64,000 bases of DNA from Candidatus Bathyarchaeota archaeon (GTDB lineage Archaea; Thermoproteota; Bathyarchaeia; RBG-16-48-13; JAGTRE01). Positions 1 to 64,000 of the stretch are shown in pieces. The stretch covers positions 1-64,000 of the forward strand of contig JAGTRE010000006.1 of NCBI GenBank assembly GCA_018396415.1, written 5' to 3'. Both the position numbers and the translations under genes were made by a program. The notes beneath the pieces are model-generated. The model was not told where the DNA came from and did not search any database. It was given only the letters and a program-made list of their open reading frames with translations. The stretch's first letter is position 1, and every line of letters starts with the position of its first letter.

Positions 1-1
1 T

Positions 2-529
2 TACGAGAGTATTCCTGTCCTAACTGTTTCTGTCCTTATTGAAACTTTAGCCGGGGCGACGCTTGGAATGCAGGTAGGCTTTTTAATTTCAATTCCAGTT
101 TTCCTTATGTTGATTCCGCCTTTGAATGATTTAGGTAATGATATAGGATGTATAATTTCGTCAAGGATTGCATCGGCGCTACACTTAGGTACCATTAAGG
201 TGAAGATTAAGAAAAGCCCCGTCCTAACTGAAAACGTGATTGCAATCTTAATTGTAGGCGCCCTTTCCTCTCTTTATCTTGGGGTCATGACATACATGTT
301 AGCTGACTTAATAGGGGAAGCGGGGATTCCATTCGGGCTTGTTATATTTGTCAGTTTACTCGCAGGCACACTTTTGTCTGCTCTTACAATATGTTTCTCA
401 ACTTTAATCGCGTTTATTTCCTGGTACAAAGGACTTGATCCGTGTAATGTAGTTATACCGATTGTGACTAGTGTAGCTGACGTTATTGGGGTTTATTGTC
501 TATTTCTTGCAATCAGCATCGCAACATAG
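2..529 (+). CDS. mgtE: MgtE/SLC41-type divalent cation transporter, 5'-truncated by window edge
   Basis: The open frame runs from the window edge, so only the C-terminal part is present (about 175 residues). It is almost entirely hydrophobic, with about four to five membrane helices. It ends in the segment PIVTSVADVIGVY, which resembles the last helix of the MgtE membrane domain (P-x-x-T-x-x-x-D-x-x-G) that lines the Mg2+ path. The two genes that follow encode PhoU/TrkA-C proteins, a pairing seen with archaeal MgtE-like transporters that lack the bacterial cytosolic CBS gate. Role inferred: Mg2+ or other divalent cation transport in the cytoplasmic membrane. Family fairly sure, ion specificity unknown. 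Confidence 0.8.
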   Translation, partial: YESIPVLTVSVLIETLAGATLGMQVGFLISIPVFLMLIPPLNDLGNDIGCIISSRIASALHLGTIKVKIKKSPVLTENVIAILIVGALSSLYLGVMTYMLADLIGEAGIPFGLVIFVSLLAGTLLSALTICFSTLIAFISWYKGLDPCNVVIPIVTSVADVIGVYCLFLAISIAT

Positions 530-664
530 TTGGGGTATGTTGTGATTTTCCACTTCATTTTTCATTCACAAAACGTTTTTGGCTTTATAATCAAAATAGT
601 TTACATGTTGGATATGTAAATCGTCCTGAGAGGAAATCTCGCGTTTCCCTAAGGTGAATAAAGT

Positions 665-1279
665 TTGTTTAACAAGAAGATTGAAAGCATTGAATACCGG
701 CCTTATCCCATTAAGGAATTGCTGATTCGTATGAAAGACACAGCCATGTTAGTTGTGGATTTAGCTTATGCTGCTTTGTTGTTTAAAGACAAGGATCTTG
801 CTAATGAAGTTCTAGAACTGGAGCAGGAAGTTGACACTCTCAACTATTACTTGCAGATTAATACAATGCTTGCAGCTCGAGACGCTAAGGATGCGGAAGC
901 CCTTCAATCCATATTGCGTATTGCCTCGCTTACCGATCGTATCTCTGACTGTGCTGGAGATATCGTTGACACGGTTCTCAAGGGTGCGGAACCTCATCCG
1001 ATTATGTTAGAAGGATTAAGGAAGATGGATGAGCCTCTTGTTGTCGTAAAAGTGTCTTCTAATTCAAGGTTAAATGGGAAGAGTCTAAGTCAACTTCGTA
1101 TTCGAACAAAAATGGGTGTCAATATTATAGCTATAAGACGTGAAAACAAATGGATTGTAGATCCGGATAAAACTGAAAAAATCTTTTCTGAAGATGTACT
1201 GATAGTCAGAGGAAGCTCGACGGGGGTTGAACGATTGAAGTCCATAGCGTTAGGTACAGGTGAAGAATTTGTTGAGTGA
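665..1279 (+). CDS. PhoU-like/TrkA-C domain protein, regulatory subunit of cation transporter (1)
   Basis: 204 residues from a TTG start, preceded by a TATA-like stretch near 571-580 and a GGTGA site at 653-657. Residues 1-110 are a PhoU-like helical bundle with paired acidic segments (ALLFKDKDLANEVLELE). Residues about 120-200 are a TrkA-C (RCK-C) domain with the SRLNGKSLSQLRIRTKMGVNIIAIRR pattern split over a beta-rich fold that usually binds a small ligand. The gene lies just downstream of the MgtE-like permease and overlaps its own paralogue by 20 bases, so the two probably form a heteromeric gate. Cytoplasmic. Domain call confident; ligand unknown. Confidence 0.82.
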   Translation: MFNKKIESIEYRPYPIKELLIRMKDTAMLVVDLAYAALLFKDKDLANEVLELEQEVDTLNYYLQINTMLAARDAKDAEALQSILRIASLTDRISDCAGDIVDTVLKGAEPHPIMLEGLRKMDEPLVVVKVSSNSRLNGKSLSQLRIRTKMGVNIIAIRRENKWIVDPDKTEKIFSEDVLIVRGSSTGVERLKSIALGTGEEFVE

Positions 1280-1862
1280 AGAAGCTCTTATATTAACAAG
1301 GAAAGCACAAGACCTTTTATGCAGTATACTAGATGAATCTGAGTTACTTATCGACTTAGCATATTCCGCCTTGATTTTTAATAGCAAGGATCTCGCTGAA
1401 GATGTTGTAGAAATGTACCGAAATGTTGACGGTATGCGCGTTAAGTTTGATGAGACAGTTTTGAAACTGGCGAAACTAGTAGAAAGTCCTGAGAAATTAT
1501 GGGTGTTATTAAGAATGAGTTATAGTGCAGCTGAAATCGCAGAGGCATCCCTTATGGTAGCGGATGTTATCCTTCGTGGGCTCCCAGTGCATGACGTTCT
1601 TCAACCAATTTTTCAATTATCAGAAGAAACTTTCGTTAAGGTGACTGTTAATAAGGGTGCTAATTTGGATGGGAGGACGTTAGGAGAAGTTAGGCTTCAA
1701 GATAACACGGGAATGCGTATAGTTTGTATAAAAAGGGGAGAAAATTGGATCTACGGACCAAACCGGGACACAAAGATAATGGCAGGAGACGTGCTTTTTG
1801 CTAAAGGCCCCATTGAGGGAGAGAGTTCTTTAAAATCGTTTGCGGAACTCAAAAAGTCATAA
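1260..1862 (+). CDS. PhoU-like/TrkA-C domain protein, regulatory subunit of cation transporter (2)
   Basis: 200 residues, GTG start lying inside the end of the preceding gene, which suggests translational coupling. It has the same architecture as its neighbour: a PhoU-like helical bundle to about residue 110, then a TrkA-C domain (GANLDGRTLGEVRLQDNTG). The two are diverged paralogues, so a heterodimer on the MgtE-type channel is the simplest model. An in-frame TTG nine bases further in is an alternative start. From the stop to 2131 there are about 270 bases without a convincing gene. Confidence 0.8.
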   Translation: MKNLLSEEALILTRKAQDLLCSILDESELLIDLAYSALIFNSKDLAEDVVEMYRNVDGMRVKFDETVLKLAKLVESPEKLWVLLRMSYSAAEIAEASLMVADVILRGLPVHDVLQPIFQLSEETFVKVTVNKGANLDGRTLGEVRLQDNTGMRIVCIKRGENWIYGPNRDTKIMAGDVLFAKGPIEGESSLKSFAELKKS

Positions 1863-2131
1863 ATTATGTAAGATGTACCGTCAACTGCTCACGGCTGAGG
1901 TTTGTGAGCTTGCAAGTGAGTCATAATGTTTCATCTTGAAGTCCCCATTCATTCCATATTAGGCTGTTTCACTTTCTGCCCTTGGCTTTCATCTCGATTT
2001 TCCTTTTCCGTATGGTTTCGCTTGGAAAATCATCTAACATTTTTTCATTACATCTTCACTTAACCTTTCAATTATTTTCTTACAAAAAAGCACTGAAATT
2101 CGCCTTTACTGATAGAAATATCAGCAAGCTC

Positions 2132-3217
2132 CTATCGTTGAAGCAGGAAGCTCCTTTGCACTATGGAGGGGGAGTTCACCTTGCTTCTTTTTAAGTATTC
2201 TATCAGAATTTTAGTTTGGGGTTGAAACGTTTTCCAATCTGATTTTAGCAAAGCACAGTCGCGTGGTTTATCAGATCCGTAGAACACCCAACAAGTATAG
2301 CTGATTTCCAGTTCATGCATAATCTCAAGAAGATCTTTCATCCACCTGAGATTATTTTCTTCGAAGATGGGGGTTCCAAATTCGCCGACTAAAATAGGTG
2401 CGATATTGTTGGTTAAAATGGGCTCCCAATTGGATTTGATGTAGTCTCGGAGTAGTTGATAACCCAGTTCATAGTTTCCTTTTTTATAGGCATAGCTCCA
2501 TTCTGCATGGGATAAGGGGTATGGATAGATATGCGGGCTGTATACGATATTGGTTTCATTTACTGGATTTGTCTGTGCTCCTGCAAGGTCCCATCCCCAG
2601 CCTACACCTTGGATAAGAATTAGGAGATTGGGGTTCACCTTATGGATAGCCTTAGCTGCCCTTTCTGCCGTGTTCTTCCATTTAACCCAATCAACGTCAT
2701 GTGGTTCATTAAATAAATCAAATCCAATAACTGTAGGCTCTTCTTTATATCGCTCAGCTAAGAACAGCCACTGGCTGATCCATGCGGTTTCATTCCATGG
2801 GAAAGATTGTTGACCGCGATGGTTTGGTCTATGCATGTCAAGGATAACGTAGATATTTCGCTCTTTACACCATTGGATTTGGCGGTCAATTTTGGCCAGA
2901 TAGCCTGGGTTATAAATCCACTCCATAGTGTATGGGATCCTGACTACGTTAACCCCCATCTCTTTCATTAGGTCATAATCAGATTCAACGATGTGGAACC
3001 CATCGCAGGTATATTCTAACCCCATTTTTGAGACGCCGCGAAGGTAGACAATGTTGCCGAGACTATCCTTGATGTATCTGCCTTCAGTATGCAACCACTT
3101 GGATTTAACCTCGCTAACTTGCGTTTGCAGATCAAGACAGGAGGAAGATATTACACCGAAAACCAGAATTAATGATATGCACGTGAACGTAAGTTTTATC
3201 CTAGGCTTAGACGCCAA
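2132..3217 (-). CDS. Secreted or lipid-anchored glycoside hydrolase family 5 (cellulase-like)
   Basis: 361 residues. Residues 1-27 form a signal peptide with a hydrophobic core and a lipobox-like ISSSC, so the enzyme is probably exported and may be lipid-anchored. The rest is a TIM-barrel of family GH5: VVRIPYTMEW near the N-terminal strands, the acid/base Glu in FDLFNEPHD, and the nucleophile Glu in LVGEFGTP. Both catalytic glutamates and the conserved N-E-P are intact. GH5 enzymes retain configuration and cleave beta-1,4-glucans or mannans; the substrate cannot be told from sequence. No other sugar-utilisation gene is near, so it may act alone in polymer scavenging. Confidence 0.88.
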   Translation of the reverse strand: MASKPRIKLTFTCISLILVFGVISSSCLDLQTQVSEVKSKWLHTEGRYIKDSLGNIVYLRGVSKMGLEYTCDGFHIVESDYDLMKEMGVNVVRIPYTMEWIYNPGYLAKIDRQIQWCKERNIYVILDMHRPNHRGQQSFPWNETAWISQWLFLAERYKEEPTVIGFDLFNEPHDVDWVKWKNTAERAAKAIHKVNPNLLILIQGVGWGWDLAGAQTNPVNETNIVYSPHIYPYPLSHAEWSYAYKKGNYELGYQLLRDYIKSNWEPILTNNIAPILVGEFGTPIFEENNLRWMKDLLEIMHELEISYTCWVFYGSDKPRDCALLKSDWKTFQPQTKILIEYLKRSKVNSPSIVQRSFLLQR

Positions 3218-3321
3218 CTCTTCACCTTTGGGTTACGCGGGGAAAGCTAGTGTTTTTTATCCTCTAGAACATTTAGTTTATTTTTCAAATAAATATACTT
3301 GCCTTTGGCTGTTGAAGCATT

Positions 3322-3699
3322 TTATCGTATTTTAAAAAGTTTCTCGAGGCACTTCTTATGAACACCCGTGGATTTAAAATAAATGAAGGATTCCGGCTGA
3401 ATAATTGGCTCTCCACAAATTCCACATCTAATCGTTACATTATTATTCTTTAGCTCAGTTTCTTTGAAACACGTGACGTGGGCAGCCCCTTCCCTGAAGA
3501 AGACCACGGGACTTTCTTGCTCGATGTGATTGCCACAAATAGCACATTTTATTCTTATCCCGGCATCCCTTTGCGCTATTATTTCGTCTATGAATTTATC
3601 GGCAACCCTTCTAACTAGGTGTTCGACTTCAGACTCGGTGGAATTGCAAATTTCCTCTATGGTCTCAGTGGCTTCTTCTGATTTTGGAAGCGTGGTCAT
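3322..3699 (-). CDS. Small protein with two tandem LIM-like CxxC zinc modules
   Basis: 125 residues. An acidic helical N-terminus (1-50) is followed by two repeats of the same module: CAICGNHIEQESPVVFF with a later H-x-x-C, and CGICGEPIIQPESFIYF with a later H-x-x-C. Each gives C-x2-C-x(17-21)-H-x2-C, a treble-clef-like zinc site, so the second half looks like an internal duplication. No enzyme motif is visible. It could bind nucleic acid or protein. It is transcribed alone, convergent to nothing obvious, with 104 bases before the GH5 start. Function unknown; real gene likely because cysteine spacing is conserved between repeats. Confidence 0.68.
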   Translation of the reverse strand: MTTLPKSEEATETIEEICNSTESEVEHLVRRVADKFIDEIIAQRDAGIRIKCAICGNHIEQESPVVFFREGAAHVTCFKETELKNNNVTIRCGICGEPIIQPESFIYFKSTGVHKKCLEKLFKIR

Positions 3700-4016
3700 C
3701 GTTCATACATCTGCCAATATGAAAGGGCTGGAATCCCGTATTAAAAATTGTTAATATTTACCAGTACTCAATTGTAACACGGCGTGGAATTTAATCAGGT
3801 ATTGGAAGTAGAAATATAGCAAAAATATGGAAAAAAAACAGACCTCCAACACTGAACTACACAGCAATTCTGAATAATCGCCTAATTTAATTAAGATCGG
3901 TGTTCGTTACTGGAATATGAGAAAGAAGTAGTGATCAGATAGGCAAAATCGACAAACTTATTTTCACTGCCTCAACGAAATATTACAGCTTTAATCTAGG
4001 TTGTGAAGGGAGGAAC
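3700..4016. other. Intergenic region, promoters only
   Basis: About 315 AT-rich bases separate two divergent genes. I see TATA-like stretches (for example near 3815-3835) and the strong site GGGAGG at 4008-4013 in front of the next gene. No small coding frame, RNA gene or repeat is convincing here. Confidence 0.4.
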
Positions 4017-5270
4017 TTGACGCATACCTTCCATGAACTCTACGAACTAATGCCGAAAAAAGATTGCGGGCTATGTAATAATCCTTCCTGTAGGACGATG
4101 GCGCGGAAAATCGCTACTGGAGATGCTAAGCCTGAGCAATGTGTTAATCTGGTTCGACCAGAGTATCAGGAGAACCTTGAAAAAATTAAATTATACCTGC
4201 AACAAGGCGTTGAAATCGGAGCGAAGGGCACAATTGTAGTTGAAGAAACTGGCGTTACCTATATTCATCCTTGCATTAGTGAAGCTGGGCGTATAGCTGC
4301 TGAAAGCAAGCTTACCGCAGGTCCTGAAGGCCCGGTTGACTTGAAATTCGGTTTCTTTGATCCCATTGCCATGTGTTGGGCCTTAAATGTAAGTGGCTTA
4401 TTCCGTGAAGTTAGATGTTCTCCAAAGCTAGGAGTGGCCCGTATCATCATTGATGATAAAACCGTCATGGTTTTCCAAGATGGTCGGATTAATGTACGGC
4501 GTGCTAAGGACAAGCAAGACGCAATCCAAACTATTCGCCTAGTTTCTCGATCGCTTTGGGGCGCAATTATATGTTCTTGCTGCGGCAACAGCGGCCTTGA
4601 CTGTGGAAGTGGAGGCTGCGAAGAATGCTTGGGAAAGGTTTGTCCCGTTATTGGAGGCGGTCCACCGGATCCTACGATTTCAAGTCGCAACAAAACCCAA
4701 GCAACAACAGCCTCAACTATGTTTGACAGAGTTAAGACTCTTAAAACTAGACATTATTTCGATGAGGCGGTACAAATTCTCGACAAAGGATTTGAAAACT
4801 TTCAAGTTCTCAGCACCAAATTATCTTCGGGAGTATTTGATAAATCTGGATTCCAAGAACTTGAGGGCAGGGTGACAAACGTTAATCAGTTGGCTATCCG
4901 CTTCATCGTTGACACTCCTAAAATACAGGATGCGGCGATCGGCGTCATCTTGGGTGGAATAGCTTTGGATTTATCTAGAATGGTTGACGGTCTGAAAACC
5001 CTGGCTCAATATATGGACAAACTGATTTCCCCTAGTATACAGGAACTTTTTGTGAGTGCTGTTGACATAGCTGTCGCGGGATATAAAGCATTAAAAACAA
5101 TGGATTTCAACTTATCTGATCAAGTTAAAGCGCAGTACATGGCATTTCGTAAGAAGTGGGCTGAAGGATTTAGGACCACGCCAGACAAGGATGTATTCGT
5201 CGCCATCGAGAAAATAGCTACAAATGGATATTATATTGCACGTTTATTAGCGAAACCTGTTCCAGCTTAA
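4017..5270 (+). CDS. Fe-S protein with N-terminal CODH/ACS-type 4Fe-4S domain and helical C-terminus
   Basis: 417 residues from a TTG start behind a strong GGGAGG site. Residues 10-45 carry C17-x2-C20-x4-C25-x16-C42, the four-cysteine pattern of the FeS domain (PF04060 type) found in the corrinoid Fe-S protein of CODH/ACS. A middle region holds a second cysteine cluster (CSCCGNSGLDCGSGG then CEECLGKVC) that could bind another cluster or zinc. From about residue 230 the protein becomes a helical bundle without cysteines. No CODH/ACS subunit is nearby. The same cysteine spacing recurs at 38942-39802 and 61510-62133. A redox or cofactor-delivery role is inferred. Confidence 0.66.
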   Translation: MTHTFHELYELMPKKDCGLCNNPSCRTMARKIATGDAKPEQCVNLVRPEYQENLEKIKLYLQQGVEIGAKGTIVVEETGVTYIHPCISEAGRIAAESKLTAGPEGPVDLKFGFFDPIAMCWALNVSGLFREVRCSPKLGVARIIIDDKTVMVFQDGRINVRRAKDKQDAIQTIRLVSRSLWGAIICSCCGNSGLDCGSGGCEECLGKVCPVIGGGPPDPTISSRNKTQATTASTMFDRVKTLKTRHYFDEAVQILDKGFENFQVLSTKLSSGVFDKSGFQELEGRVTNVNQLAIRFIVDTPKIQDAAIGVILGGIALDLSRMVDGLKTLAQYMDKLISPSIQELFVSAVDIAVAGYKALKTMDFNLSDQVKAQYMAFRKKWAEGFRTTPDKDVFVAIEKIATNGYYIARLLAKPVPA

Positions 5271-5276
5271 GCGGTT

Positions 5277-6059
5277 TTAAAAACTTCGCTGAGAAATTTG
5301 CTTAGCAATGTTAAAGGTTTCAGTTGCCTCTTCAATTGACGCTACTCCAATAGCAATCGCTGATATTCCTTTATGGCTAAGAACAAATTCCAGCCCCTCT
5401 CTTGGCGATAATTGTCCTGCTGCCAGCGGTTTTTTCGCAATGTAGAATCGTTCAGCCTTCTCAATTGTAGCTAAGGTTGATTCCTTCGCCTGCATAAATG
5501 CTCCAATTTTGTTTACAGGCAACATTATCACCGGAATATCAATTTTTGCATCAAGAATCTTGAGCAGAGTTGGATAGGTTCGATGAATCGCTACTCCCGG
5601 GATTGCTCCGACTTCGCGAATTTTTCTAATCCATTTTTCAATAATTGTGAAATTTAAAGAGTCGGTTACTTCACCGTGAAGGAGAACTATCTCAGCCTCG
5701 AGTTCTTTTAGTCTTTGAAGACCCTCATTCGGCTCATCTGGGGGAATTGTTCCGACGATTGCTAGGTCAACTCCGGTCTGGGTTTGCGCTTCGTCTACAG
5801 CCTTTGAAACAAAATCGTAAGCGATTAATTGGATCCCCACTATTCCCAAACGGATAACGTGTGTAATTAGACTCACAATATTCTGTGGACTTGCGACAAA
5901 TTTTTCGTAGTAACTATAGGAGCGGTATCCGAATTGCCCAGCAGCAATAAATGGGCTTGTTCCCAGTAGGACTCGCGGAATTTTTTCGCCTTTAATCTTC
6001 ATTAGTTGAACTTGGCAAACCGAATGAAACGGCCGAAGCATCGCAAGGGGAATACTCAT
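5277..6059 (-). CDS. Aldo/keto-reductase-like TIM-barrel protein
   Basis: 260 residues. The N-terminal strand IPRVLLGTSPF and the C-terminal segment LSHKGISAIAIGVASIEEATET resemble the first strand and the last NADPH-side strand of aldo/keto reductases (the usual I-G-x-x-x-x-x-x-x-E pattern). The classical Tyr/Lys catalytic pair and HCID-type motif are not clear, so it may be a divergent or non-enzymatic barrel. It ends seven bases from the end of the convergent Fe-S protein gene. Family call moderate; substrate unknown. Confidence 0.55.
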   Translation of the reverse strand: MSIPLAMLRPFHSVCQVQLMKIKGEKIPRVLLGTSPFIAAGQFGYRSYSYYEKFVASPQNIVSLITHVIRLGIVGIQLIAYDFVSKAVDEAQTQTGVDLAIVGTIPPDEPNEGLQRLKELEAEIVLLHGEVTDSLNFTIIEKWIRKIREVGAIPGVAIHRTYPTLLKILDAKIDIPVIMLPVNKIGAFMQAKESTLATIEKAERFYIAKKPLAAGQLSPREGLEFVLSHKGISAIAIGVASIEEATETFNIAKQISQRSF

Positions 6060-6165
6060 TTTGAACTACTAACCCACGCAGGGGTTGACACTCGTTCACC
6101 TACATTACATAACTTGTTTTTCAAAATTTACTCTTGACCCCTATGATGTTTAATTTCAGTAATGG

Positions 6166-6603
6166 CTAGAATTTGATGTACTTCATGAGGTTTACGCTGA
6201 GGAAATTATTAGCACGATGGACGATCTTAGATTTTAAATCAATAAGAACTAATCCTAAGTTACGGATCACAAACTGCTTTTTAGTGTAATGAATAGCATC
6301 CTCGGCAAATCCGACATCCGAGACTATGGCTAACCAAGTCCATTTAATCTCGTTTTCTTCCATATATTTCATCGCCGCATCTACTGCCAATAGAACTTGG
6401 CCTATGTCTACTTGGGTTTCAGGTTTACCGCAGATAACCATCGTAGCAACTTCCCAGTTAGGATTAAGCAATCTTTCATAAAGTCTTGAAAACAACCAGC
6501 CGCTAAAATGCGTATTTCCCCTTATCAAAAGATCGATTTTCACTCCATGAACATCAACGTTGCTTTCTGACCTGTACCAACTAGCTACCATAAGGTTCTT
6601 CAT
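6166..6603 (-). CDS. Hypothetical protein, 145 aa
   Basis: ATG start. Mixed alpha/beta composition with MVICGKPETQVDIGQVLLAVDAAMKYM and KWTWLAIVSDVGFAEDAI, which look like strand-helix units; the pattern loosely recalls restriction-endonuclease-like or NERD-like folds, but I see no complete catalytic motif. It stands alone between a barrel protein and a nitroreductase, with about 110-150 bases on either side. Codon use matches the neighbours. I do not recognise the family. Confidence 0.55.
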   Translation of the reverse strand: MKNLMVASWYRSESNVDVHGVKIDLLIRGNTHFSGWLFSRLYERLLNPNWEVATMVICGKPETQVDIGQVLLAVDAAMKYMEENEIKWTWLAIVSDVGFAEDAIHYTKKQFVIRNLGLVLIDLKSKIVHRANNFLSVNLMKYIKF

Positions 6604-6753
6604 GATTCTCTTTCTTAGGGATTCAATGAATAATGCCCTATCGACAGTTTTCGCCGGAGTGAAAAACTTTCATTCCCCCGCATATATTCCTGCCTCGTAG
6701 TTTCTATACATTTCTATAAAAGAAGTTTGTAAGGCGCTTAGGAAAATTGTAGT

Positions 6754-7374
6754 TTAATACATTCCACGATGAATTATATCCTTCATGATGCGTCTTGGCG
6801 GTGGGGGAGGTATAAAATCAGGATAGCCAACTGGGATTATTGCCATCACTTCTATTTCGTCTGGAATGTCTAGCAGATTTTTAAGAGCTTGTTTATCAAA
6901 AAATTTTCCGAGAATGGTATTCGAAAGGTCAATCCACGCAGTCCCCAAACCTAGGGCGTGGGCGGCGAGTAACATGTTCTGGATTGCAGCCGCAGTATCG
7001 ATTTCATAAGATTCGGATTTAGCTGGGTCCGCGCAGACGATTATATGAATTGGAGGGACTTCCAGCTGGGCTCTAAGCGCATCCTTCATTTTTTCTATTT
7101 TTTCTTTAAATTGGGCGGGGTCATCTACGCGATCCGCGTGCTCCGATTTCGGAAGCTCTTCTGCTTCTCTTAAATACCCATTCACGTATAGTTCGGCAAT
7201 CTTACGTCTGTCCTCCTTGTCGTTTACGACAATGAATTCCCAAGGTTGCTTATTAGCTGCTGAAGGCGCCCAACGTGCAGCATCTATCATCATCATTAAA
7301 GGCTCGGATGAAACATCCTTAGGCTTGAATTTCCTTATGGTTCTCCTTGTTTTTATAGCCTTGAAGACATCCAT
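6754..7374 (-). CDS. Nitroreductase family FMN oxidoreductase
   Basis: 206 residues. The N-terminal FKAIKTRRTIRKFKPKDV and AARWAPSAANKQPWEFIVV are the FMN-phosphate and ring-binding segments of the nitroreductase family, and the C-terminal half holds AAAIQNMLLAAHALGLGTAWI, the helix that completes the FMN site at the dimer interface. These cytoplasmic dimeric flavoenzymes reduce quinones, nitro compounds or flavins with NAD(P)H. It is somewhat long because of an insert around residues 65-95 (EELPKSEHADRVDD). Substrate unknown; the family is secure. Confidence 0.88.
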   Translation of the reverse strand: MDVFKAIKTRRTIRKFKPKDVSSEPLMMMIDAARWAPSAANKQPWEFIVVNDKEDRRKIAELYVNGYLREAEELPKSEHADRVDDPAQFKEKIEKMKDALRAQLEVPPIHIIVCADPAKSESYEIDTAAAIQNMLLAAHALGLGTAWIDLSNTILGKFFDKQALKNLLDIPDEIEVMAIIPVGYPDFIPPPPPRRIMKDIIHRGMY

Positions 7375-7454
7375 GGATTTCTCTCCATTGAAATAGATTG
7401 GAATCCTCTTTTTAATCGCTTTTATAAGGAGAATTCTCGCAATTTAAACTCTAG

Positions 7455-8228
7455 TTAGCGGACTACCTCTTCAACATCTCTATACCATTGTTTTTTGTCG
7501 CCGATTTTAGCTCGCATCGTCCACCCCATGGATTTAGGCTCCCTCTCGATTTGCATTAAAAGCTGATCAATTTTTGTGATTACATCAGTCTTGTCGTTTT
7601 CCGTAAGGAGGCTATAGTTGGGAATGAAGCTTTTGACTTTTTGTAGGTTCATTGTTACTGTTCTCCATAAGCCCCAATCATTTGCGCAAAGTTTTGCTAA
7701 GTATCCGGCGTTCACCGTTTCTTTGTCCGAATTCCCTACCTCATGCTCTCTGAGAAGCATAATCGTGTCAATGATGTCCTTTTCATTCAATTTTACTATC
7801 TGCATTTTTTCCAGCAACATGTCCACTAGCGAGATCGTCGGATAATCGATTTCAAGTCGACCTTTAAAGTCTATATCGTGACACATTTCAAGTTTATCGA
7901 AGAAGACGTCTGATTGGCGATGGTTGGTTGAATCGATGAAAATAAGTCTTTTCCCGCCGAACAGCATTTTGATCATTCTGTCAGTTTGGTATCCTAATCC
8001 CTCAAACAGTTTTTCAATATCTTTACGCTGCTGGCTATATGCCATGAAGTCTATATCTGAGAGAACTCTGCCTAACGCGTCTTGAATATGCCCGAAGTTT
8101 GGGCAATGGATCCTAAAGGCAATGGCCCCCATTAGCCTTAATTTGATGCCTCTTTCTTTAGCAGCTTCAAGAATACGACTTGCTTCTTTTATGAAATCTT
8201 CATGCGGCGTATTTGGACGATTGGTCAT
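7455..8228 (-). CDS. Nucleotidyltransferase-fold protein (AbiEii-like)
   Basis: 257 residues. The segment LRLMGAIAFRIHCP followed about 25 residues later by LSDIDFMAY matches the G-[GS]-x-A and D-x-D pattern of the polymerase-beta/AbiEii nucleotidyltransferase fold, and QSDVFFDKLEM could supply the third acidic residue. The C-terminal part is helical. Such proteins are toxins of AbiE-type pairs or stand-alone regulators. No cognate antitoxin gene adjoins it, so a toxin role is not supported here. Fold call moderately sure. Confidence 0.62.
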   Translation of the reverse strand: MTNRPNTPHEDFIKEASRILEAAKERGIKLRLMGAIAFRIHCPNFGHIQDALGRVLSDIDFMAYSQQRKDIEKLFEGLGYQTDRMIKMLFGGKRLIFIDSTNHRQSDVFFDKLEMCHDIDFKGRLEIDYPTISLVDMLLEKMQIVKLNEKDIIDTIMLLREHEVGNSDKETVNAGYLAKLCANDWGLWRTVTMNLQKVKSFIPNYSLLTENDKTDVITKIDQLLMQIEREPKSMGWTMRAKIGDKKQWYRDVEEVVR

Positions 8229-8293
8229 TATGTATTCACACCAAATAGATTACGTGGAAAATAACAATTATTCGCTGATATAAAAGACCTTTT

Positions 8294-9247
8294 CTAACCT
8301 TCAACCTTCCAGTATCTTTCAACTCCTTTTTCACTAAGGTCTATGATAAATCCTCTGAGGATCCCCTCTGTATACTCTGAGCCTGGATTAAGAACTATGG
8401 TTTTACCAATTACGTCAGATGCGAAGGATTCATGGATGTGTCCATGCAAGCCCAGCATTGGCTGTCTTTCTTCTACGGCTTTTCTTATTGCCTTACCTCC
8501 TACATGCTCAAAAACTGGATCGCCGAGGATGTAGACTGGTTTTAATTTTTTGTCAAGTTTCGGAGCCAAGTCAAGTCGGGTATTATATGGGGGGCAGTGG
8601 AAATTATAAATCGCCTTGCTGTGATCTTTTACCTTTTCAACTTCTGCTTTGACCTTTTTCTCTAATTCTCCTTCTGAGCATTCTCGTGGCGTATTCCAAG
8701 GGGTTGGATTAACATAGTCTAAACTAATCATTTCATAGTCGTAGCACAGGTTTATCACTTTGCCCAGCGGATAGATAATGCCTCTGTCCTCGTAGGATTT
8801 TATAACCTCGTCGATTGCAAATTCATCGTCGTTTCCAGGCATTACTAGGACGGTTTTCTCCTTGGTATTTACCTTTTCGATAATAAACTCCATCCAAGTC
8901 TTAATTCGGGCCCGCATCAAATCTATAAATAATTGGTCCAATTTCTTTGGATTTTTTTGCAATTCTAAAACATCTTCGGGCGTGCATACGTAAGGATAAT
9001 AACCTGTAAACTTAATTTTCTCTTCCATTTCATGAACTTCTGTTTCACTTTTTAATCTCCATTCTCTTCCAAAAATTGAGCAAGTATATGTGCCATCTTT
9101 CTGTTTGATTATTGGCACAATCGACTTGCCAGTTAAATCTCCAGACAGAATCAATATGTCTGCCCCATGAACGAGTGGGACGTTAGCCCATTTCCTCCAT
9201 ACTTGGTCGCTACCATGGACATCTGTAGCAAAATATATTCTCACCAA
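8294..9247 (-). CDS. Calcineurin-like metallophosphoesterase
   Basis: 317 residues, TTG (or the next codon, GTG) start. The di-metal phosphoesterase motifs appear in order: DVHGS near residue 9, SGDLTGK near 36, PGNDDE near 127, FHCPP near 202, and GLHGHIHES near 268. These ligands bind two metal ions that activate water on phosphomonoesters or diesters. Inserts between the motifs are longer than in minimal archaeal YfcE-like enzymes, so it is a distinct subfamily. Cytoplasmic, single gene. Natural substrate unknown. Confidence 0.85.
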   Translation of the reverse strand: MVRIYFATDVHGSDQVWRKWANVPLVHGADILILSGDLTGKSIVPIIKQKDGTYTCSIFGREWRLKSETEVHEMEEKIKFTGYYPYVCTPEDVLELQKNPKKLDQLFIDLMRARIKTWMEFIIEKVNTKEKTVLVMPGNDDEFAIDEVIKSYEDRGIIYPLGKVINLCYDYEMISLDYVNPTPWNTPRECSEGELEKKVKAEVEKVKDHSKAIYNFHCPPYNTRLDLAPKLDKKLKPVYILGDPVFEHVGGKAIRKAVEERQPMLGLHGHIHESFASDVIGKTIVLNPGSEYTEGILRGFIIDLSEKGVERYWKVEG

Positions 9248-9315
9248 TAAGCACTGCCCTCCGAATTAATGCATGTTTTAAAAAAAGGAAGTAGGGATGT
9301 TTAAGAATGTTTCGT

Positions 9316-10932
9316 TTATGCTGGCGGGATCTCGGCATATATGGATTTAACATCAATGCCTTTCTTAGTGTTGTATACGTAATACCCTACAAAGATGATG
9401 GCGCCAAGCATCATCCACATAGCTTGCGTGAACATATCACGCATGCTCAGCCACGTTGCACAGACCAGCCAGAAATAGAAGTTAAGCCCGAAGCCAACGA
9501 TGCCACAGATAGTCAGCACTGGAACGCCGCCGATTTCAAACCTTAATCCCTTTTCATATACGTCCTTACGTACATATGGTGTTAATGCAGCGGCGAGACA
9601 GCCGAATGACACCAGTACTTGGTACAACATTGTGGTATCCATGGCTGCTATGTAAGCTCCTGCAACTCCTAACTCAAGGAAGTAGCAGAGGATAACAGCT
9701 ATTGCACCGCCGATAATGGTTAATGTGTTTGCCCAGTATGGGGTGTGGAATCGTGCGTCTACGGCGGCAAATGTTTCAGGGAAGAATCGATCAAAGGACC
9801 AAGAGAAAATCAATCTTGAGCAAACAACGAAGAAGGCTGGGATGTCGTTCATCAGCCATATTGCTGCGGTTACTGCAACGAATAGTTGGAGTGCTACATT
9901 ACCTGGAGCTAGTGCTGCAGCAAAACTTGGTAGATATCGTGGTGGAGGATGTGTGATAATTGCTTGTAGATCGGTTAGGAAGTTCTTGTGAACAAAGCAG
10001 TACAAGGGTATGAAGTCGCCGTACGCCTTATACACAAGTGCTGAGCATCCAACGTAGTATCCTATGATACAGACCGTCCCAAGTATCATTGCAATAACCA
10101 TGCTTCTGCTTGGGTTCTTAATTTCACCACCGACATATGCGGCAGCTGTGAACCCGATATATGCCCAGATCGCGGCAACTCCCGCCGCCATTGTGGAATC
10201 CATACTAAATGGAGCTATAGGAAATGCTGGATGGTCTTTGTGGGCATAAGCCAATGCTACTATCTTATCCCATGATCCAGCTCCCCATGTCGCGTCCCAA
10301 AGCGGTTTAGCCGCCACGGGGGTTCCTGCGGCACTCAGTAGGAAAATTGTGGCGAAGCTGCCCACAGCGGGAATTACTAACAATGTATTTACCAGATAGC
10401 CATAAGACCTCATTCCAAAGTATGCCAAACCAGCGAAGATAATTAAGAGTATGAATCCACCGACAAGCATCGTAGGAACATCTGAAGCCATTGTGGATCC
10501 TAATGTCAGCCATGCCGTGTTTCCAGTTGCAGCGCCAGCTATTATGAGGCAGAGACCCCAAACTGCAATATCGTAGAAACAGATAATGCCAAGCGACAAT
10601 ACCTCGGTAAACCAGAAACCCCAGCTTGATAGGAAGCCGATAGCTGGGTTTAGAGCTCTTGTAATGTAGATATAGTCTCCGCCCGTGCGAGGCATGCTAA
10701 CTGCTAACAAAGTGTAACATATTGCCGTCAAGATTACGGGAATGGCTACGATGGCGAATGCAAGTGGTACGTTAGCTCCGGGATTATTATACGAAGCTTC
10801 AACCATGAGCCTGTTGATGCCACCGCCGATGGTGTGGCTTAAGCAGAGCGACATTGCGGTGAATGGTCCTACTTCCCTGACTAGCCCTGAAGCCCTTCTG
10901 ACAAATATTGTCGGTTTGACTTCTTCAGCCAA
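9316..10932 (-). CDS. APC-superfamily amino acid/polyamine permease
   Basis: 538 residues from a TTG start with a GGAGAGGGG region upstream. There are roughly twelve or more hydrophobic helices. The first helix segment with SHTIGGGINRL and the later MPRTGGDYIYITRAL are the unwound-helix and helix 2-3 loop signatures of APC transporters; YVGGEIKNPSRS corresponds to the conserved G-E-x-x-x-P-x-R-x loop after helix 6. Function: proton- or sodium-coupled uptake of an amino acid or amine. No catabolic enzyme is adjacent, so the substrate is open. Confidence 0.88.
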   Translation of the reverse strand: MAEEVKPTIFVRRASGLVREVGPFTAMSLCLSHTIGGGINRLMVEASYNNPGANVPLAFAIVAIPVILTAICYTLLAVSMPRTGGDYIYITRALNPAIGFLSSWGFWFTEVLSLGIICFYDIAVWGLCLIIAGAATGNTAWLTLGSTMASDVPTMLVGGFILLIIFAGLAYFGMRSYGYLVNTLLVIPAVGSFATIFLLSAAGTPVAAKPLWDATWGAGSWDKIVALAYAHKDHPAFPIAPFSMDSTMAAGVAAIWAYIGFTAAAYVGGEIKNPSRSMVIAMILGTVCIIGYYVGCSALVYKAYGDFIPLYCFVHKNFLTDLQAIITHPPPRYLPSFAAALAPGNVALQLFVAVTAAIWLMNDIPAFFVVCSRLIFSWSFDRFFPETFAAVDARFHTPYWANTLTIIGGAIAVILCYFLELGVAGAYIAAMDTTMLYQVLVSFGCLAAALTPYVRKDVYEKGLRFEIGGVPVLTICGIVGFGLNFYFWLVCATWLSMRDMFTQAMWMMLGAIIFVGYYVYNTKKGIDVKSIYAEIPPA

Positions 10933-11014
10933 TTTTTTCCTTTCCCCTCTCCTTTTAATGAGTTATCTTTTTAGACCGAGAGGGGTATTTAGTTTTTTGG
11001 GTATCTTATTTTAT

Positions 11015-11695
11015 ATGCGTGAGGGATGGGCTGTGGGTCCATTATCGCTAGCGATACGGAAGGGTAAGCCAGAGTTAACTGATCTTGTTCATTTTATCAG
11101 CGTGCTTGATGGTTTTCGAGTTGGTCGAAGTGTGAAATTGAGAGACCTCGACCGGTATACTAAGAAATTGCATTTAACTGATATGGGTAGAGCCTGGAAG
11201 TCTCTTCGGCGTGATTTAGATGCTATTGCAAACTTGCCCTCTTATTCTCCCCATATGTTATCTTATGTTAATCTTTTAGTTTTCCTTCGTTTTCTAATGG
11301 GCATTAGTTTCACATTGTTAATTGCTCTTTCTTTACTAGTTTTCATTGGAAGATTAGAACTTGAGCAGCCCCCGTTTACCTTTACAAATATTTTCGTTGG
11401 CTTGCTCGCTTTTGCAAACATCGTGTTAGTTATTCGGTTTTTTGTCAGAGAAAAGGTTAGGGGCTTTTACGAGAGTTCTGTAAGCAGATATCGGGGTAAA
11501 ATAGCTCATCTAAGAGAAGTTAATCAGGTTTTAATTAACCAACTTAGCGAAAAGATCCGTAAGGCTAATGAAAACCCCAAGAAGTACAAGTTAACTCTTT
11601 ATAACATTGACTATGAAGGGATCAAAGTTTTGAAGAAACCGGGTTGGTTGCGGGAGCACTATGTTGCAATTCCAATAGTAGGTAAAGCTGATTAA
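11015..11695 (+). CDS. Hypothetical membrane protein with two central helices
   Basis: About 226 residues from the ATG at 11015; an in-frame ATG at 10958 would add 19 residues, and longer frames run into the divergent permease gene and are not credible. Residues 1-85 are soluble and charged and could form a winged-helix-like unit (LHLTDMGRAWKSLRRDLDAI). Two hydrophobic helices follow (VFLRFLMGISFTLLIAL and FVGLLAFANIVLVIRF), then a basic coiled-coil-like tail. Family not recognised. It is divergent from the permease and convergent with the PrsW-like gene. Confidence 0.6.
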   Translation: MREGWAVGPLSLAIRKGKPELTDLVHFISVLDGFRVGRSVKLRDLDRYTKKLHLTDMGRAWKSLRRDLDAIANLPSYSPHMLSYVNLLVFLRFLMGISFTLLIALSLLVFIGRLELEQPPFTFTNIFVGLLAFANIVLVIRFFVREKVRGFYESSVSRYRGKIAHLREVNQVLINQLSEKIRKANENPKKYKLTLYNIDYEGIKVLKKPGWLREHYVAIPIVGKAD

Positions 11696-11711
11696 CTTTT
11701 TTTGGATTAAG

Positions 11712-12386
11712 TTATTTTACTTCCTTACTTACGATTGCAAACAACAGTACGGATATCAGTATCGCAACAAAAGTAAACTCTTCTATGATTAGGTTATAGA
11801 AGGAATGAGCCAGAACAGCCCCTATGAAACTTGCAACAATGAATAAACTTGAGCGTCCTTCAACCTTCTTGCCAATTCCATATCCACCTAAACCTGTGGA
11901 ACCCGCATGAAAGAAAGTCGCAGAAAAAGCCCTCCAAAGACTGGTCAGTAACCATTGGGTAAACCCTCCAGAGAGTAGAGCTGACGCTTCAAAAAGAAGG
12001 TTCTCTGCAGCGGAAAATCCTAGGCCTGAAGCTGAGCCGTAAACTATGCCATCCTTAGCTCCGTTAATGACACCATGGCCACGGAGTCTCAGCACACCCA
12101 TCGGTTTTAAACCCTCCTCAACTAAAGGAGCTACGATTAAAGCTGTGATTTCAGCTGGTTCCAGGTCTAAAAACCTGAAGCCCATCCATCGTATAATTAT
12201 AGAACTAGCCATTTCAATGATTAAGGCTAATATAGAACAGACTACAGCTCCGTAGACAAATGTTAAAAAGATGGTTCTGAAGGGTGCATGTCCAAAGTGC
12301 TCACGGCGCCAGACATAAAATAGTAAACAGAGAGAAGGTGCGAAGGCAGCTACGAGGAATGCTATAATAAATTCCAGTGGGGTCAT
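11712..12386 (-). CDS. prsW: PrsW-family intramembrane metalloprotease
   Basis: 224 residues with about six to seven membrane helices. The PrsW/CPBP-clan catalytic motifs are all visible: LVEEGLKP (the paired glutamates), GSASGLGFSAAENLLFE, ATFFHAGSTGLGGYGIG with the metal-binding His, and a late LAHSFYNLI. Such proteases cut membrane-bound substrates, in bacteria anti-sigma factors; the archaeal substrate is unknown. It ends 16 bases from the convergent hypothetical membrane gene. Confidence 0.85.
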   Translation of the reverse strand: MTPLEFIIAFLVAAFAPSLCLLFYVWRREHFGHAPFRTIFLTFVYGAVVCSILALIIEMASSIIIRWMGFRFLDLEPAEITALIVAPLVEEGLKPMGVLRLRGHGVINGAKDGIVYGSASGLGFSAAENLLFEASALLSGGFTQWLLTSLWRAFSATFFHAGSTGLGGYGIGKKVEGRSSLFIVASFIGAVLAHSFYNLIIEEFTFVAILISVLLFAIVSKEVK

Positions 12387-12424
12387 GGGCTTCTCAATAC
12401 TTAATTAGCTTAAACGATAATAAA

Positions 12425-13105
12425 TCACCTTGTGAGTTGTTTCGCTAGGTCTTCGGGGTTTTCTTTTATTACTTTTAACGCTTCTGAGTCATTTAAGCCC
12501 GATCCGAGGGCTATTTGGTATGCTTGCTTCTGAGAAAGAAATTCGGTTGGTTCGTGAAGGTCGGTATTTAGGATCATTTTCGCTTCCGTCTCCTTTGCGA
12601 TTTTCACTACGTGTCCATTGGTGAGGCAGTGTCCCTTTCTAGCAGATAACTCGATGTAAATATTATTTTTCGCAGCTAGGGCCGCGTCAACTTCGCTTAA
12701 TAAGCCTGGGTGGGCGAGGATGTCAACTTCTTCACAGATTACTGCTGCGTGGTTGGTTCCGCGTTGTACTGGCTCAACCAGGGTTTCTCCATGGACTAAG
12801 ATGAGCTTTGCTCCTAATAGCCTTGCGCGACGGGCTAATCCATTAATGCTTCGCAGTGGAATGTGGGTTAACTCTACGCCAGGAATGAGTTGCACTGAAG
12901 AATGTTTTTTCAATTCTTTAGCAGCGGTGACCAATCTTGGGATAATAAATTCCAAATTTGAGGCATCAGCATGGTCAGTAATTGCCACCACACTATAACC
13001 CATTGCCTCTGCCCTCCGAACAATCTCACTGGGTAAGAGAACGCCATCACTGAATAACGAATGGATATGCAAGTCAATTCTGTTCCCCAGTTTCCCCATT
13101 TTCAT
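12425..13105 (-). CDS. PHP-domain phosphoesterase, candidate histidinol-phosphatase
   Basis: 226 residues. PHP metal-binding motifs appear in order: DLHIHSLFSDG (residues about 11-21), ITDHAD (40-45), GVELT, LVHGE, LAHPG and LNTDLHEP near the C-terminus. The gene starts five bases downstream of hisC on the same strand, so the pair is co-transcribed. PHP enzymes include the monofunctional histidinol-phosphate phosphatase of the histidine pathway, and the hisC linkage makes that the best guess. Other his genes are not in the window. Confidence 0.78.
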   Translation of the reverse strand: MKMGKLGNRIDLHIHSLFSDGVLLPSEIVRRAEAMGYSVVAITDHADASNLEFIIPRLVTAAKELKKHSSVQLIPGVELTHIPLRSINGLARRARLLGAKLILVHGETLVEPVQRGTNHAAVICEEVDILAHPGLLSEVDAALAAKNNIYIELSARKGHCLTNGHVVKIAKETEAKMILNTDLHEPTEFLSQKQAYQIALGSGLNDSEALKVIKENPEDLAKQLTR

Positions 13106-13109
13106 CGAA

Positions 13110-14204
13110 TCAAGCCTTCAAGATAGTTTTTAACGCTTTAATGAAACGTTCATTTTCTTCTTTTAAGCCTATACTTACACGGATATATTCTCCATCAAGC
13201 CCTTTTGCACCGGTGCAATCTTTTACTAAGATGCCTAGGTTACTGAGTGCGTTTACAATTTCGGTTGAACTATGGCGGGATTCGGTTACGTCGATTAGGA
13301 TGAAATTAGCTTCAGAAGGGAAAGCTCGGATTTTTCTTATTTTCGCAAGCTCTGAATATAGGTATCTTTTCCACTTCCTTATCAATCCTCTAGCCCTTAT
13401 TGCATGTTGAATATCGTCTAATGCTGTGATGGCAGCTCTTTCCGCTAAGAGGCTTACGTTGAAAGGTAATCTAACACGATCAAGGTAATTTATTATTTCT
13501 GGGGACGCGAGGACATAGCCAACTCTTAATCCTGCTAATCCCAGAAACTTTGAAAACGTCCTCAGTATGATAACATTTTCATATTTTTGAACTAGGGGGA
13601 TAAGGGTTTTCGCCGAAAACTCGGCGTAGGCTTCATCGATGACCAGTAGCTTACCAGTTAGGGCGAGTTCTTCAGCGTCATTTTCTAATATAGCGCTTCC
13701 AGTTGGATTGTTGGGACTGCAAATAAAAATTAACTTTGTACGTTGCGAGATTGCTTGTTTAATGCCCTCTATGTCCCAATAGAATTTTTTTCGCATTGGG
13801 ATGAAAATTGGTTTCCCCTCCGCGAGTTTCAAAACTTTTTCATAAACCTCGAAGGTTGGAACTGAGATTATTGCTTCATCGCCTGGGTTAACAAAAGTCT
13901 TAATCAACAAGTCTATCGCTTCGTCGGAGCCGCTTCCAACGATTACGTTCTCAGGCTTAAGTGAAACGTACTTGGCGATCCTCTGGCGTAGTTCCACGTA
14001 ACTAGGATCAGGATACCTGTTCACCATCGTCGTTGCATCAATTATTGCTTGAACAACTTTGGGGGATGGTCCTAGGGGATTTTCGTTAGCGTGCATTCTG
14101 ATTACGTCTTTCTTCATGGGCGTTGGTGGCTTGCTTATTGGGAAATATAGTTTAGCCTCTTTTGCAGAATGCCTAACGTAACTCTCAACCCTAATCAAAG
14201 TCAA
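13110..14204 (-). CDS. hisC: Histidinol-phosphate aminotransferase
   Basis: 364 residues, PLP fold-type I. Visible motifs are RMHANENPLGPSPK at the N-terminus, SPNNPTGS in the middle, VIDEAYAEF with the PLP-binding Asp, and RTFSKFLGLAGLRVGY with the Schiff-base Lys (about residue 222) and the phosphate-binding Arg. It transfers an amino group from glutamate to imidazole-acetol phosphate. The minus-strand promoter has a TATA-like TTATAAACGC at plus 14230-14243. The PHP phosphatase is next in the operon. Secure call; a broader aromatic role is possible. Confidence 0.9.
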   Translation of the reverse strand: MTLIRVESYVRHSAKEAKLYFPISKPPTPMKKDVIRMHANENPLGPSPKVVQAIIDATTMVNRYPDPSYVELRQRIAKYVSLKPENVIVGSGSDEAIDLLIKTFVNPGDEAIISVPTFEVYEKVLKLAEGKPIFIPMRKKFYWDIEGIKQAISQRTKLIFICSPNNPTGSAILENDAEELALTGKLLVIDEAYAEFSAKTLIPLVQKYENVIILRTFSKFLGLAGLRVGYVLASPEIINYLDRVRLPFNVSLLAERAAITALDDIQHAIRARGLIRKWKRYLYSELAKIRKIRAFPSEANFILIDVTESRHSSTEIVNALSNLGILVKDCTGAKGLDGEYIRVSIGLKEENERFIKALKTILKA

Positions 14205-14320
14205 TCCTCCAGAATATGTTGAATAGCGTTTAAGCGTTTATAACCAGTAGCCTTTAATATGCCAAGTTTAAAAGAAGCGTTGAAAGGGGTTTTCTTGAAT
14301 TTAAAGGGAGTCTGTTATTT

Positions 14321-14587
14321 TCGTGAGCTACCAACGACTTAAGTCGTTGGCTTCCTCCTTCATTCAGCCGTTTGTAGGCGGAAGGCTGTACATCCTTCCA
14401 AGCTACGGGCTTGGTTACGCACCGCAGCTCTCTCAGCCAAACGATGCACGGATTTTTCAGAGGCGTTTCCCTTGAGGATTCGGACTACCCTCAGCCCTAT
14501 TCATCGAAAAAATAGGCTGGGGGAGAAAATATAAGAAATGTTCGCTTTCATCCCACCCCCTAAAGGACGTGGGATTTCCCGCTCACG
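14321..14587. mobile_element. IS200/IS605-like non-autonomous element (transposase-less relic)
   Basis: A roughly 265-base unit between hisC and lysK. It starts with CGTGAGC and closes with GCTCACG (inverted). Just inside the left end is a perfect palindrome, and just inside the right end is the hairpin TCCCACCCCCTAAAGGACG-TGGGA followed by TTTCCCGC, a layout that I associate with right ends of IS605/TnpB elements. There is no open frame inside. Sub-terminal hairpins are what single-strand transposases recognise, so this could be mobilised in trans. The lysK stop codon lies in the right edge. Confidence 0.55.
14331..14350. repeat. Perfect 20-base palindrome at left end of the element
   Basis: CCAACGACTTAAGTCGTTGG is a perfect inverted repeat with no spacer. 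It could fold as a hairpin in single-stranded DNA, matching the sub-terminal hairpins of IS200/IS605-type elements. Confidence 0.85.
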
Positions 14588-15686
14588 GATTTAAATGTAG
14601 TTCAACTAATTTTGCTAATGTCTTCTCATAGATTTTGACGCTTTTCAAAACTTCAGAGATTGCAATATGCTCGTTGGGAGCGTGGTCGAGGTGCGAATCC
14701 CCTGGGCCATAGGTGACTACGGGTATTTTCAACTGATTTCCCAATATGTTCATGTCTCCTGTTCCAGTTTTTCGAAGTAGCTTCGCAGGCTTCCCTGTAA
14801 CTTCTCTAATAGCCCAAGTTAAAGCGTGAACAAGCTTTGATCTACCGTTAGTTTCAAATGGCTCATTTTGGTCTAAAATTTTTAGATTTATGTTAACTTC
14901 TGGATTCGCTAAGTGAAACTGTTGAAGGACAGTTTGGGCTTCATTTTTTATATCTTCACACTTAAACGGAGGAGGCACTCTGACATCGATGTGAATTTCG
15001 CATATGCCCGGGATAATATTAAAGTTGGTCCCTCCTCTAATTTTGGTTAGGCTTGTTGTAAGGGAGTAAAATAGACTGTTTCCCTTCATTTTATTAGATA
15101 GCGAAGTCTCAAGGGTTTTCCAGACTTCAAATGCTTTTTCAATGGCGTTTGTATACATCCAAGGGGCACTGGAGTGTCCTGAGGGGGTTCGACATGTAAT
15201 TTTGAAGTGTAGGCTTCCTTTATATCCAATGGTAATGTTTTGGACTCCACTAGGTTCTCCGAATATTGCGTAATGAATAGAAGAGGGCTTTTTCACGAAA
15301 TATTTAATTCCTCTACTCTTCCTCTCCTCATCAACAACCCCTGCAATGAGCACTCTACCTTGCGAGCTATGGGCTGCGAAATTAGCGCCTGCCACTATCA
15401 TGGATGCAAGGGAAGCCTTCGCGTCAACCGCTCCCCGACCGTAAAGGAAGCCGTTTTTAACTTTAACTGGTATAAAACCTGGGACTGTGTCTAAGTGGCT
15501 GCAAAGCAGGATGGTTGGATTTCCCTCCCCAATAGAACCGACCAGATTTCCAATTTCATCTATTTTGGTGTCGTAACCCAGTTCTTCTAATTTAGAAAAC
15601 AGGAATTCGGTTAGTTTGGTTTCCCTTCCTGAGGGGCTGTATATTTCAAGCATTTTTGTGAGGAGGTCGATAACATAATTTTGCAT
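14583..15686 (-). CDS. lysK: [LysW]-lysine/[LysW]-ornithine hydrolase
   Basis: 367 residues, M20 zinc peptidase family. Metal-site segments are LLCSHLDTVPG, GRGAVDAKASLAS, VVDEERKSRG, FGEPSG and the late DSHLDHAPNEHI. The enzyme releases lysine or ornithine from the C-terminal glutamate of the carrier LysW, the last carrier step. It follows lysX after a 67-base gap that holds an inverted repeat. Its stop codon lies in the edge of the neighbouring IS605-like unit, so the last residues may have been reshaped by the insertion. Its closeness to lysW1/lysX and the single copy suggest that it serves both pathways. Confidence 0.86.
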   Translation of the reverse strand: MQNYVIDLLTKMLEIYSPSGRETKLTEFLFSKLEELGYDTKIDEIGNLVGSIGEGNPTILLCSHLDTVPGFIPVKVKNGFLYGRGAVDAKASLASMIVAGANFAAHSSQGRVLIAGVVDEERKSRGIKYFVKKPSSIHYAIFGEPSGVQNITIGYKGSLHFKITCRTPSGHSSAPWMYTNAIEKAFEVWKTLETSLSNKMKGNSLFYSLTTSLTKIRGGTNFNIIPGICEIHIDVRVPPPFKCEDIKNEAQTVLQQFHLANPEVNINLKILDQNEPFETNGRSKLVHALTWAIREVTGKPAKLLRKTGTGDMNILGNQLKIPVVTYGPGDSHLDHAPNEHIAISEVLKSVKIYEKTLAKLVELHLNP

Positions 15687-15715
15687 CGATTTCCTTCCGT
15701 TGGTGAGATGGTTTT

Positions 15716-15752
15716 ACGCTAAAATAAGATAAATGTTCATTCAAGTTAGCGT
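15716..15752. promoter_or_regulatory. Inverted repeat between lysX and lysK
   Basis: ACGCTAA at 15716-15722 and TTAGCGT at 15746-15752 are exact inverted copies 23 bases apart, filling the short gap between lysX and lysK. It may be an operator for a lysK promoter (AT-rich spacer) or an RNA hairpin that tunes readthrough. Function inferred only. Confidence 0.4.
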
Positions 15753-15753
15753 T

Positions 15754-16608
15754 TTAATGTTTTGCCAGATTTACCGCGTAGTCGATTATTAAACCTTGGA
15801 TGTTAACACCTGTTGTTGGGACAGTATTTTTGAACTCCACGGTATTATTAACCTCGTGAACGAGAAGCCCTTCTGGACTTTCCATACAGTCTATTCCGAG
15901 AACTCCTCCACCTACAGCCTTCGCAGCTTTTAAGCTAATTTCCTCTAGCTCACTGGTTATGGGACAAGCCACGGCTTTTCCACCTAAGGCGGTATTAGTT
16001 TTCCACTGTCCGGGCGCTGAGTACCTATAGATTGCTGCTACTGCTTCATCTCCAATAACCACGGTTCTGATATCCCTTGGAGGGCGATTAACCTTTGGTT
16101 GAACGTAGAAGATTTGGTACAACGGAAACATATAGGATCTGTCTTCCATGATGGCTTCTGCGGATTCTCTGTCGTTTAAAAGGGCGACTAATCTCCCCCA
16201 ACTTCCGGTAACCGGTTTAAGCACTGCTGGATAGCCGACTACAGTGTCCAGTGCGCGTAACGCGGATTCAGGTGAAAACGCCACGATAGTTTTAGGTGTT
16301 GGTACTTTGGCGTTCATAAGGGCTAATGTCGTTAGCAACTTGTTGCCACAGGTTAACGCAACATCTAGAGGATTGATTACAAGTTTTCCTTTAGCTTGAA
16401 GAATTGCTGTGAGATGTACTGCTCGGTAATAGCCAACGCACCTTTGTAAAATTACATCTCCAAATTCTGGTCCGCCGTCGGTGTTAACACTGAGAAAGAG
16501 GTTATCAGTGTCTATTGGCGTTATGTTGATTCCTTTATCCCTTGCGGCTTTAATAAGCGCCTTTTCTTCCCAGCGGATTACATCATAGAGCAGCCCGATT
16601 GTGGTCAC
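15754..16608 (-). CDS. lysX: LysW-dependent ATP-grasp ligase, LysX-like (alpha-aminoadipate type)
   Basis: 284 residues, GTG start five bases after lysW1. ATP-grasp landmarks include VLKPVTGSWGRLVA, RPPRDIRTVVIG, GVLGIDCMES and LVHEVNNTVEFKN. It joins the alpha-amino group of alpha-aminoadipate (or glutamate) to the C-terminal glutamate of LysW. The C-terminal loop reads EFKN-(3)-TTGVNI, close to what I recall of Thermus LysX, whereas the paralogue at 20481-21335 reads EFRG and TSIDI. On that basis this copy is the better candidate for the lysine branch; the assignment is inferred. The two paralogues are otherwise colinear. Confidence 0.82.
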   Translation of the reverse strand: MTTIGLLYDVIRWEEKALIKAARDKGINITPIDTDNLFLSVNTDGGPEFGDVILQRCVGYYRAVHLTAILQAKGKLVINPLDVALTCGNKLLTTLALMNAKVPTPKTIVAFSPESALRALDTVVGYPAVLKPVTGSWGRLVALLNDRESAEAIMEDRSYMFPLYQIFYVQPKVNRPPRDIRTVVIGDEAVAAIYRYSAPGQWKTNTALGGKAVACPITSELEEISLKAAKAVGGGVLGIDCMESPEGLLVHEVNNTVEFKNTVPTTGVNIQGLIIDYAVNLAKH

Positions 16609-16613
16609 TCAGG

Positions 16614-16793
16614 CTACTCTCCCCAATCTTCTCCTTCAACACGGGCTACTTTTATCTCTGCATGGTCTCCTTGAATACTGCAAACTTCGAATTCTAAGCC
16701 ACAATCTGGGCAGCTGACCAGCTCTCCTGGCATCACATCTTTAGGTAGGTTAATTTGAGCTTCGCATTCTGGACATTTGGCTTGCATCCTCAT
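16614..16793 (-). CDS. lysW: LysW amino-group carrier protein (copy 1)
   Basis: A 59-residue protein. It has the LysW zinc site as two pairs, KCPEC and SCPDCGLEFEV, an acidic surface, and the diagnostic C-terminal tail EGEDWGE, whose last glutamate is the attachment point for the substrate. The start is ATG at 16793 with GGGA just upstream. It lies directly ahead of lysX (stop 16614, lysX start 16608) and has its own promoter and inverted-repeat site upstream, separating it from the arginine-side operon. Confidence 0.93.
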   Translation of the reverse strand: MRMQAKCPECEAQINLPKDVMPGELVSCPDCGLEFEVCSIQGDHAEIKVARVEGEDWGE

Positions 16794-16890
16794 TTATCCC
16801 TCCAGTAGACAATCCTTTGCTGCTTTTCCTCCGCGACTCTTCTTATCACCTCGAAGATGAATGTAGTTATTTTGATGCACAAAAATAAGG

Positions 16891-16911
16891 ATATCGTACT
16901 CGATATAAATT
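16891..16911 (-). promoter_or_regulatory. lysW1 promoter with overlapping inverted-repeat operator
   Basis: On the minus strand a TATA box AATTTATAT (plus 16903-16911) overlaps the inverted repeat ATATCG-N4-CGATAT (16891-16906). The gene start is about 100 bases downstream. An operator placed over and just after a TATA box would repress. The Lrp-family regulator gene immediately upstream is the obvious candidate ligand-responsive binder, by analogy with Sulfolobus LysM, although LysM itself activates. Inference. Confidence 0.5.
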
Positions 16912-16933
16912 TTTTCGTAAAAAAGGTATATTT

Positions 16934-17347
16934 TCAGTACCAAGCTTTCAAGACTATTAATGTATTTGTATCTTTAATCCCGTTTACATGCCGAATTTCA
17001 TCGATGCATTTATTAATGGCAGCAATATCCGTACCCGAGATTACAGCTGCAACGTCGTATTGCCCAGTAACCTCATACACCACTTCAACTCCGTTTATTG
17101 CTCGGATTTGTTCTGCTACCTGAGGTGTCGGTATGGAAGGTGTTGTGGAAACTAGTGTTACCGCCTTTATGCCTTCTTTAGCGGCTACCTCAATTGAAAA
17201 GCGTTTTATAACCTCATTTTTCACGAGATTTTGTATTCGCTTTCTGACTGCTCCTTCAGATAACCTAACAGCTTTTGCGATTTTTATGTAGGGGGTTCTA
17301 GAATCCTTCTTGAGTATGCTTATTATTTTTTCATCGATTTCGTCCAA
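16934..17347 (-). CDS. Lrp/AsnC-family regulator, LysM-like position
   Basis: 137 residues. The N-terminal winged helix-turn-helix (KIISILKKDSRTPYIKIAKAVRLSEGAVRKRIQNLVKNE, read in parts) is followed by the RAM ligand-binding domain (VVYEVTGQYDVAAVISG, GIKDTNTLIVLK). Full-length, intact. It sits between lysJ and lysW1, where Sulfolobus has LysM, an Lrp-type regulator responding to lysine. The inverted repeat at 16891-16906, just past its stop codon, is a plausible target. Role in lysine/arginine control inferred. Confidence 0.86.
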   Translation of the reverse strand: MDEIDEKIISILKKDSRTPYIKIAKAVRLSEGAVRKRIQNLVKNEVIKRFSIEVAAKEGIKAVTLVSTTPSIPTPQVAEQIRAINGVEVVYEVTGQYDVAAVISGTDIAAINKCIDEIRHVNGIKDTNTLIVLKAWY

Positions 17348-17419
17348 GCGGTTTCACCTTGTGGTGCATCAATCATGGAGATTTCGCCTTATTACGAATT
17401 CTGGGTCAAAACTTAAAAA

Positions 17420-18622
17420 CTAGTTATGCTGAAGCTTTATTCTTTCTTCTTCGGATATGATGTTTTTAAGCACATTAACAACTGTGTCAATTTGGGTTTT
17501 TTCGATAATTAGGGGTGGCAGAAATCTAAGCACGGTTTTCCCTGCATAAAGTAGGATAACTCCTTGGTTAATAGCTTTTGATAATATGTCTTGAACGTCA
17601 AAACGGAGTTCCATGCCAAGCATTAATCCAAGACCACGCAGTTCCCTTATGATTTTGGATTGTTCCTGAAGTTGAGAAAGTTGTTTCTTAAAGTATTCTC
17701 CAATTACTGCAGCTCGCTCAACAAGTTTTTCTTCCAGGATAACATCGATCGTGGCGCTGGCAGCAGCGCATGCAAGTGGATTGCCTCCAAACGTGCTTGT
17801 ATGCTCACCCATCTTAAGAGAGGACATAATATCTGCGGTAGCGAGGGTTGCACCCATCGGGATTCCTCCCGCAATCCCTTTGGCTACGCACATCACATCG
17901 GGCACAACACCCCAATGTTCAGAAGCCCACATCTTCCCGGTTCTTCCTAAACCTGATTGTACTTCGTCGAAGATCAGTAAAATTTCTCGTTCATTGCATA
18001 ATTTTCTCAAAGCTTCTAAGAAGCCGTTAGGGGGGACGTGAATGCCACTTTCGCCTTGGATTGGTTCGATGAGAATCGCAGCTGTTTTTTCAGATATGGC
18101 TTCATCTACTTTCTCAATTTTTCCAAATGGGACAAATTTAAAGCCTGGTACGAGCGGTTCAAAAGGTTCCCTATACTTTGGGTTCCAAGTTGCTGAGAGG
18201 GCGCCTAATGTTTTTCCATGATAGCTTCCGGTGAATGCGATTATCTCATTTTTTCCAGTGTGTTTTCTGGCGAGTTTAATTGCACATTCTACAGCTTCGG
18301 CACCACTGTTGCAAAGGTAAATCTTTTCAAGTCCTCGGGGGCTGATTTTTACCAGCCTTTCAAGGAGTTCCACACGTGTTTTATTGTATAAGGAGCCGTG
18401 GCACGTAATTAGCTTCTCAACTTGGTTATGAATAGCCTCCACAACTCTGGGATGGCAATGACCAACTAATGAAACACCGTAACCACCCATACAGTCAATG
18501 TATCTCTTTCCATTAATGTCCCAAAGGATAGCACCGGACCCTTTTTCGATAACTAGGTTGAATTTTTGGTATACATGCGCCGTATGGGCGTCTTCAGTTT
18601 CAATGATGGTTTTTTCGTTCAA
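17420..18622 (-). CDS. lysJ: [LysW]-aminoadipate/glutamate semialdehyde aminotransferase
   Basis: 400 residues, class III PLP aminotransferase of the ArgD/LysJ group. Motifs: NSGAEAVECAIKLARKHTGK, ITFD-type LLIFDEVQSGLGRTGK, and the PLP lysine in VAKGIAGGIPMGA. It converts the LysW-bound semialdehyde to LysW-lysine or LysW-ornithine using glutamate. It overlaps lysZ by four bases, a sign of coupling. With only one copy in the window, it is expected to serve both carrier branches. Confidence 0.9.
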   Translation of the reverse strand: MNEKTIIETEDAHTAHVYQKFNLVIEKGSGAILWDINGKRYIDCMGGYGVSLVGHCHPRVVEAIHNQVEKLITCHGSLYNKTRVELLERLVKISPRGLEKIYLCNSGAEAVECAIKLARKHTGKNEIIAFTGSYHGKTLGALSATWNPKYREPFEPLVPGFKFVPFGKIEKVDEAISEKTAAILIEPIQGESGIHVPPNGFLEALRKLCNEREILLIFDEVQSGLGRTGKMWASEHWGVVPDVMCVAKGIAGGIPMGATLATADIMSSLKMGEHTSTFGGNPLACAAASATIDVILEEKLVERAAVIGEYFKKQLSQLQEQSKIIRELRGLGLMLGMELRFDVQDILSKAINQGVILLYAGKTVLRFLPPLIIEKTQIDTVVNVLKNIISEEERIKLQHN

Positions 18623-19425
18623 GGGTAGATCACTGTGCCTGTGGAATGTGATAGAGCAGAGGAGATCGGATTCTTCTCCATTCCTGAAGCGATTATGGCT
18701 TCTTTAACTCCCATGTTAAGGGCTTCAATTGCGGCGTAAACTTTCTTTTTCATTCCATGGCCTATTTTTGGAAGGCCAATTCTGGCTTCTTGTGCATTTA
18801 TTTTAGATATTATCTTGTTGTTAATGTAAATTCCCGGGACATCGGTGAGGAAAATTAAGTGATCGACTTTTAAAGAGCCGGCAATATAAGCAGCGGCTCG
18901 GTCGCTGTCGACGTTTAACGCTTCAAACTCTTCGCTTATGGCAACCGGAGCAATAACTGGGAGGTATCCATGTTGGAGTATAAATTCAAGTATTTTTGTA
19001 TCAACTAGGTTAATCTTGCCAGTGTATCCGCCGTCTATGATTCTTTTACGTCCCTCCTCGGTTACAATAACTAGCTTTTTCTTCCTCTCAGCTTTCAGAA
19101 GCGCCCCGTCAACGCCTGAAATGCCGATTGCGGGGATTCCATGGCCTAACAGTGTTATGACAATTTCTTTATTAATTTTCCCTGCCATTACCATCGTGAA
19201 GATTTCGGCGGTTTCTTTATCCGTGTATCGACTTCTCATCCCGTCAGGTGAGACTATAAACTGTTGGGTTTTCCCCATTTTCTCTGCGATTTGGGTAACT
19301 TCAATTGCTCCGCCGTGGACTAGAACTACCTTATGGTGTTCGTGAGCGCTTTTTAAATCGTCTAGGAAATCCGCTGAAACTCCGGTTTTGATTGTGCTTC
19401 CTCCAATCTTAACAACTAGGGTCAT
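18619..19425 (-). CDS. lysZ: [LysW]-aminoadipate/glutamate kinase
   Basis: 268 residues, amino-acid kinase fold of the ArgB/LysZ group: VVKIGGSTI at the N-terminus, LVHGGAIEV, and DSDRAAAYIAGSLKVDHLIFLTDVPG near the C-terminal nucleotide site. It phosphorylates the side-chain carboxylate of the LysW-bound amino acid. It overlaps lysJ by four bases and follows lysY after six, so all three enzymes are translated together. Confidence 0.9.
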   Translation of the reverse strand: MTLVVKIGGSTIKTGVSADFLDDLKSAHEHHKVVLVHGGAIEVTQIAEKMGKTQQFIVSPDGMRSRYTDKETAEIFTMVMAGKINKEIVITLLGHGIPAIGISGVDGALLKAERKKKLVIVTEEGRKRIIDGGYTGKINLVDTKILEFILQHGYLPVIAPVAISEEFEALNVDSDRAAAYIAGSLKVDHLIFLTDVPGIYINNKIISKINAQEARIGLPKIGHGMKKKVYAAIEALNMGVKEAIIASGMEKNPISSALSHSTGTVIYP

Positions 19426-19431
19426 TCTTGA

Positions 19432-20484
19432 TCACATCGGGTGGTATCCAGGGTGTTCTAAGCCTGTTTTTTCTTCGATTCCAAGTATTAGATTGAGATC
19501 TTGAATAGCTGTTCCAGCTGTTCCCTTAATGAGATTGTCGATTGCTGAGAATAGAACTAGTCGATTTGAATGTTCGTCCAGCTCAAATCCTATGTCGCAG
19601 AAGTTTGAGCCAACGACAACTTTTGGATCAGGAAGCTTGTAGATTCCTTTACGATCTTTTACCAAGCGGATAAATGGCTCGTTTTGGTAAAAGCCTCTAT
19701 AGATTTTCCAGATATCTGTGACAGAAAGTTGTTTTGTTAAGAAGACATGGGCTGTTGATAAAATTCCTCTTACAATATTAACTCCGTGCGGAGATAATGA
19801 AACAGTTACTTTATCGCCTATAAGTCTACTTAGTTCTTGCTCGATTTCTGCAGTGTGTCTGTGGCCAACCGGCTTGTAGGGACGAATAACTCCAAATCGC
19901 TCTGCATGATGGGTTGCCGCGCTAGGTTTTCCCCCGGCTCCTGAAGAACCAATTTTCGCGTCGACTATTATTCTATCCTTCTCAATTACACCCGCTTTCA
20001 CGATTGGGGCTAACTCTAAAATGGCGCTAGCTGCAATACATCCTGGGCAAGCAATTAATTTGGCGTTTCGTATTTCTTCGCGGTGAAGCTCTGGAAGCCC
20101 GTACACTGCGTCCTTCAATAATTTAGGGCTAGGATGCTCCCAACCATACCACCGTGGATAGTCCGCGGGATCTTTAAGCCTGAAATCAGCGCTTAAATCA
20201 ATTATTTTTAGTCCAGCCTCCAAAAGTTGGGGGATGAGCTTTGCCGATGTTCCATGGGGGGTTGCTGTGAAGGCGAGATCGCAGTTTTCAATAATTGTTT
20301 GAGTATTTAATGGGACAAATTTTAGGTCTGTTATTCCCCTTAAGTTCGGGTGAACTCGGAAGACATAATCTCCTGCGTGCTCTCGGGAGACGGCGCATGT
20401 TACTTCAACTTTTGGATGAAAAATTAGTAAACGCAATAATTCTCCGCCGCTGTATCCAGATGCGCCAATAATTCCAACTCTCAT
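19432..20484 (-). CDS. lysY: [LysW]-aminoadipyl/glutamyl phosphate reductase
   Basis: 350 residues, ArgC/LysY family. The NADP-binding start GIIGASGYSGGELLRLL, the catalytic Cys in IACPGCIAASAI (about residue 148), the GSSGAGGKPSAATHH loop and the His in VSLSPHGVNIVRG are intact. It reduces the acyl phosphate to the semialdehyde. It overlaps argX by four bases. LysY in place of bacterial ArgC agrees with the LysW carrier route. Confidence 0.9.
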   Translation of the reverse strand: MRVGIIGASGYSGGELLRLLIFHPKVEVTCAVSREHAGDYVFRVHPNLRGITDLKFVPLNTQTIIENCDLAFTATPHGTSAKLIPQLLEAGLKIIDLSADFRLKDPADYPRWYGWEHPSPKLLKDAVYGLPELHREEIRNAKLIACPGCIAASAILELAPIVKAGVIEKDRIIVDAKIGSSGAGGKPSAATHHAERFGVIRPYKPVGHRHTAEIEQELSRLIGDKVTVSLSPHGVNIVRGILSTAHVFLTKQLSVTDIWKIYRGFYQNEPFIRLVKDRKGIYKLPDPKVVVGSNFCDIGFELDEHSNRLVLFSAIDNLIKGTAGTAIQDLNLILGIEEKTGLEHPGYHPM

Positions 20485-21335
20485 TTACTTTTCACCCACG
20501 ATAAGGCGTAACTAAGAATTTTATCTGCAATATCTATACTTGTTGCTGTTTCAGCTCCTCTGAACTCTGGGGTATGATTGACTTCATGTACAAGTAGGCC
20601 TTCTGGGCTTTCCATTAAGTCGATCCCGAGTACTCCCTCTCCGACAACTTTAATCACTTTAAAGCAGATTTCCTCGAGTTCCTTAGTGATCTGGCATCTC
20701 TCGGCTCTGCCCCCTCTCGCCACGTTTGTTCGCCAATCATTGGATGGGGCGTACCGATAGATCCCAGCTACAATTTCATCTCCAACTAGAATAACTCGTA
20801 TGTCTCGCGGCGGTCTCTTAACCATTTCCTGAATATAATAAACCTGGTATATAGGGAACATATACTCCCTTTCTTCGAGAATTGCTCGGGCGGTTTCAGC
20901 ATCCTTTAGCGGAGCGACCATTCTCCCCCAGCTGCCAATGACCGGTTTCAAAATCGCGGGGTAGCCAATTTCATTTAGAGTTTGTAAGGCTGTTTCAGGG
21001 GTGAATGCAACCATAGTCTTCGGAGTTGGGATCCCAGCCTTAGATAAGAGTAGAGTGGTTAGAAGTTTGTTCCCGCATGTCTTTGTAATCTCGAATGAGT
21101 TTATTACCTTAACTCCCTTGCTCTCGAGCGCAGCTGTAAGATGTAGGCTTCTAAAGTAACTAACGCATCGTTGAAGGACTACTTCGTCGAATCCTAGTTT
21201 ATCGTTTGGATCCGTCAAGTCGATATTAACCTCTTTGGCATCTACCGTGTGGAATTGAAGTTCTCTCTGTTTTGCTGCATCTATCAGCCGCTTCTCTTCG
21301 TACCTGACTTGATCGTAAAGCATCCCCAGCGTCAT
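20481..21335 (-). CDS. argX: LysW-dependent ATP-grasp ligase, ArgX-like (glutamate type)
   Basis: 284 residues, ATG start. Paralogue of the ligase at 15754-16608, with the same ATP-grasp landmarks (ILKPVIGSWGRMVAPL, RPPRDIRVILVGDE, GVLGIDLMES, LVHEVNHTPEF). Its substrate-side loop differs (EFRGAETATSIDI instead of the LysX-like EFKN/TTGVNI). It lies in the transcription unit of argG, argH, carA and carB, so I assign it to glutamate and arginine synthesis. Specificity is inferred from context and loop difference. Overlaps lysY by four bases. Confidence 0.78.
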   Translation of the reverse strand: MTLGMLYDQVRYEEKRLIDAAKQRELQFHTVDAKEVNIDLTDPNDKLGFDEVVLQRCVSYFRSLHLTAALESKGVKVINSFEITKTCGNKLLTTLLLSKAGIPTPKTMVAFTPETALQTLNEIGYPAILKPVIGSWGRMVAPLKDAETARAILEEREYMFPIYQVYYIQEMVKRPPRDIRVILVGDEIVAGIYRYAPSNDWRTNVARGGRAERCQITKELEEICFKVIKVVGEGVLGIDLMESPEGLLVHEVNHTPEFRGAETATSIDIADKILSYALSWVKSK

Positions 21336-21344
21336 AGTGAATAA

Positions 21345-21518
21345 CTACTCTCCCCAATCTTCGCCTTCAACTTCAGCTTCTTTGAGTTCTACCTTCTCAC
21401 CCTCAATCTTATGTACTTCAAAATCAAGCCCACAGCCTGGGCAGCTTACAATTTCGCCGAGAATTACATCGTTAGGAATATCAAACTCTACGTCGCAGGT
21501 TGGACATTTAACTTTCGT
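21345..21518 (-). CDS. lysW: LysW carrier protein (copy 2), start codon unclear
   Basis: A second LysW in the gap between carB and argX. The frame encodes KCPTC, then SCPGCGLDFEV and the diagnostic C-terminal EGEDWGE, ending at 21345. No ATG, GTG or TTG exists in this frame between the carB stop and the first cysteine pair. A strong GGAGGGGG site is present and a GTG at 21524-21526 lies just after it, but in another frame. Either the gene starts at a non-standard codon such as ACG (21516-21518), or one base is missing from the sequence or genome. The coordinates given use the ACG option. Confidence 0.8.
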   Translation of the reverse strand, partial: TKVKCPTCDVEFDIPNDVILGEIVSCPGCGLDFEVHKIEGEKVELKEAEVEGEDWGE

Positions 21519-21536
21519 TGTTTCACCCCCTCCATG

Positions 21537-24500
21537 TCACACTTCTTTTGCCCACGGAGAGTGGGCTAGGAATTCATTTAGTGACTGTACACGAATTGCC
21601 GTTGAGAAACCATTCTGCTCTAATGCATTTACTAGTGCTTCCGCTGTTTCAATACGGGTTATTACAGGCACATTGAATTCAGATGCGGTTCTTCTAATAA
21701 TGTATTCATCATCGATGGTTTCTCTCTTTGAGGCAGTCGGCGTATTAATGACGAGCCCAATTCTGCCTTTGGCAAGGTAATCGAGAATATTGCCTCTTCC
21801 CTCTCGGATCTTTCTTAAGACTTTGACACCTCTAATTCCTGCAAAAGTCAGTGTTTTCGCAGTGCCTTCAGTTGCGAAAATTGAGTATCCCATTTGATGG
21901 AGTTTTTCAGCGATTTTAATGCAGTTTTTATGGTCTTCGTCCCGAGCGGTGATGAGGACTGGCTTTTCCGGGGTAGGTATAGTTAATCCAGCTGCCATTA
22001 ATGCTTTGATAAACGCGCCAGCAAAGTCGTAATCAATACAAGCAACTTCCCCCGTTGAGGTCATTTCAACCCCGAGTATAGGGTCAACCCCACGTAATCT
22101 CATGAATGAAAAAGTGGGGGCCTTAATCGCAACATGTAACATTGGCGGCTTTTTAAGTACGTTCAACTCTCTTAGGGTTCTACCGAGCATGACCTTCGCT
22201 CCAATTCGAATTAGGGGAATTCCAGTAGCTTTGCTGGTATATGGCATGCTCCGGCTTGCTCGGAGATTCAACTCAATTATGTAAACCTCTCCGTCTTTAA
22301 CCAAAAATTGAATGTTGAATGGTCCTTTGATGTTCAATGCGCGGGTAATTCGCTCCGCATAATCTTGCATGGTCAAAATTGTGTCTTTACTCAGCGTCTG
22401 CGGAGGTATGACCATTGTCGCATCTCCACTATGGGTGCCAGCGAGTTCTATATGCTCGATGATAGCCCCAACTAGAACGTCCTGTCCATCCCCAACTGCG
22501 TCTAATTCGACCTCTTTTGCATTTTCGAAGAATTTGCTGATAACCACTGGGTGCTCGGGAGAGACTTGGGTTGCGATTTTGATATAATTAATTAATTCTT
22601 CCTGATCGCGTGCCACCCGCATGGCTGCACCAGATAAGACGTATGAGGGGCGGACTATGACTGGATATCCAATCTTGTTAGCAAACTTTTTTGCATCCTC
22701 GAGGGAGGTGACACTACTCCAAACAGGTTGCTTTATGCCTAGTCCGTCAAGTAATTGACTGAACTTCGAGCGGTCTTCTGCGCGGTCTATGCTCTTCGCG
22801 CTGGTGCCGAGCAACTTCACTCCACATTTAGCCAACGGTAGGGCGAGATTATTTGGAGTCTGTCCCCCTACGCTGACGACAACACCGAGTGGTTTTTCCT
22901 TGTCAACTATGTCCAAAACCCGTTCTAATGTTAATTCTTCAAAATAGAGCTTGTCTGACATATCGTAGTCTGTGGAAACGGTTTCAGGGTTATTATTAAT
23001 GACTATGACTTCGTCTATTCCTTCTTCCTTCATAGCCCATGCGGTATTCATAGTACAGTAGTCAAATTCAACGCTGCTTCCGATTCTAATGCATCCCGCG
23101 CCTAGAACAACTGCTTTTCTCCTACCTTTTGTAAAGTCAACGTCATCTTCAACGTCACCGTAGGTGAGATAGCAATAGTTAGTTTTTGCAGCCCACTCCG
23201 CAGCCATTGTGTCAACGATTTTAAAAGCTGGGGTAATTTGATTTCTTTTCCGAAACTCCCGTATTGTTAACTCATCTGTATTAAGGTACTTGGCAATTTG
23301 CTTATCTGAGAAGCCGAGTTTTTTAGCTTCATAGATATATTTAACTAAAATTTCTTTACCGGTATTAAAAGAAAGGGTTTTAAGAATCTTTTCCATTTCA
23401 ACAATATTTCTAATTTTATAAAGGTACCATCTATCGATTCCAGTAAGCTTGTAAATTTCATCTATTGACATTCCCATCTTAATGGCTTTGGGAATTTTGA
23501 ACCATCGTTCATCTGTGGGGTGCGCTAACTCGTCTTTGAGTTGTTCCAATGGTTCTGGGTCATCGTCGCCAGGATTGCCGACAAGTCCGATTTTTCCAAT
23601 ATCCAACTCGCGAATAGCTTTTTGTAAAGCTTCTTCAAAGGATCTTGCAATGGACATGACTTCCCCAACTGACTTCATCATTGGACCAATATGCCTGTCA
23701 ACCATGCCGTGAAACTTTGAAAAGTCCCATCGAGGAATCTTTACAACAATATAATCGAGTGCCGGCTCAAAACAAGCAGTAGTCACTCCGGTAACTTTAT
23801 TCAGTAACTCAGGCAGGGAGTATCCTATAGCTAGTTTCGCAGCCATGTAGGCAAGTGGATATCCAGTTGCTTTAGATGCTAATGCGCTTGAGCGTGACAT
23901 TCGTGGATTAACTTCGATGGCTACATACTGCTCATTGTTTGGATTCAAACCCAGTTGTACATTGCACTCCCCGACCATTTCGACGGTACGTATTATACGT
24001 ATGGATGCGTCTCGGAGAATTTGATATTCCCGGTTAGTTAGTGTCTGTGTTGGGGAGACTACAATTTTGTCGCCGGTGTGTATTCCTAAGGGGTCGGCGT
24101 TCTCCAATGCTGCGACGGTAATAGTATTGTCGTAGGCATCACGCATAACTTCATATTCTATCTCCTTCCAGTGCTCAAGGTATTTTTCAACTAAAACTTG
24201 ATGAGTTATTGTAAATGGGAAAGCTCGCTCCACTATGGTTTTTAACTGTTCCGGGTTGTAGGCTACTCCGGACCCTCCTCCGCCAAGCATATATGCCGTC
24301 CGTACAATAACCGGGTATCCAATATCTTCGGCAATGCGTAAAGCTTCATCGGTTGTATATGCGGCGTTGCTTGGCGGTACTGGTACCCTAGCTTGCTCCA
24401 TGGCGTTCTTAAACTTTAATCGATCCTCCGTGAGTTCGATTGCGCGAATCGAACTCCCAAGGACTCTTACTCCTTCGCGCTCGAAAACCTTCATTCGGGC

Positions 24501-24806
24501 CAACTGCCAGCCGACATTAATGGCAATCTGCCCACCAAAGCCAAGCATAACCCCATCAGGTTTCTCTTTTTGAATGATTTGTGCGACTACAGTAGGCGTA
24601 ATTGGTTCAAGGTATACTTTGTCCGCCATCTTTAAGCTAGTCTGAATGGTCGCCACGTTAGGATTAACAAGAACCGTTTTTATGCCCTCTTCTTTCATTG
24701 CCTTCAGCGCCTGTGACCCGCTGTAGTCAAACTCGGCTGCCTGAGCAATGACTATTCCTCCGCTTCCAATAATCAGAACTTTCCTGATGTCCTCCCGCTT
24801 TGGCAT
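21537..24806 (-). CDS. carB: Carbamoyl-phosphate synthase large subunit
   Basis: 1089 residues, full length. Two homologous ATP-grasp halves are clear: residues 1-400 (YMLGGGGSGVAYN, EVNPRMSRSSALASKATGYP) and about 560-930 (RPSYVLSGAAMRV, ELNLRASRSMPYTSKATGIP). An oligomerisation region lies between, and the last 150 residues form the MGS-like allosteric domain (ITARDEDHKNCIKIA, LVINTPTA). It makes carbamoyl phosphate from bicarbonate, ATP and CarA-derived ammonia for arginine and pyrimidines. It follows carA by two bases. Confidence 0.96.
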   Translation of the reverse strand: MPKREDIRKVLIIGSGGIVIAQAAEFDYSGSQALKAMKEEGIKTVLVNPNVATIQTSLKMADKVYLEPITPTVVAQIIQKEKPDGVMLGFGGQIAINVGWQLARMKVFEREGVRVLGSSIRAIELTEDRLKFKNAMEQARVPVPPSNAAYTTDEALRIAEDIGYPVIVRTAYMLGGGGSGVAYNPEQLKTIVERAFPFTITHQVLVEKYLEHWKEIEYEVMRDAYDNTITVAALENADPLGIHTGDKIVVSPTQTLTNREYQILRDASIRIIRTVEMVGECNVQLGLNPNNEQYVAIEVNPRMSRSSALASKATGYPLAYMAAKLAIGYSLPELLNKVTGVTTACFEPALDYIVVKIPRWDFSKFHGMVDRHIGPMMKSVGEVMSIARSFEEALQKAIRELDIGKIGLVGNPGDDDPEPLEQLKDELAHPTDERWFKIPKAIKMGMSIDEIYKLTGIDRWYLYKIRNIVEMEKILKTLSFNTGKEILVKYIYEAKKLGFSDKQIAKYLNTDELTIREFRKRNQITPAFKIVDTMAAEWAAKTNYCYLTYGDVEDDVDFTKGRRKAVVLGAGCIRIGSSVEFDYCTMNTAWAMKEEGIDEVIVINNNPETVSTDYDMSDKLYFEELTLERVLDIVDKEKPLGVVVSVGGQTPNNLALPLAKCGVKLLGTSAKSIDRAEDRSKFSQLLDGLGIKQPVWSSVTSLEDAKKFANKIGYPVIVRPSYVLSGAAMRVARDQEELINYIKIATQVSPEHPVVISKFFENAKEVELDAVGDGQDVLVGAIIEHIELAGTHSGDATMVIPPQTLSKDTILTMQDYAERITRALNIKGPFNIQFLVKDGEVYIIELNLRASRSMPYTSKATGIPLIRIGAKVMLGRTLRELNVLKKPPMLHVAIKAPTFSFMRLRGVDPILGVEMTSTGEVACIDYDFAGAFIKALMAAGLTIPTPEKPVLITARDEDHKNCIKIAEKLHQMGYSIFATEGTAKTLTFAGIRGVKVLRKIREGRGNILDYLAKGRIGLVINTPTASKRETIDDEYIIRRTASEFNVPVITRIETAEALVNALEQNGFSTAIRVQSLNEFLAHSPWAKEV

Positions 24807-24808
24807 TT

Positions 24809-25999
24809 TCAGTCATCCGCATATAGTCTAACATTTTTAAGGAAGGCGTCGAAGAGGTGATTGGTATCGTTTGGGCCTGGTGCAGCTTCTGGGTGCCATT
24901 GAACAGCGAAAATTGGTTTCTTCTCATGGGCCAAACCCTCTACAGTTTTATCGTTTGCATTGATGTGCGTAACCCTTAACCCAGTTCCCTTAAGTTGCTC
25001 CGCGTTCACCGCGTAACCATGGTTCTGGCTAGTGATGTAACAACGACCTGTGTTTAATTCAATGCAAGGGTGATTCTGGCCTCTATGCCCAAATTTCAGC
25101 TTATAGGTGTCTCCACCAAACGCTAAGGCTAAAATTTGATTTCCAAGACAAATTCCCATTATTGGAATATTCGTTTCTATTAACTGTTTAACGGTTTTAA
25201 TCAAATAAGGCACCATCTTTGGGTCGCCCGGCCCGTTAGAAAGCAGAATTCCATCAGGTGACATGTCTAAGATTTTCTCAGCCGACATGTATGGCGGGAC
25301 AATGGTGACATTCACTTTCCTATTTAACAGGCTTCTAACAATGCTCTTCTTAACTCCACAATCTATCAAGACCACATGATGTTTTCCATTCACATCTAGT
25401 TGCTGAATCTTCTTCGTCGCTACTTCAGCTACTAAGTCAGTCTTATTCGGATCTGGGATATGCTTTACTTCCTCTAAAAGTGCGGGTATATCGGGGTCGT
25501 CTCCATGTTCATAGACACAAAGGATTCCGAGGATCACTCCATGAACTCTGATTTTCTTTGTAAGCATTCGAGTGTCTACTCGTTCAATTCCTGGAACTCC
25601 AGAAGCCTCAAGCCATTCGTCAAGGGTCCTTTTTGACGCCCAATGGCTTGGTTCCCGACAAAGTTCATGTATAACATAACCTTCAATTTTCGGACCATCC
25701 GATTCAAAATGCTCTTCGCAAACTCCATAGTTGCCAATTAAAGGATAGGTTTGCACTAGGATTTGTCCGTTATAAGAGGGATCTGTGATCGCTTCTGGAT
25801 AGCCTACCATTCCTGTGTTAAAGACAACTTCCCCGTAAACTTTCTTTTGTGCTCCGAAGCCAATTCCGTGGACAACTATTCCATCAGCTAAGATGAGGGT
25901 GGCTAACTTACTTGCTTCTTTAAAGCCGTGAGTTTCCTTTATCAGCGAACCCTTCGCAACTTCAGTTAGTATGTTGCATTTAAGGTTTTTGTAAGGCAT
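24809..25999 (-). CDS. carA: Carbamoyl-phosphate synthase small (glutaminase) subunit
   Basis: About 396 residues from ATG 25999, chosen because GAGGG lies about ten bases upstream; a GTG at 26026 would add nine residues. The N-terminal domain has ATLILADGIVVHGIGFGA and GEVVFNTGMVGYPEAITDPSY. The class-I amidotransferase domain has the nucleophile Cys in GICLGNQILALAFGG and the His/Glu pair in QWHPEAAPGP. It overlaps the end of argH by 20 bases, so argH-carA-carB are translationally linked. Confidence 0.95.
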   Translation of the reverse strand: MPYKNLKCNILTEVAKGSLIKETHGFKEASKLATLILADGIVVHGIGFGAQKKVYGEVVFNTGMVGYPEAITDPSYNGQILVQTYPLIGNYGVCEEHFESDGPKIEGYVIHELCREPSHWASKRTLDEWLEASGVPGIERVDTRMLTKKIRVHGVILGILCVYEHGDDPDIPALLEEVKHIPDPNKTDLVAEVATKKIQQLDVNGKHHVVLIDCGVKKSIVRSLLNRKVNVTIVPPYMSAEKILDMSPDGILLSNGPGDPKMVPYLIKTVKQLIETNIPIMGICLGNQILALAFGGDTYKLKFGHRGQNHPCIELNTGRCYITSQNHGYAVNAEQLKGTGLRVTHINANDKTVEGLAHEKKPIFAVQWHPEAAPGPNDTNHLFDAFLKNVRLYADD

Positions 26000-27470
26000 A
26001 TTTGCTAAGTCCCTCAACTGTCTCACGTAGTTTTAGTTCTGCCTTTTTCAAAGAGTGTGCTTTTTTACGAAGCCAAGCTTCATCTGCAATAATACGCTTA
26101 CGCCTTTCCTTTGCCATCCTCGCAACCTCAGACGGCGAGGGGCATCCTCGAACCGTTTTTGAGTTTATGCTCTTGATTGGATCAGCTGCTTCTGCAATGT
26201 CACCGGACTTAATGGCGAGTTTCCTTCCAGTTGTTTGGAGAAATATCTCCTCCAATAGTTGTGGCGTCGTATCATGCAAAGTCTTTCCTTCTGAGATTAA
26301 ACGTTGAACAAGAACTCCGATAACTCGATGCGCCATCCGAAAGGGAATGTTAAACTTTTTGACAAGAGTGTCGGCAAGGTCTGTGGCTGTGGAAAAATCC
26401 TTGGAAACGAGTTCAAGCCAGCGCGAAGCATTAAACCTAGTTTTTTGAATAAGTCCGGTCAGCATCCGAGTTGAAGTTAGTGTTATTTGACAGGTATTCC
26501 ATAGGTGGGGTGTGAGTTCTTGGAGGTCTAGGTTATAGCTTAGGGGTAGCGCCTTGAGAATTGTGAAAGCGGCGACTAAATCCCCGTAAACGTGTGTTGC
26601 CTTTGCCCTTATTAATTCCGGGACAACTGGATTCCTTTTTTGGGGCATTATGCTACTTGCAGATGCATATTCATCTGGAATTTCTGCCGTTCCAAACTCT
26701 ACAGAACTCCAGAGAATCAGTTCTTCTGCTATCCTACTAAAATCTGTCATACTTAACGCTAAGGCAGCCATGGCTTCGACGGCAAAATCCCTCGAACTAA
26801 CGGCGTCTATTGAGTTTTCTAAAATGCCATCAAATCCTAAGAGTTCAGCTACCCTGTTACGATTGATATTATACCCCGTTGCCGCAAGGGCAGCTGCCCC
26901 CATCGGGCAAAGGTTGACATGCTGATACGAGTTCATTAAACGTGTTGTATCACGTTCTATTGCGTCATGATAAGCTAAGAAGTAATGTGCCAGCGTTACT
27001 GGTTGGGCATGTTGTAAGTGCGTGTAACCAGGCATAACTATGTTTAAGTGCTCTACACAGCGTTTGAGGAGTGCTCTCCGAAGCTCGATAAGATTTCTAA
27101 TTATATCGAGTAAGTATTGTCGAAGTGTTATTCGAATGGCGGTTGCAACTTGGTCATTGCGGCTTTTGGCTGTATGAAGTTTTCCACCTATATCTTCCCC
27201 GACCATCTTTGTGATTTCCGCTTCAATATTCATATGAACATCTTCAAGGCTCGGGTCAAGTTTCATGTTTGGGTCAAGTTTACTGAGTGCCTTTAACAGC
27301 AGGGCGCCCTCGCTTTCAGCGACTATTCCTTGTTCAACAAGCATTATGACGTGAGCTTTATTGATCTCAATAACTGGTTTAACGATGCTAGTGTCGGCAA
27401 CAACAGAGGTTGTGTAGTCCACTATCTCGGTCGTTGGCTTATCTAATCTATCCCCTCTTAGAATATCCAC
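25980..27470 (-). CDS. argH: Argininosuccinate lyase
   Basis: 496 residues, fumarase/aspartase superfamily. The signature SSIMPQKRNP (about residues 285-295) and the catalytic-His segment YTHLQHAQPVTLAHY are intact. It cleaves argininosuccinate to arginine and fumarate. It follows argG after 21 bases. Slightly longer than usual (about 460), with extra sequence at the C-terminus (KKAHSLKKAELKLRETVEG). Confidence 0.95.
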   Translation of the reverse strand: MDILRGDRLDKPTTEIVDYTTSVVADTSIVKPVIEINKAHVIMLVEQGIVAESEGALLLKALSKLDPNMKLDPSLEDVHMNIEAEITKMVGEDIGGKLHTAKSRNDQVATAIRITLRQYLLDIIRNLIELRRALLKRCVEHLNIVMPGYTHLQHAQPVTLAHYFLAYHDAIERDTTRLMNSYQHVNLCPMGAAALAATGYNINRNRVAELLGFDGILENSIDAVSSRDFAVEAMAALALSMTDFSRIAEELILWSSVEFGTAEIPDEYASASSIMPQKRNPVVPELIRAKATHVYGDLVAAFTILKALPLSYNLDLQELTPHLWNTCQITLTSTRMLTGLIQKTRFNASRWLELVSKDFSTATDLADTLVKKFNIPFRMAHRVIGVLVQRLISEGKTLHDTTPQLLEEIFLQTTGRKLAIKSGDIAEAADPIKSINSKTVRGCPSPSEVARMAKERRKRIIADEAWLRKKAHSLKKAELKLRETVEGLSKYALQKP

Positions 27471-27491
27471 TCTTTCTTTCTCCTTTATGGA

Positions 27492-28691
27492 TTAATTTTT
27501 TATTTTTTTAAGTCGAAGCGCCCTAGCCACCCGCGTTGATAACCCCCATAACTCTATGAAGCCTGCAGAGGCGGTCTGGTCAAAGGTCGATTTCACATCA
27601 TATGTCGCAAGGTTATAGTCATAAAGCGAAAACGGGGAGGATCGTCCCACGATATGCGCCGCACCCTTGAATAACTTTAGGCGAACTTCTCCAGAAACTC
27701 GATCTTGGGTGGCGTTTATGAAAGCTTCAAGATCCTCTCGTAGAGGATCCATCCATAATCCTGTATACACCAAGAAGGTCCATTGGGCATCGATCTGTTG
27801 TTTAAACAGAACTTCATGCCTAGTTAGCACAAACTTTTCGAGATCTTTATGTGCCTCAATAATACATGTTGCCGCGGGGCACTCGTAGACTTCACGCGAT
27901 TTTATCCCGACAAGTCTATCTTCAATATGGTCAATGCGCCCTACGCCATGTTTACCTGCTAAATTATTGAGGACAGTTATGAGTTCAACTTCATTCAAAT
28001 GATTACCGTTTAATGAAACCGGAACTCCATTCTCAAATCCAATAGTAATATATTGTGGTTTGTCAGGAGCTTTTTCAGGAGCCACGGTCCACTCAAATGC
28101 TTCTTCGGGGGGTTCGTTTTCAGGGTGTTCAATTGGACCGCACTCAATTGAGCGCCCCCAGAGATTCTGGTCGATACTATAGGGATTACGCTTAATGGTT
28201 AGGGGTATACCATGGGTCTTGGCATATTCTATCTCTTGCTCTCGACTCATTTTCCACTCTCGTGCTGGAGCTAGGACTGTCAGCTCTGGATCAAGTGATT
28301 TTATGGTAACTTCAAATCTAACTTGGTCGTTGCCCTTGCCAGTACAACCGTGTGCTATAGCGTTTGCTCCTTCCTTATGGGCCACTTCAACCAGTTTTGA
28401 TGCTATTAATGGTCTTGAGAGGGCGCTGCTAAGGGGGTATTTTTCTTCATAGAGGGCATTTGCCTTTATTGCTGGGTTAATGTATCCTTGAATAAATTCT
28501 TGCTTGGCATCGACTGTATAATGCCTTAGTACACCTAAATTTTCCGCTTTTGTGGCGATTTTCCTTAAGTCCTCCTGCTGTCCTACATCAACGGTGACGG
28601 TGACAAGTTGAGCGTGATACTTTTCCTGGAGCCACTTAATTAGGACTGAAGTATCTAGTCCGCCTGAATACGCTAAAATTATTTTTTCCAT
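27492..28691 (-). CDS. argG: Argininosuccinate synthase
   Basis: 399 residues. The N-type ATP pyrophosphatase loop AYSGGLDTSV is at residues 8-17; HGCTGKGNDQVRFE and EDRLVGIKSREVYE are family-specific. It condenses citrulline with aspartate. It is the first gene of the long minus-strand operon that continues through argH, carA, carB, lysW2, argX and lysYZJ. A TATA-like stretch (plus 28739-28752) and an inverted repeat lie upstream. Confidence 0.96.
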   Translation of the reverse strand: MEKIILAYSGGLDTSVLIKWLQEKYHAQLVTVTVDVGQQEDLRKIATKAENLGVLRHYTVDAKQEFIQGYINPAIKANALYEEKYPLSSALSRPLIASKLVEVAHKEGANAIAHGCTGKGNDQVRFEVTIKSLDPELTVLAPAREWKMSREQEIEYAKTHGIPLTIKRNPYSIDQNLWGRSIECGPIEHPENEPPEEAFEWTVAPEKAPDKPQYITIGFENGVPVSLNGNHLNEVELITVLNNLAGKHGVGRIDHIEDRLVGIKSREVYECPAATCIIEAHKDLEKFVLTRHEVLFKQQIDAQWTFLVYTGLWMDPLREDLEAFINATQDRVSGEVRLKLFKGAAHIVGRSSPFSLYDYNLATYDVKSTFDQTASAGFIELWGLSTRVARALRLKKIKN

Positions 28692-28777
28692 GCTTCTTTA
28701 ATCTCCCGTTTTAGGTCTTCTTCCCATTCCCTTCGAGTATTAAATTAAAAACTCCTCATCAATTTTGCTTTCTTTTT

Positions 28778-28805
28778 AAAGATTAAAGATGAATATTTAA
28801 TCTTT
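28778..28805. promoter_or_regulatory. 10-bp inverted repeat upstream of argG, candidate operator
   Basis: AAAGATTAAA (28778-28787) and TTTAATCTTT (28796-28805) are exact inverted copies with an 8-base spacer, about 90-115 bases before the argG start and just upstream of the likely TATA box. The size fits a dimeric regulator such as an Lrp-type protein. Activator or repressor role cannot be told. Confidence 0.5.
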
Positions 28806-29178
28806 TCTGAGGTATTTACATTTAACTTGTAAAAAATTAAAGTTTCTGCAATTATCCAACCTATAACTAGAACTAGCGAAAATAGCCCAAAATCTTGACT
28901 AACTACAAGGTTGCCAACAACTTCGATTGACCAAATTTACATAGGGGAGAATAAAACCGCATGAAATAACTGGCTCAAGGAAATTCTAAACCAACCCCTT
29001 TTGTTTAGTTTCAACGAATTAGTTAGCCAAGACGAGATAGCGCTGAGAATCATCTACCTCGATCGTTTAAGAATACATTTCCGGGGAATGCATCGAAACC
29101 AAAATGCGGTTAGAAAACTAAAAATCTACTAAATAAAGATTAAAAGTGGCTTCATTAACCAAATGAAAGCATGGGAAG
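28806..29178. other. Intergenic region, no gene seen
   Basis: About 370 AT-rich bases separate the argG promoter region from the RAM-domain gene. I see no coding frame, tRNA or repeat. A purine-rich GGGAAGG lies just before the next start codon. Confidence 0.4.
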
Positions 29179-29418
29179 GTGAGAGATACGCCCCAAGTCA
29201 TAGCATATATCTTAATGGTGACAGAAATCGGAAAGGAATACGATGTCGTTAAGGAGATTTCAAAAATTAAAGGGGTTACCGAAACGAGATCAGTCTACGG
29301 CGAGTTTGATGTTATTGCCAGAGTTGAAGCTGAAGACTTGAAGACACTTGATGATGCTGTTACAAAGATCAGAAAAATAGCTAGTATAATTCGAACTGTG
29401 ACGTTAATCTCAGCTTAG
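29179..29418 (+). CDS. Stand-alone Lrp-type RAM (ligand-binding) domain protein
   Basis: 79 residues, GTG start after GGGAAGG. It is only the RAM/AsnC ligand-binding fold (AYILMVTEIGKEYDVVKEISKIKGVTETRSVYGEFDV in sense, read in parts), without a DNA-binding domain. Such proteins are common in archaea and may form mixed oligomers with full-length Lrp regulators and sense amino acids. It lies upstream of and divergent from the arginine operon and could modulate the Lrp protein at 16934-17347. Inference. Confidence 0.83.
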   Translation: MRDTPQVIAYILMVTEIGKEYDVVKEISKIKGVTETRSVYGEFDVIARVEAEDLKTLDDAVTKIRKIASIIRTVTLISA

Positions 29419-30338
29419 CTTATTCCCATCGATTTTTTGATTTCAAAGAGAACTTCTTCAACGCTTTCATAAGTTTTTGTGGGCAAATTTTTCAGCAAAT
29501 TATCTAGCGGAATCTGTTCATTTTTTCCCCACTCTACTAGCTTCCAGCCGAATAGTTTTGAAAGCTTGCTCTTTGAAGCGGGATAACGGGTGCGTTGAAT
29601 TAGCGCCCTAACTGACTCAAGTCCAGTAGCACCAGTTATACTTGGGAATTTATTTTTTTGGAGAAAATAATTCAAACGTTGACCGTCATCGAACATAGCT
29701 AAGTTATTGAAAAAAATATACACAGTCTTACCTTCCTTTTCAAGGGGGCCAACTTTTTCGATCAATTTCCTTAGCTCGTCGTCACTGTACTGGTAGTAAT
29801 ACATTCGGGTTCCTAAGCCATGTAAACGAAAGTAGGCAAAGGTACCAACATACGCAGGCATAGTTTTGAACGGATCGGTGACATGTGTGACGTCAAGTTC
29901 TTTTAACATTGTTGCAAGTGTTTTTCGAAGTTCTGGTTGATCCCAATCCGGTCCACGCGTTTCCCAAGCTATAGCAAGTTTATTTCGATGAATTTTCTTG
30001 AAAAACTTCTGGGCTACCGCTATATTTTCTTTAGTTGGTTTAAAGGATCCAGGCGTCTGAATCAGAAGTATCTTTGCATCAAGTGTTGAACAAATTGCCT
30101 TCATTTGGTTGAAAGCCTTTAGGCAGTCTAAGGAATCTGCTAACTTATAGTTGTGGCTAATATCTTGGTGGGCTTTAACAGTAAACTCAAAATCCGGAGG
30201 AGCCTCCTCTTTCCATTTCTTGGCAAGGGTTAGCTTAGGATATGTGTAAAAAGTTGAATTCAACTCGACTAAGTTGAATGCCTTAAAATATTTCACCTTG
30301 GAAGTGGGAAACCCACAGCATCCAATTTTAAAGACCAA
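29415..30338 (-). CDS. DUF72 family protein
   Basis: 307 residues. N-terminal KIGCCGFPTSKVKYF, VELNSTFYTYP and FTVKAHQDISH, then AWETRGPDW, FAYFRLHG and VYIFFNNLAMFD are the recurring segments of the DUF72 TIM-barrel family. Biochemical role unknown in general; it is widespread in archaea and bacteria. It is convergent with the RAM protein and overlaps it by four bases. Confidence 0.9.
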   Translation of the reverse strand: MVFKIGCCGFPTSKVKYFKAFNLVELNSTFYTYPKLTLAKKWKEEAPPDFEFTVKAHQDISHNYKLADSLDCLKAFNQMKAICSTLDAKILLIQTPGSFKPTKENIAVAQKFFKKIHRNKLAIAWETRGPDWDQPELRKTLATMLKELDVTHVTDPFKTMPAYVGTFAYFRLHGLGTRMYYYQYSDDELRKLIEKVGPLEKEGKTVYIFFNNLAMFDDGQRLNYFLQKNKFPSITGATGLESVRALIQRTRYPASKSKLSKLFGWKLVEWGKNEQIPLDNLLKNLPTKTYESVEEVLFEIKKSMGIS

Positions 30339-30557
30339 AGTCTATCGCTGAATAATATATAATTACATAATCGAGCTATAAGCATCTTCCCGCTAACTGC
30401 ATCCAGCTATCGAAGTATGCTTTTGCCGTAGGACCTATGGTATCGCGATAAAGATTAGCATTAACTATAAATGTTATCGGCTCCAGTCTTCACTTCTTCG
30501 AATGCAAACTTCCAGCCAAAAGGTTAAACTGGTTTATTAAGCATATTGGTGCAAGAG

Positions 30558-30926
30558 CTATCCGGCATGTCCTGGCAATATAAGCCACAGGCGCAATTCA
30601 ATGCGTCTAGCTAACTCCTCAACTTGTTTTTCTATGATTGAGATGCGTTTTCCCTTCGTAGGCTCAATATCTAGAGTAAAATGAGTTTCTGAGAATTTTC
30701 CGAAACCCTTTAGCCATTGATTAAAGCGCATCCTACCAATCATTTTGACTTTAAGTTGCAAAATGGTTGAGCCGGTGTCGATTTTGCCGATAGCCGTATA
30801 TAAAAACCGGTTATTTTTCTTTAAGTCTTCTTTAACAATGCTAACCTTCAATTCATTAAACACTTTTCGTACAGCCATAACAATTTCATCAAATGAAATA
30901 ATCCAATACCTCTTTTCAATGCGCAT
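30558..30926 (-). CDS. Hypothetical protein, paralogue of 32247-32654
   Basis: 122 residues. The opening RYWIISFDEIVMAVRKVFNEL aligns with RYISFTEVITIVRRVLSDF of the protein at 32247-32654, and the middle LKGFGKFSETHFTLDIE aligns with LRGFGKIPTTRVSVELK, so the two are diverged copies. Secondary structure looks like helix, four to five strands, helix. No known motif. The pair flanks the ferredoxin-ArsR/H-protein unit. Confidence 0.55.
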   Translation of the reverse strand: MRIEKRYWIISFDEIVMAVRKVFNELKVSIVKEDLKKNNRFLYTAIGKIDTGSTILQLKVKMIGRMRFNQWLKGFGKFSETHFTLDIEPTKGKRISIIEKQVEELARRIELRLWLILPGHAG

Positions 30927-31028
30927 GTTACTTCAGTAGCACACTTTATACTATTTTTATTTTTCCAAGGCTCCCAAGTTTTGTCATGTTCATACGATGA
31001 TTAAAGCGAAATTAAATAGAAATGCATA

Positions 31029-31046
31029 TATCGGTATACGCCGATA
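31029..31046. promoter_or_regulatory. Inverted repeat before ferredoxin-ArsR gene, candidate operator
   Basis: TATCGG-N6-CCGATA lies 28 bases before the GTG start and just after an AT-rich TATA-like stretch (near 31009-31019). Position and symmetry fit autorepression by the ArsR-type half of the encoded protein. Inference. Confidence 0.5.
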
Positions 31047-31073
31047 CTTTCGTTACATAATTTAATTGTCTAC

Positions 31074-31733
31074 GTGGTAGCGATGGTGACGTATTTCGGG
31101 GTTCCACGTCAAAAGATTCCTTGGTTTCCAACAATTGCCCAGGATAAATGTCAAGGATGTGGAAAGTGTGTCGAATTCTGTGTGCATGGGGTCTTGAAAT
31201 TAAAAGGGAATCCCCCTAAAGCTGTTGTAGTTAAACCTTACCAGTGTGTAATTGCCTGCTCAGAATGCGCTGATCTTTGTCCCGAGAAGGCGATAACATT
31301 TCCAGACCTCAAAGTAGTCTATGATGCGATGGACCAGTATTGGAAAGGGGAGAGTCAAAAGGAGGTACACCGTGTCAAGAAAAAAAGGGCTCTATCTAGC
31401 TCCATCAGAAATGAAAAGTTTCTAAACTTGCAAGTAGACCTCTTAAAGGCTCTAGCCGATCCGATTAGATTAAAAATATTGCGTTTCCTCAGATCCGGCG
31501 AAAAATGCCAATGCGAAATAATCCCACATTTGAAACGCTCACAATCGACCGTTTCTGAACATTTGCAACTGCTGGTGGACATTGGAATAGTAGAATCTCG
31601 CAAAGATGGCAGAAAAATCGTTTATAAGATACGCATGGAAGAAATAATGAGAATCTTAGATAACATCGACGAATTAACCCGTGATCTCTTCGCCCACCCG
31701 AAGGATCGTAATGCAATCTTAACTTCTAAATAA
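31074..31733 (+). CDS. Ferredoxin-ArsR fusion regulator
   Basis: 219 residues. Residues 20-75 hold a two-cluster ferredoxin pattern: C26-x2-C29-x2-C32-x3-C36 and C58-x3-C62-x2-C65-x3-C69. Residues 117-200 are an ArsR-type winged helix (LLKALADPIRLKILRFL, SQSTVSEHLQLL) with a CQC pair at 145/147, the place where ArsR/SmtB sensors bind thiophilic metals. A redox or sulfur/metal-responsive repressor is inferred. It begins with GTG and is followed after 22 bases by the H-protein-like gene. Fusion of these two domains in one chain is unusual. Confidence 0.85.
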   Translation: MVAMVTYFGVPRQKIPWFPTIAQDKCQGCGKCVEFCVHGVLKLKGNPPKAVVVKPYQCVIACSECADLCPEKAITFPDLKVVYDAMDQYWKGESQKEVHRVKKKRALSSSIRNEKFLNLQVDLLKALADPIRLKILRFLRSGEKCQCEIIPHLKRSQSTVSEHLQLLVDIGIVESRKDGRKIVYKIRMEEIMRILDNIDELTRDLFAHPKDRNAILTSK

Positions 31734-31755
31734 TTGACTTGGAGGAGGTTGAAGC

Positions 31756-32211
31756 TTGGTTAAGGTTAAAGTTGGAAAGCATATTTGTGAAGTTCCGAAG
31801 AATCTCTATTATACCAAGGCTCATACGTGGGCAAAAATAGAGGGTAATCAAGTTACCGTTGGGTTCGACGATTTCGCGCAAAAAATAATTGGCACCGTTC
31901 AAAGCTTTAGGCCCATAGCTGTTGGAACCGAACTACGACAATTCGAACCACTTGGTACGGTTGAAGGTGGAAAAGCGGTGCAGAGAATCTACTCACCTAT
32001 TAGTGGGAAAATTCTCGCAGTTAATGAGAGGCTTCTTCGTAAACCGTCTCTCATTAATCAAGATCCATACGGCGAAGGTTGGCTAATAAAAATCCAGCCG
32101 ACTTCAAGACTAGCTGAGGAATTAAAGACGCTAATTACAGGTGACAAAGCCTTGAAATGGACTAAAGATGAAATAAAAGCTATGATTCATAAAAAAATGA
32201 TGTTGGTATAG
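31756..32211 (+). CDS. Glycine-cleavage H-protein-like lipoyl carrier (LbpA-like candidate)
   Basis: 151 residues, TTG start with a strong GGAGGAGG site. The GcvH fold is clear: TKAHTWAKIEG, VTVGFDDFAQKIIG, then the lipoyl-lysine hairpin GTVEGGKAVQRIYSPISG with K73. No glycine-cleavage P or T gene is present in the window. GcvH-like proteins also serve as lipoate-binding proteins of sulfur-oxidising sHdr systems, which are controlled by ArsR-type repressors; the ArsR fusion upstream and two lipoate-ligase genes 9 kb away make that or a related sulfur role attractive. Inference only, since no Hdr gene is seen. Confidence 0.83.
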   Translation: MVKVKVGKHICEVPKNLYYTKAHTWAKIEGNQVTVGFDDFAQKIIGTVQSFRPIAVGTELRQFEPLGTVEGGKAVQRIYSPISGKILAVNERLLRKPSLINQDPYGEGWLIKIQPTSRLAEELKTLITGDKALKWTKDEIKAMIHKKMMLV

Positions 32212-32246
32212 GACAAAACGCTTAATGATCATTGAAAGGCGGACTT

Positions 32247-32654
32247 CTATCCCCCTCCGGTTCGATATAGGGACAGGAATATTTTCTCTTCAATAGTTTT
32301 CTTTGTAGTTTCCAGTGTTTCCCTTAGTTTGGGGCTCACTCTTCCTTTAGTTTTTAATTCTACTGATACTCTAGTTGTGGGAATTTTCCCAAAGCCTCGG
32401 AGCAGGGGGATTATACGTTTTTCCCCATTAACTCGTATTCTTATTGTTGCATCACGAGCATTAACTTTAAGTTTTCCCGTAAATTCGGAGGCAAGAGTAT
32501 CAACTGTTTCTTGCACATTTTCAGTGTATGCAACGCCGAAATCCGACAAAACTCGTCTTACTATTGTTATTACCTCTGTAAATGAGATGTACCTCCATTC
32601 AATTTTGTCTAGGGGACCCCAAATTTCAAATAGACCTTTGCCTCTTTCAGACAA
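32247..32654 (-). CDS. Hypothetical protein, paralogue of 30558-30926
   Basis: 135 residues, same architecture as its paralogue, with a longer N-terminus (MSERGKGLFEIWGPLDKIEW) and a glycine-rich end (YRTGGG). It carries strands such as KLKVNARDATIRIRVNG and VSVELKTKGRV. It is the last gene on the minus strand after the radical SAM gene, across a 69-base gap, and is convergent with the H-protein-like gene. Function unknown. Confidence 0.58.
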   Translation of the reverse strand: MSERGKGLFEIWGPLDKIEWRYISFTEVITIVRRVLSDFGVAYTENVQETVDTLASEFTGKLKVNARDATIRIRVNGEKRIIPLLRGFGKIPTTRVSVELKTKGRVSPKLRETLETTKKTIEEKIFLSLYRTGGG

Positions 32655-32723
32655 CTGTCACACCATTCCTAGGTTATTTGTAGCTTATATAAGAGTTAAT
32701 ATAACACATCAATTAACCAATCA

Positions 32724-34172
32724 TTATTTACGGTTAGCTAGCCTTACCTCATCGTCAGATACTGCTACAACCTCATTAAATCGCTGACTTAGTTGAATAA
32801 TCTCTGTTTCCGACAGTTGTTTAGTTTCGTATCCTAGCGATGATGTAACAGGCAATCCCTTAGCGAACCTTTCATATGTATCATAAAAATCTACGAATCG
32901 TCTAAACTTAAGAGATATTTCATAATCCTTTGGAGCGATGAAACGTGGGCAGCATGGCTCTAATATAATAGGATTACAAACATTACTAACCACCATCGAG
33001 TAGTCTTTAGCTATCTTTCTACCCAATTTGATAGTTTCTTCGAAATGATCTTTGGTTTCCCAAGAAAGTCCAGATGTAAAGTATAGTTCTACGGGAATCA
33101 TCTCATCTTTTGCGTAATTGAGCCAACGCAAAAGCGACACATTATCGTAGTAAAATCCCTTGTTCAATTTCCGGATGTATTCAGAGCCCGACTCTGGGGA
33201 AAGGGTAATTGTCGAATAAAGGGGGTTAAAAGTGCCTTTGAAGTCTCGTAGCAACTGTTTATCTGAGAGGGACCATAGCAGAAATTGCGCACTTATGTCA
33301 ATTTTTTCTTGGCGTATCATTTCAAAAAGCTCATGGTAAAACCGACGCCTTGACGGATACGGATCAAAATCAATGTAAGCACATGAAATCTTTCTTTCTT
33401 CGAAGGCGGCTAATGTTTCGACAATTTTCTTCTTGGAACGAAAGATTGGAGTGCTGCGACCAGTCAGGATTTTGTACGCGTTTTTGCCTCCTCCACAATA
33501 TGAGCAATTCACTGAACACCCTCGCCCTATGCACACCCATCCTTGAGTCTTAAACTTTGGACGGAGGTCATCATTTTCGCAGGTAAGCTTAATGTACTTG
33601 TCCCAGTTTTCAAGCAACGACAAATTAGAGAAGTCAAGCTGATCTAAATCCTGCGTCCTCGCAATATAACGTCGCCGGCTTCGCTTTATTGATCCATTAT
33701 CACGATACAATAAATTCGGAACTTTTCTTAGATCGCCATTCCGATGTTTCACCAGTTCAAGTAAGGGGACCTCAGCCTCGCCGCATATGACCGCATCAAC
33801 GCAATTGAAGCTAGATAAAATCTCTTCAGCAAAGTACGAGGCTGTAAATCCTCCCAAAACGACGAAAGCGTTAAAGACCTGTTTAACCAGCCTAGCCAAG
33901 CGTATGGTGTCATATGCGTGAGAATACCAGTGAAGATCAATTCCAACAATAGATGCTTCATACCGCCTGAACAATTCTTCTTCGGTGAAATATGGATTAC
34001 ACATTCGTTCTAGTCCAGTATGGAAGATCCTTACGTCATATCCTTCTTTCTCAAGTAGATCTGCGCTGGCAATGTAGCCCATAGGCATAATAACATAGCG
34101 AATGCGTTCTTCGTATGGAGAGATTCTAAAATGTGTAGTCGGATGAAGCAATATACAATCAAATACTCTCAT
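32724..34172 (-). CDS. B12-binding-type radical SAM protein
   Basis: 482 residues. Residues 1-150 form a cobalamin-binding-like Rossmann domain (MPMGYIASADLLEKEGYDVRI, FVVLGGFTASYFAEEIL, VDAVICGEAEVPLLEL) without the His of classical D-x-H-x-x-G. Residues about 215-450 are the radical SAM barrel with C219-x3-C223-x2-C226. It starts one base after the GNAT-like gene, so the two are coupled. Reaction unknown; such enzymes methylate or rearrange unreactive carbons. Context with AOR and MoaD proteins does not fix a substrate. Confidence 0.85.
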   Translation of the reverse strand: MRVFDCILLHPTTHFRISPYEERIRYVIMPMGYIASADLLEKEGYDVRIFHTGLERMCNPYFTEEELFRRYEASIVGIDLHWYSHAYDTIRLARLVKQVFNAFVVLGGFTASYFAEEILSSFNCVDAVICGEAEVPLLELVKHRNGDLRKVPNLLYRDNGSIKRSRRRYIARTQDLDQLDFSNLSLLENWDKYIKLTCENDDLRPKFKTQGWVCIGRGCSVNCSYCGGGKNAYKILTGRSTPIFRSKKKIVETLAAFEERKISCAYIDFDPYPSRRRFYHELFEMIRQEKIDISAQFLLWSLSDKQLLRDFKGTFNPLYSTITLSPESGSEYIRKLNKGFYYDNVSLLRWLNYAKDEMIPVELYFTSGLSWETKDHFEETIKLGRKIAKDYSMVVSNVCNPIILEPCCPRFIAPKDYEISLKFRRFVDFYDTYERFAKGLPVTSSLGYETKQLSETEIIQLSQRFNEVVAVSDDEVRLANRK

Positions 34173-34173
34173 G

Positions 34174-35235
34174 CTAGGTCACTTGCCTCCGCAGAATTTT
34201 CACTTCATGAACTTTTTGGAACCCATACTGTTCTAAGAATTTTTTAACGAAAGAATCTTCATCCTGAACGTTACCGATTTGGCAAATACCCAACCCTTGA
34301 CGTTTCATAGCCTTCAAAACATGAAGAAGTAAAATAGCAAAAAGTTCGGAATCCTCGGTTTTAAGGCTCCATTCAAATATTTTTCCGTAGTGGAATGGAT
34401 ACGTCTTTAGAACATGCGGAAATAATAGTGGAGTGGGTGTAGAACCAGTTTGTAGCAACTCGAGCAAATTTGGAAACCACCGAACAAATCCGACAACATC
34501 GCTTTCATGATGCGCAAAGAAGGCAGTATTTGGAAGGAATGGAAGATTTTCAGAAATAACAAATGGCCTTCCATCTGAAATTGCGTATGACTTGATAGGA
34601 AGCGGATTCTTCTTCTCTTTTATCTGCCGGAATTCGGTTTGATTAATAGAAGTGACAGTGTAATCTTTGCTAGGTAAATGAAAATTCTCCGTTAGCAACT
34701 CTTCAGAGTCAGATATTTTTCGTTCATAGCAGAAGAGCGCGGTTTCTTCTTCAAATCCATGCCTTCTCATAATTGAGAGGTCATCTTCTTGAATACGGAT
34801 CTTCCCTAAATCATAGGAAAAGTGTGAGAGTGAAGTTGGAAACGCAACCTTTGAGGTTAATTCATCGTGGAATTCAACTTCAATAAATCTACAATTAAGA
34901 GAACGTGTGAATTCTTCGACATTTGTAAGAAGAAAATCGATTAGAAAACTACTTTCGAATGCGCTAGAAATCCAGCATGGATGCGTGAGAAATAGAACTA
35001 ACCCTCCATCACTATCAATGTAAAAGAAACCTAAGCAGAACAATCGGTCACTCACATGGTTATCTTCTACACTAGAAACCGTCATTGGATAAAATCGTTC
35101 AAACTGTCTTCCGCGATAGCTCATTACATCTGAAATTACTCCACATGGAAGAAACTTGAAATCCGGTCCTGAGTAAATAAATGGTGTTGTTCTGAACAAC
35201 TCAAGTGGCAATCGTGTATCTATCCTCAGCTTCAA
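34174..35235 (-). CDS. GNAT-like acyltransferase-fold protein
   Basis: 353 residues. The C-terminal half reads like a GNAT domain: FFAHHESDVVGFVRWFPNL, a glycine-poor acyl-CoA segment (LKAMKRQGLGICQIGNV), and a last strand with FVKKFLEQYGFQKVHEVKIL, typical of the end of an acetyltransferase. The N-terminal half is all-alpha/beta with no motif I know. It lies between moaD and the radical SAM gene on the same strand and may act on the product of the latter. Moderate call. Confidence 0.55.
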   Translation of the reverse strand: MKLRIDTRLPLELFRTTPFIYSGPDFKFLPCGVISDVMSYRGRQFERFYPMTVSSVEDNHVSDRLFCLGFFYIDSDGGLVLFLTHPCWISSAFESSFLIDFLLTNVEEFTRSLNCRFIEVEFHDELTSKVAFPTSLSHFSYDLGKIRIQEDDLSIMRRHGFEEETALFCYERKISDSEELLTENFHLPSKDYTVTSINQTEFRQIKEKKNPLPIKSYAISDGRPFVISENLPFLPNTAFFAHHESDVVGFVRWFPNLLELLQTGSTPTPLLFPHVLKTYPFHYGKIFEWSLKTEDSELFAILLLHVLKAMKRQGLGICQIGNVQDEDSFVKKFLEQYGFQKVHEVKILRRQVT

Positions 35236-35341
35236 ATCATCTTCACAGCTTTCTTGTTAACGAGGAAGTAAGGCTTACAATATTCCCTAATTATTCAATC
35301 CTCAAAATAACGCATTATAATCGAGCAATATTAAATAAGTT

Positions 35342-35644
35342 TCAACTGCCGCCGCCTACCGGTGGGAATATCGCGATTTCATCTCCATTATTCAATGGCG
35401 TATCTAAACCCTGTAGAAAGTCGATGTTCCTTCCATTTCTGAGAATTTTAAAGTATTCAAATAGTTTACCAGTTTGGGGGTTAATCATCATTTCTCGCAG
35501 GTGCTCACCATATTTTCCAAAGATCTCATTTAAAAGATCATAAACTGTGGGGTTCCCTTTCAACTCCACTTCAAGCGAAGAACCTAAAAATGCTCTTACT
35601 GTGGCAAAGGCTTTGACTTTAACTTTGACCATTTTTCTCTTCAT
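35342..35644 (-). CDS. moaD: MoaD-family ubiquitin-like sulfur carrier
   Basis: 100 residues. A beta-grasp fold (VKVKAFATVRAFLGSSLEVEL, DLLNEIFGKYGEHL, GLDTPLNNGDEIAIFPPVGGG) ends in a Gly-Gly tail followed by one Ser. The tail is where MoaD and archaeal SAMPs are thiocarboxylated for molybdopterin synthesis or protein tagging; removal of the final Ser would expose GG. It lies downstream of the AOR genes, whose product needs a tungstopterin cofactor. Good family call. Confidence 0.82.
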   Translation of the reverse strand: MKRKMVKVKVKAFATVRAFLGSSLEVELKGNPTVYDLLNEIFGKYGEHLREMMINPQTGKLFEYFKILRNGRNIDFLQGLDTPLNNGDEIAIFPPVGGGS

Positions 35645-35699
35645 CCAATGTGGTTTACGCCTAAGGAGCGATAAAAAGGTTAAGGAAAATTATTGAGCA

Positions 35700-35993
35700 T
35701 CAAAGGGACAATGGAGAGGGATGCGGAATTATAATGATTTCATCTCCATCTGCCAGCGGAGTATTTACACCTTGACCGAAGAAAATAATCCTACCATTTT
35801 TAAAAATTTTAATATAGTTGAACACTGTTCCAGTTTTTGAATCGATTAAAAGATCTTTAACATGCCCACCATATTTCCTAAAGAGTTCATTTAATAGGTC
35901 GTTAACTACAGCGTTATCCTTTAGTTGGACAGTGATCAAAGGACCCAGCCAAGTTCTCAAAATCCCAAAGTTCTTAACTTTAACTGAAATCAT
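35700..35993 (-). CDS. MoaD-like protein lacking the Gly-Gly tail
   Basis: 97 residues and clearly paralogous to the MoaD at 35342-35644 (VKVKNFGILRTWLGPLITVQL, DLLNELFRKYGGHV, GVNTPLADGDEIIII), but it ends in PHPSPLSL, with no GG. It cannot act as a classical thiocarboxylate donor. It may be a structural or regulatory partner of AOR or of the true MoaD. It sits 54 bases after the AOR gene. MoaD-like genes beside AOR are known, but this tail loss is odd. Confidence 0.75.
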   Translation of the reverse strand: MISVKVKNFGILRTWLGPLITVQLKDNAVVNDLLNELFRKYGGHVKDLLIDSKTGTVFNYIKIFKNGRIIFFGQGVNTPLADGDEIIIIPHPSPLSL

Positions 35994-36047
35994 AGAAATC
36001 AGTCTTTATTTTGAAAGGAAAATAGAAAAAATTGTGGAAAGTTAGTT

Positions 36048-37940
36048 TTACTTTAGGATCTTTGCCATGTCCTCTGCAGCTTTATCAAGCCCGAGTTCCC
36101 TGAGTTTCTCCGGCTTCGGAGTTCCAGTCTTGACGTCAAATCCTCTGAGCTTATAGTATTCATCTAGCATTGTTTCAAGTGGGACTACTTTGCCCATCGC
36201 TGGACCAACTGGCATCCCTTCTTTCAGCAATCTTTCGGGTAATGTGTCATTTTCACGTACAGTTTTGCCTTGGAAGTGGTACTCTCTAGCGTTGAAGCAG
36301 TATTCGAGGACGTAGATCCGCTCGCCGATCTTCGCCAAATCCGCGGCAGTGAACTTCCAACCTGTCAACGGCGTCAGTACTGCCGCAATATCTTCTAAGT
36401 TTGCGGTTTCAGGCCAGAAACTGGTAAATTTGCATATGTCTCCTGAATCGATGACTGCGAATACATGTTGAAAGTCGATGACCACCTTAGCCTTTCCTTC
36501 AGCTGTGAGAGGATCTAACTTCACCGGGTAACCAACAATCTCAGGCGCTATTAGGTATGCCTTTAAGTGGCATCCACCTCTAGTCGACGTGGCATACGCC
36601 AAACCGTGGCCAAAGGCCCCTCGAGGATCATAAGCTGGCAGTCCCATGCCTTTAACGCCCATAATCAGCTTGTCGGATCCCTTCCCGATCTTCTTGGCTG
36701 CATCTACCCAACCATCGGCGAGAATGTCACCCAAGCCTTCTCTGAACGCGATTTTCTTAACCATCTCAACCATGGCTGCATCGTTGCCAAACCTTAGGTC
36801 GATGCCGCCAGTATCTTTTTTAGTAATAATTCCCTTCTCGTAGAGTTCCATCGCCCAACCAATTATGTTGCCAGTGCCAATGCCGTCTAGTCCATATTGG
36901 TTACAAAGGTGGTGTGCTGCCATGATTGCATCAAGACGTGTTACTCCCGTTTGTCCTCCAAAAGACCAAACTGTTTCGTATTCTGGGCCTTCGCCGACAA
37001 TTCCGGCATATGGACCGGACCATATGGCGCTGTATCTTCCACATCTAATGGCACAGAAACGGCAAGCCCTATTCTTAACTAATATTGTATCCCGCAGTGC
37101 TTCACCAGTTATGTTTTCGTAGCCTTCGATTGTGCCTGAATCTCTAAAGTTCCTTGTTGGGTAAGCTCCACTCGCATTGATGACACCGGTTAAAACATTG
37201 GTTCCATAGGTCGGTAAGCCAGTTCCTGATATGGCGGCCGCTTTACAGTGTTCATGCGCAGCCCAACAGGCTTCCTCAAACTTATCGGGATCCGCTACTT
37301 CGATTGGCAGTTCTCCTCTTGCGGCAATAGCTTTTAGGTTTTTACTACCCATGACGCCACCTATTCCAGCTCGGCCGGCTGCCCTGTAAAGGGCGTCAAT
37401 TATGCAGGCCAATTTAGATAGTTTTTCACCCGCTACTCCAATGTATATAGCCCTCACCGTTTCGTCTCCAAGCTCTTCTTTAATCATGCGGTCCGTGGTA
37501 AATGTATCTTTTCCCCAGAGGTCTTTTGCATCTCTAAGTTCGTATTTTCCGTTGTCAATCCACAGCCAAACCGGTTTTTCTGCCCTACCCTCAAAGATAA
37601 GCCCATCAAAGCCAGCGAATTTCAATTCTGGACCAAACATGCCGCCGCTATGTGTGTCCCCGAAGACGCCAGTCACTGGGGACTTGGCAACGGCACCCCA
37701 TCTTCCAGTACAAGGGAAAAGCGTCCCAGTCAACGGACCTGTTAAAATCATTAATTTGTTCTCAGGACCCATTGGATCGATGCCTGGTGCAAGTTCATCG
37801 TAAAGAATCTTTATGCCGAAGCCGCTACCGCCCAAAAAGTTTTTCGCAAATCCTTCTTCGATCGGTTCTTCTTTGAACTTTCCTTTAGTCAAATCTACGC
37901 GGAGAAGTTTTCCAGCATATCCTCCTGGCATGTTTGTCAC
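36048..37940 (-). CDS. aor: Tungsten-containing aldehyde:ferredoxin oxidoreductase
   Basis: 630 residues, typical length. N-terminal GGYAGKLLRVDLTKGKF and FLGGSGFGIKILYDEL, then GPLTGTLFPCTGRWG and the [4Fe-4S] ligands C293-x2-C296-x3-C300 (CRFCAIRC) with a fourth Cys in SGDICKF near residue 505. It holds a tungsten bis-pyranopterin and oxidises aldehydes to acids, reducing ferredoxin, in the cytoplasm. It overlaps the multi-cluster ferredoxin gene by four bases, so they form a complex. Aldehyde specificity unknown. Confidence 0.93.
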   Translation of the reverse strand: MTNMPGGYAGKLLRVDLTKGKFKEEPIEEGFAKNFLGGSGFGIKILYDELAPGIDPMGPENKLMILTGPLTGTLFPCTGRWGAVAKSPVTGVFGDTHSGGMFGPELKFAGFDGLIFEGRAEKPVWLWIDNGKYELRDAKDLWGKDTFTTDRMIKEELGDETVRAIYIGVAGEKLSKLACIIDALYRAAGRAGIGGVMGSKNLKAIAARGELPIEVADPDKFEEACWAAHEHCKAAAISGTGLPTYGTNVLTGVINASGAYPTRNFRDSGTIEGYENITGEALRDTILVKNRACRFCAIRCGRYSAIWSGPYAGIVGEGPEYETVWSFGGQTGVTRLDAIMAAHHLCNQYGLDGIGTGNIIGWAMELYEKGIITKKDTGGIDLRFGNDAAMVEMVKKIAFREGLGDILADGWVDAAKKIGKGSDKLIMGVKGMGLPAYDPRGAFGHGLAYATSTRGGCHLKAYLIAPEIVGYPVKLDPLTAEGKAKVVIDFQHVFAVIDSGDICKFTSFWPETANLEDIAAVLTPLTGWKFTAADLAKIGERIYVLEYCFNAREYHFQGKTVRENDTLPERLLKEGMPVGPAMGKVVPLETMLDEYYKLRGFDVKTGTPKPEKLRELGLDKAAEDMAKILK

Positions 37941-38446
37941 CTCTTATACCAGGGTTTCATCCAGAGCTTATATTTGCCCCACCAGAGGTCTCCGCCATGC
38001 CGACTCATCAATCTCGCTGTGTTTCTATGCTTGTAGAATGTCGCATCTTTCACGTCGACGAAACTTAAAACGCCTTGTGGACACCATTTAACGCATGCCG
38101 GATTTCCATTACAAGTATCGCATTTAATTGCAACATTCGTTACCGGATCAACGTGTATGGCGCCGTATGGACAGACGAGTGCACATTTACCATCGCCGTT
38201 ACATTTCGCCTCGTCTACCACGACTACATCATCTTTCCATGATAGGGCGCCAGTTGGACAAGAATCGATGCATAATCCGCATTGAATGCAGAATACTGGG
38301 GCATCATGAAGTGACGGCTCATCCCTGATTACAGCTATCCTAGCTCTTCTAGGATTTATTACTTTGAATTTCTTGTAAGCGCATATGTTCGCGCATATTT
38401 CGCATCCTGTGCAGAGATCGCTATCAGCTACTAATGTCTTTGGCAA
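37937..38446 (-). CDS. Multi-cluster ferredoxin subunit of AOR
   Basis: 169 residues, TTG start after GGAGG. About sixteen cysteines in four groups: CTGCEICANIC, CIQCGLCIDSCP, CNGDGKCALVCP and CDTCNGNPACVKWCP, so up to four [4Fe-4S] clusters, the plan of AorA/AorB-like and DMSOR-family electron-transfer subunits. The first gene of the AOR operon, it would pass electrons from AOR to a larger acceptor. C-terminus (KYKLWMKPWYKR) is basic. Confidence 0.9.
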   Translation of the reverse strand: MPKTLVADSDLCTGCEICANICAYKKFKVINPRRARIAVIRDEPSLHDAPVFCIQCGLCIDSCPTGALSWKDDVVVVDEAKCNGDGKCALVCPYGAIHVDPVTNVAIKCDTCNGNPACVKWCPQGVLSFVDVKDATFYKHRNTARLMSRHGGDLWWGKYKLWMKPWYKR

Positions 38447-38487
38447 ATTTCCTCCTCCCTATTTTTATTAAAATTAGGCAATAATGA

Positions 38488-38507
38488 ATATTAATAATCA
38501 TTAATAT
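38488..38507. promoter_or_regulatory. Inverted repeat in the AOR-operon promoter
   Basis: ATATTAAT-N4-ATTAATAT is an exact 8-base inverted repeat about 45-60 bases before the ferredoxin start and overlaps the likely minus-strand TATA region (near 38500-38512). A candidate operator for the AOR set; binder unknown. Confidence 0.45.
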
Positions 38508-38766
38508 AAGTATACGTTATGTACCGACAAACAGATCGAAAACAAATTCATGGGGGCCCTCGTCGATATTATAAGAGTTTAATTGAATCTGTATGTAATC
38601 TTTTTCAGTAGAAAAGTTATCTTAATTTTAATTACCTTCTGTGGTGGCATCGATTATCCTTTTAATTTTATTTCTGCATTGATAAGCCCGAAAATGCCCC
38701 CACATTCATAACGATTAGAAAGGCTGCCTCCTATGTTTCTAATACGCGCGCAAGCTATTGTATAGA

Positions 38767-38791
38767 CATATTTAAATTTTTTAATACTAAC
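38767..38791 (+). promoter_or_regulatory. Promoter with shared TTTAAAT/TTAATAY motif (MobB-FeS)
   Basis: TTTAAAT starts at 38771 and TTAATAC at 38781, exactly ten bases apart. The mobB start is 171 bases downstream, leaving a leader of roughly 145 bases that holds a 47-codon frame at 38848-38991. The region 38508-38766 between this site and the AOR promoter has no gene that I can support. Confidence 0.5.
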
Positions 38792-38847
38792 AATTATGTG
38801 TCAAAGGTTAATCACTATACGAAAGTACGAAGGTAGGAACAGAACAA

Positions 38848-38991
38848 GTGTTACTTAAAATCGAAGAAGGTTTACCGCTAAGAGAATTTTTAGACAGTCT
38901 CAGTAAACTTACAGTTACTAAATTAAAAGGGTGGAAACACTTTGACCAAAATTCAGATTATTGCAGTTCTTGGAAAAAAACATGCTGGTAA
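38848..38991 (+). CDS. Possible small leader ORF before mobB
   Basis: A 47-codon frame from GTG with AAGGTAGGAAC upstream; its first 30 residues (KIEEGLPLREFLDSL and so on) look protein-like, and the end overlaps the mobB start in another frame. It could be a coupled leader peptide or chance. Low confidence. Confidence 0.22.
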   Translation: MLLKIEEGLPLREFLDSLSKLTVTKLKGWKHFDQNSDYCSSWKKTCW

Positions 38992-39802
38992 AACCAATAC
39001 GATTGAAGCTTTAATCCGAGGACTCACCAAAGACGGCTACAAAGTGGGAACGGTAAAGCACATTCCTCACTCCCGGTTCACGATTGACGTGGAAGGAAAG
39101 GATACATGGAGGCATGCTAAAGCTGGTGCAGAAATTGTGGTTAGCGTGGCACCAAGGGAGGTCGCCGTTATAGAAAAAGTTGACAGCTCTAAGTATGGCC
39201 TGAATGAAATTGTTAAGAACTTCGTGGGAAGGGTTGAAATCGTTATCCTTGAAGGTTTTAAAGAATTAGTTAAAATTGACGAAAATATTCCAAAAGTAAT
39301 CGCTATCAAAACGAGAGAGGAAGCGGTAGAAGCTCTTAGGGACTATAAACCTATCTGGGCTTTCACGGGACCCATCAAAGAAAAGCCAGCAAGTCTCGAG
39401 ATACCATATATCGACATCATTAATGAGCCGGACAAACTTGTGGATCTGGTTGAAAGCAGATTAAAGGCTTTAATTAAAATTGCCCGGATTGAGGATCAAC
39501 TTCCAGGTTTTAATTGCGGAAACTGCGGCTATAAAACCTGTTACGAATTAGCCAGAGCAATAGCTGAAAATAAAGCGAAACTTGCTGACTGTAATATGCT
39601 GAAAAGCGCAGGGAATACGTTAGTAATCAAGGATAATAACCATGTTTTACCGATAAATCCATTTGTGCAAAAAATTATTAGAAAGGCTGTTTTAGCCATG
39701 ATCTCAACGCTAAAAGGAATCACGATTAAAGGAAACGAAGCAGTAATCATATCAGTTAAAGAAACGAAAACCTCTAATCCTATTCGTTTAGATCAAGGAT
39801 AA
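38942..39802 (+). CDS. mobB: MobB-type GTPase fused to a 4Fe-4S domain
   Basis: 286 residues, TTG start. Residues 5-170 are MobB: P-loop GKKHAGKT (11-18), TVKHIPHSRFTID, DTWRHAKAGA, and LEGFKEL. MobB helps attach GMP to molybdopterin or hand over the cofactor. Residues 190-220 carry C192-x2-C195-x4-C200-x16-C217, the same FeS domain as at 4017-5270 and 61510-62133. The last 60 residues form a further small domain. The cluster may sense redox state or hold sulfur/metal during cofactor assembly for AOR or the molybdopterin oxidoreductase at 57083-59609. Strong domain call. Confidence 0.87.
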   Translation: MTKIQIIAVLGKKHAGKTNTIEALIRGLTKDGYKVGTVKHIPHSRFTIDVEGKDTWRHAKAGAEIVVSVAPREVAVIEKVDSSKYGLNEIVKNFVGRVEIVILEGFKELVKIDENIPKVIAIKTREEAVEALRDYKPIWAFTGPIKEKPASLEIPYIDIINEPDKLVDLVESRLKALIKIARIEDQLPGFNCGNCGYKTCYELARAIAENKAKLADCNMLKSAGNTLVIKDNNHVLPINPFVQKIIRKAVLAMISTLKGITIKGNEAVIISVKETKTSNPIRLDQG

Positions 39803-39940
39803 CTCGCCAACGGATTTAATGAATGAGATCATGTCCGCTCCGCTCCACCTGTTCACTGATCATGCGACTTAAGATGAAAGCGTATTTTAGATAGAAATCG
39901 ATAGTTTTTAAGGGCAATAGTACTTCAGCAAACATAGAAC

Positions 39941-39961
39941 AAATTTAAATATTTTGATATG
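39941..39961 (+). promoter_or_regulatory. Promoter with shared motif (small cysteine protein)
   Basis: TTTAAAT starts at 39944 and TTGATAT at 39954, ten bases apart, about 59 bases before the ATG at 40003. Same layout as the other shared sites, one mismatch in the second block. Confidence 0.55.
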
Positions 39962-40002
39962 TATTCTCTTTATAGAGCAAATGAAAGGTGGTTTGTTTTC
40001 AA

Positions 40003-40170
40003 ATGGCTAGTTGTCAAATTTGCGGAAAAACCGGCAATGACCTAAGTTTACTCTACGCCAACCATAAGGAACTAGGCTATATTGGGGTTTGTCGGGAATG
40101 TTGGGCGAAAATGTACAACGATAACCTTTTTGTAATCGGGTCAGGTAGCTCGGGTTGCTGTTGCGGATAA
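40003..40170 (+). CDS. Small cysteine-rich zinc-ribbon-like protein
   Basis: 55 residues from ATG 40003 (an upstream TTG/GTG-type start at 39988 is less likely). Two pairs, CQICGK and CRECW, would bind one zinc or cluster, and the tail GSGSSGCCCG carries three cysteines in a row behind a flexible linker. A thiol-rich tail could bind arsenite, copper or persulfide. It has its own promoter with the shared motif. Family not recognised; real gene likely. Confidence 0.6.
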   Translation: MASCQICGKTGNDLSLLYANHKELGYIGVCRECWAKMYNDNLFVIGSGSSGCCCG

Positions 40171-40434
40171 TAAAATGGTGTTTCAACAACTATTTTTGAG
40201 TAGTTATAGATGTAATTAAGTAGGTCGGCTTTCGCTTCGTCTTCTATTTAAGGACTTTAGAAGTAAAGGATTGGCATAGCCCTGTTTAATGATTTGTTAG
40301 TTTCAGCAATAACTTGGATCTTCTCGGGATCATGTATGATAAAAACTTGTTTTATTTAATCATTCCTAGTGGCTATCGATGGGGGTCATTAATAATGTTT
40401 CATTCGCCTGTAGGGTAAGCCTATAGGAGTAATG
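40171..40434. other. Intergenic region, no gene seen
   Basis: About 260 bases between the small cysteine protein and the DUF5714 promoter. A T-rich run follows the first gene (for example CTATTTTTGAG near 40190), which may end transcription. No coding frame or RNA is convincing. Confidence 0.35.
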
Positions 40435-40461
40435 TTGTGTATTTAAATATTTCAATATAAC
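40435..40461 (+). promoter_or_regulatory. Promoter with shared motif (DUF5714-lipoate ligase operon)
   Basis: TTTAAAT starts at 40442 and TCAATAT at 40452, ten bases apart. The TTG start at 40472 is only 30 bases after the TATA start, so the message is nearly leaderless or has a very short leader. Confidence 0.55.
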
Positions 40462-40471
40462 TTAGGATGTT

Positions 40472-41185
40472 TTGCCCGAGTTGAAGGTAAACTTGTTAGA
40501 GAAAGAATATCATTGCCTTATATGTCAGCAACTTATGCAACCTACTACAGAGATTGTACCTTGTTTTTACTGTGGTAAGAGGGAAAAAGCAGACTACGTT
40601 TGTCCAAATGGGCACTATATTTGTGAGGAATGTAGGCTTGCAACCCCAGACGAAATTGTGAGGAAGACTTGTGAAGCTAGCGTGGAAGTTGATCCTCTGA
40701 GAATAGCTTTCAAAATACTGAGCCATCCAGCCATCCCAATGCACAGTCCGGTGCACCATTATCTCGTAGCTTGCACCCTTTTAGCTGCTCTAAGAAACGC
40801 AACAAAATTTAAGGCTGAACGTGTTACGTTCGACGATGCGCTGAGAAGGGGCAAACGAATCCCTTACGGGTCTTGTGGTTCTCTCGGTGTTTGTGGGGCA
40901 GCCGTAGGAGTTGGAATAGCTGTGAGCATCTTTACTCGTGCAACTACTATGTCTGATAAGGAAAGATCGCTTGCGATGCAAGCAGTTGTCGAAGCATTAA
41001 AAAACATAGCTGAGATAGGCGGACCTAGATGTTGTAAGGCAAGTACTTTCACGGCAATAATAACAGGTGCGAAATTCTTTAAGAACCTCGAAACTAGTAT
41101 TCAAATTCCTGAGAAGCCTCAATTCTGCTCGTTTATGAGCGTGAATGAAGATTGCTTGAAGGAAAGATGTCCTTATTTCAGGTGA
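40472..41185 (+). CDS. DUF5714 protein with N-terminal zinc fingers
   Basis: 237 residues, TTG start. Residues 15-55 hold CLICQQLM, CFYCGK, VCPNGHYICEEC, a rubredoxin/zinc-ribbon array. The rest is a helical domain with the glycine/cysteine-rich motif YGSCGSLGVCGAAVGVGIA and GGPRCCKAS, then CSFMSVNEDCLKERCPYF, so up to fourteen cysteines. This is the DUF5714 family, of unknown function. It is followed after six bases by the two lipoate-ligase genes, which suggests a shared task in lipoate or sulfur handling. Confidence 0.8.
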   Translation: MPELKVNLLEKEYHCLICQQLMQPTTEIVPCFYCGKREKADYVCPNGHYICEECRLATPDEIVRKTCEASVEVDPLRIAFKILSHPAIPMHSPVHHYLVACTLLAALRNATKFKAERVTFDDALRRGKRIPYGSCGSLGVCGAAVGVGIAVSIFTRATTMSDKERSLAMQAVVEALKNIAEIGGPRCCKASTFTAIITGAKFFKNLETSIQIPEKPQFCSFMSVNEDCLKERCPYFR

Positions 41186-41191
41186 ATATAT

Positions 41192-42265
41192 ATGGCGAAA
41201 ATTAGGTGGCGTTTACTTGATTATAGCGTCCCTAACCCTAGAATGAATTTAGCCGTCGAAGAGGCTATATTAAAAAGTCGAAGTGAAGAGAGAAGTCCGG
41301 ATACGTTACGTTTATGGCAAAATCCAATCTCAATTTTGTTCTCGGATCGACACTACGACACCAAAGTTAATCTCGAAGCCTGCAAAAAACATGGCGTCGA
41401 AATCGCGCGAAGACTTTCCTTAAGGAAGGTACTCTACAATGATTCTGGCAGCTTGAACTTTTCAGTTATTACTAAGGTTGAGAAATTTAAGTCCTCTCAA
41501 GATATGATCAATACGTTCACTCGATTATACAAAGGAATTGCTGAAGGAATTCGTGGGCTTGGAGTTGAGGTCAAAGTTGATCCATATGGAGAGCGCCTCG
41601 TAGTTGAGGATAAAAAAATTTCTGATGCGGCTCCATACTTTTTCCATGAAATTTTACTATTTAGTGGTACTATTTTTGTCAACACAGATTTAACAATTGT
41701 AAGAGATATTCTCAAAGTTGAAGAGATGTTGACTACTCTAAATCTTGAGCTCAACAGATCCATTGATGTTAATGAAGTAAAAGAATTACTTAAGAGGGCG
41801 TTCGAGAAGGAGTTAGATGTAGAGTTCGAAATACAGGGGCTTACAGAATACGAGCAAAAAACAGCTGAAATACTCTATAAATGGAAATACGGCACAGAGG
41901 AATGGAACATCGAAGGAAAAGCGTCGCCAACACCGGGTAAAACGCTCATAGAAGTTTTTGTCGCTCATCCACCGACATCCATGTGTAACAAGCTCATTGA
42001 ACTGGTTAAAGATGTAACGGCGGACCTTCAGGAGAAGGTTGAAATTAAGATTTGGAGGCGAGGCTTAGGCATACCTCCGGGTGAAACAATAACCCCCGGG
42101 CTTAAAAAAGCTGCGAAAGAATCCTTGCTTCCGGCGATTATAGTGAATGGAAAATTGGAGTTCGACAGGAGAATTCCACCGCGGGATGAATTGAGGACCA
42201 TTATCTTACGGGAGCTTGAAACTCCGATGCCTCCAATACCATTGAAAACGACTTTTATCATGTAG
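41192..42265 (+). CDS. Lipoate-ligase-like pseudoenzyme fused to a thioredoxin-like domain
   Basis: 357 residues. Residues 1-235 have the LplA fold (WRLLDYSVPNPRMNLAVEEAIL, DTLRLWQNP), but the lipoyl-AMP motif RRxSGGGxVYHD is replaced by RRLSLRKVLYND (73-84). A lysine remains at K142 (DKKISDAAP). Residues about 248-357 resemble the stand-alone thioredoxin-fold protein at 60125-60409 (IEVFVAHPP...PAIIVNGKLEF versus VEVFLPAGA...AVVVNGKVKL), with SMC replacing CGC. It is probably not an active ligase; it may be a scaffold or sulfur/lipoate carrier. Its paralogue at 42322-43122 is intact. Confidence 0.8.
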   Translation: MAKIRWRLLDYSVPNPRMNLAVEEAILKSRSEERSPDTLRLWQNPISILFSDRHYDTKVNLEACKKHGVEIARRLSLRKVLYNDSGSLNFSVITKVEKFKSSQDMINTFTRLYKGIAEGIRGLGVEVKVDPYGERLVVEDKKISDAAPYFFHEILLFSGTIFVNTDLTIVRDILKVEEMLTTLNLELNRSIDVNEVKELLKRAFEKELDVEFEIQGLTEYEQKTAEILYKWKYGTEEWNIEGKASPTPGKTLIEVFVAHPPTSMCNKLIELVKDVTADLQEKVEIKIWRRGLGIPPGETITPGLKKAAKESLLPAIIVNGKLEFDRRIPPRDELRTIILRELETPMPPIPLKTTFIM

Positions 42266-42321
42266 TGTTTAAGTTGGCCTTAACACAATACTATGTCTCA
42301 TTTTTTATATAGCGACATGCG

Positions 42322-43122
42322 ATGAGACTTGCAAGTGGAAAAGGGCAGATGAAAGATCAACGCCATTGGAGATTGCTCGATTCTAGTTCAAAGGATCCAG
42401 CGATGAATTTAGCTATCGAAGAAGCCATTCTTAGATGCCGGCTGGAAGGCAAGAGTCCTGATACCCTTCGTTTTTGGCGAAATCCCCCATCAGTTATAAT
42501 TGGATGCTTTCAGATTCCCTGGGAGGAAGTTAATCCGGCAATTTGTAAAGAGTTGGGCATAAGCGTCTTCAGAAGGGCTTCTGGAGGCGGAGCCGTCTAT
42601 CATGATTATGGTAACCTCAATTATTCGTTAATTATTCACAAATCATCCTTAGAAGCCAATTTGGACGATGTTGAAAAGTCTTATGACATTTTTTGCAGTG
42701 GAGTGATTGAGGGGCTCAGAATGCTCGGCGTCAATGCATACAATCGAGGAAATAGTATAATGATTGGGGAGAGAAAGATCTCTGGAAGCGCGCAACATCG
42801 ATTATACGACGTTATACTTCACCATGGAACCCTCATGGTAAACGTAGACTTACATGCGTTAGAACATGCTCTGAACCTTTCTAACGTAGAAAGGCAGCTG
42901 GTAAATCTCAAGACTGCACTTTCAGAAAATGTCTCATTGAGCAAAATAAAGAAAGCTATTGTTAAGGGCTTTGAGAAAACGCTTAATGTAAAATTCAAGA
43001 AGGGATCCTTGTCCCCAGAGGAATGGCAAGCCGCGAAGATGTTGCGCAGCATAAAATACGGTACATCTAAATACATATTCAATCGCGTTGTGGAAACCAA
43101 ACCTAGAGCAGTCGACTATTAA
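42322..43122 (+). CDS. lplA: Lipoate-protein ligase A, intact
   Basis: 266 residues; an internal ATG at 42349 after AAGGG gives a start that matches its paralogue and may be the real one. WRLLDSSSKDPAMNLAIEEAIL opens the fold, RRASGGGAVYHDYGNLN (84-100) binds lipoyl-AMP, and GERKISGSAQ has the catalytic K152. It attaches lipoate to a conserved lysine of carrier proteins; the H-like protein at 31756-32211 is the only visible acceptor. It follows the degenerate paralogue after 56 bases. Confidence 0.88.
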   Translation: MRLASGKGQMKDQRHWRLLDSSSKDPAMNLAIEEAILRCRLEGKSPDTLRFWRNPPSVIIGCFQIPWEEVNPAICKELGISVFRRASGGGAVYHDYGNLNYSLIIHKSSLEANLDDVEKSYDIFCSGVIEGLRMLGVNAYNRGNSIMIGERKISGSAQHRLYDVILHHGTLMVNVDLHALEHALNLSNVERQLVNLKTALSENVSLSKIKKAIVKGFEKTLNVKFKKGSLSPEEWQAAKMLRSIKYGTSKYIFNRVVETKPRAVDY

Positions 43123-43574
43123 AATAACTATAATAGTCTACGACTCTTCATGAAAGATACTTCACCGCGCTTTTTCTAATAGCTTGGAGATCGCATGAAT
43201 AAATGAATTATCTGGATGCATGGCGGAAACCACATCCAAGCAAACCTCGTAAAGCGAATTTCTAATCCCCGCTTCGCTCACACTACCGCTAGCATACAGC
43301 CGGAAAAATAGTTGTAGCTACATCCATTCTTCCTAAGGTTTTCTCGCTGTATAATCAGACCAGTCACCAAGCAACAAAATTTCCCTCCCTTCAAGTAGTA
43401 CCAAGGGAGAACTGGGCATGGTCGATACTCAATTTTCGTCGCAACCCAAACATACCCATATTCATATTGAAAAATTTAAATATATGGATACGATACATCT
43501 CGCTGGTAGAGGCTGATTAAATGAACCAAAGCCACGAGTTCTAAGACGTATGAACCCAAGGTTAGGTGAATTAA
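43123..43574. other. Intergenic region with promoter, weak shared motif
   Basis: The first 340 bases hold no gene that I can support. At 43475 TTTAAAT is followed ten bases later by TGGATAC, a weaker match to the shared promoter motif, about 100 bases before a small cysteine-rich frame and 250 before the permease. Confidence 0.4.
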
Positions 43575-43688
43575 TTGCATGCTGTATTGTGGAAGTGTCA
43601 CTGTGATCGAAAAAGGTGTGTTACGGAAATTCGCGGCTTGAAAGATCACCTATTGTCAGAGGAAAAAATGTATGCGAAGGGCTTATGA
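43575..43688 (+). CDS. Possible 37-residue cysteine-rich peptide
   Basis: TTG start with AGGTGA five bases upstream, good archaeal spacing. The sequence contains LWKCHCDRKRC and ends LSEEKMYAKGL, with three cysteines and one histidine in eight residues. It lies between a promoter and the ArsB-type permease gene. It may be a metal-binding leader peptide or a gene remnant. Confidence 0.35.
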   Translation: MHAVLWKCHCDRKRCVTEIRGLKDHLLSEEKMYAKGL

Positions 43689-43726
43689 GGACGCTATAGC
43701 TACCAACAGCGAAAGGCGATAGCACA

Positions 43727-45046
43727 TTGACATTAACAGTGCCTCAGATGATCTCACTTGTAGTGTTCATCGTTACTTATGTAGGCATAATGTCCAACAG
43801 AATCCACAGAACTGTTGCAGCAATAGTTGGGGCAGTTATCATGGTCGCGCTCGTCTTTCCACCCGCGGAGTCCTTAGGTCTTGTATTGCACTATGAGAAC
43901 TGGGAGACCCTTGGGCTAATCTTTGGAATGTTTACGATGGTAACCGGGCTCAGGGAGAGTGGTTTTTTCAGATGGATAGGCTTGCTCGTCGTCGAGAAGA
44001 CGAAATATAATCCAATTTACATCTTCTTCATTTTCCCATTCTTAGCCGGGTTTTTATCAATGTTTCTTGACAGTATAACGGTCATGCTCTTCATGGCGAC
44101 CCTCTCGATAGAGGTTGGGGCCTTAATTGGGCTCAATCCGGTCTCCCTCATTATCGTTGAGATTTGTGCAGCCAATATTGGTGGAAGTGCAACGATGGTT
44201 GGAGATCCGCCAAATGTCATCGTTGGAACGACGTTAGGCTATAGCTTCATGGATTTCGTCGTGAATACAGGTCCAGCCGCATGGGTATCATGGGTTATCA
44301 CAATGATTTTCTTCTATTTTTGGTACAGAAAGGGCCTTCATAAGTCGAGGATAGAGGTAAGGACGCGCCTTGACAAGAACGAACTCAAATTCACAAAGCC
44401 TAGCGAAGCCATTATCGATCCTTGGCTCTTCAAGGTTGGTGTGGTTGATCTAGGTATCGCGGTGGCATTGCTCACCACGCATCATATAACAGGATTGACT
44501 GTTGCACAGATCGGTATCATTGTCGCAAGCATCATTCTAGTATTTGGTGGAAATCCAATCAAGAAAACCCCAGAGTTTCTCGAGAAGATAGATTGGTTGA
44601 CTCTCATTTTCTTTGGTTGCCTCTTCATAGTCGTTGGCGGCATAGAGTACACAGGAATCATTGAGATGGCCGCTCAAGGCATAGCACAGATGGCTGGTAA
44701 CAACATGTCTATTGCTTTGGGCATGATAATATGGATGTCAGCCTTCCTCTCTTCTGTGGTCGATAATGTTCCCTTCGCGGCAACGATGGCACCTCTGATT
44801 AAAGATCTTTCGATGATCACGGGTCTCGAATTGAATCCCATAGCGTGGTCCCTCTCCTTAGGAACAGATATTGGTGGCAATGGGACGCCAATAGGTGCAT
44901 CAGCTAACGTGGTAGGAGTGGCAGTTGCAGAAAAGAACAAATATCCAATTAGTTGGGGGACATACTGCAAAGTTGCGTACCCGTCGATGATCATCTCCGT
45001 AGCTGCGTGTTATGCAATCTTGCTTCTAAGATATGTTGTACTCTGA
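43727..45046 (+). CDS. ArsB/NhaD-superfamily anion permease
   Basis: 439 residues, TTG start, about twelve membrane helices. Motifs GLRESGFFRWIGLLV, DSITVMLFMATLSIEV, GDPPNVIVGTTLGYSF and the repeat-2 counterparts DNVPFAATMAPL and DIGGNGTPIGASANVV mark the ArsB/NhaD/CitM-like superfamily (two inverted repeats). It could export arsenite or move another anion or Na+/H+. The arsenic genes further on make arsenite plausible, but the superfamily is broad. Single gene. Confidence 0.84.
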   Translation: MTLTVPQMISLVVFIVTYVGIMSNRIHRTVAAIVGAVIMVALVFPPAESLGLVLHYENWETLGLIFGMFTMVTGLRESGFFRWIGLLVVEKTKYNPIYIFFIFPFLAGFLSMFLDSITVMLFMATLSIEVGALIGLNPVSLIIVEICAANIGGSATMVGDPPNVIVGTTLGYSFMDFVVNTGPAAWVSWVITMIFFYFWYRKGLHKSRIEVRTRLDKNELKFTKPSEAIIDPWLFKVGVVDLGIAVALLTTHHITGLTVAQIGIIVASIILVFGGNPIKKTPEFLEKIDWLTLIFFGCLFIVVGGIEYTGIIEMAAQGIAQMAGNNMSIALGMIIWMSAFLSSVVDNVPFAATMAPLIKDLSMITGLELNPIAWSLSLGTDIGGNGTPIGASANVVGVAVAEKNKYPISWGTYCKVAYPSMIISVAACYAILLLRYVVL

Positions 45047-45388
45047 ACCTAGAAAGTGGAAACAACAGACAAAGCAAGACAATAAAGGCTTCATGTTTAC
45101 AGATTATTAATTTTAGAGTTATTTAGAACCTTCGGTGATCATTGTAGGCAGAATCTTTTGATGTGATGATACATGTCACGTGCAGAGATATATGTCGCTT
45201 AGGTATGGCGGCTCTCTTAAAATGATGTTGCGCTCAAGCATAAGGCTACTTCAGCGATGTTATAGCGCCAACTTGATACGTTATTAACAGCCTGTATTCG
45301 GGAATCTCCTCATGACGATCTGATTTCTATCTTGACCTCGAAGCAAAATCTTCTTCCAAGACGTGTTATCTACAAGAAAAATTATTAA
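45047..45388. other. Intergenic region, no gene seen
   Basis: About 340 bases of mixed composition after the permease. No coding frame, repeat or RNA gene is convincing until the direct repeats just before the ribbon-helix-helix gene. Confidence 0.35.
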
Positions 45389-45407
45389 AAAGTATTACAA
45401 AGTATTA
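45389..45407. promoter_or_regulatory. Tandem AAAGTATTA repeats, candidate RHH operator
   Basis: AAAGTATTA occurs at 45389-45397 and again at 45399-45407, a 10-base period, ending four bases before the ATG. Ribbon-helix-helix dimers often bind such tandem sites on one DNA face, so autoregulation by the gene that follows is likely. Inference. Confidence 0.55.
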
Positions 45408-45411
45408 AATT

Positions 45412-45675
45412 ATGAAACGATTTAGTTTGAGCATATCAGATGAATTGTTCAAGGCTCTTGAAAAGGCATTGAAAGAGGAAGGCGTTAAGCGTAGTCATCT
45501 CGTCGCGGAAGCACTTAGCGAGTACCTCTCGAAACGGGCAATGTATATTCCCACTGCCCAGAAAGAGTATCCGACCGCATTATGGAAGCTAAAGCTCACA
45601 GCTGGTATAGGTCTTAGGTCACCTAAGCTTGTGAAAGAGAGAGTTAAGGGTGGATGGATTGTTGAAGAGTATTAG
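45412..45675 (+). CDS. Ribbon-helix-helix (CopG-type) DNA-binding protein
   Basis: 87 residues. KRFSLSISDELFKALEKALKEEGVKRSHLVAEALSEYL, read in parts, is the strand-helix-helix of CopG-type proteins; the C-terminal 35 residues may bind the partner. It overlaps the retropepsin-like gene by 26 bases. The arrangement recalls antitoxin-toxin pairs. Confidence 0.83.
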   Translation: MKRFSLSISDELFKALEKALKEEGVKRSHLVAEALSEYLSKRAMYIPTAQKEYPTALWKLKLTAGIGLRSPKLVKERVKGGWIVEEY

Positions 45676-46099
45676 CTACAACTACATTGACGACGGATAC
45701 TCCTCCACTGGAAGGAAATTGCCCAATGTGCCTGTTGTAACTTTGCTTCTACGTAGGAGGGATCGTAGGCTTCAAGCAAAGGGACTTGCCATAGTCGATA
45801 CAGGCTTTGACGGCTCAATATATCCTTCCATCAGCCTGTTAAGACTTCTAGAGGGAATGAAGCCTAAACAAGTCGAGTATTTATTCCATCCCCTCTATGC
45901 AAGAATAGACTGCGAAGTCTACGAGCTTGACGCATTCCTACTAGATGGCTCAGAACAAGTCTCGTTGGGGCAAGTCCTCGTCTACGCCCCTACCGATCCC
46001 GACTACATCTCAGATGAAGTTCTTATAGGGCGTGAGATCCTAAACAACCACAGGATTCTTTTGAACGGGCCAATATCAAATCTCAATATAGAATATTAG
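45650..46099 (+). CDS. Retropepsin-like (clan AA) aspartic protease
   Basis: 149 residues. VDTGFDGSIYPS (D50-T-G-x-D-G) is the catalytic loop of single-domain aspartic proteases, followed by a hydrophobic strand LFHPLYARI and LIGREILNNHRILLNG, the I-L/I-G-x-(D/N) strand that forms the psi-loop of retropepsins. Such enzymes work as dimers. An internal TTG at 45659 or 45662 is another start. Paired with a ribbon-helix-helix protein, it may be a protease/antitoxin-like module; substrate unknown. Confidence 0.75.
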   Translation: MDGLLKSISYNYIDDGYSSTGRKLPNVPVVTLLLRRRDRRLQAKGLAIVDTGFDGSIYPSISLLRLLEGMKPKQVEYLFHPLYARIDCEVYELDAFLLDGSEQVSLGQVLVYAPTDPDYISDEVLIGREILNNHRILLNGPISNLNIEY

Positions 46100-46857
46100 A
46101 GTCGCCTTGGTAATGTTTTTTCGTGAAGCTTTACCGCAGCTAAAAAGAATAGTGCGGTAAATGCCAAAAGTACACTCAAATCAAGCAAGACGGGATAGTA
46201 GCTACTTCCAGAATAGGAGTACCTTAATAGATCCGTGAGATATGTCAGTGGGGAACCCGAAGCGATTATTATGCCCCATGGACCCATCTTCTCTATGGGG
46301 ACAAAGATTCCGCTGATAAATACTAAGGGGAATTTTAGGAAGGTTGAGAACATCATTACGTTCGATGGCACATCGCTGGGCGGAGAGGAGAGCATTAATC
46401 CAAACGAGGAAAAACAGAATGAAGCTAGTACGATGCAAAGCGACAATATTAGAGGATCGGTCACATAAACTCCAGCTGCAAACCCTGCCAAGAGGGGAAC
46501 GGTTGAAACGGCTATCCCGAAGATGAAGGACGCAATTACATCTCCTAAGATCATGGCTGAAATTGAAATAGGAGCTGATACAAGCCTTTCCAACGTCTTC
46601 AATCGTGTTTCCCAAGGCGCTATCACAGGGCTGACTGAAGTCGCCGTGAAAAAGAGAGACATCGAGAGCATCCCTGGCACGAGAAAATTTAGGGCAACCT
46701 CTCTGCCTATGTAGAACGCCAAGAATAAAAACAGAGGGAATAAAACCCCAAAAACAACCACCGGTCCTTGATAATAATAAATGAGAATGTCTTTCTTCGT
46801 GATAGACCAAGATCGCGCAAGCTGTTCACGAAGTTTGGAGGCTGGAAATTCTACCAT
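46096..46857 (-). CDS. ABC-2 type transporter permease
   Basis: 253 residues with six membrane helices, starting with the cytoplasmic SWSITKKDILIYYYQGPVVV and ending EKTLPRRL. FLKFPLVFISGIFVP is the ABC-2 signature before the last helices. It pairs with the ATPase at 46861-47787 (three-base gap) for export of a drug, lipid or peptide. It overlaps the end of the convergent retropepsin gene by four bases. Confidence 0.86.
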   Translation of the reverse strand: MVEFPASKLREQLARSWSITKKDILIYYYQGPVVVFGVLFPLFLFLAFYIGREVALNFLVPGMLSMSLFFTATSVSPVIAPWETRLKTLERLVSAPISISAMILGDVIASFIFGIAVSTVPLLAGFAAGVYVTDPLILSLCIVLASFCFSSFGLMLSSPPSDVPSNVMMFSTFLKFPLVFISGIFVPIEKMGPWGIIIASGSPLTYLTDLLRYSYSGSSYYPVLLDLSVLLAFTALFFLAAVKLHEKTLPRRL

Positions 46858-46860
46858 GAA

Positions 46861-47787
46861 TTACACCTTACCTTCAGTGATTCTAATGAAGACATCTTCC
46901 AAGCTTGGGGTAAGAGTATTCAAGGCTAAAATCTTCATTCCAGAAAGTTTCGCTAGTTTCGACAACGACGAGATTACTTCATCTGGATCTTCAGTGTAAA
47001 GGCACACCTTGTCTCCGACTTGTTTAGCATTGTTTGCGCCAGTATGCTTTAACAGCACATTTGGGTCAACAGGTTTATTGAAAAGTACTTCTACAGAGTG
47101 CAAACCTCTTATATTATTCCGAAGCTTCTGAGGACTCTCTATCATGACGATTCTTCCGCGGTTCATTATTGCGACTTTATTGCATAACTCATTGGCTTCT
47201 TCCATGTTATGCGTATTAATGAAAATTGTAGCTCCATTTCTGTTGAGTTCTCGAAGCCTCTCCTTGATGATCCGAGTGCTCTCTACATCTAGGCCTGAAG
47301 TGGGTTCGTCCAGAAAGAGAATCTGTGGGTCACTAATCAATGCCATACATATGACAAGTCTCTGCTTCATCCCTTTGGAAAATGCCTTGGCACGTTGATT
47401 TCTCCTCTCGAAGAGTCCGAATTCTTTCAAGAGTTTTTCTGCTCTAGGGGCTCTTTCATGTTTAGGTATCCCGTACAGCTCGGCGCTAAAAATTAGGTTA
47501 CGCCAAGCTGAGAGATCCACATATGCATTGGACATTTCTGGAACAATTCCAATCAGTTGCTTCGCCTGAAGAGTCTCCCTTTCAATGTTGTAGCCCATAA
47601 CGTAAGCTTCACCGCTAGTTGGTTTGATTATCCCGGTAAGCATGCGTACCGTTGTAGTCTTGCCAGCGCCGTTGGGCCCGAGAAAACCGAAGATCTCACC
47701 ATTCTTCACCGCGAAGTTGATGTGGTCAACTGCCAATATCTCGCCGTATTTTTTGGTCAAGTCTATAGCTTCAATCGCATTCTCCAT
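46861..47787 (-). CDS. ABC transporter ATPase (ABC-2 exporter)
   Basis: 308 residues. Walker A GPNGAGKTT, Q-loop near IGIVPEMSN, signature AFSKGMKQRL (in place of LSGGQ), Walker B ILFLDEPTSGLD and switch INTHNM are intact. The C-terminal 70 residues are the DUF4162-like extension of exporter ATPases. It follows the small cysteine/coiled-coil gene by 82 bases and is controlled, I infer, by the PadR gene. Confidence 0.93.
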   Translation of the reverse strand: MENAIEAIDLTKKYGEILAVDHINFAVKNGEIFGFLGPNGAGKTTTVRMLTGIIKPTSGEAYVMGYNIERETLQAKQLIGIVPEMSNAYVDLSAWRNLIFSAELYGIPKHERAPRAEKLLKEFGLFERRNQRAKAFSKGMKQRLVICMALISDPQILFLDEPTSGLDVESTRIIKERLRELNRNGATIFINTHNMEEANELCNKVAIMNRGRIVMIESPQKLRNNIRGLHSVEVLFNKPVDPNVLLKHTGANNAKQVGDKVCLYTEDPDEVISSLSKLAKLSGMKILALNTLTPSLEDVFIRITEGKV

Positions 47788-47869
47788 AACAGATCACACA
47801 TTTTCACATAAAGTCTACTGAAAACTCAATTGAATTCCATAAAAAGGGTAAAGGAATGTCTGTCTTCGG

Positions 47870-48043
47870 TTACCGCTTTAGTGCCTCTAGTCGTCTTTTG
47901 ACTTTTTCAAGTTGCTTCTCAAGGGCTTCTTTGTACTCCTCAAGCTCCTTTATCTCTTCCTCAACAGATACGAGCGGCATATGATGGCTGATCTCTTGCC
48001 AATGATGCCATCCATGACACATATAGTCGCATCCGCAGCACAT
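47870..48043 (-). CDS. Small Cys/His N-terminus plus coiled-coil protein (DUF5320-like)
   Basis: A 57-residue protein with GGAGGTGAG upstream. Residues 1-21 are rich in metal ligands (MCCGCDYMCHGWHHWQE then SHH), and residues 27-57 form a charged coiled coil (VEEEIKELEEYKEALEKQL and so on). Such proteins accompany PadR regulators in archaea. It begins three bases after the PadR stop. It may sense metal or partner with the PadR protein, whose own N-terminus is also Cys/His-rich. Confidence 0.78.
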   Translation of the reverse strand: MCCGCDYMCHGWHHWQEISHHMPLVSVEEEIKELEEYKEALEKQLEKVKRRLEALKR

Positions 48044-48046
48044 GGA

Positions 48047-48421
48047 CTACTCACCTCCCCTCCTTTCGAAGTGTTTCTTGTAAAATTCGACTAAATCGTT
48101 CATGAGTTCTCTCCTTTTTACCATCATCGCCAAGCCTCTTTCAAGGACCTTGGCTCCTTCATTGGTGACCTTATAGACTCTCCTATCAGGACCAGTCTCG
48201 ATCCTTTCCCACTTCGACTTCAATAAACCTCTATCCTCCATCCTCCGCAAGATCGTATACAGCGAACCCGGCTCCAGCCTATGGCAACCAGCGCTTCTCT
48301 TCTCAATCTCCTCTAAAAGCTGGTAGCCGTGCATAGGCTCTTCATACAATATCCTGAGGATGAGAAACTGAATCCAACTCCTTTCAGGATAGCCATGCCC
48401 ACAGCGAAAGCCTTTACACAT
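48047..48421 (-). CDS. PadR-family transcriptional regulator
   Basis: 124 residues from ATG 48421; longer frames reading upstream would contain the promoter. The start MCKGFRCGHG has two cysteines and a histidine. SWIQFLILRILYEEPMHGYQLLEEIEKR, then LEPGSLYTILRRMEDRGLLKSKWE and RVYKVTNEGAKVLERG are the PadR winged helix; the C-terminus is a dimerisation helix. It heads the operon with the small metal-type protein and the ABC-2 exporter and likely represses it. Confidence 0.9.
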   Translation of the reverse strand: MCKGFRCGHGYPERSWIQFLILRILYEEPMHGYQLLEEIEKRSAGCHRLEPGSLYTILRRMEDRGLLKSKWERIETGPDRRVYKVTNEGAKVLERGLAMMVKRRELMNDLVEFYKKHFERRGGE

Positions 48422-48444
48422 ATTAATCGGCGAAGTATGTAACA

Positions 48445-48465
48445 ATGTTATATATATAAATGTTT
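48445..48465 (-). promoter_or_regulatory. TATA box of the PadR-ABC operon
   Basis: On the minus strand, TTTATATATATAAC lies about 25-40 bases before the PadR start codon and fits an archaeal TATA box with a very short leader. The alternating TATATATA core is self-complementary and could also bind the regulator. Confidence 0.6.
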
Positions 48466-48799
48466 CTCTTATGGCGGGTAATAGTTTACAGACAATTAAG
48501 AAAAAGACAACACATTCAAATACTTCCCTTACAGAGGATAAAGTCCTCGCTCCAACTTGAGCAGACAAAGTTTCCATCCTACACTCAAAAGAAGCTCCAC
48601 AATATCCTAAATGGTAGAGCAAAAGGTAGCTTGCAGTCATGGAGCCTCTGTCATGCTTTATTATGGTTCCTATTCCATGGATTTGGAGATTCTTTTGAAG
48701 AGGATACGTATTGCCTTTGAATACAAAGTACCTTTCCTTGATATACTCCTTCAGCTTGGTTCGATGGCGGTTATCTTTTCCAATCGGCTAGGAGGCCTT
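48466..48799. other. Region between divergent units, no gene seen
   Basis: About 330 bases between the PadR promoter and the end of the radical SAM gene. Overlapping short frames occur on both strands, but none has a good start site or recognisable domain. Confidence 0.35.
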
Positions 48800-50191
48800 C
48801 TACTTAAGTCGCTTCAATAATATGGTGGGGAGCACCGATCGAATAGCCCTTAGGATGAGGGGAAGGTGGCGCTTTCGTAGGTGTCGTAGCAAGATCCTTG
48901 GAGACAGGTAGAAGCTCCTATAGGCTTCTGTTAAGAGCCTCGTTAGCTCCTCCTTGGTGCAGTCGCTGTTGAGGATGACTGGCTTCCCAGCTGTGTACCA
49001 AGTCCAATCTTCAGTTAACAAGAGTCCCTTCTTTTTAGCTGATTCATATAATTCGGTTCCGGGATATGGTGTTGCGAGGCTGAACTGAGCGTAGTCTGTA
49101 TTCAGTCTTTTTGCGAAAAATATGGTTTCTTCCATTTCCTTCTTTGTTTCGCTTGGGAAGCCTATGATATAGGAGGCTAGAGTTTCGATGCCCACTTCCT
49201 TAGTCCATCTAATCGCGTCTATGGCTTGTTTAATTGTGGTTCCCTTTCTAATCAGGTTGAGGATGCGTTGGGAGCCTGACTCCACGCCATAGTAGATGAG
49301 GATGCAGCCAGCCGCCTTCATCTTCCGGAGGAGTTGTCTGGAGATGGTGTCAACTCTTGAAGAGCAGGCCCAAAGGATGTTCAAGCCACGCCTCTTTATC
49401 TCCTCGCATATGCCCTCAACCCTTTTGCGGTCTAAGGTGAATTCGTCATCCGAAAATTCGATAGATTCTGGATTATACTGGGAAACAACCTCTTCGATTT
49501 CATTGACCACATTTTTTGGGCTTCTACCTCGAAATCTCTTGCCGAAGAGGAGTGAAGAAGCGCAGAAGGTGCAATTAAAGGGGCAGCCACGACTACTCAT
49601 GATATGTCCCACGATCGCCCTCTCGCCTAGAATAGTATACTTATCCATGGGGAGGAGGTGCCTGGCCGGAAATGGCAGGGTGTCTAGTTCATCTATTAGG
49701 GGTTGTGGAGAAGTTTTAATGATATAATCGCCTGACCGATAGACGATTCCTCTTACACGAGATAGGGTTTCTTTACGTTTAATGGTTTGAGCCAGCTCAA
49801 GTATTGTCCTTTCCCCCTCTCCAATGCATACGACATCGAGGTATGGGCAGTCCCTGAGGGTTTCAGTTGGAAGAAACGTTACATGCGGTCCTCCCAAAAC
49901 AGTTACGACGCTTGGACATGTCTCTTTGGCAGCTTTGACAATGGCTAAGGCCTCCCCTATAGTTGCGGTCGTCGACGTGACCCCCACAATGTCGGGTTGA
50001 CCTCTAGCTATTTCACGCTTAATCTGGGGTTGAGAAATGCCGAGGGCTTGGGCGTCGATGATTCTAACTGAGTGCTCCTCTCTTTCAAGAATGGAGGCAA
50101 GGTAAGCAAGGCCTAATGGAGGAACAGTTATATCGAGCGCGGAGGCAATTTCAATATGTGGAGCCGGCGGATTAATCAAAGTTACGTTCAT
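48800..50191 (-). CDS. B12-binding radical SAM protein (1)
   Basis: 463 residues. Residues 1-140 are a cobalamin-binding-like domain (ITVPPLGLAYLASILEREEHSV, VVTVLGGPHVTFLP, VVCIGEGERTILEL). The radical SAM site is C203-x3-C207-x2-C210 (CPFNCTFC) followed by RFRGRSPKNVVNEIEE, ACSSRVDTI, YYGVESGSQRILNLIRKGTT, and the end is helical. Many such proteins methylate or modify lipids or peptides. It is cotranscribed with the next upstream gene (13-base gap). Reaction unknown. Confidence 0.9.
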   Translation of the reverse strand: MNVTLINPPAPHIEIASALDITVPPLGLAYLASILEREEHSVRIIDAQALGISQPQIKREIARGQPDIVGVTSTTATIGEALAIVKAAKETCPSVVTVLGGPHVTFLPTETLRDCPYLDVVCIGEGERTILELAQTIKRKETLSRVRGIVYRSGDYIIKTSPQPLIDELDTLPFPARHLLPMDKYTILGERAIVGHIMSSRGCPFNCTFCASSLLFGKRFRGRSPKNVVNEIEEVVSQYNPESIEFSDDEFTLDRKRVEGICEEIKRRGLNILWACSSRVDTISRQLLRKMKAAGCILIYYGVESGSQRILNLIRKGTTIKQAIDAIRWTKEVGIETLASYIIGFPSETKKEMEETIFFAKRLNTDYAQFSLATPYPGTELYESAKKKGLLLTEDWTWYTAGKPVILNSDCTKEELTRLLTEAYRSFYLSPRILLRHLRKRHLPLILRAIRSVLPTILLKRLK

Positions 50192-50204
50192 ACCAAGCTT
50201 CCTC

Positions 50205-51689
50205 CTAATCCAAGATTGCCTCCGCCCTCGCCTTACGCTCCACTAACCATGTGAAGAACTTGTAGACAGGTGACAGCAAGGGTCCATACCATTCCCCTAT
50301 AAGGTATGAGCGCATAATCCTCCTAGCCCAGTATAGGTCGTGTTTTAGGCATTTAATCAGTAGTTCCTTATGTAGGGCACTCATTTGCTCGAATGTGAAC
50401 CAGTCCCTGTCCTTCAATCTGCCCAGAGGGACAAAGAACAAGGGCACAATGAGGCTTTTGAATCCTTTTAGGTCTTCGATCAACTCTATGGATTTTATGA
50501 CATCGTCTTCCGTTTCCTGCGGCAGGCCCGTAATTAATGTGCATGCTGGAACAAGGTTGTTATCGGTCATTATACCCGCAGCGGTTTTAACAACCTCCGG
50601 CCACTCTTCGGGGCTAAACGGATGAACTTTTGCAGGCATAACCTTCTTTATCAAATTGGGAGAGCCTGTTTCAATCCCAATCTCAGCACCCCACCACTCT
50701 TGATTTCCATCAACCAATATTTCAGAAACTTCCTCCACCAATTTGGGGTCAGTTGCAACAGCGGCCATCGATGTGTGAGACCAAGCGACCTTATTCAGGA
50801 ATTTTTTAGATATCTCGTGAAGTTTCAAAACCCTTTCTCTGTTTGGTATGGTGTTTTTCGAGCCGTATAAAAGGACATCTTCAGCGTGTAAGATCCCTTG
50901 ACGTATGTTAGCGTTCACGTTAACCTTAAGCTCCTTTACAATCTTTTCATAGGGGTACCATCGTAATGGCCTTAGTGTTACATCACAAAATTGGCATCCC
51001 CGACAGCATCCTCTCCCAATCTCAATTAACCCATTTATAGAGGGATTCTTTATTTCTGGGATTTCATCTACGCTCGGAACATCTTTCACACTTACGTCGT
51101 AAAATCTAGGCAGTTCCTTGTCCTCTAGTGCCATTCTAAAAAGCTTGCCAACAACCTTCTCAGCCTCGCCACTTACAACGCAATCAATATTGTAATCGTT
51201 GAGGAATTCTAACTTGTACTTGAATTGCCAAGCCCCGGGACCGCCAACGATTATCCTTAAACCGCGTTTCTTGGCCACCCTAACCTCGGGCTTTTCAAGC
51301 AACAACCGAAAATGCTTCGCTAGGTAGGGCTCTCCCGACTTCAAAATTCTGGCAAACGTTGATGAGGCGGGGCCTAAACCAAAGGGATCCATCACGTGAA
51401 CGCCCAGAACTTTAGCCTCCCCGATGTAGCGATTCAAATGATCTGGGTCTACGGTCAAAACATCCAAGCCCTCCTCCATCAGTTGAGCCTCGATCTTCCT
51501 AAGCCCATATGGGACCTCGACGGGTATACCATCCCTCGTCTTTATTGGTGGGAAAAACAGCGCCTTAAATAACAAATCTGGGACGATGTTTGGGGGAGCT
51601 GTTGAGCCGAAGCCGATGAACTCGTTACCGTGATAATTGCTCATTAATGTCCGGTCTGCGGTTAAAACAATCCTTCCCGTAAGAGCCAT
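50205..51689 (-). CDS. B12-binding-type radical SAM protein (2)
   Basis: 494 residues. A Rossmann-like N-terminal half (YGLRKIEAQLMEEGLDVLTV, LRIIVGGPGAWQFKYKLEF, DCVVSGEAEKVVGKLF) precedes the radical SAM site C228-x3-C232-x2-C235 (CCRGCQFC). The C-terminal part is GAEIGIETGSPNLIKKVMP and TLITGLPQETEDD. It is first in a two-gene unit with 48800-50191 and is divergent from the DGC operon. It differs from neighbours of the lipid-methylating type in its longer N-terminus. Substrate unknown. Confidence 0.88.
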   Translation of the reverse strand: MALTGRIVLTADRTLMSNYHGNEFIGFGSTAPPNIVPDLLFKALFFPPIKTRDGIPVEVPYGLRKIEAQLMEEGLDVLTVDPDHLNRYIGEAKVLGVHVMDPFGLGPASSTFARILKSGEPYLAKHFRLLLEKPEVRVAKKRGLRIIVGGPGAWQFKYKLEFLNDYNIDCVVSGEAEKVVGKLFRMALEDKELPRFYDVSVKDVPSVDEIPEIKNPSINGLIEIGRGCCRGCQFCDVTLRPLRWYPYEKIVKELKVNVNANIRQGILHAEDVLLYGSKNTIPNRERVLKLHEISKKFLNKVAWSHTSMAAVATDPKLVEEVSEILVDGNQEWWGAEIGIETGSPNLIKKVMPAKVHPFSPEEWPEVVKTAAGIMTDNNLVPACTLITGLPQETEDDVIKSIELIEDLKGFKSLIVPLFFVPLGRLKDRDWFTFEQMSALHKELLIKCLKHDLYWARRIMRSYLIGEWYGPLLSPVYKFFTWLVERKARAEAILD

Positions 51690-51784
51690 TTAGGCTTTCA
51701 TCTCTCCTAGATTGGTGCTTTCACACAGGATGTGACTTCCAGTTTTCGCTCACCTCTAACAAGCTTTTGCAAAGTTTGATATAT

Positions 51785-51809
51785 CAATATATTTAAATAC
51801 TTTAATATT
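51785..51809 (+). promoter_or_regulatory. Promoter with shared motif (DGC-OsmC-BASS operon)
   Basis: CAATATATTTAAATA with TTTAAAT starting at 51792 and TTAATATT at 51802, ten bases apart. It is nearly identical over 26 bases (23 matches) to the site at 60033-60058, 8 kb away. The DGC start is about 56 bases downstream. Confidence 0.65.
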
Positions 51810-51847
51810 AGCTTTTTTAGAGCGTATTCAATGGAAGCTTACTGAAG

Positions 51848-52300
51848 GTGAAAATCGTGGCTGAGAATAAACATTGGCAAGAAGGGATGAAGACGCACGA
51901 GAACATCGTATACGCTTGCTTTGGATGTTTATCGAATACTGGAATTACAGCTGGTCTAGGAAGCCTTGAGGCTGTGAAGGAGCTCGGTCTAGATAAAGTC
52001 GCTGTAGGCTGTTTAGCGTCCCTCCCACTTGGCGTAGCTCCAGTCATCGGAAAGACCAAGGCCGCAAAGAAGATTATCACGGTAGATGGGTGCCCATTTG
52101 AATGTAGCAGAAAGACTGTTGAAGCTGCTGGTTTTAAGCCTGCGAAGAGCTTCATGCTCGTAAGGGACATCGGCATGAAGAAGAAGGCACTTCACGAGGA
52201 TATCGGAGCGAACCTGAAACCGGTGATGGATTACGTTTCGCCTGAAGACGTGAAGAAAACGAAAGAACTCGTAATCAAGGCAATCAAAGAAGAAGCATAG
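51848..52300 (+). CDS. DGC-domain putative zinc-binding protein
   Basis: 150 residues, GTG start. Cysteines at YACFGCLSNTG, AVGCLASLPLGVAP and VDGCPFECSRKTVEAAG give the DGC family pattern (D-G-C-x3-C). Family function is unknown; such proteins often lie beside arsenic, thioredoxin or redox genes. First gene of the DGC-OsmC-BASS unit, with gaps of 12 and 10 bases. A thiol-metal or arsenic-thiol role is a guess. Confidence 0.83.
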   Translation: MKIVAENKHWQEGMKTHENIVYACFGCLSNTGITAGLGSLEAVKELGLDKVAVGCLASLPLGVAPVIGKTKAAKKIITVDGCPFECSRKTVEAAGFKPAKSFMLVRDIGMKKKALHEDIGANLKPVMDYVSPEDVKKTKELVIKAIKEEA

Positions 52301-52312
52301 GAGAAAAATGAA

Positions 52313-52750
52313 ATGCAACATTCCACGTCGAACAACACAAGAAAGCTGTTGATGGCTGAACTCGCTTGGAAGGAGGGTTTATGCTCCGAGGTCAAGATGA
52401 GAGGCCACGTTGTCATAATTGATTCTAGTAGAGATGAAGGGGGCAACAATCTGGGTCCAGCACCAACCGAGCTTTTCTTGGCCGCTCTGGGAGGTTGCAT
52501 AATGATCAACATATCACGAATAGCTAGGAAAATGAGGATAGAACTCAAAAACGTCAGAATGGAAATTAGTGGCATAAAGGAGCATAATGAGCACCCTTCA
52601 TCCTTCATCAAGCTCGATGTGAATGTTGCAATCGACGCAAACACTAGCGATCGTGCAAAATTGGAGAAACTGGTTCGATTGGCTGAGGAGTACTGCACCG
52701 TTTCCAACACTTTGAGAAAAGCGGTTAGTCCAATCGTGCACTTGATCTAG
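52313..52750 (+). CDS. OsmC-family thiol peroxidase-like protein
   Basis: 145 residues. The two active-site cysteines are in ALGGCIMINISRI and EEYCTVSNTLRKA, with the family's GPAPTELFLAAL before the first. OsmC/Ohr proteins reduce organic hydroperoxides or handle persulfides using a thiol partner, often lipoylated proteins; that last point is interesting given the lipoate genes here. Second gene of its operon. Confidence 0.88.
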   Translation: MQHSTSNNTRKLLMAELAWKEGLCSEVKMRGHVVIIDSSRDEGGNNLGPAPTELFLAALGGCIMINISRIARKMRIELKNVRMEISGIKEHNEHPSSFIKLDVNVAIDANTSDRAKLEKLVRLAEEYCTVSNTLRKAVSPIVHLI

Positions 52751-52760
52751 GCAGAAAGAT

Positions 52761-53798
52761 ATGTCCGTTACCAAATATGCGGTGAACGCTTCGAAGTTCA
52801 ATCAGCTGAGCAACTTCATTCGAGACTATTATTCATACATGATCATACTTACTGTAGTTGCGGCGATATTCGTAGGCAAGCTCTCCCCCTACTCACTGAG
52901 AGCATTGACACCGTACATGTTATACTTCATTGCTGTAATGATCTGGGCTATGAGTGTAACAATCAAGTTCTCAGATCTATCACTCACCTTCAAAAAGGGT
53001 AGGCTGATTGGATGTGGGCTCGTCACAAACTTCATTTTCCTTCCCCTTCTCTGCTACGTGCTCGCAATCTTTTTAATGAGTCGATATCCGCTCTACGCTG
53101 CAGGCTTCATACTCATGGGTACAGTGCCATGTGCAGGGATGAATGTTGTTTGGACTGGTCTCTTAAAGGGAGATGTAGCGCTCGCCCTTCTGTTGGGTGC
53201 GCTAACGATGATCCTTGGAATCGTTACAATACCATTGTTGACTGGTGTCCTTGCAGGAGCATATGTGCCAGTAGACGTCTTGGGAATGCTCAACATACTC
53301 ATATCGGCTCTCATAATCCCAATCTCGTTCGGCATAATTACCCGGAACATCCTTGAAAAGAGGAGCGGTGCAAACGCAAAAAGACACCTTCCAGTCTTCC
53401 CGCCCATAGCAGCGATCATGGCTATGATCCTGATGTTCATCATGGTAGCAGTCAACATCCCGACGGCACCTATCACTGAAGATATTCTAGTGGTACTACT
53501 TGTCCCTCCTCTTGTATTGTTTCCAATAGCCTTCGGGGGAATACACCTTTTCTGCAATAGGCTCCTGAAGTGCGCCAAAAGGGAGACTGTCGCAATAGTA
53601 TACTCTTCAGGCATGAAACATCTTCCATTAGCAATGGGTGTAGCATTTGTTTCACTTGGACAGCAAGCAGCGTTGCCTATAGCTGTAGCGGCGATCTTTC
53701 AAACCCTCAACGCGAGCCTCTTCTACAAGATCTTTCAACGAAATACTCGTTTAACTTTAGGCTGTGAGGTTTTAGCTGATGCTTCTCAGTGCTCTTAA
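52761..53798 (+). CDS. Bile acid:sodium symporter (BASS)/ACR3-related permease
   Basis: 345 residues, about ten membrane helices. LMGTVPCAGMNVVWTGLLKGDVALALLLGALTMI and SSGMKHLPLAMGVAFVSLGQQAALP are the two crossed-helix signatures of the BASS/ACR3 superfamily. The Cys in VPCAGMNVVW fits the arsenite-binding position of ACR3 proteins, but the flanking sequence differs from the ACR3 at 55289-56329. Third gene of the DGC operon; exported or imported solute unknown. Confidence 0.78.
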   Translation: MSVTKYAVNASKFNQLSNFIRDYYSYMIILTVVAAIFVGKLSPYSLRALTPYMLYFIAVMIWAMSVTIKFSDLSLTFKKGRLIGCGLVTNFIFLPLLCYVLAIFLMSRYPLYAAGFILMGTVPCAGMNVVWTGLLKGDVALALLLGALTMILGIVTIPLLTGVLAGAYVPVDVLGMLNILISALIIPISFGIITRNILEKRSGANAKRHLPVFPPIAAIMAMILMFIMVAVNIPTAPITEDILVVLLVPPLVLFPIAFGGIHLFCNRLLKCAKRETVAIVYSSGMKHLPLAMGVAFVSLGQQAALPIAVAAIFQTLNASLFYKIFQRNTRLTLGCEVLADASQCS

Positions 53799-55252
53799 GC
53801 TTATTAGGTATAGCCTAGGAAATCCAGTATCACGTCAAATACTTTCCCTCGGACTGAGCTTCTGCGACGACTGTAAAATGACTCGACTTGAACATGCCAT
53901 GATGATTTACCTAGGCAAGGATAGAGCTAACTCTCTCTCATGTAGAGTCTACTCATCCTGCTGAGCACCTTAATCGATCTTGGAATGAGTGCGTTCGATG
54001 TTAAGAGATATCAATTCTCGGAATATTTTTCTGAATCAGTAACTCAAAGAGGGCTCCTAGCTGTTATGCGTGGTATCGCAAGATACGGCGTGACCAAGCC
54101 TCAGCTCTTAGAGGCGCCGTTCCTAGTCGTTTGGAATTTAACCGATGTTTGTAACCTACAATGTCGACATTGTTACCAAACAGCAGGATCGAAGAAGCCT
54201 GATGAGCTTTCGACTCATGAGAAGTTTAAAGTGGTCGAGGAACTCGCTGATGCGGGAGTGGTTTCCATAGCTTTCTCAGGTGGAGAGCCTTTAATGGCTA
54301 GAGACTTCTTCGATGTCGCTTCCAAGGTCAAGGAGGAGGGGATGCATCTTGCAATAGCCACAAACGGCACATTAATCACACATGATGTAGCGAGGAGACT
54401 GAAAGCTCTGGGAACAGATTACGTGGAGGTGAGCCTTGACTTTCCTGACGCTGAAAACCACGATGATTTTCGAGGTGTCAAAGGCGCTTTCGAGAGGACA
54501 CTGCAAGGGATTCTAAACTGCATTGCAGAAGGAATTTTCACTTGCATCGCCACAACCGTAACCAAACTCAATTTTCACGAAATATCAAAAATGATAGAGC
54601 TAGCGAAACGGTTAGAAGGTTCATCGCCTTTAACTTCATCCCGACTGGAAGAGGCGTTGACACGGCAGAGCTCGATTTGACACCTGAACAGAGAGAACAG
54701 CTTCTCAAGCAGTTGTTTCATGAAAATAACGTCGGCGACATTGAGGTTTTGAGCACAGCTCCACAGTACGCGCGCGTGAGTTTGGAATCCTCCGGAGGCG
54801 TAAAGGTGGTCCCAACCCACTTCTACCTTGGTGAAGCTTCTTGGGGTCTGAAGGTGTTAGCCGAGTTTATAGGCGGATGCGGCGCTGGTAGGCTCTACTG
54901 TGCACTGCAGCCTAACGGTGACGTTTCGCCGTGCGTCTTCATGCCGAACCTTAGAATCGGCAACCTAAGAAAAGAGAGTTTCATGGACATTTGGCATCAC
55001 AGTCGAGTTCTTTCCAATTTGCGGGACAGATCCTCGCTTCGAGGCAACTGCGGAAAATGCGAATACAGATTCGTCTGCGGTGGATGCAGAGCCCGGGCGC
55101 TAGCCTACTTCAACGATATTCTAGTGCAAGATCCTGGATGCATCCGCAACACCTCGTCCTCGGGCTCGACCTCCGTCGATTCACCTATTCGTTCACAGTT
55201 TGGCTCAGTTTCAGACATTCTTCTGCGGTCAAGTCTCTACCAGCACGCCTAA
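53779..55252 (+). pseudogene. Radical SAM/SPASM protein, broken by two frameshifts
   Basis: One gene, now in three frames. Part 1 (53779 to about 53955) encodes the N-terminal region with CDDC and an SLSC segment, starting inside the BASS gene. Part 2 (about 53955-54620) has the radical SAM motif CNLQCRHC and SGGEPLMARDF. Part 3 (about 54610-55252) has FNFIPTGRGVD and the SPASM cysteines (YCALQPNGDVSPCVF, GNCGKCEYRFVCGGC). The junction near 54610-54625 uses GTTAGAAGGT in both frames, as if a repeat had collapsed. Intact relatives act as peptide or cofactor maturases. Either a true pseudogene or sequence errors. Confidence 0.8.
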
Positions 55253-55288
55253 CTTCAAGTTAAATGGTTGACATAGAAACTAAAGTCG

Positions 55289-56329
55289 TTAGGAGAACCA
55301 ATGTTGCGTTTTTAGGCATATGTACACTAGGGAAAGCATCACCGGTACTTCTTCGAGTACACCGACTACCGTTGCTAGAGCAGCTCCGCTTTCAAGCCCA
55401 AAAAGCATTGTTGCCACTGCAATTGCCACTTCGAAGTGGTTGCTTGCTCCAATTTGGGCTGATGGGGCGGCATCTGCATATCTAAGACCGATAAACTTTG
55501 CAAGAGCGTATGTAATGAAGAATATTACCATAGTTTGTATGTACAGAGGTAGAGCAATCATTCCGATTACTAATGGTTGAGCTACTATTACGTTTCCTTG
55601 CAGACTGAAAAGCACAATTAAAGTTATCAACAAAGCCGTGATCGAGACATATTTAAGCCCCGGAGAAAATTTCGTTTCAAACCATTCGACTCCCTTATTT
55701 AAAATGATATATTTTCTCGAGTAGTATCCTGCCACTAAAGGTAGCCCAACATAAATGGCAACCGAAAGAATCATGGTTTCCCACGGGACAGGTATGCTTG
55801 CAACGCCCAAGAGGAAGCCGGCTAATGGAGCATACAGAAAAAGCATTGATAACGAGTTAATGGCAACCATTACGAGCGTATGTGCCATGTTTCCTTTTGA
55901 TAGAAAGCTCCAGACTAGAACCATCGCTGTGCATGGTGCTACTCCAAGAAGGATCATCCCGGCAGTATACTGGGATGCGTACTCAGTTGAAATAAACGAA
56001 GACCATATAATTCTCATGAATAACCAAGCGAAGAAAGCCATGCTGAACGGTTTAATCGCCCAATTCACAAATAGAGTGAGGCCAACCGGCTTTGGCGTCT
56101 TGCCAGCTTTAATTACTTCCTTAAAATCGATCTGGACCATGATTGGGTACATCATGAAGAATAAACAAATGGCAATTGGGATTGAGACATGAGCATATTC
56201 GGTCGCAGCTAAGATCTTAGATATTTCTGGGAACGTCCTTCCTAGAATCGTTCCTATGATTATACACAATATAACCCATATTGTGAGATACTTTTCAAAT
56301 ATGCCAAGGGCACGTTTTTTGGTTGCCAA
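55289..56329 (-). CDS. acr3: ACR3-family arsenite efflux permease
   Basis: 346 residues, ten membrane helices. [20 protein letters not shown] holds the essential Cys (C133), and [23 protein letters not shown] and [18 protein letters not shown] are the ACR3 C-terminal signatures. It exports arsenite across the cytoplasmic membrane. Transcribed alone from a promoter with an inverted repeat (56421-56448). This is the clearest arsenic-resistance gene in the window. Confidence 0.93.
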
Positions 56330-56420
56330 GTTTTAATCCCTACGAAATTTTTCTACAACCTTTTGTTTGCTTATTTTTGGTCATTCATATCGCTGGGATT
56401 TCGATAAAAGTCATTTCATC

Positions 56421-56448
56421 ATAACAACATATTTAAAACTATTGTTAT
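56421..56448 (-). promoter_or_regulatory. acr3 promoter with inverted repeat
   Basis: ATAACAA (56421-56427) and TTGTTAT (56442-56448) are exact inverted copies around the minus-strand TATA box (TTTAAAT at plus 56430-56436). Read on the minus strand, TTTAAAT is followed ten bases on by TTGTTAT, a weaker form of the shared motif. Candidate ArsR operator. Confidence 0.5.
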
Positions 56449-56486
56449 ATCACCAGGGCAGACTTCCTTGGCAGATCTAACGGTTG

Positions 56487-57071
56487 CTAGTGCTTCACCC
56501 CACTTGCTGGTTTTTCAGGTAGTCCTAGTTTGATAATTGGCTCTTTAGAGGCGTAAATGAGTGATGTCCCTCCTGCCTCTGTTTCTCCGTAAACATATTT
56601 TGCCCAGTCTTTTGCTTCACGAAGCAATTCGTCGCGGTCCCCGAACTTTAGGGATTCTTGAGGGCATACCTCGACACAAGCCGGCTCTAGGCCCTCTTTC
56701 ACCCTGTCGTAGCACATGGTGCATTTGTATCTCTTTTTCGACTTCTTATCGAACTTTGGAACAACGAATGGGCATGCTTTGAAACATAGTTCACAGCCTA
56801 TGCACTTATCCTCATCTATTACAACGGGACCCTCCTCATGCTTTGCTATTGCGTCTACTGGAAATGCGGGAACGCACTCCGGCTCTAAGCAGTGCATACA
56901 GCGGTCCACTGGCGCATTTCGAATATTTAGGAGGGGAAAACTTCCCTCCTCGACCGAAATCACGCGTGTAAAGGAGATGCCGTTTGGAACTGAGTTCGCG
57001 ATCTTGCAGGCTGCAGTGCAGGCGTGGCAACCCGTGCACTCGTCCACGTTGACCAATATGGCAAAAGTCAT
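56487..57071 (-). CDS. Four-cluster Fe-S subunit of the molybdopterin oxidoreductase
   Basis: 194 residues, DmsB/PhsB/ArrB-like. Cysteine groups: CTGCHACTAAC (12-22), C58-x2-C61-x4-C66 then F70, CIGCELCFKACP, and CTMCYDRV-(7)-CVEVC. Position 70 should be the fourth cysteine of its group, but the codon is TTT (Phe) instead of TGT/TGC; the cluster there must be altered or lost. It lies eleven bases after the catalytic-subunit gene and would pass electrons between a donor and the pterin. No membrane anchor subunit is present. Confidence 0.85.
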   Translation of the reverse strand: MTFAILVNVDECTGCHACTAACKIANSVPNGISFTRVISVEEGSFPLLNIRNAPVDRCMHCLEPECVPAFPVDAIAKHEEGPVVIDEDKCIGCELCFKACPFVVPKFDKKSKKRYKCTMCYDRVKEGLEPACVEVCPQESLKFGDRDELLREAKDWAKYVYGETEAGGTSLIYASKEPIIKLGLPEKPASGVKH

Positions 57072-57082
57072 CTGCTTTCACC

Positions 57083-59609
57083 TTAAGCTTTTTCGATCTT
57101 GCACACGTTCGTGCTATACCCTACCATCCTCGTGTAAGGGTCTTCGGCAGGACTCGTCACAAGCATCACGCCCTCATTTTGAAACTCCTCACTGAACGAT
57201 TTGGGTCCCGTGTGGGTTGGAACGAAGATAACCTTTGGGTGAATCCTTTTGGTGATCCTGGCCTTCATCACTAAGCTCCCATATTTTGGCGACCTTGGCG
57301 TAAACACACGAACCAAGTCACCGTCGTTGATACCAACGCGCTTTGCCACAATTGGATGAATCTGCACCATCGGCAATTCATCGATTTCCACCAGAGCTTC
57401 ATTGACATTCTGACTCGACGTCGACATTAAATGGGGTAACTTACCCGTGGTCATTATCAAGGGATATTCTTCATTCCAGTCGATTTCTTGGGTCACGTCC
57501 TTCGGGCTTTCAGCAGGTTCCTCCCAGTCAGGTAGTCCGGCTCCATGCCACGTTTCCCCCTTCAAGTCGATGTAAGCCTTCCCCGCCCCCCATGGATAGA
57601 AGCTCCCCGTCTTGCTATTCCATCTCTCAGATGGAGTCCACAATATGGGGATGTCTGGCATATTCATCTCAGTGCCCTTCTTCCAGCAGCCTGGGCATTT
57701 CTCGAAAGCGACCTTCTCGCCCCGATAATTTGGGTCTTGTTCTATTAGATGCATTGGAGCGGGGAAGTGGATCACGCCCCTTTCTTTCACGATGTCCAGC
57801 CTTAGACCCGAGAATGGGTGATATTTTTCCGGATCCTTTGCTGCCGGTGAACCGGGAGGAACTGGCCACAAGATCATCATGAACTTCCACCAGTAATGAT
57901 AGATGGCCTCAGGACCCTGCTTAAATATGTTGTATGGCCATAAGAGGCCGTGGTTGTCGAGGTCAAACCCGACCTGTTCACCCCACTTCTTGAACTCCAA
58001 ACGGTATCTTAGTTCAATGTTTCTCACAACGTACTTGTGATTGCCGGGGTCATGTCCCATTCTTTTTGCGAGGTCAACAGCTATATCATCGATTCTTTCT
58101 CCCTTCGCCAAACGACCGTTGATCTCATCAAGGTACTGCCCTATCAGTTCTTCCCAAGCCTCGTCTAGAGAATAGCCTTCACTAAGGATTTCCTTGACTC
58201 TCTTCTCACAGTCGGGGCACTCTCTGAACATTGTTTCATCACCGAATATCCGATGGCCTAGTTCATTGATGATCCAAAGATCTTGCTTAGCCTCCCCTAG
58301 TGGAGGTACGGCTGCGTCTTTCCATTGCACGACTCTGTTAGTTGAACACAAGAAAGTTGATCCGGAGGATTCAAGGTCGGTTGCCATCGGAAGTATGTAA
58401 TGAGCGTAGTCACACATTTCGTTCCATTCGGTTGTACCAATTACCACCAACCCGTTCTTTTTTAAGTGTTCAAAGACCCCTCGCTGATCCCCAGCAGCCC
58501 GGAGAACGGGGTTTCCACCCAAGCCAACGTATGCTCTCATTTGATTCTTTATCTGAGGCCAAGCAGCTTCAGGAACCCAACCTTTCCCCCAATGGTGTGG
58601 GTCATCAGGGTACATGTACTCTGGGTACATATATGGTGCTGCCGCGGCCCACGGGATATACATCGAGGGGACCACTCCTGGCTTAAGGTTGTAATCTCCC
58701 CACCCGATACGCCATAGCTACCAATCATTAGATTTAATATAACGAATAGTCTTCCGGTATTGAACCCGTTTGTCTGTGTACTTGTGCGAGACCCGGATAA
58801 AATCGCAACCTTACGTCCGGCATCATGAATTTTTTGCGCTAACTCTTTTATCTTCCTTGCGGAGACCCATGTGATTTTCTCAACCTTCTCAACAAAGTCG
58901 TTATACTCATCCTCGTCAACGTAATGTTTTAAGTATGGATACGTCCAATCATTTTCGACGAGAACATACATTATTCCAAGGATTAATGCACCGTCAGTTC
59001 CTGGCTTGATCGGTATATATTCGCTGGCTTTTGCCGCTGTCTGTGTGTACCTAGGGTCGATGTATATAAATTCTGTACCCTTTTCTATCGCTTCTCGGAT
59101 CCATTGAAAAGCGACCACGGCTGTTTCGGCCACGTTATATCCAAAGTTTATGATAAGCTTTGAGTCGAGGATGGTATCTATAATATTGACTGGATGTGGA
59201 TCTCCGGTGACGGCGAGCCTCGACCTCCACCAGTTGCCGTTGCAGGCGACGCATCCTGAGTAGTGGGGAGCTGATTTGAATGCTCGCCCGAACCGCATAT
59301 AATTGAGAAACTCTGCTTCGCCGCAGGAGTTTCTAGGAGTAGCATATCGTGCAACTCTTCTTAGTTCCTCTGCAGTCATATCGTGGAGCGGTTTACCATC
59401 CCACTCTTTACGTATTTCCCGAAGCTTTGCCCCAATTTCATCTAGTGCCTGATCCCAGCTAATTCTCTCCCACCTGTCATCAACTCTTTTCATGGGATAT
59501 AGAATGCGGTGTGGACTATAGATATCCTTCACTACCGCCACGCCCTTCGCACAGAGCCGTACTTTAGTTCATCTCCATTTTTTGATGAACTTTCTACCAC
59601 TAAACTCAC
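57083..59609 (-). pseudogene. Molybdopterin oxidoreductase catalytic subunit (CISM family), frameshifted
   Basis: Minus strand. The C-terminal part (57083 to about 58705) and the N-terminal part (about 58700-59541) are joined by a one-base shift in a G run at 58699-58706. A second shift near 59550 separates GDELKYGS from CAKGVAVVKD. No upstream C-x2-C-x3-C is visible, so the N-terminal 4Fe-4S site is incomplete. Intact pieces include GCVACNGNWW, PRYTQTAAKASEYIPIKPGTDGALILG, QIHPIVAKRVGINDGDLVRVF and HTGPKSFSEE. DMSO-reductase family; arsenate, polysulfide or other substrate cannot be decided. With the Fe-S subunit alone, an ArrAB-like plan is possible. Confidence 0.8.
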
Positions 59610-59658
59610 CCCCTCACTGTATCGTTATAGGCTGCGGAAAGGATCGCGGGAAGTGAAG

Positions 59659-60015
59659 TCACTTAGTAGCCTCCACGGCGGTGGATTCTTGGTCTACATA
59701 TAAGATTCTAAAATCCATCTTCAATTTTAGACTCTTAGATGTAGACTGTCTGTCAACATCGATAACCAGTCTGAATGGCTTAAGGTGTTCCGACAGCCGT
59801 TTGTCGAGGAACATCGAAACTCCGTTGGTCTTGCCCCTTTCCTCAAAGTACGAAGTTAAGAATTCAGGGTCGACCGAGCCTCTTGAGCCATAGACAACCG
59901 TCGGCTGTGGCGTGCAGCATCCTGCTTGACATATAAATATCGCGGGGTCACCTTCCCGCACATGCTCTGTGACATATCGTTCCGCTGCTTTACTCAGAAC
60001 TATCTTCACGCACAA
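59659..60015 (-). CDS. HesB/DUF779-like small cysteine protein
   Basis: 118 residues from a TTG (or GTG) start. LSKAAERYVTEHVREG and IFICQAGCCTPQPTVVYG give a beta-sandwich with a CC pair, reminiscent of HesB/IscA-like or DUF779 proteins. It is divergent from the thioredoxin/DsrE operon across the palindromic shared promoter and is upstream of the molybdopterin oxidoreductase on the same strand, so the two may form one transcript. A cluster- or metal-delivery role is a guess. Confidence 0.6.
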   Translation of the reverse strand: MCVKIVLSKAAERYVTEHVREGDPAIFICQAGCCTPQPTVVYGSRGSVDPEFLTSYFEERGKTNGVSMFLDKRLSEHLKPFRLVIDVDRQSTSKSLKLKMDFRILYVDQESTAVEATK

Positions 60016-60032
60016 GCCCCCGTATTTGAAAT

Positions 60033-60058
60033 CAATATATTTAAATATCTTAATATTG
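60033..60058. promoter_or_regulatory. Bidirectional promoter with shared motif (thioredoxin/DsrE operon)
   Basis: CAATAT at the left and ATATTG at the right are inverted copies around TTTAAAT (60040) and TTAATATT (60050). It matches the site at 51785-51809 at 23 of 26 bases. It lies between the divergent HesB-like and thioredoxin-fold genes and can serve both. Confidence 0.6.
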
Positions 60059-60124
60059 TTTAATTAGTGGGGATTTTATCTCCTAGAAAGCATGCATAAA
60101 AATGAGTGTTGAGGTGTTATTTAC

Positions 60125-60409
60125 TTGGAGCCCAAGAAGGTAAAGGTTGAGGTTTTCCTTCCGGCGGGTGCATGTGGCTGTACTTTCGCTCGCTTCATGG
60201 AGAAAGTTTGGGCAGTCCGAGTTAGAAATCGTGACAAAATTGATTTTCAAGTAAAATATTCGGATTCGCCTGAAGCCGATATGTACCAAATTCTAGGCAT
60301 GGCAGTTGTTGTGAATGGCAAGGTTAAACTTCCACCCAATTTTGACGAGGATGAGCTGGAGAATGCTATACTACAGGAAATTAGGGAGGGAAAGCTTCCG
60401 GAGCGGTAA
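60125..60409 (+). CDS. Thioredoxin-fold protein with CGC motif
   Basis: 94 residues, TTG start. VEVFLPAGACGCTFARFMEKV has a C17-x-C19 pair in the redox loop, and AVVVNGKVKLPPNFDEDELENAIL is the C-terminal strand and helix. The C-terminal domain of the lipoate-ligase-like protein at 41192-42265 looks homologous. First gene in the DsrE operon; a thiol or persulfide relay to the DsrE proteins is inferred. Confidence 0.78.
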   Translation: MEPKKVKVEVFLPAGACGCTFARFMEKVWAVRVRNRDKIDFQVKYSDSPEADMYQILGMAVVVNGKVKLPPNFDEDELENAILQEIREGKLPER

Positions 60410-60414
60410 GGAAA

Positions 60415-60747
60415 ATGCGGTTAACCTTGATTTTAACCAAGCCTCCCAGTTCGTCGATTCTGAATACCTGCATGAAATTAGCCTTACTTGCAATGTCAAA
60501 CAATCATGAAATTGGACTATATCTAATCGGAGACGGAGTTTTTTGCGCCAAGGCGGGGCAAATAATGGCTGAGGATCTAGGTAGATTGATTTTACACGGC
60601 GGTGAAGTGTTTGTATGCAAAGAAGATTTAGAGGCCCGCGGTCTTGTTAAAAATGACTTAATCAAAGGCGCCACAATCTTATCAGACATTTTCGAATGTC
60701 TAGTCGATGATGTTATGGAGAAAAGTCAGAGAGTGATTTGCTTCTAA
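60415..60747 (+). CDS. DsrE/DsrH-like sulfur-relay protein (1)
   Basis: 110 residues. IGLYLIGDGVFCAKAGQ and HGGEVFVCKEDLEARGL place C44 and C68 as in DsrE/DsrH/TusB-type proteins. These alpha/beta proteins pass persulfide sulfur. It is followed by two more family members, giving a three-gene set like TusBCD/DsrEFH; the degree of identity cannot assign each letter. Confidence 0.8.
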   Translation: MRLTLILTKPPSSSILNTCMKLALLAMSNNHEIGLYLIGDGVFCAKAGQIMAEDLGRLILHGGEVFVCKEDLEARGLVKNDLIKGATILSDIFECLVDDVMEKSQRVICF

Positions 60748-60759
60748 TGGCGCGTAAAT

Positions 60760-61134
60760 ATGGTTAAGACATTAACAATTCTTTTATTAACTGGTCCATT
60801 TTCGGCGCAATACGTTGATTTCGCTTTCAAAATTATTGAAAAAGCGTTAAACAGAGGCTATTACGTTAATCTCTTTCTTTACGGTGAGGGAGTTCATGTA
60901 CCGAGGAAAGGTCAAGCGTCTATTCAGAAACGGCTCGCGGAACTGATTGATAAGGGACTTAAGGTTAAAGCTTGCGTAAGTTGCGCATTAGCCAGAGGGT
61001 ATGTAAACGGAGACCCAAATAGCACTGAAGTCTATAAGACCGACCAGTACGTCCATGGAGTCGCCATAACCAGCCTTTTTGATTTTTCTGATTGGATAAG
61101 GGAGAGTGACAGAGTGCTAAGTTTTGGTGATTAA
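60760..61134 (+). CDS. DsrE-like sulfur-relay protein (2)
   Basis: 124 residues. LTILLLTGPFSAQYVDFAFKII, FLYGEGVHVPRKGQ and VKACVSCALARGYVNGD with C72-x2-C75 are the DsrE/TusD pattern, where a cysteine in this loop carries the persulfide. It overlaps the next gene by eleven bases. Best candidate for the active sulfur carrier of the trio. Confidence 0.84.
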   Translation: MVKTLTILLLTGPFSAQYVDFAFKIIEKALNRGYYVNLFLYGEGVHVPRKGQASIQKRLAELIDKGLKVKACVSCALARGYVNGDPNSTEVYKTDQYVHGVAITSLFDFSDWIRESDRVLSFGD

Positions 61135-61495
61135 CGTGCCCAAGTCTATTATAGTGATGATATCGAAGGCGCCGTATGGGCATGAGACTGTTCATGGTGG
61201 GCTCTATACCGCCATCGCATGTTTAAATGAAGCCACACGCGTTATTGTGGTTCTAATCAATGATGGGGTTTACTCAGCCTTAAAGGGTCAACTTCCTGAG
61301 AAAACCCTTGGTTATCCCAGTGTTGAAGACCTTCTCTATGCATTGTTTCCAGACGGCAAGGTCGTCGCAGATGCATCCTCGCTAATGGAGAGAAGTATTC
61401 AGAAGGAAGAGCTTGTGGAAACGGTTGAAGTTATTTCCGAGGACAGATTATTAAACATGATTTTAGAAGCTGGAGAAGTGATCCTGACTTATTAA
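61124..61495 (+). CDS. DsrE/DsrF-like sulfur-relay protein (3)
   Basis: 123 residues. IIVMISKAPYGHETVHGGLYTAIACLNEA and VVLINDGVYSALKGQ are the DsrF/TusC pattern; no redox cysteine lies in the loop equivalent to C72 of its neighbour, so it is likely structural. It is followed by the Fe-S gene after fourteen bases. Together the trio would form a ring-like DsrEFH complex. Confidence 0.8.
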   Translation: MVINVPKSIIVMISKAPYGHETVHGGLYTAIACLNEATRVIVVLINDGVYSALKGQLPEKTLGYPSVEDLLYALFPDGKVVADASSLMERSIQKEELVETVEVISEDRLLNMILEAGEVILTY

Positions 61496-61509
61496 GGAGG
61501 TAAAAACAC

Positions 61510-62133
61510 ATGGGGACAAATGTCGACTTTGCCTCTAAGGCCGAAGATAAAAAACCTGAGCGAAAAGCTTGGGTAAGTAACTTTGAAATTAAAGGAGTAC
61601 TTCCTTGCTTTACTACACCGGGCTACATCAGAATAGTTGCCCAAGCAGATAATTCGCTAGACGACATAATTCCTATTCTTGCCTTAAAGTATCCACCTGG
61701 GAAAGTAGAATATCATGAGGAATTAAACGAGTTAACACTTAAAATATACAATAGATTGATCAACTTCTTCCCCTCCGGCAAAATCACCATGACGAACACT
61801 AAGGATCTGGATGAGGCTCGAACAGTTCTTGAAGAGATGAAAAATATGATCAATGAGGCATACGATGACTTTCTTAAACATGGAAAACCTAAATCAGAGG
61901 ATTTACAGGCAATAAAACGCCTTACTTGGATAAATTTATACAAGTATCTACCCCGAACTAATTGCGGCATATGCGGGTATCAAACGTGTATGGCTTTCAC
62001 GATGAATGTGTTACAAGGCAATGCCAAATTATCTCAATGTACACCTTTGGGGGATCAAAAATACTCCACAAACGTAGAGGAGATTAAACGAATCTTAGGA
62101 CCATATCTTCTGCAATCTTTAGGTTGGAAATGA
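61510..62133 (+). CDS. Fe-S protein with CODH/ACS-type 4Fe-4S domain, DsrE operon
   Basis: 207 residues after a GGAGG site. Residues 28-140 form a mixed domain with GVLPCFTTPGYIRIVAQAD and IIPILALKYPPGKVEYHEELNELTLKIYNRLINFFPSGKI in parts, rather like half of the ferredoxin-fold region of related FeS proteins. Residues 150-178 hold C152-x2-C155-x4-C160-x16-C177, the same FeS domain as at 4017 and 38942. Last gene of the thioredoxin/DsrE unit; may accept or supply electrons in sulfur transfer. Inferred. Confidence 0.72.
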   Translation: MGTNVDFASKAEDKKPERKAWVSNFEIKGVLPCFTTPGYIRIVAQADNSLDDIIPILALKYPPGKVEYHEELNELTLKIYNRLINFFPSGKITMTNTKDLDEARTVLEEMKNMINEAYDDFLKHGKPKSEDLQAIKRLTWINLYKYLPRTNCGICGYQTCMAFTMNVLQGNAKLSQCTPLGDQKYSTNVEEIKRILGPYLLQSLGWK

Positions 62134-62455
62134 TTTTTCCGTCACAAAAGTGGCGGTACAGATTGACGATTAATTTAGGTGATATAGTTTTATAAAGCTA
62201 GCAAGAAATCAATCCTTCAATTCTTAGGCGAGATGTCTACCGCGCAGACACAATGTTGATCCAATATTGGCTTAAGATACGATTTGTGGCATCAAAGATG
62301 GAATTAATATTCCAGTAAAGCCGCATGAATCCATCACGTAAGATTTGTCTTGTAGAGAGTGAAGATAATCTGCGTAGGCAATAAGTAGCTTGTCAATATA
62401 GCAGTTAACAGAGTTTCAAGAGAAAAACCTCGGCTCGTTTTTCGTTGAAAAGTTA
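62134..62455. other. Intergenic region, no gene seen
   Basis: About 320 bases after the Fe-S gene. Stop codons in all frames are frequent and no RNA gene or repeat is convincing. Confidence 0.35.
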
Positions 62456-62485
62456 CGATATACATTTAAATCTGTTAATACAAAT
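62456..62485 (+). promoter_or_regulatory. arsR promoter with shared motif
   Basis: TTTAAAT starts at 62465 and TTAATAC at 62475, ten bases apart, 38 bases before the arsR ATG. The motif in front of the regulator itself makes it the best candidate for binding all shared sites. Confidence 0.6.
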
Positions 62486-62502
62486 TTCTTAGTGATAGTG
62501 AC

Positions 62503-62904
62503 ATGGGCATGCGAGTTTCTATTGCGACAAAACGGCTAGAGCGCCTAGTTGCATCTGGGATATGCCCTGCCGAAGACACTCCGAAATATGCGATGCAGCT
62601 GAAGGAGCTTACTGAGAAAACTGTGGACGAACGAACAGCTGAACGAGAAAGCGAGTTATTCAAAGCCTTAGCGGATCCAACTCGCGGGAAAATTCTTGCT
62701 CTCTTGGGCGTTCGGAAAATGTGCGTTTGTGAGATAATGGTGGCACTAGACCTAACTCAGCCTACCGCGTCCCATCATCTCGGTATTCTCGAACGCGTGG
62801 GTCTTATAAAAGACGAGAGAGTGGGAAAATGGATCTTCTACAGTATTGCAAACCCAGAACTTACAAAACTCATACAAAAAATTAAGTCCCTTATTGTTAC
62901 CTAA
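62503..62904 (+). CDS. arsR: ArsR-family arsenic/metal-responsive repressor
   Basis: 133 residues. A 45-residue N-terminal extension with C21 precedes the winged helix: ELFKALADPTRGKILALLG, KMCVCEIMVAL with C74 and C76 (the ArsR thiol pair), LTQPTASHHLGILERVGL and WIFYSIANPEL. Binding As(III) or a similar ion to the two or three cysteines would release DNA. It lies just upstream of arsC, after the DsrE operon. The shared promoter motif is proposed as its operator. Confidence 0.9.
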   Translation: MGMRVSIATKRLERLVASGICPAEDTPKYAMQLKELTEKTVDERTAERESELFKALADPTRGKILALLGVRKMCVCEIMVALDLTQPTASHHLGILERVGLIKDERVGKWIFYSIANPELTKLIQKIKSLIVT

Positions 62905-62927
62905 ACTCTAGGTGATAAGTCCCATAT

Positions 62928-63038
62928 ATGGAGGTTCCAGTGTTAATTAGCCTAGTTGACGTTTTACCTTGGGCTAAGAAGTGGCTGTTCACCGAGGAAG
63001 AGATTCCAAACCGAGTTGCAAAGAACGCTCCTAGTTAG
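62928..63038 (+). CDS. Possible 36-residue peptide
   Basis: ATG frame with GGTGA thirteen bases upstream; VLISLVDVLPWAKKWLFTEEEIPNRV is written here in pieces as a mostly hydrophobic then acidic stretch. It lies in the 407-base gap between arsR and arsC, the rest of which shows no gene. It could be a remnant of a permease; support is weak. Confidence 0.22.
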   Translation: MEVPVLISLVDVLPWAKKWLFTEEEIPNRVAKNAPS

Positions 63039-63311
63039 AAAAATCCGAACAGTTTCAATAGTTTAAGCGTGTGCGGAGTTTCATTGTATTAGGTGTCACC
63101 AAGATGTGTACCATATTGCCTTGCAAGATAACTCCAAACTAAGCCCATAGCCGTACGCGATGCAACTCCGGACCCGAGGCGTTTTCTACGTTTGTTTGTC
63201 GATGCACAATTAAAGTCTCAAGTTATTTATTAGAATGAGTTTTTCTTGGTCACGATCTAACAGATTTTATAGGCTAATGCGAAGAAAACCTATTTCATAC
63301 GGTAGATTAAA

Positions 63312-63746
63312 TTGAGCCCAAAAGTATTGTTCGTTTGCGTTGAGAATGCCTGCAGAAGTCAAATGGCAGAAGGCCTATTCAATAAGCTCGCTCCAAAAGG
63401 TTGGAGAGCCTTAAGCGCCGGAACAATGCCTGCAACTCAGGTAAACCCGAACGCGATTAAAGTCATGAAAGAGATCGGTATAGACATTAGCAGAAGGAAA
63501 CCTAAACTACTTCAATATAAGATGATTCAAGCGGCAGATCAGGTCATCACGATGGGTTGCCTAGTTAAGGATGTTTGCCCCGCGGTCTTTGTAGACAAAG
63601 TTGAAGATTGGAACATAGAGGATCCAGCTGGAAAACCTATCGAAAAATTTAGAGAGGTTAGGGATGAAATCAGAAAGAAAGTTGAAGAACTAATTCAACG
63701 GATTAAGCAATCTGATGAAAATGAGGTTAAATCTGACCAATGTTAA
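63312..63746 (+). CDS. arsC: Arsenate reductase, low-molecular-weight phosphatase type
   Basis: 144 residues, TTG start. C9-x5-R15 (CVENACRS) is the phosphatase loop, C83 and C89 (MGCLVKDVCP) complete the thioredoxin-coupled relay, and DWNIEDPAGKP carries the general acid Asp104-Pro105. It reduces arsenate to arsenite with thioredoxin, for export by ACR3 or the ArsB-type permease. Own start region after arsR. Confidence 0.92.
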   Translation: MSPKVLFVCVENACRSQMAEGLFNKLAPKGWRALSAGTMPATQVNPNAIKVMKEIGIDISRRKPKLLQYKMIQAADQVITMGCLVKDVCPAVFVDKVEDWNIEDPAGKPIEKFREVRDEIRKKVEELIQRIKQSDENEVKSDQC

Positions 63747-64000
63747 GCTCGTCAGCGAGATAGAGTTCAGTTTCGTTCCATAGAAGTTGCTTTTAGGCTG
63801 CCACCAAGACGGCGTTTTATATATTGTTGAAACAGAATATACAGCGCCGCCATAGCGCGGTTAAGGGGCCGAAGCGCCACGTGGGGCTCCTTAAAGAAGA
63901 GATCATTCTTCAGCTAAGTTTTTATTTGCGACCTCAATCAAACAATTAGCGAGAAAATGAGCGTTCTTCCCGCACCCTTGAAGGATAAAATAAAGGGAAT
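63747..64000. other. Terminal region with TATA and GC-rich structured patch
   Basis: A TATA-like GTTTTATATATTG lies near 63813-63825. About 25-30 bases on starts a GC-rich patch (63844-63890) that contains GCGCCGCC, GCGCGG, GGGGCC and a CCACGTGG palindrome within AGCGCC-ACGT-GGGGCT, so it can fold. No open frame begins before the edge. It could be a leader or small RNA for a gene beyond the window. Not a recognisable tRNA. Confidence 0.35.

Follow-up and report, generated by a model that had tools for sequence, protein, structure and literature searches.

A 28-bp inverted repeat centred on an archaeal TATA box recurs, whole or as its right half, upstream of arsR, of the arsenite-efflux gene acr3, and of a series of neighbouring genes in a Candidatus Bathyarchaeota genome. 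These dyads very probably represent one operator and define one regulon, with the ArsR protein encoded at 62503 most likely being their reader. Taken together, sequence comparisons make it probable, though well short of certain, that this protein commands an arsenic-response regulon via As(III)-released repression. 'The window' here is the whole stretch of DNA that was analysed, i.e., 64,000 nucleotides (GCA_018396415.1 JAGTRE010000006.1:1-64000), and its contig is C6.

A preliminary description of this DNA had reported the motif TTTAAAT-N3-TTAATAY before several genes, and every one of the sites is present where it was placed. Mismatches number zero at 38771, 51792, 60040 and 62465, one at 39944 and 40442, and two at 43475 and 56437 (minus strand). 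The motif is the right half of an inverted repeat, RTATCAA-N4-TTTAAA-N4-TTRATAY, the centre of which is the TATA box and the idealised form of which is ATATCAAYATATTTAAATATRTTRATAT. That is, as seen upon comparing the sequences around the sites, the reverse complement of TTRATAY is found upstream of TTTAAA at an equal distance. What had been viewed as a separate second element, lying between TATA box and start site, is instead an arm of a dyad built around the TATA box. Both arms are present at six sites (38771, 43475, 51792, 56432, 60040 and C6:64351) and the right arm only at three (39944, 40442 and 62465). Sites 43475 and 56432, previously described as weaker forms, are both good dyads, with both arms of the latter, the acr3 site, altered together (ATAACAA...TTGTTAT). 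Site C6:64351 lies ~350 bp past the window's end, upstream of a thioredoxin-ArsP operon. The least symmetric and weakest of the set is the site of arsR itself (62465), in which the left arm is weak.

This symmetry extends to ~14 bp on either side of the centre and no further. Complementary arm positions number 36 of 63 versus 23.4 +/- 3.6 in shuffles that preserve the arm composition of each site, with 49 of 100,000 such shuffles reaching 36. A simpler comparison, with other TTTAAA sites, yields 0 of 200,000, but as the arms are AT-rich the arm-shuffle figure is the fairer. Promoter duplication as the source of the shared sites was considered and rejected, since the flanks outside of the 28 bp look unrelated.

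Background consisted of a 400-kb sample of stretches from eight other contigs, along with pattern searches of the whole genome (1,385,562 bp, 30 contigs). Within the window, matches with up to three mismatches number 53 versus 30.5 +/- 5.5 in shuffled sequence, with 0 of 100 shuffles reaching 53, and all seven exact genome matches to TTTAAATN3TTRATAY fall inside C6:38771-64356, i.e., within 26 kb. These shuffles and this clustering exclude the chance origin in AT-rich DNA that had been entertained; the motif is real, non-chance, and confined to one cluster. One-mismatch forms number 13 genome-wide, six on C6 and seven on other contigs, these seven being no excess over the 12 one-mismatch matches that a reversed control pattern displays genome-wide. 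At up to two mismatches the dyad pattern occurs six times genome-wide, with five of these occurrences lying in the window's 38-60 kb interval. Arm sums of at least 10 are reached at none of 284 TTTAAA sites in the 400 kb, and at six sites in the cluster. A further site reaching that sum, 35799 (score 15), lies within a coding ORF on the opposite strand and was rejected as chance.

With a full-length matrix, the building of which had been suggested beforehand, seven of the nine sites when left out in turn outscore every position of the 400-kb background. The exceptions are 40442, which two background positions equal, and arsR's 62465, which 21 do. Because about half of the matrix score comes from the TATA core, tests on the arms only matter here, and with arms alone only 51792 and 60040 outscore all of the background. 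The pattern was partly defined from these same sites; independent of that definition are the upstream arms, site 64351 beyond the window, and the relatives considered below.

The promoter geometry is archaeal, and the first block of the motif is, as had been proposed, an archaeal TATA box. Measured to the start codon from the T that opens TTTAAAT, distances fall within 30-60 bp for five genes (DUF5714 30 bp, arsR 38, Trx-ArsP 42, DGC 56, small Cys protein 59), within 85-171 bp for three (Trx-DsrE 85, acr3 108, MobB-FeS 171), and reach 252 bp for CitMHS. At 60040 a minus-strand gene starts 30 bp away, and the TATA box there, being palindromic, can work in either direction. The dyad at 51781..51808 possibly serves a divergent radical SAM gene (50205-51689) too. 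An acr3 remnant is found downstream of arsR in the window, and arsC (63312) has no operator site. That the molybdopterin enzyme is an arsenate reductase was considered as well and rejected, as its scores against ArrA and arsenite-oxidase models fall far short of the cut-off.

Table 1. Predicted operator sites and their candidate target genes (positions in the window unless prefixed C6).
Feature	Position	Strand	Remarks
Operator dyad GTATAGACATATTTAAATTTTTTAATAC	38760..38787	+	upstream of MobB-FeS
Right-armed operator	39933..39960	+	upstream of small Cys-rich protein 40003-40170
Right-armed operator	40431..40458	+	upstream of DUF5714-LplA-LplA; weak in leave-one-out
Operator dyad ATATTGAAAAATTTAAATATATGGATAC	43464..43491	+	sole candidate target CitMHS/ArsB-like 43727, 252 bp off
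Best operator dyad ATATCAATATATTTAAATACTTTAATAT	51781..51808	.	upstream of DGC-OsmC-SBF
Operator dyad ATAACAATAGTTTTAAATATGTTGTTAT	56421..56448	-	upstream of acr3
Operator dyad AAATCAATATATTTAAATATCTTAATAT	60029..60056	.	between divergent 59659-60015 (molybdopterin operon) and Trx-DsrE
Right-armed operator TACGATATACATTTAAATCTGTTAATAC	62454..62481	+	upstream of arsR; weak left arm
MobB-FeS protein	38942..39802	+	
Cys-rich protein, 55 aa	40003..40170	+	C-terminal GSSGCCCG
DUF5714 protein	40472..41185	+	
Lipoate-ligase-like protein	41192..42265	+	with C-terminal extension
Lipoate-ligase-like protein	42322..43122	+	
CitMHS/ArsB-type ion transporter	43727..45046	+	uncertain regulon member
DGC, OsmC, SBF-family transporter genes	51848..53798	+	
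acr3 arsenite efflux transporter	55289..56329	-	SBF family
Small thioredoxin-like protein, three DsrE, FeS-domain protein	60125..62133	+	thioredoxin-like protein without Pfam match
ArsR, 133 aa	62503..62904	+	N-terminal two-helix extension; C21/C74/C76
Trx-ArsP operon	C6:64393-65827		past the window; ArsE-type thioredoxin and ArsP_1 permease

Orthologues of ArsR (E ~2e-25 or better) are found in 24 of the 61 genomes searched, its own counted, and the named carriers of its close relatives are Bathyarchaeota. Among twenty relatives' loci (stretches of ~20 kb), acr3 or ArsP adjoins arsR in most, and the best matrix matches mostly lie no more than ~1 kb from arsR: ahead of that gene, in the gap separating it from a divergent acr3, or upstream of an acr3-arsR operon or of DGC/FeS genes. 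In the archaeal loci of the genome collection, matches are seen ~30-115 bp 5' of arsR, often with a second match ~400 bp further, upstream of the next gene, and several of these matches are ATAACAATAGATTTAAAT, with an arm identical to that of the window's acr3 site. As arms drift between lineages, a strict dyad pattern gave too few matches across 23 genomes for counting relatives' regulons, and promoter-based scoring was used in its place. Arms trained on the window's sites, minus those of arsR and acr3, were scored alone at every TTTAAA in 33 loci, thereby separating operator from TATA box. Scores of at least 6 are seen at 14 of 63 TTTAAA at arsR/acr3/DGC/FeS promoters versus 6 of 268 others, five of which six precede genes near arsR. 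Ars-type sites outscore other promoters with p ~1e-7 and all other sites with p ~2e-12, values which are nominal, the loci being related. The aligned consensus at relatives' arsR/acr3 promoters, ATMAAYATATTTAAATATRTTKAT, is mirror-symmetric, with A at -8 and -6 (81% each) and T at +8 (88%) and +6 (77%); at control sites in these relatives no mirror symmetry is seen. One natural negative control, which provides no statistic, is genome G032, in which DGC is 86% identical, the long ArsR is missing, and the motif is absent.

The scan of relatives, likewise suggested beforehand, does pick out arsR/acr3 promoters via the arm matrix, and the proposal of a shared, regulon-like set has held up in that throughout Bathyarchaeota the same element precedes arsR, acr3 and genes near them. 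Counting against an ArsR regulon of this kind, the motif in relatives is mostly confined to arsR/acr3 neighbourhoods, and DUF5714 in relatives is without it.

The inclusion of sulfur and lipoate genes in the arsenic set finds support without use of the motif, as DUF5714, DGC, LplA and FeS genes occur in arsenic operons elsewhere. The order DUF5714-LplA1-LplA2 is conserved in four genomes (G000, G012, G018 and G032), in G032 preceded by acr3-arsR. In G290, DUF5714 is grouped with acr3, arsR and arsC; a short arsR stands at the head of Trx-DGC-FeS in G012; and in G032 an ArsP-type permease is followed by DGC-OsmC-DGC. DUF5714 is rare: of 250 genomes from the phylum, 11 have it. In the open-access literature we found no paper on DUF5714 and nothing relevant on DGC in combination with arsenic.

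The presumed reader matches PF01022 (HTH_5; 2.2e-14) and NF033788 (95.7 bits, cut-off 55), with CzrA, SmtB and CadC as nearest solved folds. Its monomer AlphaFold model is confident (mean pLDDT 92.7) and has helices 7-17 and 26-40 ahead of the usual ArsR fold. C21, C74 and C76 are its only cysteines. The CVC motif (C74, C76), located where the DNA-binding domain begins, is by its sequence of the As(III) type and is invariant in 17 orthologues except for the middle residue. A candidate third thiolate ligand, C21 or a near neighbour, is present within the N-terminal extension in 14 of the 17.

From a different perspective, ArsR might be the reader but serve instead as a reactive-sulfur sensor, like sHdrR, SoxR or SqrR, with a regulon devoted to sulfur transfer and not to arsenic. 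In favour of this, the predicted targets include DsrE, OsmC, lipoate ligases and a molybdopterin oxidoreductase, and in Hyphomicrobium the lipoate-sHdr-DsrE genes are under the control of ArsR-type sHdrR/SoxR (PMC12423496). ArsR 62503, however, has no cysteine after C76, and what is missing is the second conserved cysteine, near the C-terminus, of the sulfane-sulfur class (SqrR/BigR/sHdrR). The BigR model, furthermore, yields 42.7 bits, far below its cut-off of 155, and acr3, ArsP and an ArsE-type thioredoxin are among the predicted targets as well. The sulfur-sensing alternative is weakened by these points, and we consider it improbable.

It is unlikely, too, that the dyad is read by another protein, i.e., by a ferredoxin-ArsR fusion (31074), a PadR protein (48047), or an unlinked factor. 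Fusion and PadR protein are both encoded in the window, and the former belongs to the ArsR family, its gene preceding that of a GcvH-like lipoyl carrier. The motif, however, is upstream of neither 31074 nor 48047, its distribution over the class follows that of the long ArsR, and short ArsR proteins are associated with a different, narrower operator. That the motif is a mere AT-rich core-promoter signature (TATA box plus AT-rich proximal element), its clustering reflecting a few strong promoters, is very unlikely and already largely refuted, for although TTTAAATA is unremarkable as an archaeal TATA box and so much of the score comes from the core, the exact matches share a single stretch, other TTTAAA sites lack the mirror-symmetric arms, and those arms recur at relatives' ars promoters and not at other promoters there.

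Given ArsR 62503 as reader, we infer a scheme of binding, repression, inducer and maintenance function as follows. With metalloid absent, ArsR would occupy the arms and, judging from the position of the sites, keep TBP/TFB off the TATA box. As(III) would bind at the CVC cysteines, perhaps along with C21 of the N-terminal extension, and the As(III)-loaded ArsR would leave the DNA, allowing the genes to be transcribed. The regulon would consist of arsR, acr3, Trx-ArsP, DGC-OsmC-SBF, Trx-DsrE-FeS along with the molybdopterin operon divergent from it, DUF5714-LplA-LplA, MobB-FeS, and the small Cys-rich protein, and the arsenic response may combine arsenite export with thiol and lipoate maintenance. 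In favour of an ArsR regulon, the genes that follow the new site outside of the window are those of an ArsE-type thioredoxin and ArsP. Counting against it are the weak arsR site, the siteless arsC, and the distance of CitMHS from its site; to our knowledge, moreover, the N14 spacing exceeds the known span of one canonical ArsR dimer, which counts against an ArsR reading.

Arsenite binds vicinal dithiols, dihydrolipoyl groups being classic targets. A lipoate-ligase/DUF5714 set under ArsR would fit with repair or replacement of arsenite-hit lipoyl groups, and we found no description of arsenite-poisoned lipoyl proteins as a target handled under ArsR control. Only tentatively, and with the balance leaning somewhat against it, do we suggest the more specific combination of a two-helix-extended, Bathyarchaeota-type ArsR that binds a widened, TATA-wrapping dyad as a direct competitor of TBP, and DUF5714/lipoate-ligase-like proteins which repair or replace arsenite-poisoned lipoyl proteins.

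The bacterial ArsR/SmtB operator is an imperfect 12-2-12 inverted repeat, TAxAxTCAAATAxxTATTTGAxTxTA, with CAA-N8-TTG (PMC6555750). The dyad described here is similarly AT-rich, with TCAA/TTGA-like arms, a location at arsR and efflux promoters, and a presumed ArsR-family reader. It differs in that CAA and TTG are 14 bp rather than 8 bp apart, and in that its centre is an archaeal TATA box. That is, the canonical spacing gives way to CAA-N14-TTR at 51792, 60040 and L065 11351, though some relatives permit other parsings, e.g., CAAAA-N12-TTTTG. In this class the short paralogues of ArsR are preceded, at 24-32 bp, by AACAATATTTAAATATTGCT-type sites, the best of which read CAA-N10-TTG. With N14 for long and N10 for short ArsR, the operator seems from these sites to be fixed on the TATA box, its spacing depending on ArsR type. 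In the open-access literature we found no operator described for any Bathyarchaeota regulator, nor any archaeal ArsR operator of such a shape. The shared operator would also supply a functional assignment (arsenic response) for the DUF5714, DGC, LplA-like and MobB-FeS proteins, and would tie arsenite to the putative lipoate maintenance.

As with sHdrR/SoxR of Hyphomicrobium (PMC12423496, PMC10451225), control of lipoate and DsrE-type genes by an ArsR-type protein is presumed here, but sensing there is by Cys50/Cys116, versus an As(III)-type CVC and no C-terminal Cys here, where acr3/ArsP also are among the predicted targets. Thermus thermophilus TtSmtB (PMC5658604) resembles our case in that one ArsR/SmtB regulator (putative here) serves arsenic genes outside of a single operon, though there with bacterial promoters and with genes interspersed over the chromosome. 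The present system, with N14 for long ArsR, N10 for short ArsR, and N8 in bacteria, is suited to asking how ArsR-family dimers fit a TATA box.

Directly 3' of arsR lies a 35-codon leftover of the ACR3 C-terminus, i.e., EVPVLISLVDVLPWAKKWLFTEEEIPNRVAKNAPS, which is 53-59% identical to the ends of arsR-adjoining acr3 genes in relatives. Together, arsR and this remnant represent a former arsR-acr3 pair from which acr3 has since been lost. An intact acr3 is found elsewhere, apart from the remnant.

The first of the lipoate-ligase-like (LplA-like) proteins carries a C-terminal extension of approximately 115 aa, one that weakly matches ArsE-type thioredoxin (E 0.005), and the protein possibly is, on this similarity, a ligase-thioredoxin fusion. 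A possible substrate of both this protein and its LplA-like neighbor at 42322 is the GcvH-like lipoyl carrier encoded immediately after a ferredoxin-ArsR fusion. In two further genes, for the molybdopterin oxidoreductase and a radical SAM/SPASM protein, the coding sequence is broken into a pair of overlapping frames by frameshifts, which may be either real or assembly errors.

In relatives, the dyad, that is, the TATA-centred inverted repeat which is the putative operator of the long ArsR, is found as well upstream of genes for Usp proteins, an HMA protein, and an ArsD-like protein. The last of these contains GCCGPG, and its match to Pfam ArsD (E 0.019) does not reach the cut-off. All are candidates for additional arsenic-response genes.

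Locations of features in the window and, by locus (L) and position, in relatives
Feature	Location
ACR3 remnant	62931-63038
Intact acr3	55289
First LplA-like protein	41192-42265
Ferredoxin(2x4Fe-4S)-ArsR fusion, then GcvH-like carrier	31074-32211
Molybdopterin oxidoreductase, split	57083-59541
Radical SAM/SPASM gene, split	53985-55252
Dyads before ArsD-like/Usp/HMA genes	L065 11340-11809; L089 and L091 near 3433; L094 2822; L097 4628
Short-ArsR palindromes	L178 875; L179 612; L057 7704; L058 8286; L091 328; L097 1746; L187 1114

Short ArsR paralogues of relatives (106-109 aa) possess a TATA-centred palindrome of their own, AACAATATTTAAATATTGCT, the arms of which are closer to the centre, by 2 bp per side, than are those of the long-ArsR operator.

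Follow-up and report, generated by a model that had tools for sequence, protein, structure and literature searches.

Our results indicate that the gene at 41192–42265 (+ strand) of the window, the 64,000-nucleotide stretch of Candidatus Bathyarchaeota archaeon DNA analysed here, encodes a probable pseudoenzyme derived from a paralogue of the lipoate–protein ligase LplA, which has lost the lipoyl-AMP loop and kept the LplA scaffold, and which is fused to a degenerate thioredoxin-like domain. The gene lies between a DUF5714 gene and an intact LplA gene, and with them probably forms a hitherto undescribed lipoylation module. The operon seems to be part of an arsenic/metalloid-responsive regulon of the ArsR type, in which arsenic would be the signal.

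The LplA half and the degenerate thioredoxin-like domain

The open frame of 357 residues combines an LplA-family domain with a thioredoxin-like one. Residues 15–205 match the LplA/LipB catalytic domain (PF21948) with 102 bits (E = 5e-29; cut-off 27 bits), and Thermoplasma acidophilum LplA (2ars) aligns with residues 8–240 (E = 8e-19). As originally predicted, the glycine loop is replaced: alignment of homologues places RRLSLRKVLYND (residues 73–84, 41408–41443, + strand) where the RR(S/T)GGGAVYHD lipoyl-AMP loop is expected. Among 81 distinct LplA homologues collected from the loci, the five fusions each lack two or more of the three loop glycines, and each of the 76 others retains two or more (Fisher p = 4e-8). 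It had also been proposed that the fold and a lysine remain. The LplA fold does, and the window copy has a lysine at the catalytic position (Lys142, in DKKIS), but this residue is not conserved: in two orthologues (G032, L087) it is Arg, and in two others (G012, G018) it is displaced. The glycine three residues past it is lost in all five fusions, which do not match the (I/V)xG pattern, and Lys142 is therefore no sign of retained catalysis. A LipM-type transferase was rejected as an identity, because comparison of the fusion orthologues found no cysteine conserved across the LplA half.

The thioredoxin-like domain spans residues 250–342 (41939–42217, + strand) and carries PPTSMC instead of PPCxxC. 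In the AlphaFold model, residues 251–342 form a β-α-β-α-β-β-α arrangement with block-mean pLDDT values mostly of 74–89, falling to 53 in a loop near residue 295; the LplA half of this full-length model is mostly below 50, owing to an alignment of only two rows. In a Foldseek search, the model matched LplA structures (2c8m, E = 2.5e-5) as well as numerous thioredoxins; one of these is 3hhv, at probability 1.00 and E = 2e-3 (TM 0.57 by target). The profile of the domain matches the archaeal thioredoxin 1nho (E = 4e-4) and scores 99.1 by hhalign against CxxC-containing Thioredoxin_3 proteins of archaeal ars islands. The thioredoxin-like C-terminus that had been proposed is thus supported both by profile and by predicted structure, and the outcome that would have refuted the proposal, a predicted structure lacking this fold, did not arise.

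The seven available copies of the domain read TSMC, TRSC, TALD, TALD, TSKC, TSLC and TSQC at the CxxC position, such that the nucleophilic Cys is Thr in every copy and the second Cys is also gone in two. Given the loss of CxxC, ordinary disulfide chemistry by this domain is, on sequence grounds, very unlikely, and a redox role through CxxC was rejected, all seven copies being TxxC or TxxD. An ArsD-type metallochaperone was likewise rejected, with an hhalign value of 63% over just 35 columns and neither a Cys pair nor As(III) ligands. Five archaeal loci encode thioredoxin-fold proteins with a PTG(I/L)CGCG motif adjoining ArsA-like ATPases; these are distant kin of the fusion C-terminal domain (hhalign 97.9) and perhaps ArsD analogues.

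The original prediction further likened the C-terminus to the stand-alone protein at 60125–60409 (+ strand; motif PAGACGC), the first gene ahead of three DsrE-type genes. Both are thioredoxin-like by profile (93% for the stand-alone protein, whose single-sequence model is poor, with pLDDT 44); the specific likeness is weak, consisting of a 31-residue local match and an hhalign value of 56% over 30 columns, and the two sequences seem to resemble one another only distantly.

Operon organization and distribution

In the window, the order DUF5714–fusion–LplA is found on the + strand throughout, with gaps of 6 and 56 bases. The first gene (40472–41185) encodes a DUF5714 protein with a Cys-rich N-terminus (PF18978, 185 bits), which occupies the same place in four genomes. 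The third (42322–43122) encodes an LplA that is intact by profile and alignment (SGGGAVYHD, KISG), keeps the active-site motifs RRASGGGAVYHD and GERKISG, and has no LplB domain. The pairing of a pseudoenzyme with an adjoining intact LplA is supported.

A search of 100 relatives yielded full-length fusions in three other members of the class (G032, G018 and G012; 35–36% identity), and a scan of GTDB genome contigs yielded a fifth in a Hadesarchaeon MAG of another phylum (L087; 43% identity over residues 1–345), so the fusion predicted from a single locus is present in four further genomes and two phyla in all. The gene order of the window, with overlaps or short gaps, recurs in G032, G018 and G012; in the Hadesarchaeon the fusion is immediately preceded by the end of a DUF5714 gene, and the LplA nearby runs in the convergent direction. 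Among 398 genomes drawn evenly from the window's phylum, four, including the window's own, contain strong matches to the C-terminal-domain profile, and 13 contain DUF5714, all four fusion genomes among them (Fisher p = 7e-7, kinship being ignored in this value).

An unfused form of the unit occurs in Hadarchaeota. One genome (G468) has an operon of DUF5714, an intact LplA (SGGGAIYQD) and a stand-alone thioredoxin-like protein of 95 residues, and a second (G481) has LplA followed by the thioredoxin-like protein, with no DUF5714 within the 5.8-kb contig. In the tree, the five fusions, four operon LplAs, the Hadesarchaeal LplA and one long-branched row form a supported set of 11 (support 95), outside which the two Hadarchaeota LplAs of the unfused form fall; the inner order of the set is unsure and several of its branches are long. 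The unfused forms suggest that LplA and the thioredoxin-like protein were partners first, and that an LplA copy, on joining the thioredoxin gene and losing its own activity, gave rise to the fusion. As the Hadarchaeal LplA is accompanied by the small protein only, the thioredoxin-like part is also suggested to be the essential one.

This arrangement bears on the possibility that the fusion stands in for LplB, serving as an accessory subunit for lipoate activation by the adjacent LplA, with a thioredoxin part that has no special chemistry. Such a role would agree with the operon LplAs ending without an LplB domain, with the fusion exactly adjoining one of them, and with the recognized bipartite nature of archaeal LplA, as in the title of PDB 3r07. 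We nevertheless consider it unlikely, in that an LplB-like gene exists elsewhere in the genome (C1:138324), the Hadarchaeota LplA pairs with a thioredoxin-like protein without any pseudo-LplA, and the thioredoxin part is the most constrained. Profile search of the fusion gave no match to the Lip_prot_lig_C/LplB domain, and an LplB identity for any part of it was rejected, the LplB-like genes being located elsewhere.

The NG86 method, applied between G012 and G018, gave a dN/dS of ∼0.20 over the whole fusion, with 0.32 in the LplA part and 0.10 in the thioredoxin part; by this measure the fusion is under purifying selection. The loss of active-site residues and the long tree branches could also be those of a decaying duplicate without function, which we regard as highly improbable given a dN/dS of this order, a full-length open frame kept in five genomes of two phyla, and a retained place in the operon. 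Just past the window, a further locus (C6:72115–78798) contains two LplA genes, one of which encodes a protein of 528 residues with an extra Cys-rich C-terminal part, together with radical-SAM genes resembling LipS1/LipS2.

A common upstream motif and arsenic-related neighbours

The 18-bp AT-rich motif ATTTAAATATTTCAATAT is found 13 bases before the DUF5714 start (40441–40458, + strand) and again before the thioredoxin-like/DsrE operon (60039–60056, +). Further copies lie, with one mismatch, before a gene for a small Cys-rich protein at 39988–40170 (39943–39960, +) and between LplA and the downstream ArsB-like permease (43464–43481, −), and, with two mismatches, between a ferredoxin gene (−) and a MobB/FeS gene (+) (38770–38787, +). 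Two overlapping copies, one on each strand, separate a radical-SAM gene (−) from the gene at 51848–52300 (+) (51781–51808). In all, eight copies are spread over 35798–60056, mostly ahead of neighbouring operons, as in a local regulon.

Allowing up to two mismatches, the pattern ATTTAAATATYTYAATAT matches eight times in the window, against 0.08 expected, and ten times in the whole 1.39-Mb genome, with eight of the ten in C6:35.8–60.1 kb. Without the two sites that served to derive the pattern, six of the remaining eight matches are confined to 1.75% of the genome (p = 8e-10). The promoter motif said to be common to the fusion and 60125 loci is thus real, and the case for it is stronger than was claimed, with eight of the ten genomic copies lying within 24 kb. 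It looks like an AT-rich TATA box joined to a putative operator, and a weaker copy of its core is found at 62464, before an ArsR-family regulator gene (62503–62904, +). A sigma-70 promoter scan gave fewer sites than shuffled sequences, although the sigma-70 model is not informative for an archaeon.

Genes associated with arsenic are found nearby. The window contains an ACR3 arsenite efflux transporter (55289–56329, −; TIGR00832, 388 bits, above cut-off), a ferredoxin–ArsR fusion regulator (31074–31733, +; NF033788, 86.6 bits), and ArsR-like and ArsC-like genes. Downstream of the operon is an ArsB/MamN-type anion permease of uncertain substrate (43727–45046, +; NF040989, 157 bits, and ArsB models up to 90 bits, all below cut-off). 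Elsewhere, DUF5714 sits in ars clusters of both archaea and bacteria. In G032 the trio comes immediately after ArsC-like, ACR3 and ArsR genes, the ArsR gene ending 12 bases before DUF5714. An ArsP-type permease gene and DUF5714 are divergent in G468, as are ArsR–ACR3 and DUF5714 in G317. An [Eubacterium] eligens plasmid has ArsR, DUF5714 and an LMW phosphatase in a row, and on a Paraclostridium plasmid DUF5714 adjoins arsM, near ArsR. An ars-type transporter is located within 3 kb at three of seven fusion or LplA–thioredoxin loci and at one of 35 other LplA loci (p = 0.011, or p = 0.024 without the doubtful ArsB-like hits), in a small comparison set up after the pattern had been seen. No ars genes were found within 10 kb of the operon in G012 and G018, or in the L087 stretch examined.

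This context points more to an arsenic/metalloid response than to the sulfur relay for which the fusion was originally proposed as a partner, and in which the DsrE/thioredoxin-like operon and lipoyl groups would exchange sulfur or reducing equivalents through it. A sulfur link may nonetheless exist, since the DsrE-type operon (60125–61495) has the same upstream motif as the DUF5714 operon, and sulfur oxidation is known to have a dedicated lipoylation of its own, that of LbpA (PMC6067878). Set against this, none of the seven copies of the thioredoxin-like domain has a CxxC, with the second Cys absent from two, and the module at other loci is near arsenic genes and not DsrE genes; its conserved or recurrent neighbours (DUF5714, ArsR, ACR3/ArsP, arsM and ArsC-type phosphatase) suggest a response to arsenic or metalloids. 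The sulfur-relay role thus finds little backing, and we judge it quite unlikely.

Co-regulation with stress genes through the common motif, together with a fold kept under purifying selection after the loss of catalysis, is what might be expected of a sensor or regulator, in which the dead LplA half would bind lipoate, lipoyl-AMP or a lipoyl protein and signal lipoylation or metalloid stress. The part that has been lost, however, is the very loop that holds lipoyl-AMP, and profile search of the fusion found no DNA-binding domain; this role strikes us as very unlikely, although fold and context would fit a regulator or a storage protein as well.

Two further loci in this part of the window have interrupted frames. 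A molybdopterin oxidoreductase (57083–59541, −), adjoining a 4Fe-4S subunit and ACR3, extends over two overlapping ORFs in different frames, reflecting a frameshift or an assembly error; it could be an arsenate or a sulfur-compound reductase, between which NCBIfam does not decide. A radical SAM/SPASM protein (53985–55252, +) likewise extends over two overlapping ORFs.

Proposed role and relation to known systems

We propose that the fusion is a non-catalytic adaptor that brings the degenerate thioredoxin to the neighbouring LplA, a reading whose chances we take to be evenly balanced. The dead LplA half would offer an LplA-type surface and dock on the adjacent intact LplA or on the same lipoyl-carrier substrate, while the thioredoxin half would offer a binding face, placed at the lipoylation site. 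The partner bound there may be a GcvH-like carrier, DUF5714 or a metalloid. We infer the LplA heteromer, the binding role of the thioredoxin domain, the arsenic signal and the GcvH-like target alike from sequence and context.

A candidate lipoylation target in the window is a GcvH-like lipoyl carrier (31756–32211, +; GTVEGGKAVQ) that follows the ferredoxin–ArsR gene. The genome encodes three GcvH-like proteins. Nothing close to the variant in the window was found in the other fusion genomes, and it was rejected as a conserved partner. In another genome (G028, locus L072, 633–1767), an operon of ArsR, a GcvH-like gene and a Thioredoxin_3 gene (PPCKRC) ties a lipoyl-carrier homologue to a Thioredoxin_3-type thioredoxin in an ars-type setting. 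GcvH-like genes with ESMKWVE or ESVKWVE instead of ESVKAVS (C8:52731 in the window's genome and a locus on C6 of G012) adjoin complex I-like or hydrogenase-like subunits.

The dihydrolipoyl dithiol is an established ligand of arsenite, and use of this property by the module is conjecture. The adaptor could then be part of a lipoylation module that some anaerobic archaea dedicate to arsenic or metalloids, in which an ars-regulated LplA, the adaptor and DUF5714 load a GcvH-like carrier, whose dithiol would bind As(III) or supply electrons for arsenate reduction; we offer this larger scheme tentatively, as one that is doubtful as a whole. If the module works as proposed, lipoylation would acquire a role outside central metabolism and sulfur oxidation, and DUF5714, a domain of unknown function, would gain a testable context; if the arsenic reading is true, lipoate would be a metalloid-handling cofactor. 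The split and fused forms provide a clear evolutionary path and lend themselves to simple biochemical tests.

In a literature search, mostly outside subscription papers, nothing was found that joins lipoate–protein ligase, arsenite and ArsR, nothing that names DUF5714, and no description of a lipoate-ligase pseudoenzyme with a thioredoxin fold; the main text of a survey of prokaryotic lipoate assembly (PMC10332631) makes no mention of thioredoxin, pseudo-ligases or arsenic.

Of the known systems, sLpl(AB)/LbpA of sHdr sulfur oxidation (PMC6067878, PMC10332631) shares with the present operon an additional, dedicated lipoate ligase at a specialized metabolic locus, and it likewise includes a regulator of the ArsR type (PMC12423496). 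The operon described here differs in its linkage to DUF5714 and ars genes and in its pseudo-ligase with a thioredoxin domain, which is without counterpart in the main text of the survey. MbdU (NF045648), listed as a metal-binding double selenoprotein in PMC13188914, has the DUF5714 domain in common with the first protein of the operon, which the NCBIfam MbdU model matches below cut-off; the operon protein, in contrast, contains Cys only, has half the length, and is encoded together with lipoate ligases. The C-terminal domain has the fold and family of the Thioredoxin_3/MTH895-type archaeal thioredoxins (PF13192; 1nho, 1fo5, 1ilo), from which it differs by Thr in place of the nucleophilic Cys in every copy and by a PPGxxxTPGL insert ahead of the cis-Pro region. 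Finally, the T. acidophilum LplA–LplB pair (2ars, 3r07) has in common with the fusion and its neighbour the LplA catalytic-domain fold and, if our proposal is correct, a non-catalytic second polypeptide that serves a catalytic LplA; here, this second polypeptide would be not LplB but a dead-site LplA paralogue joined to a thioredoxin domain.
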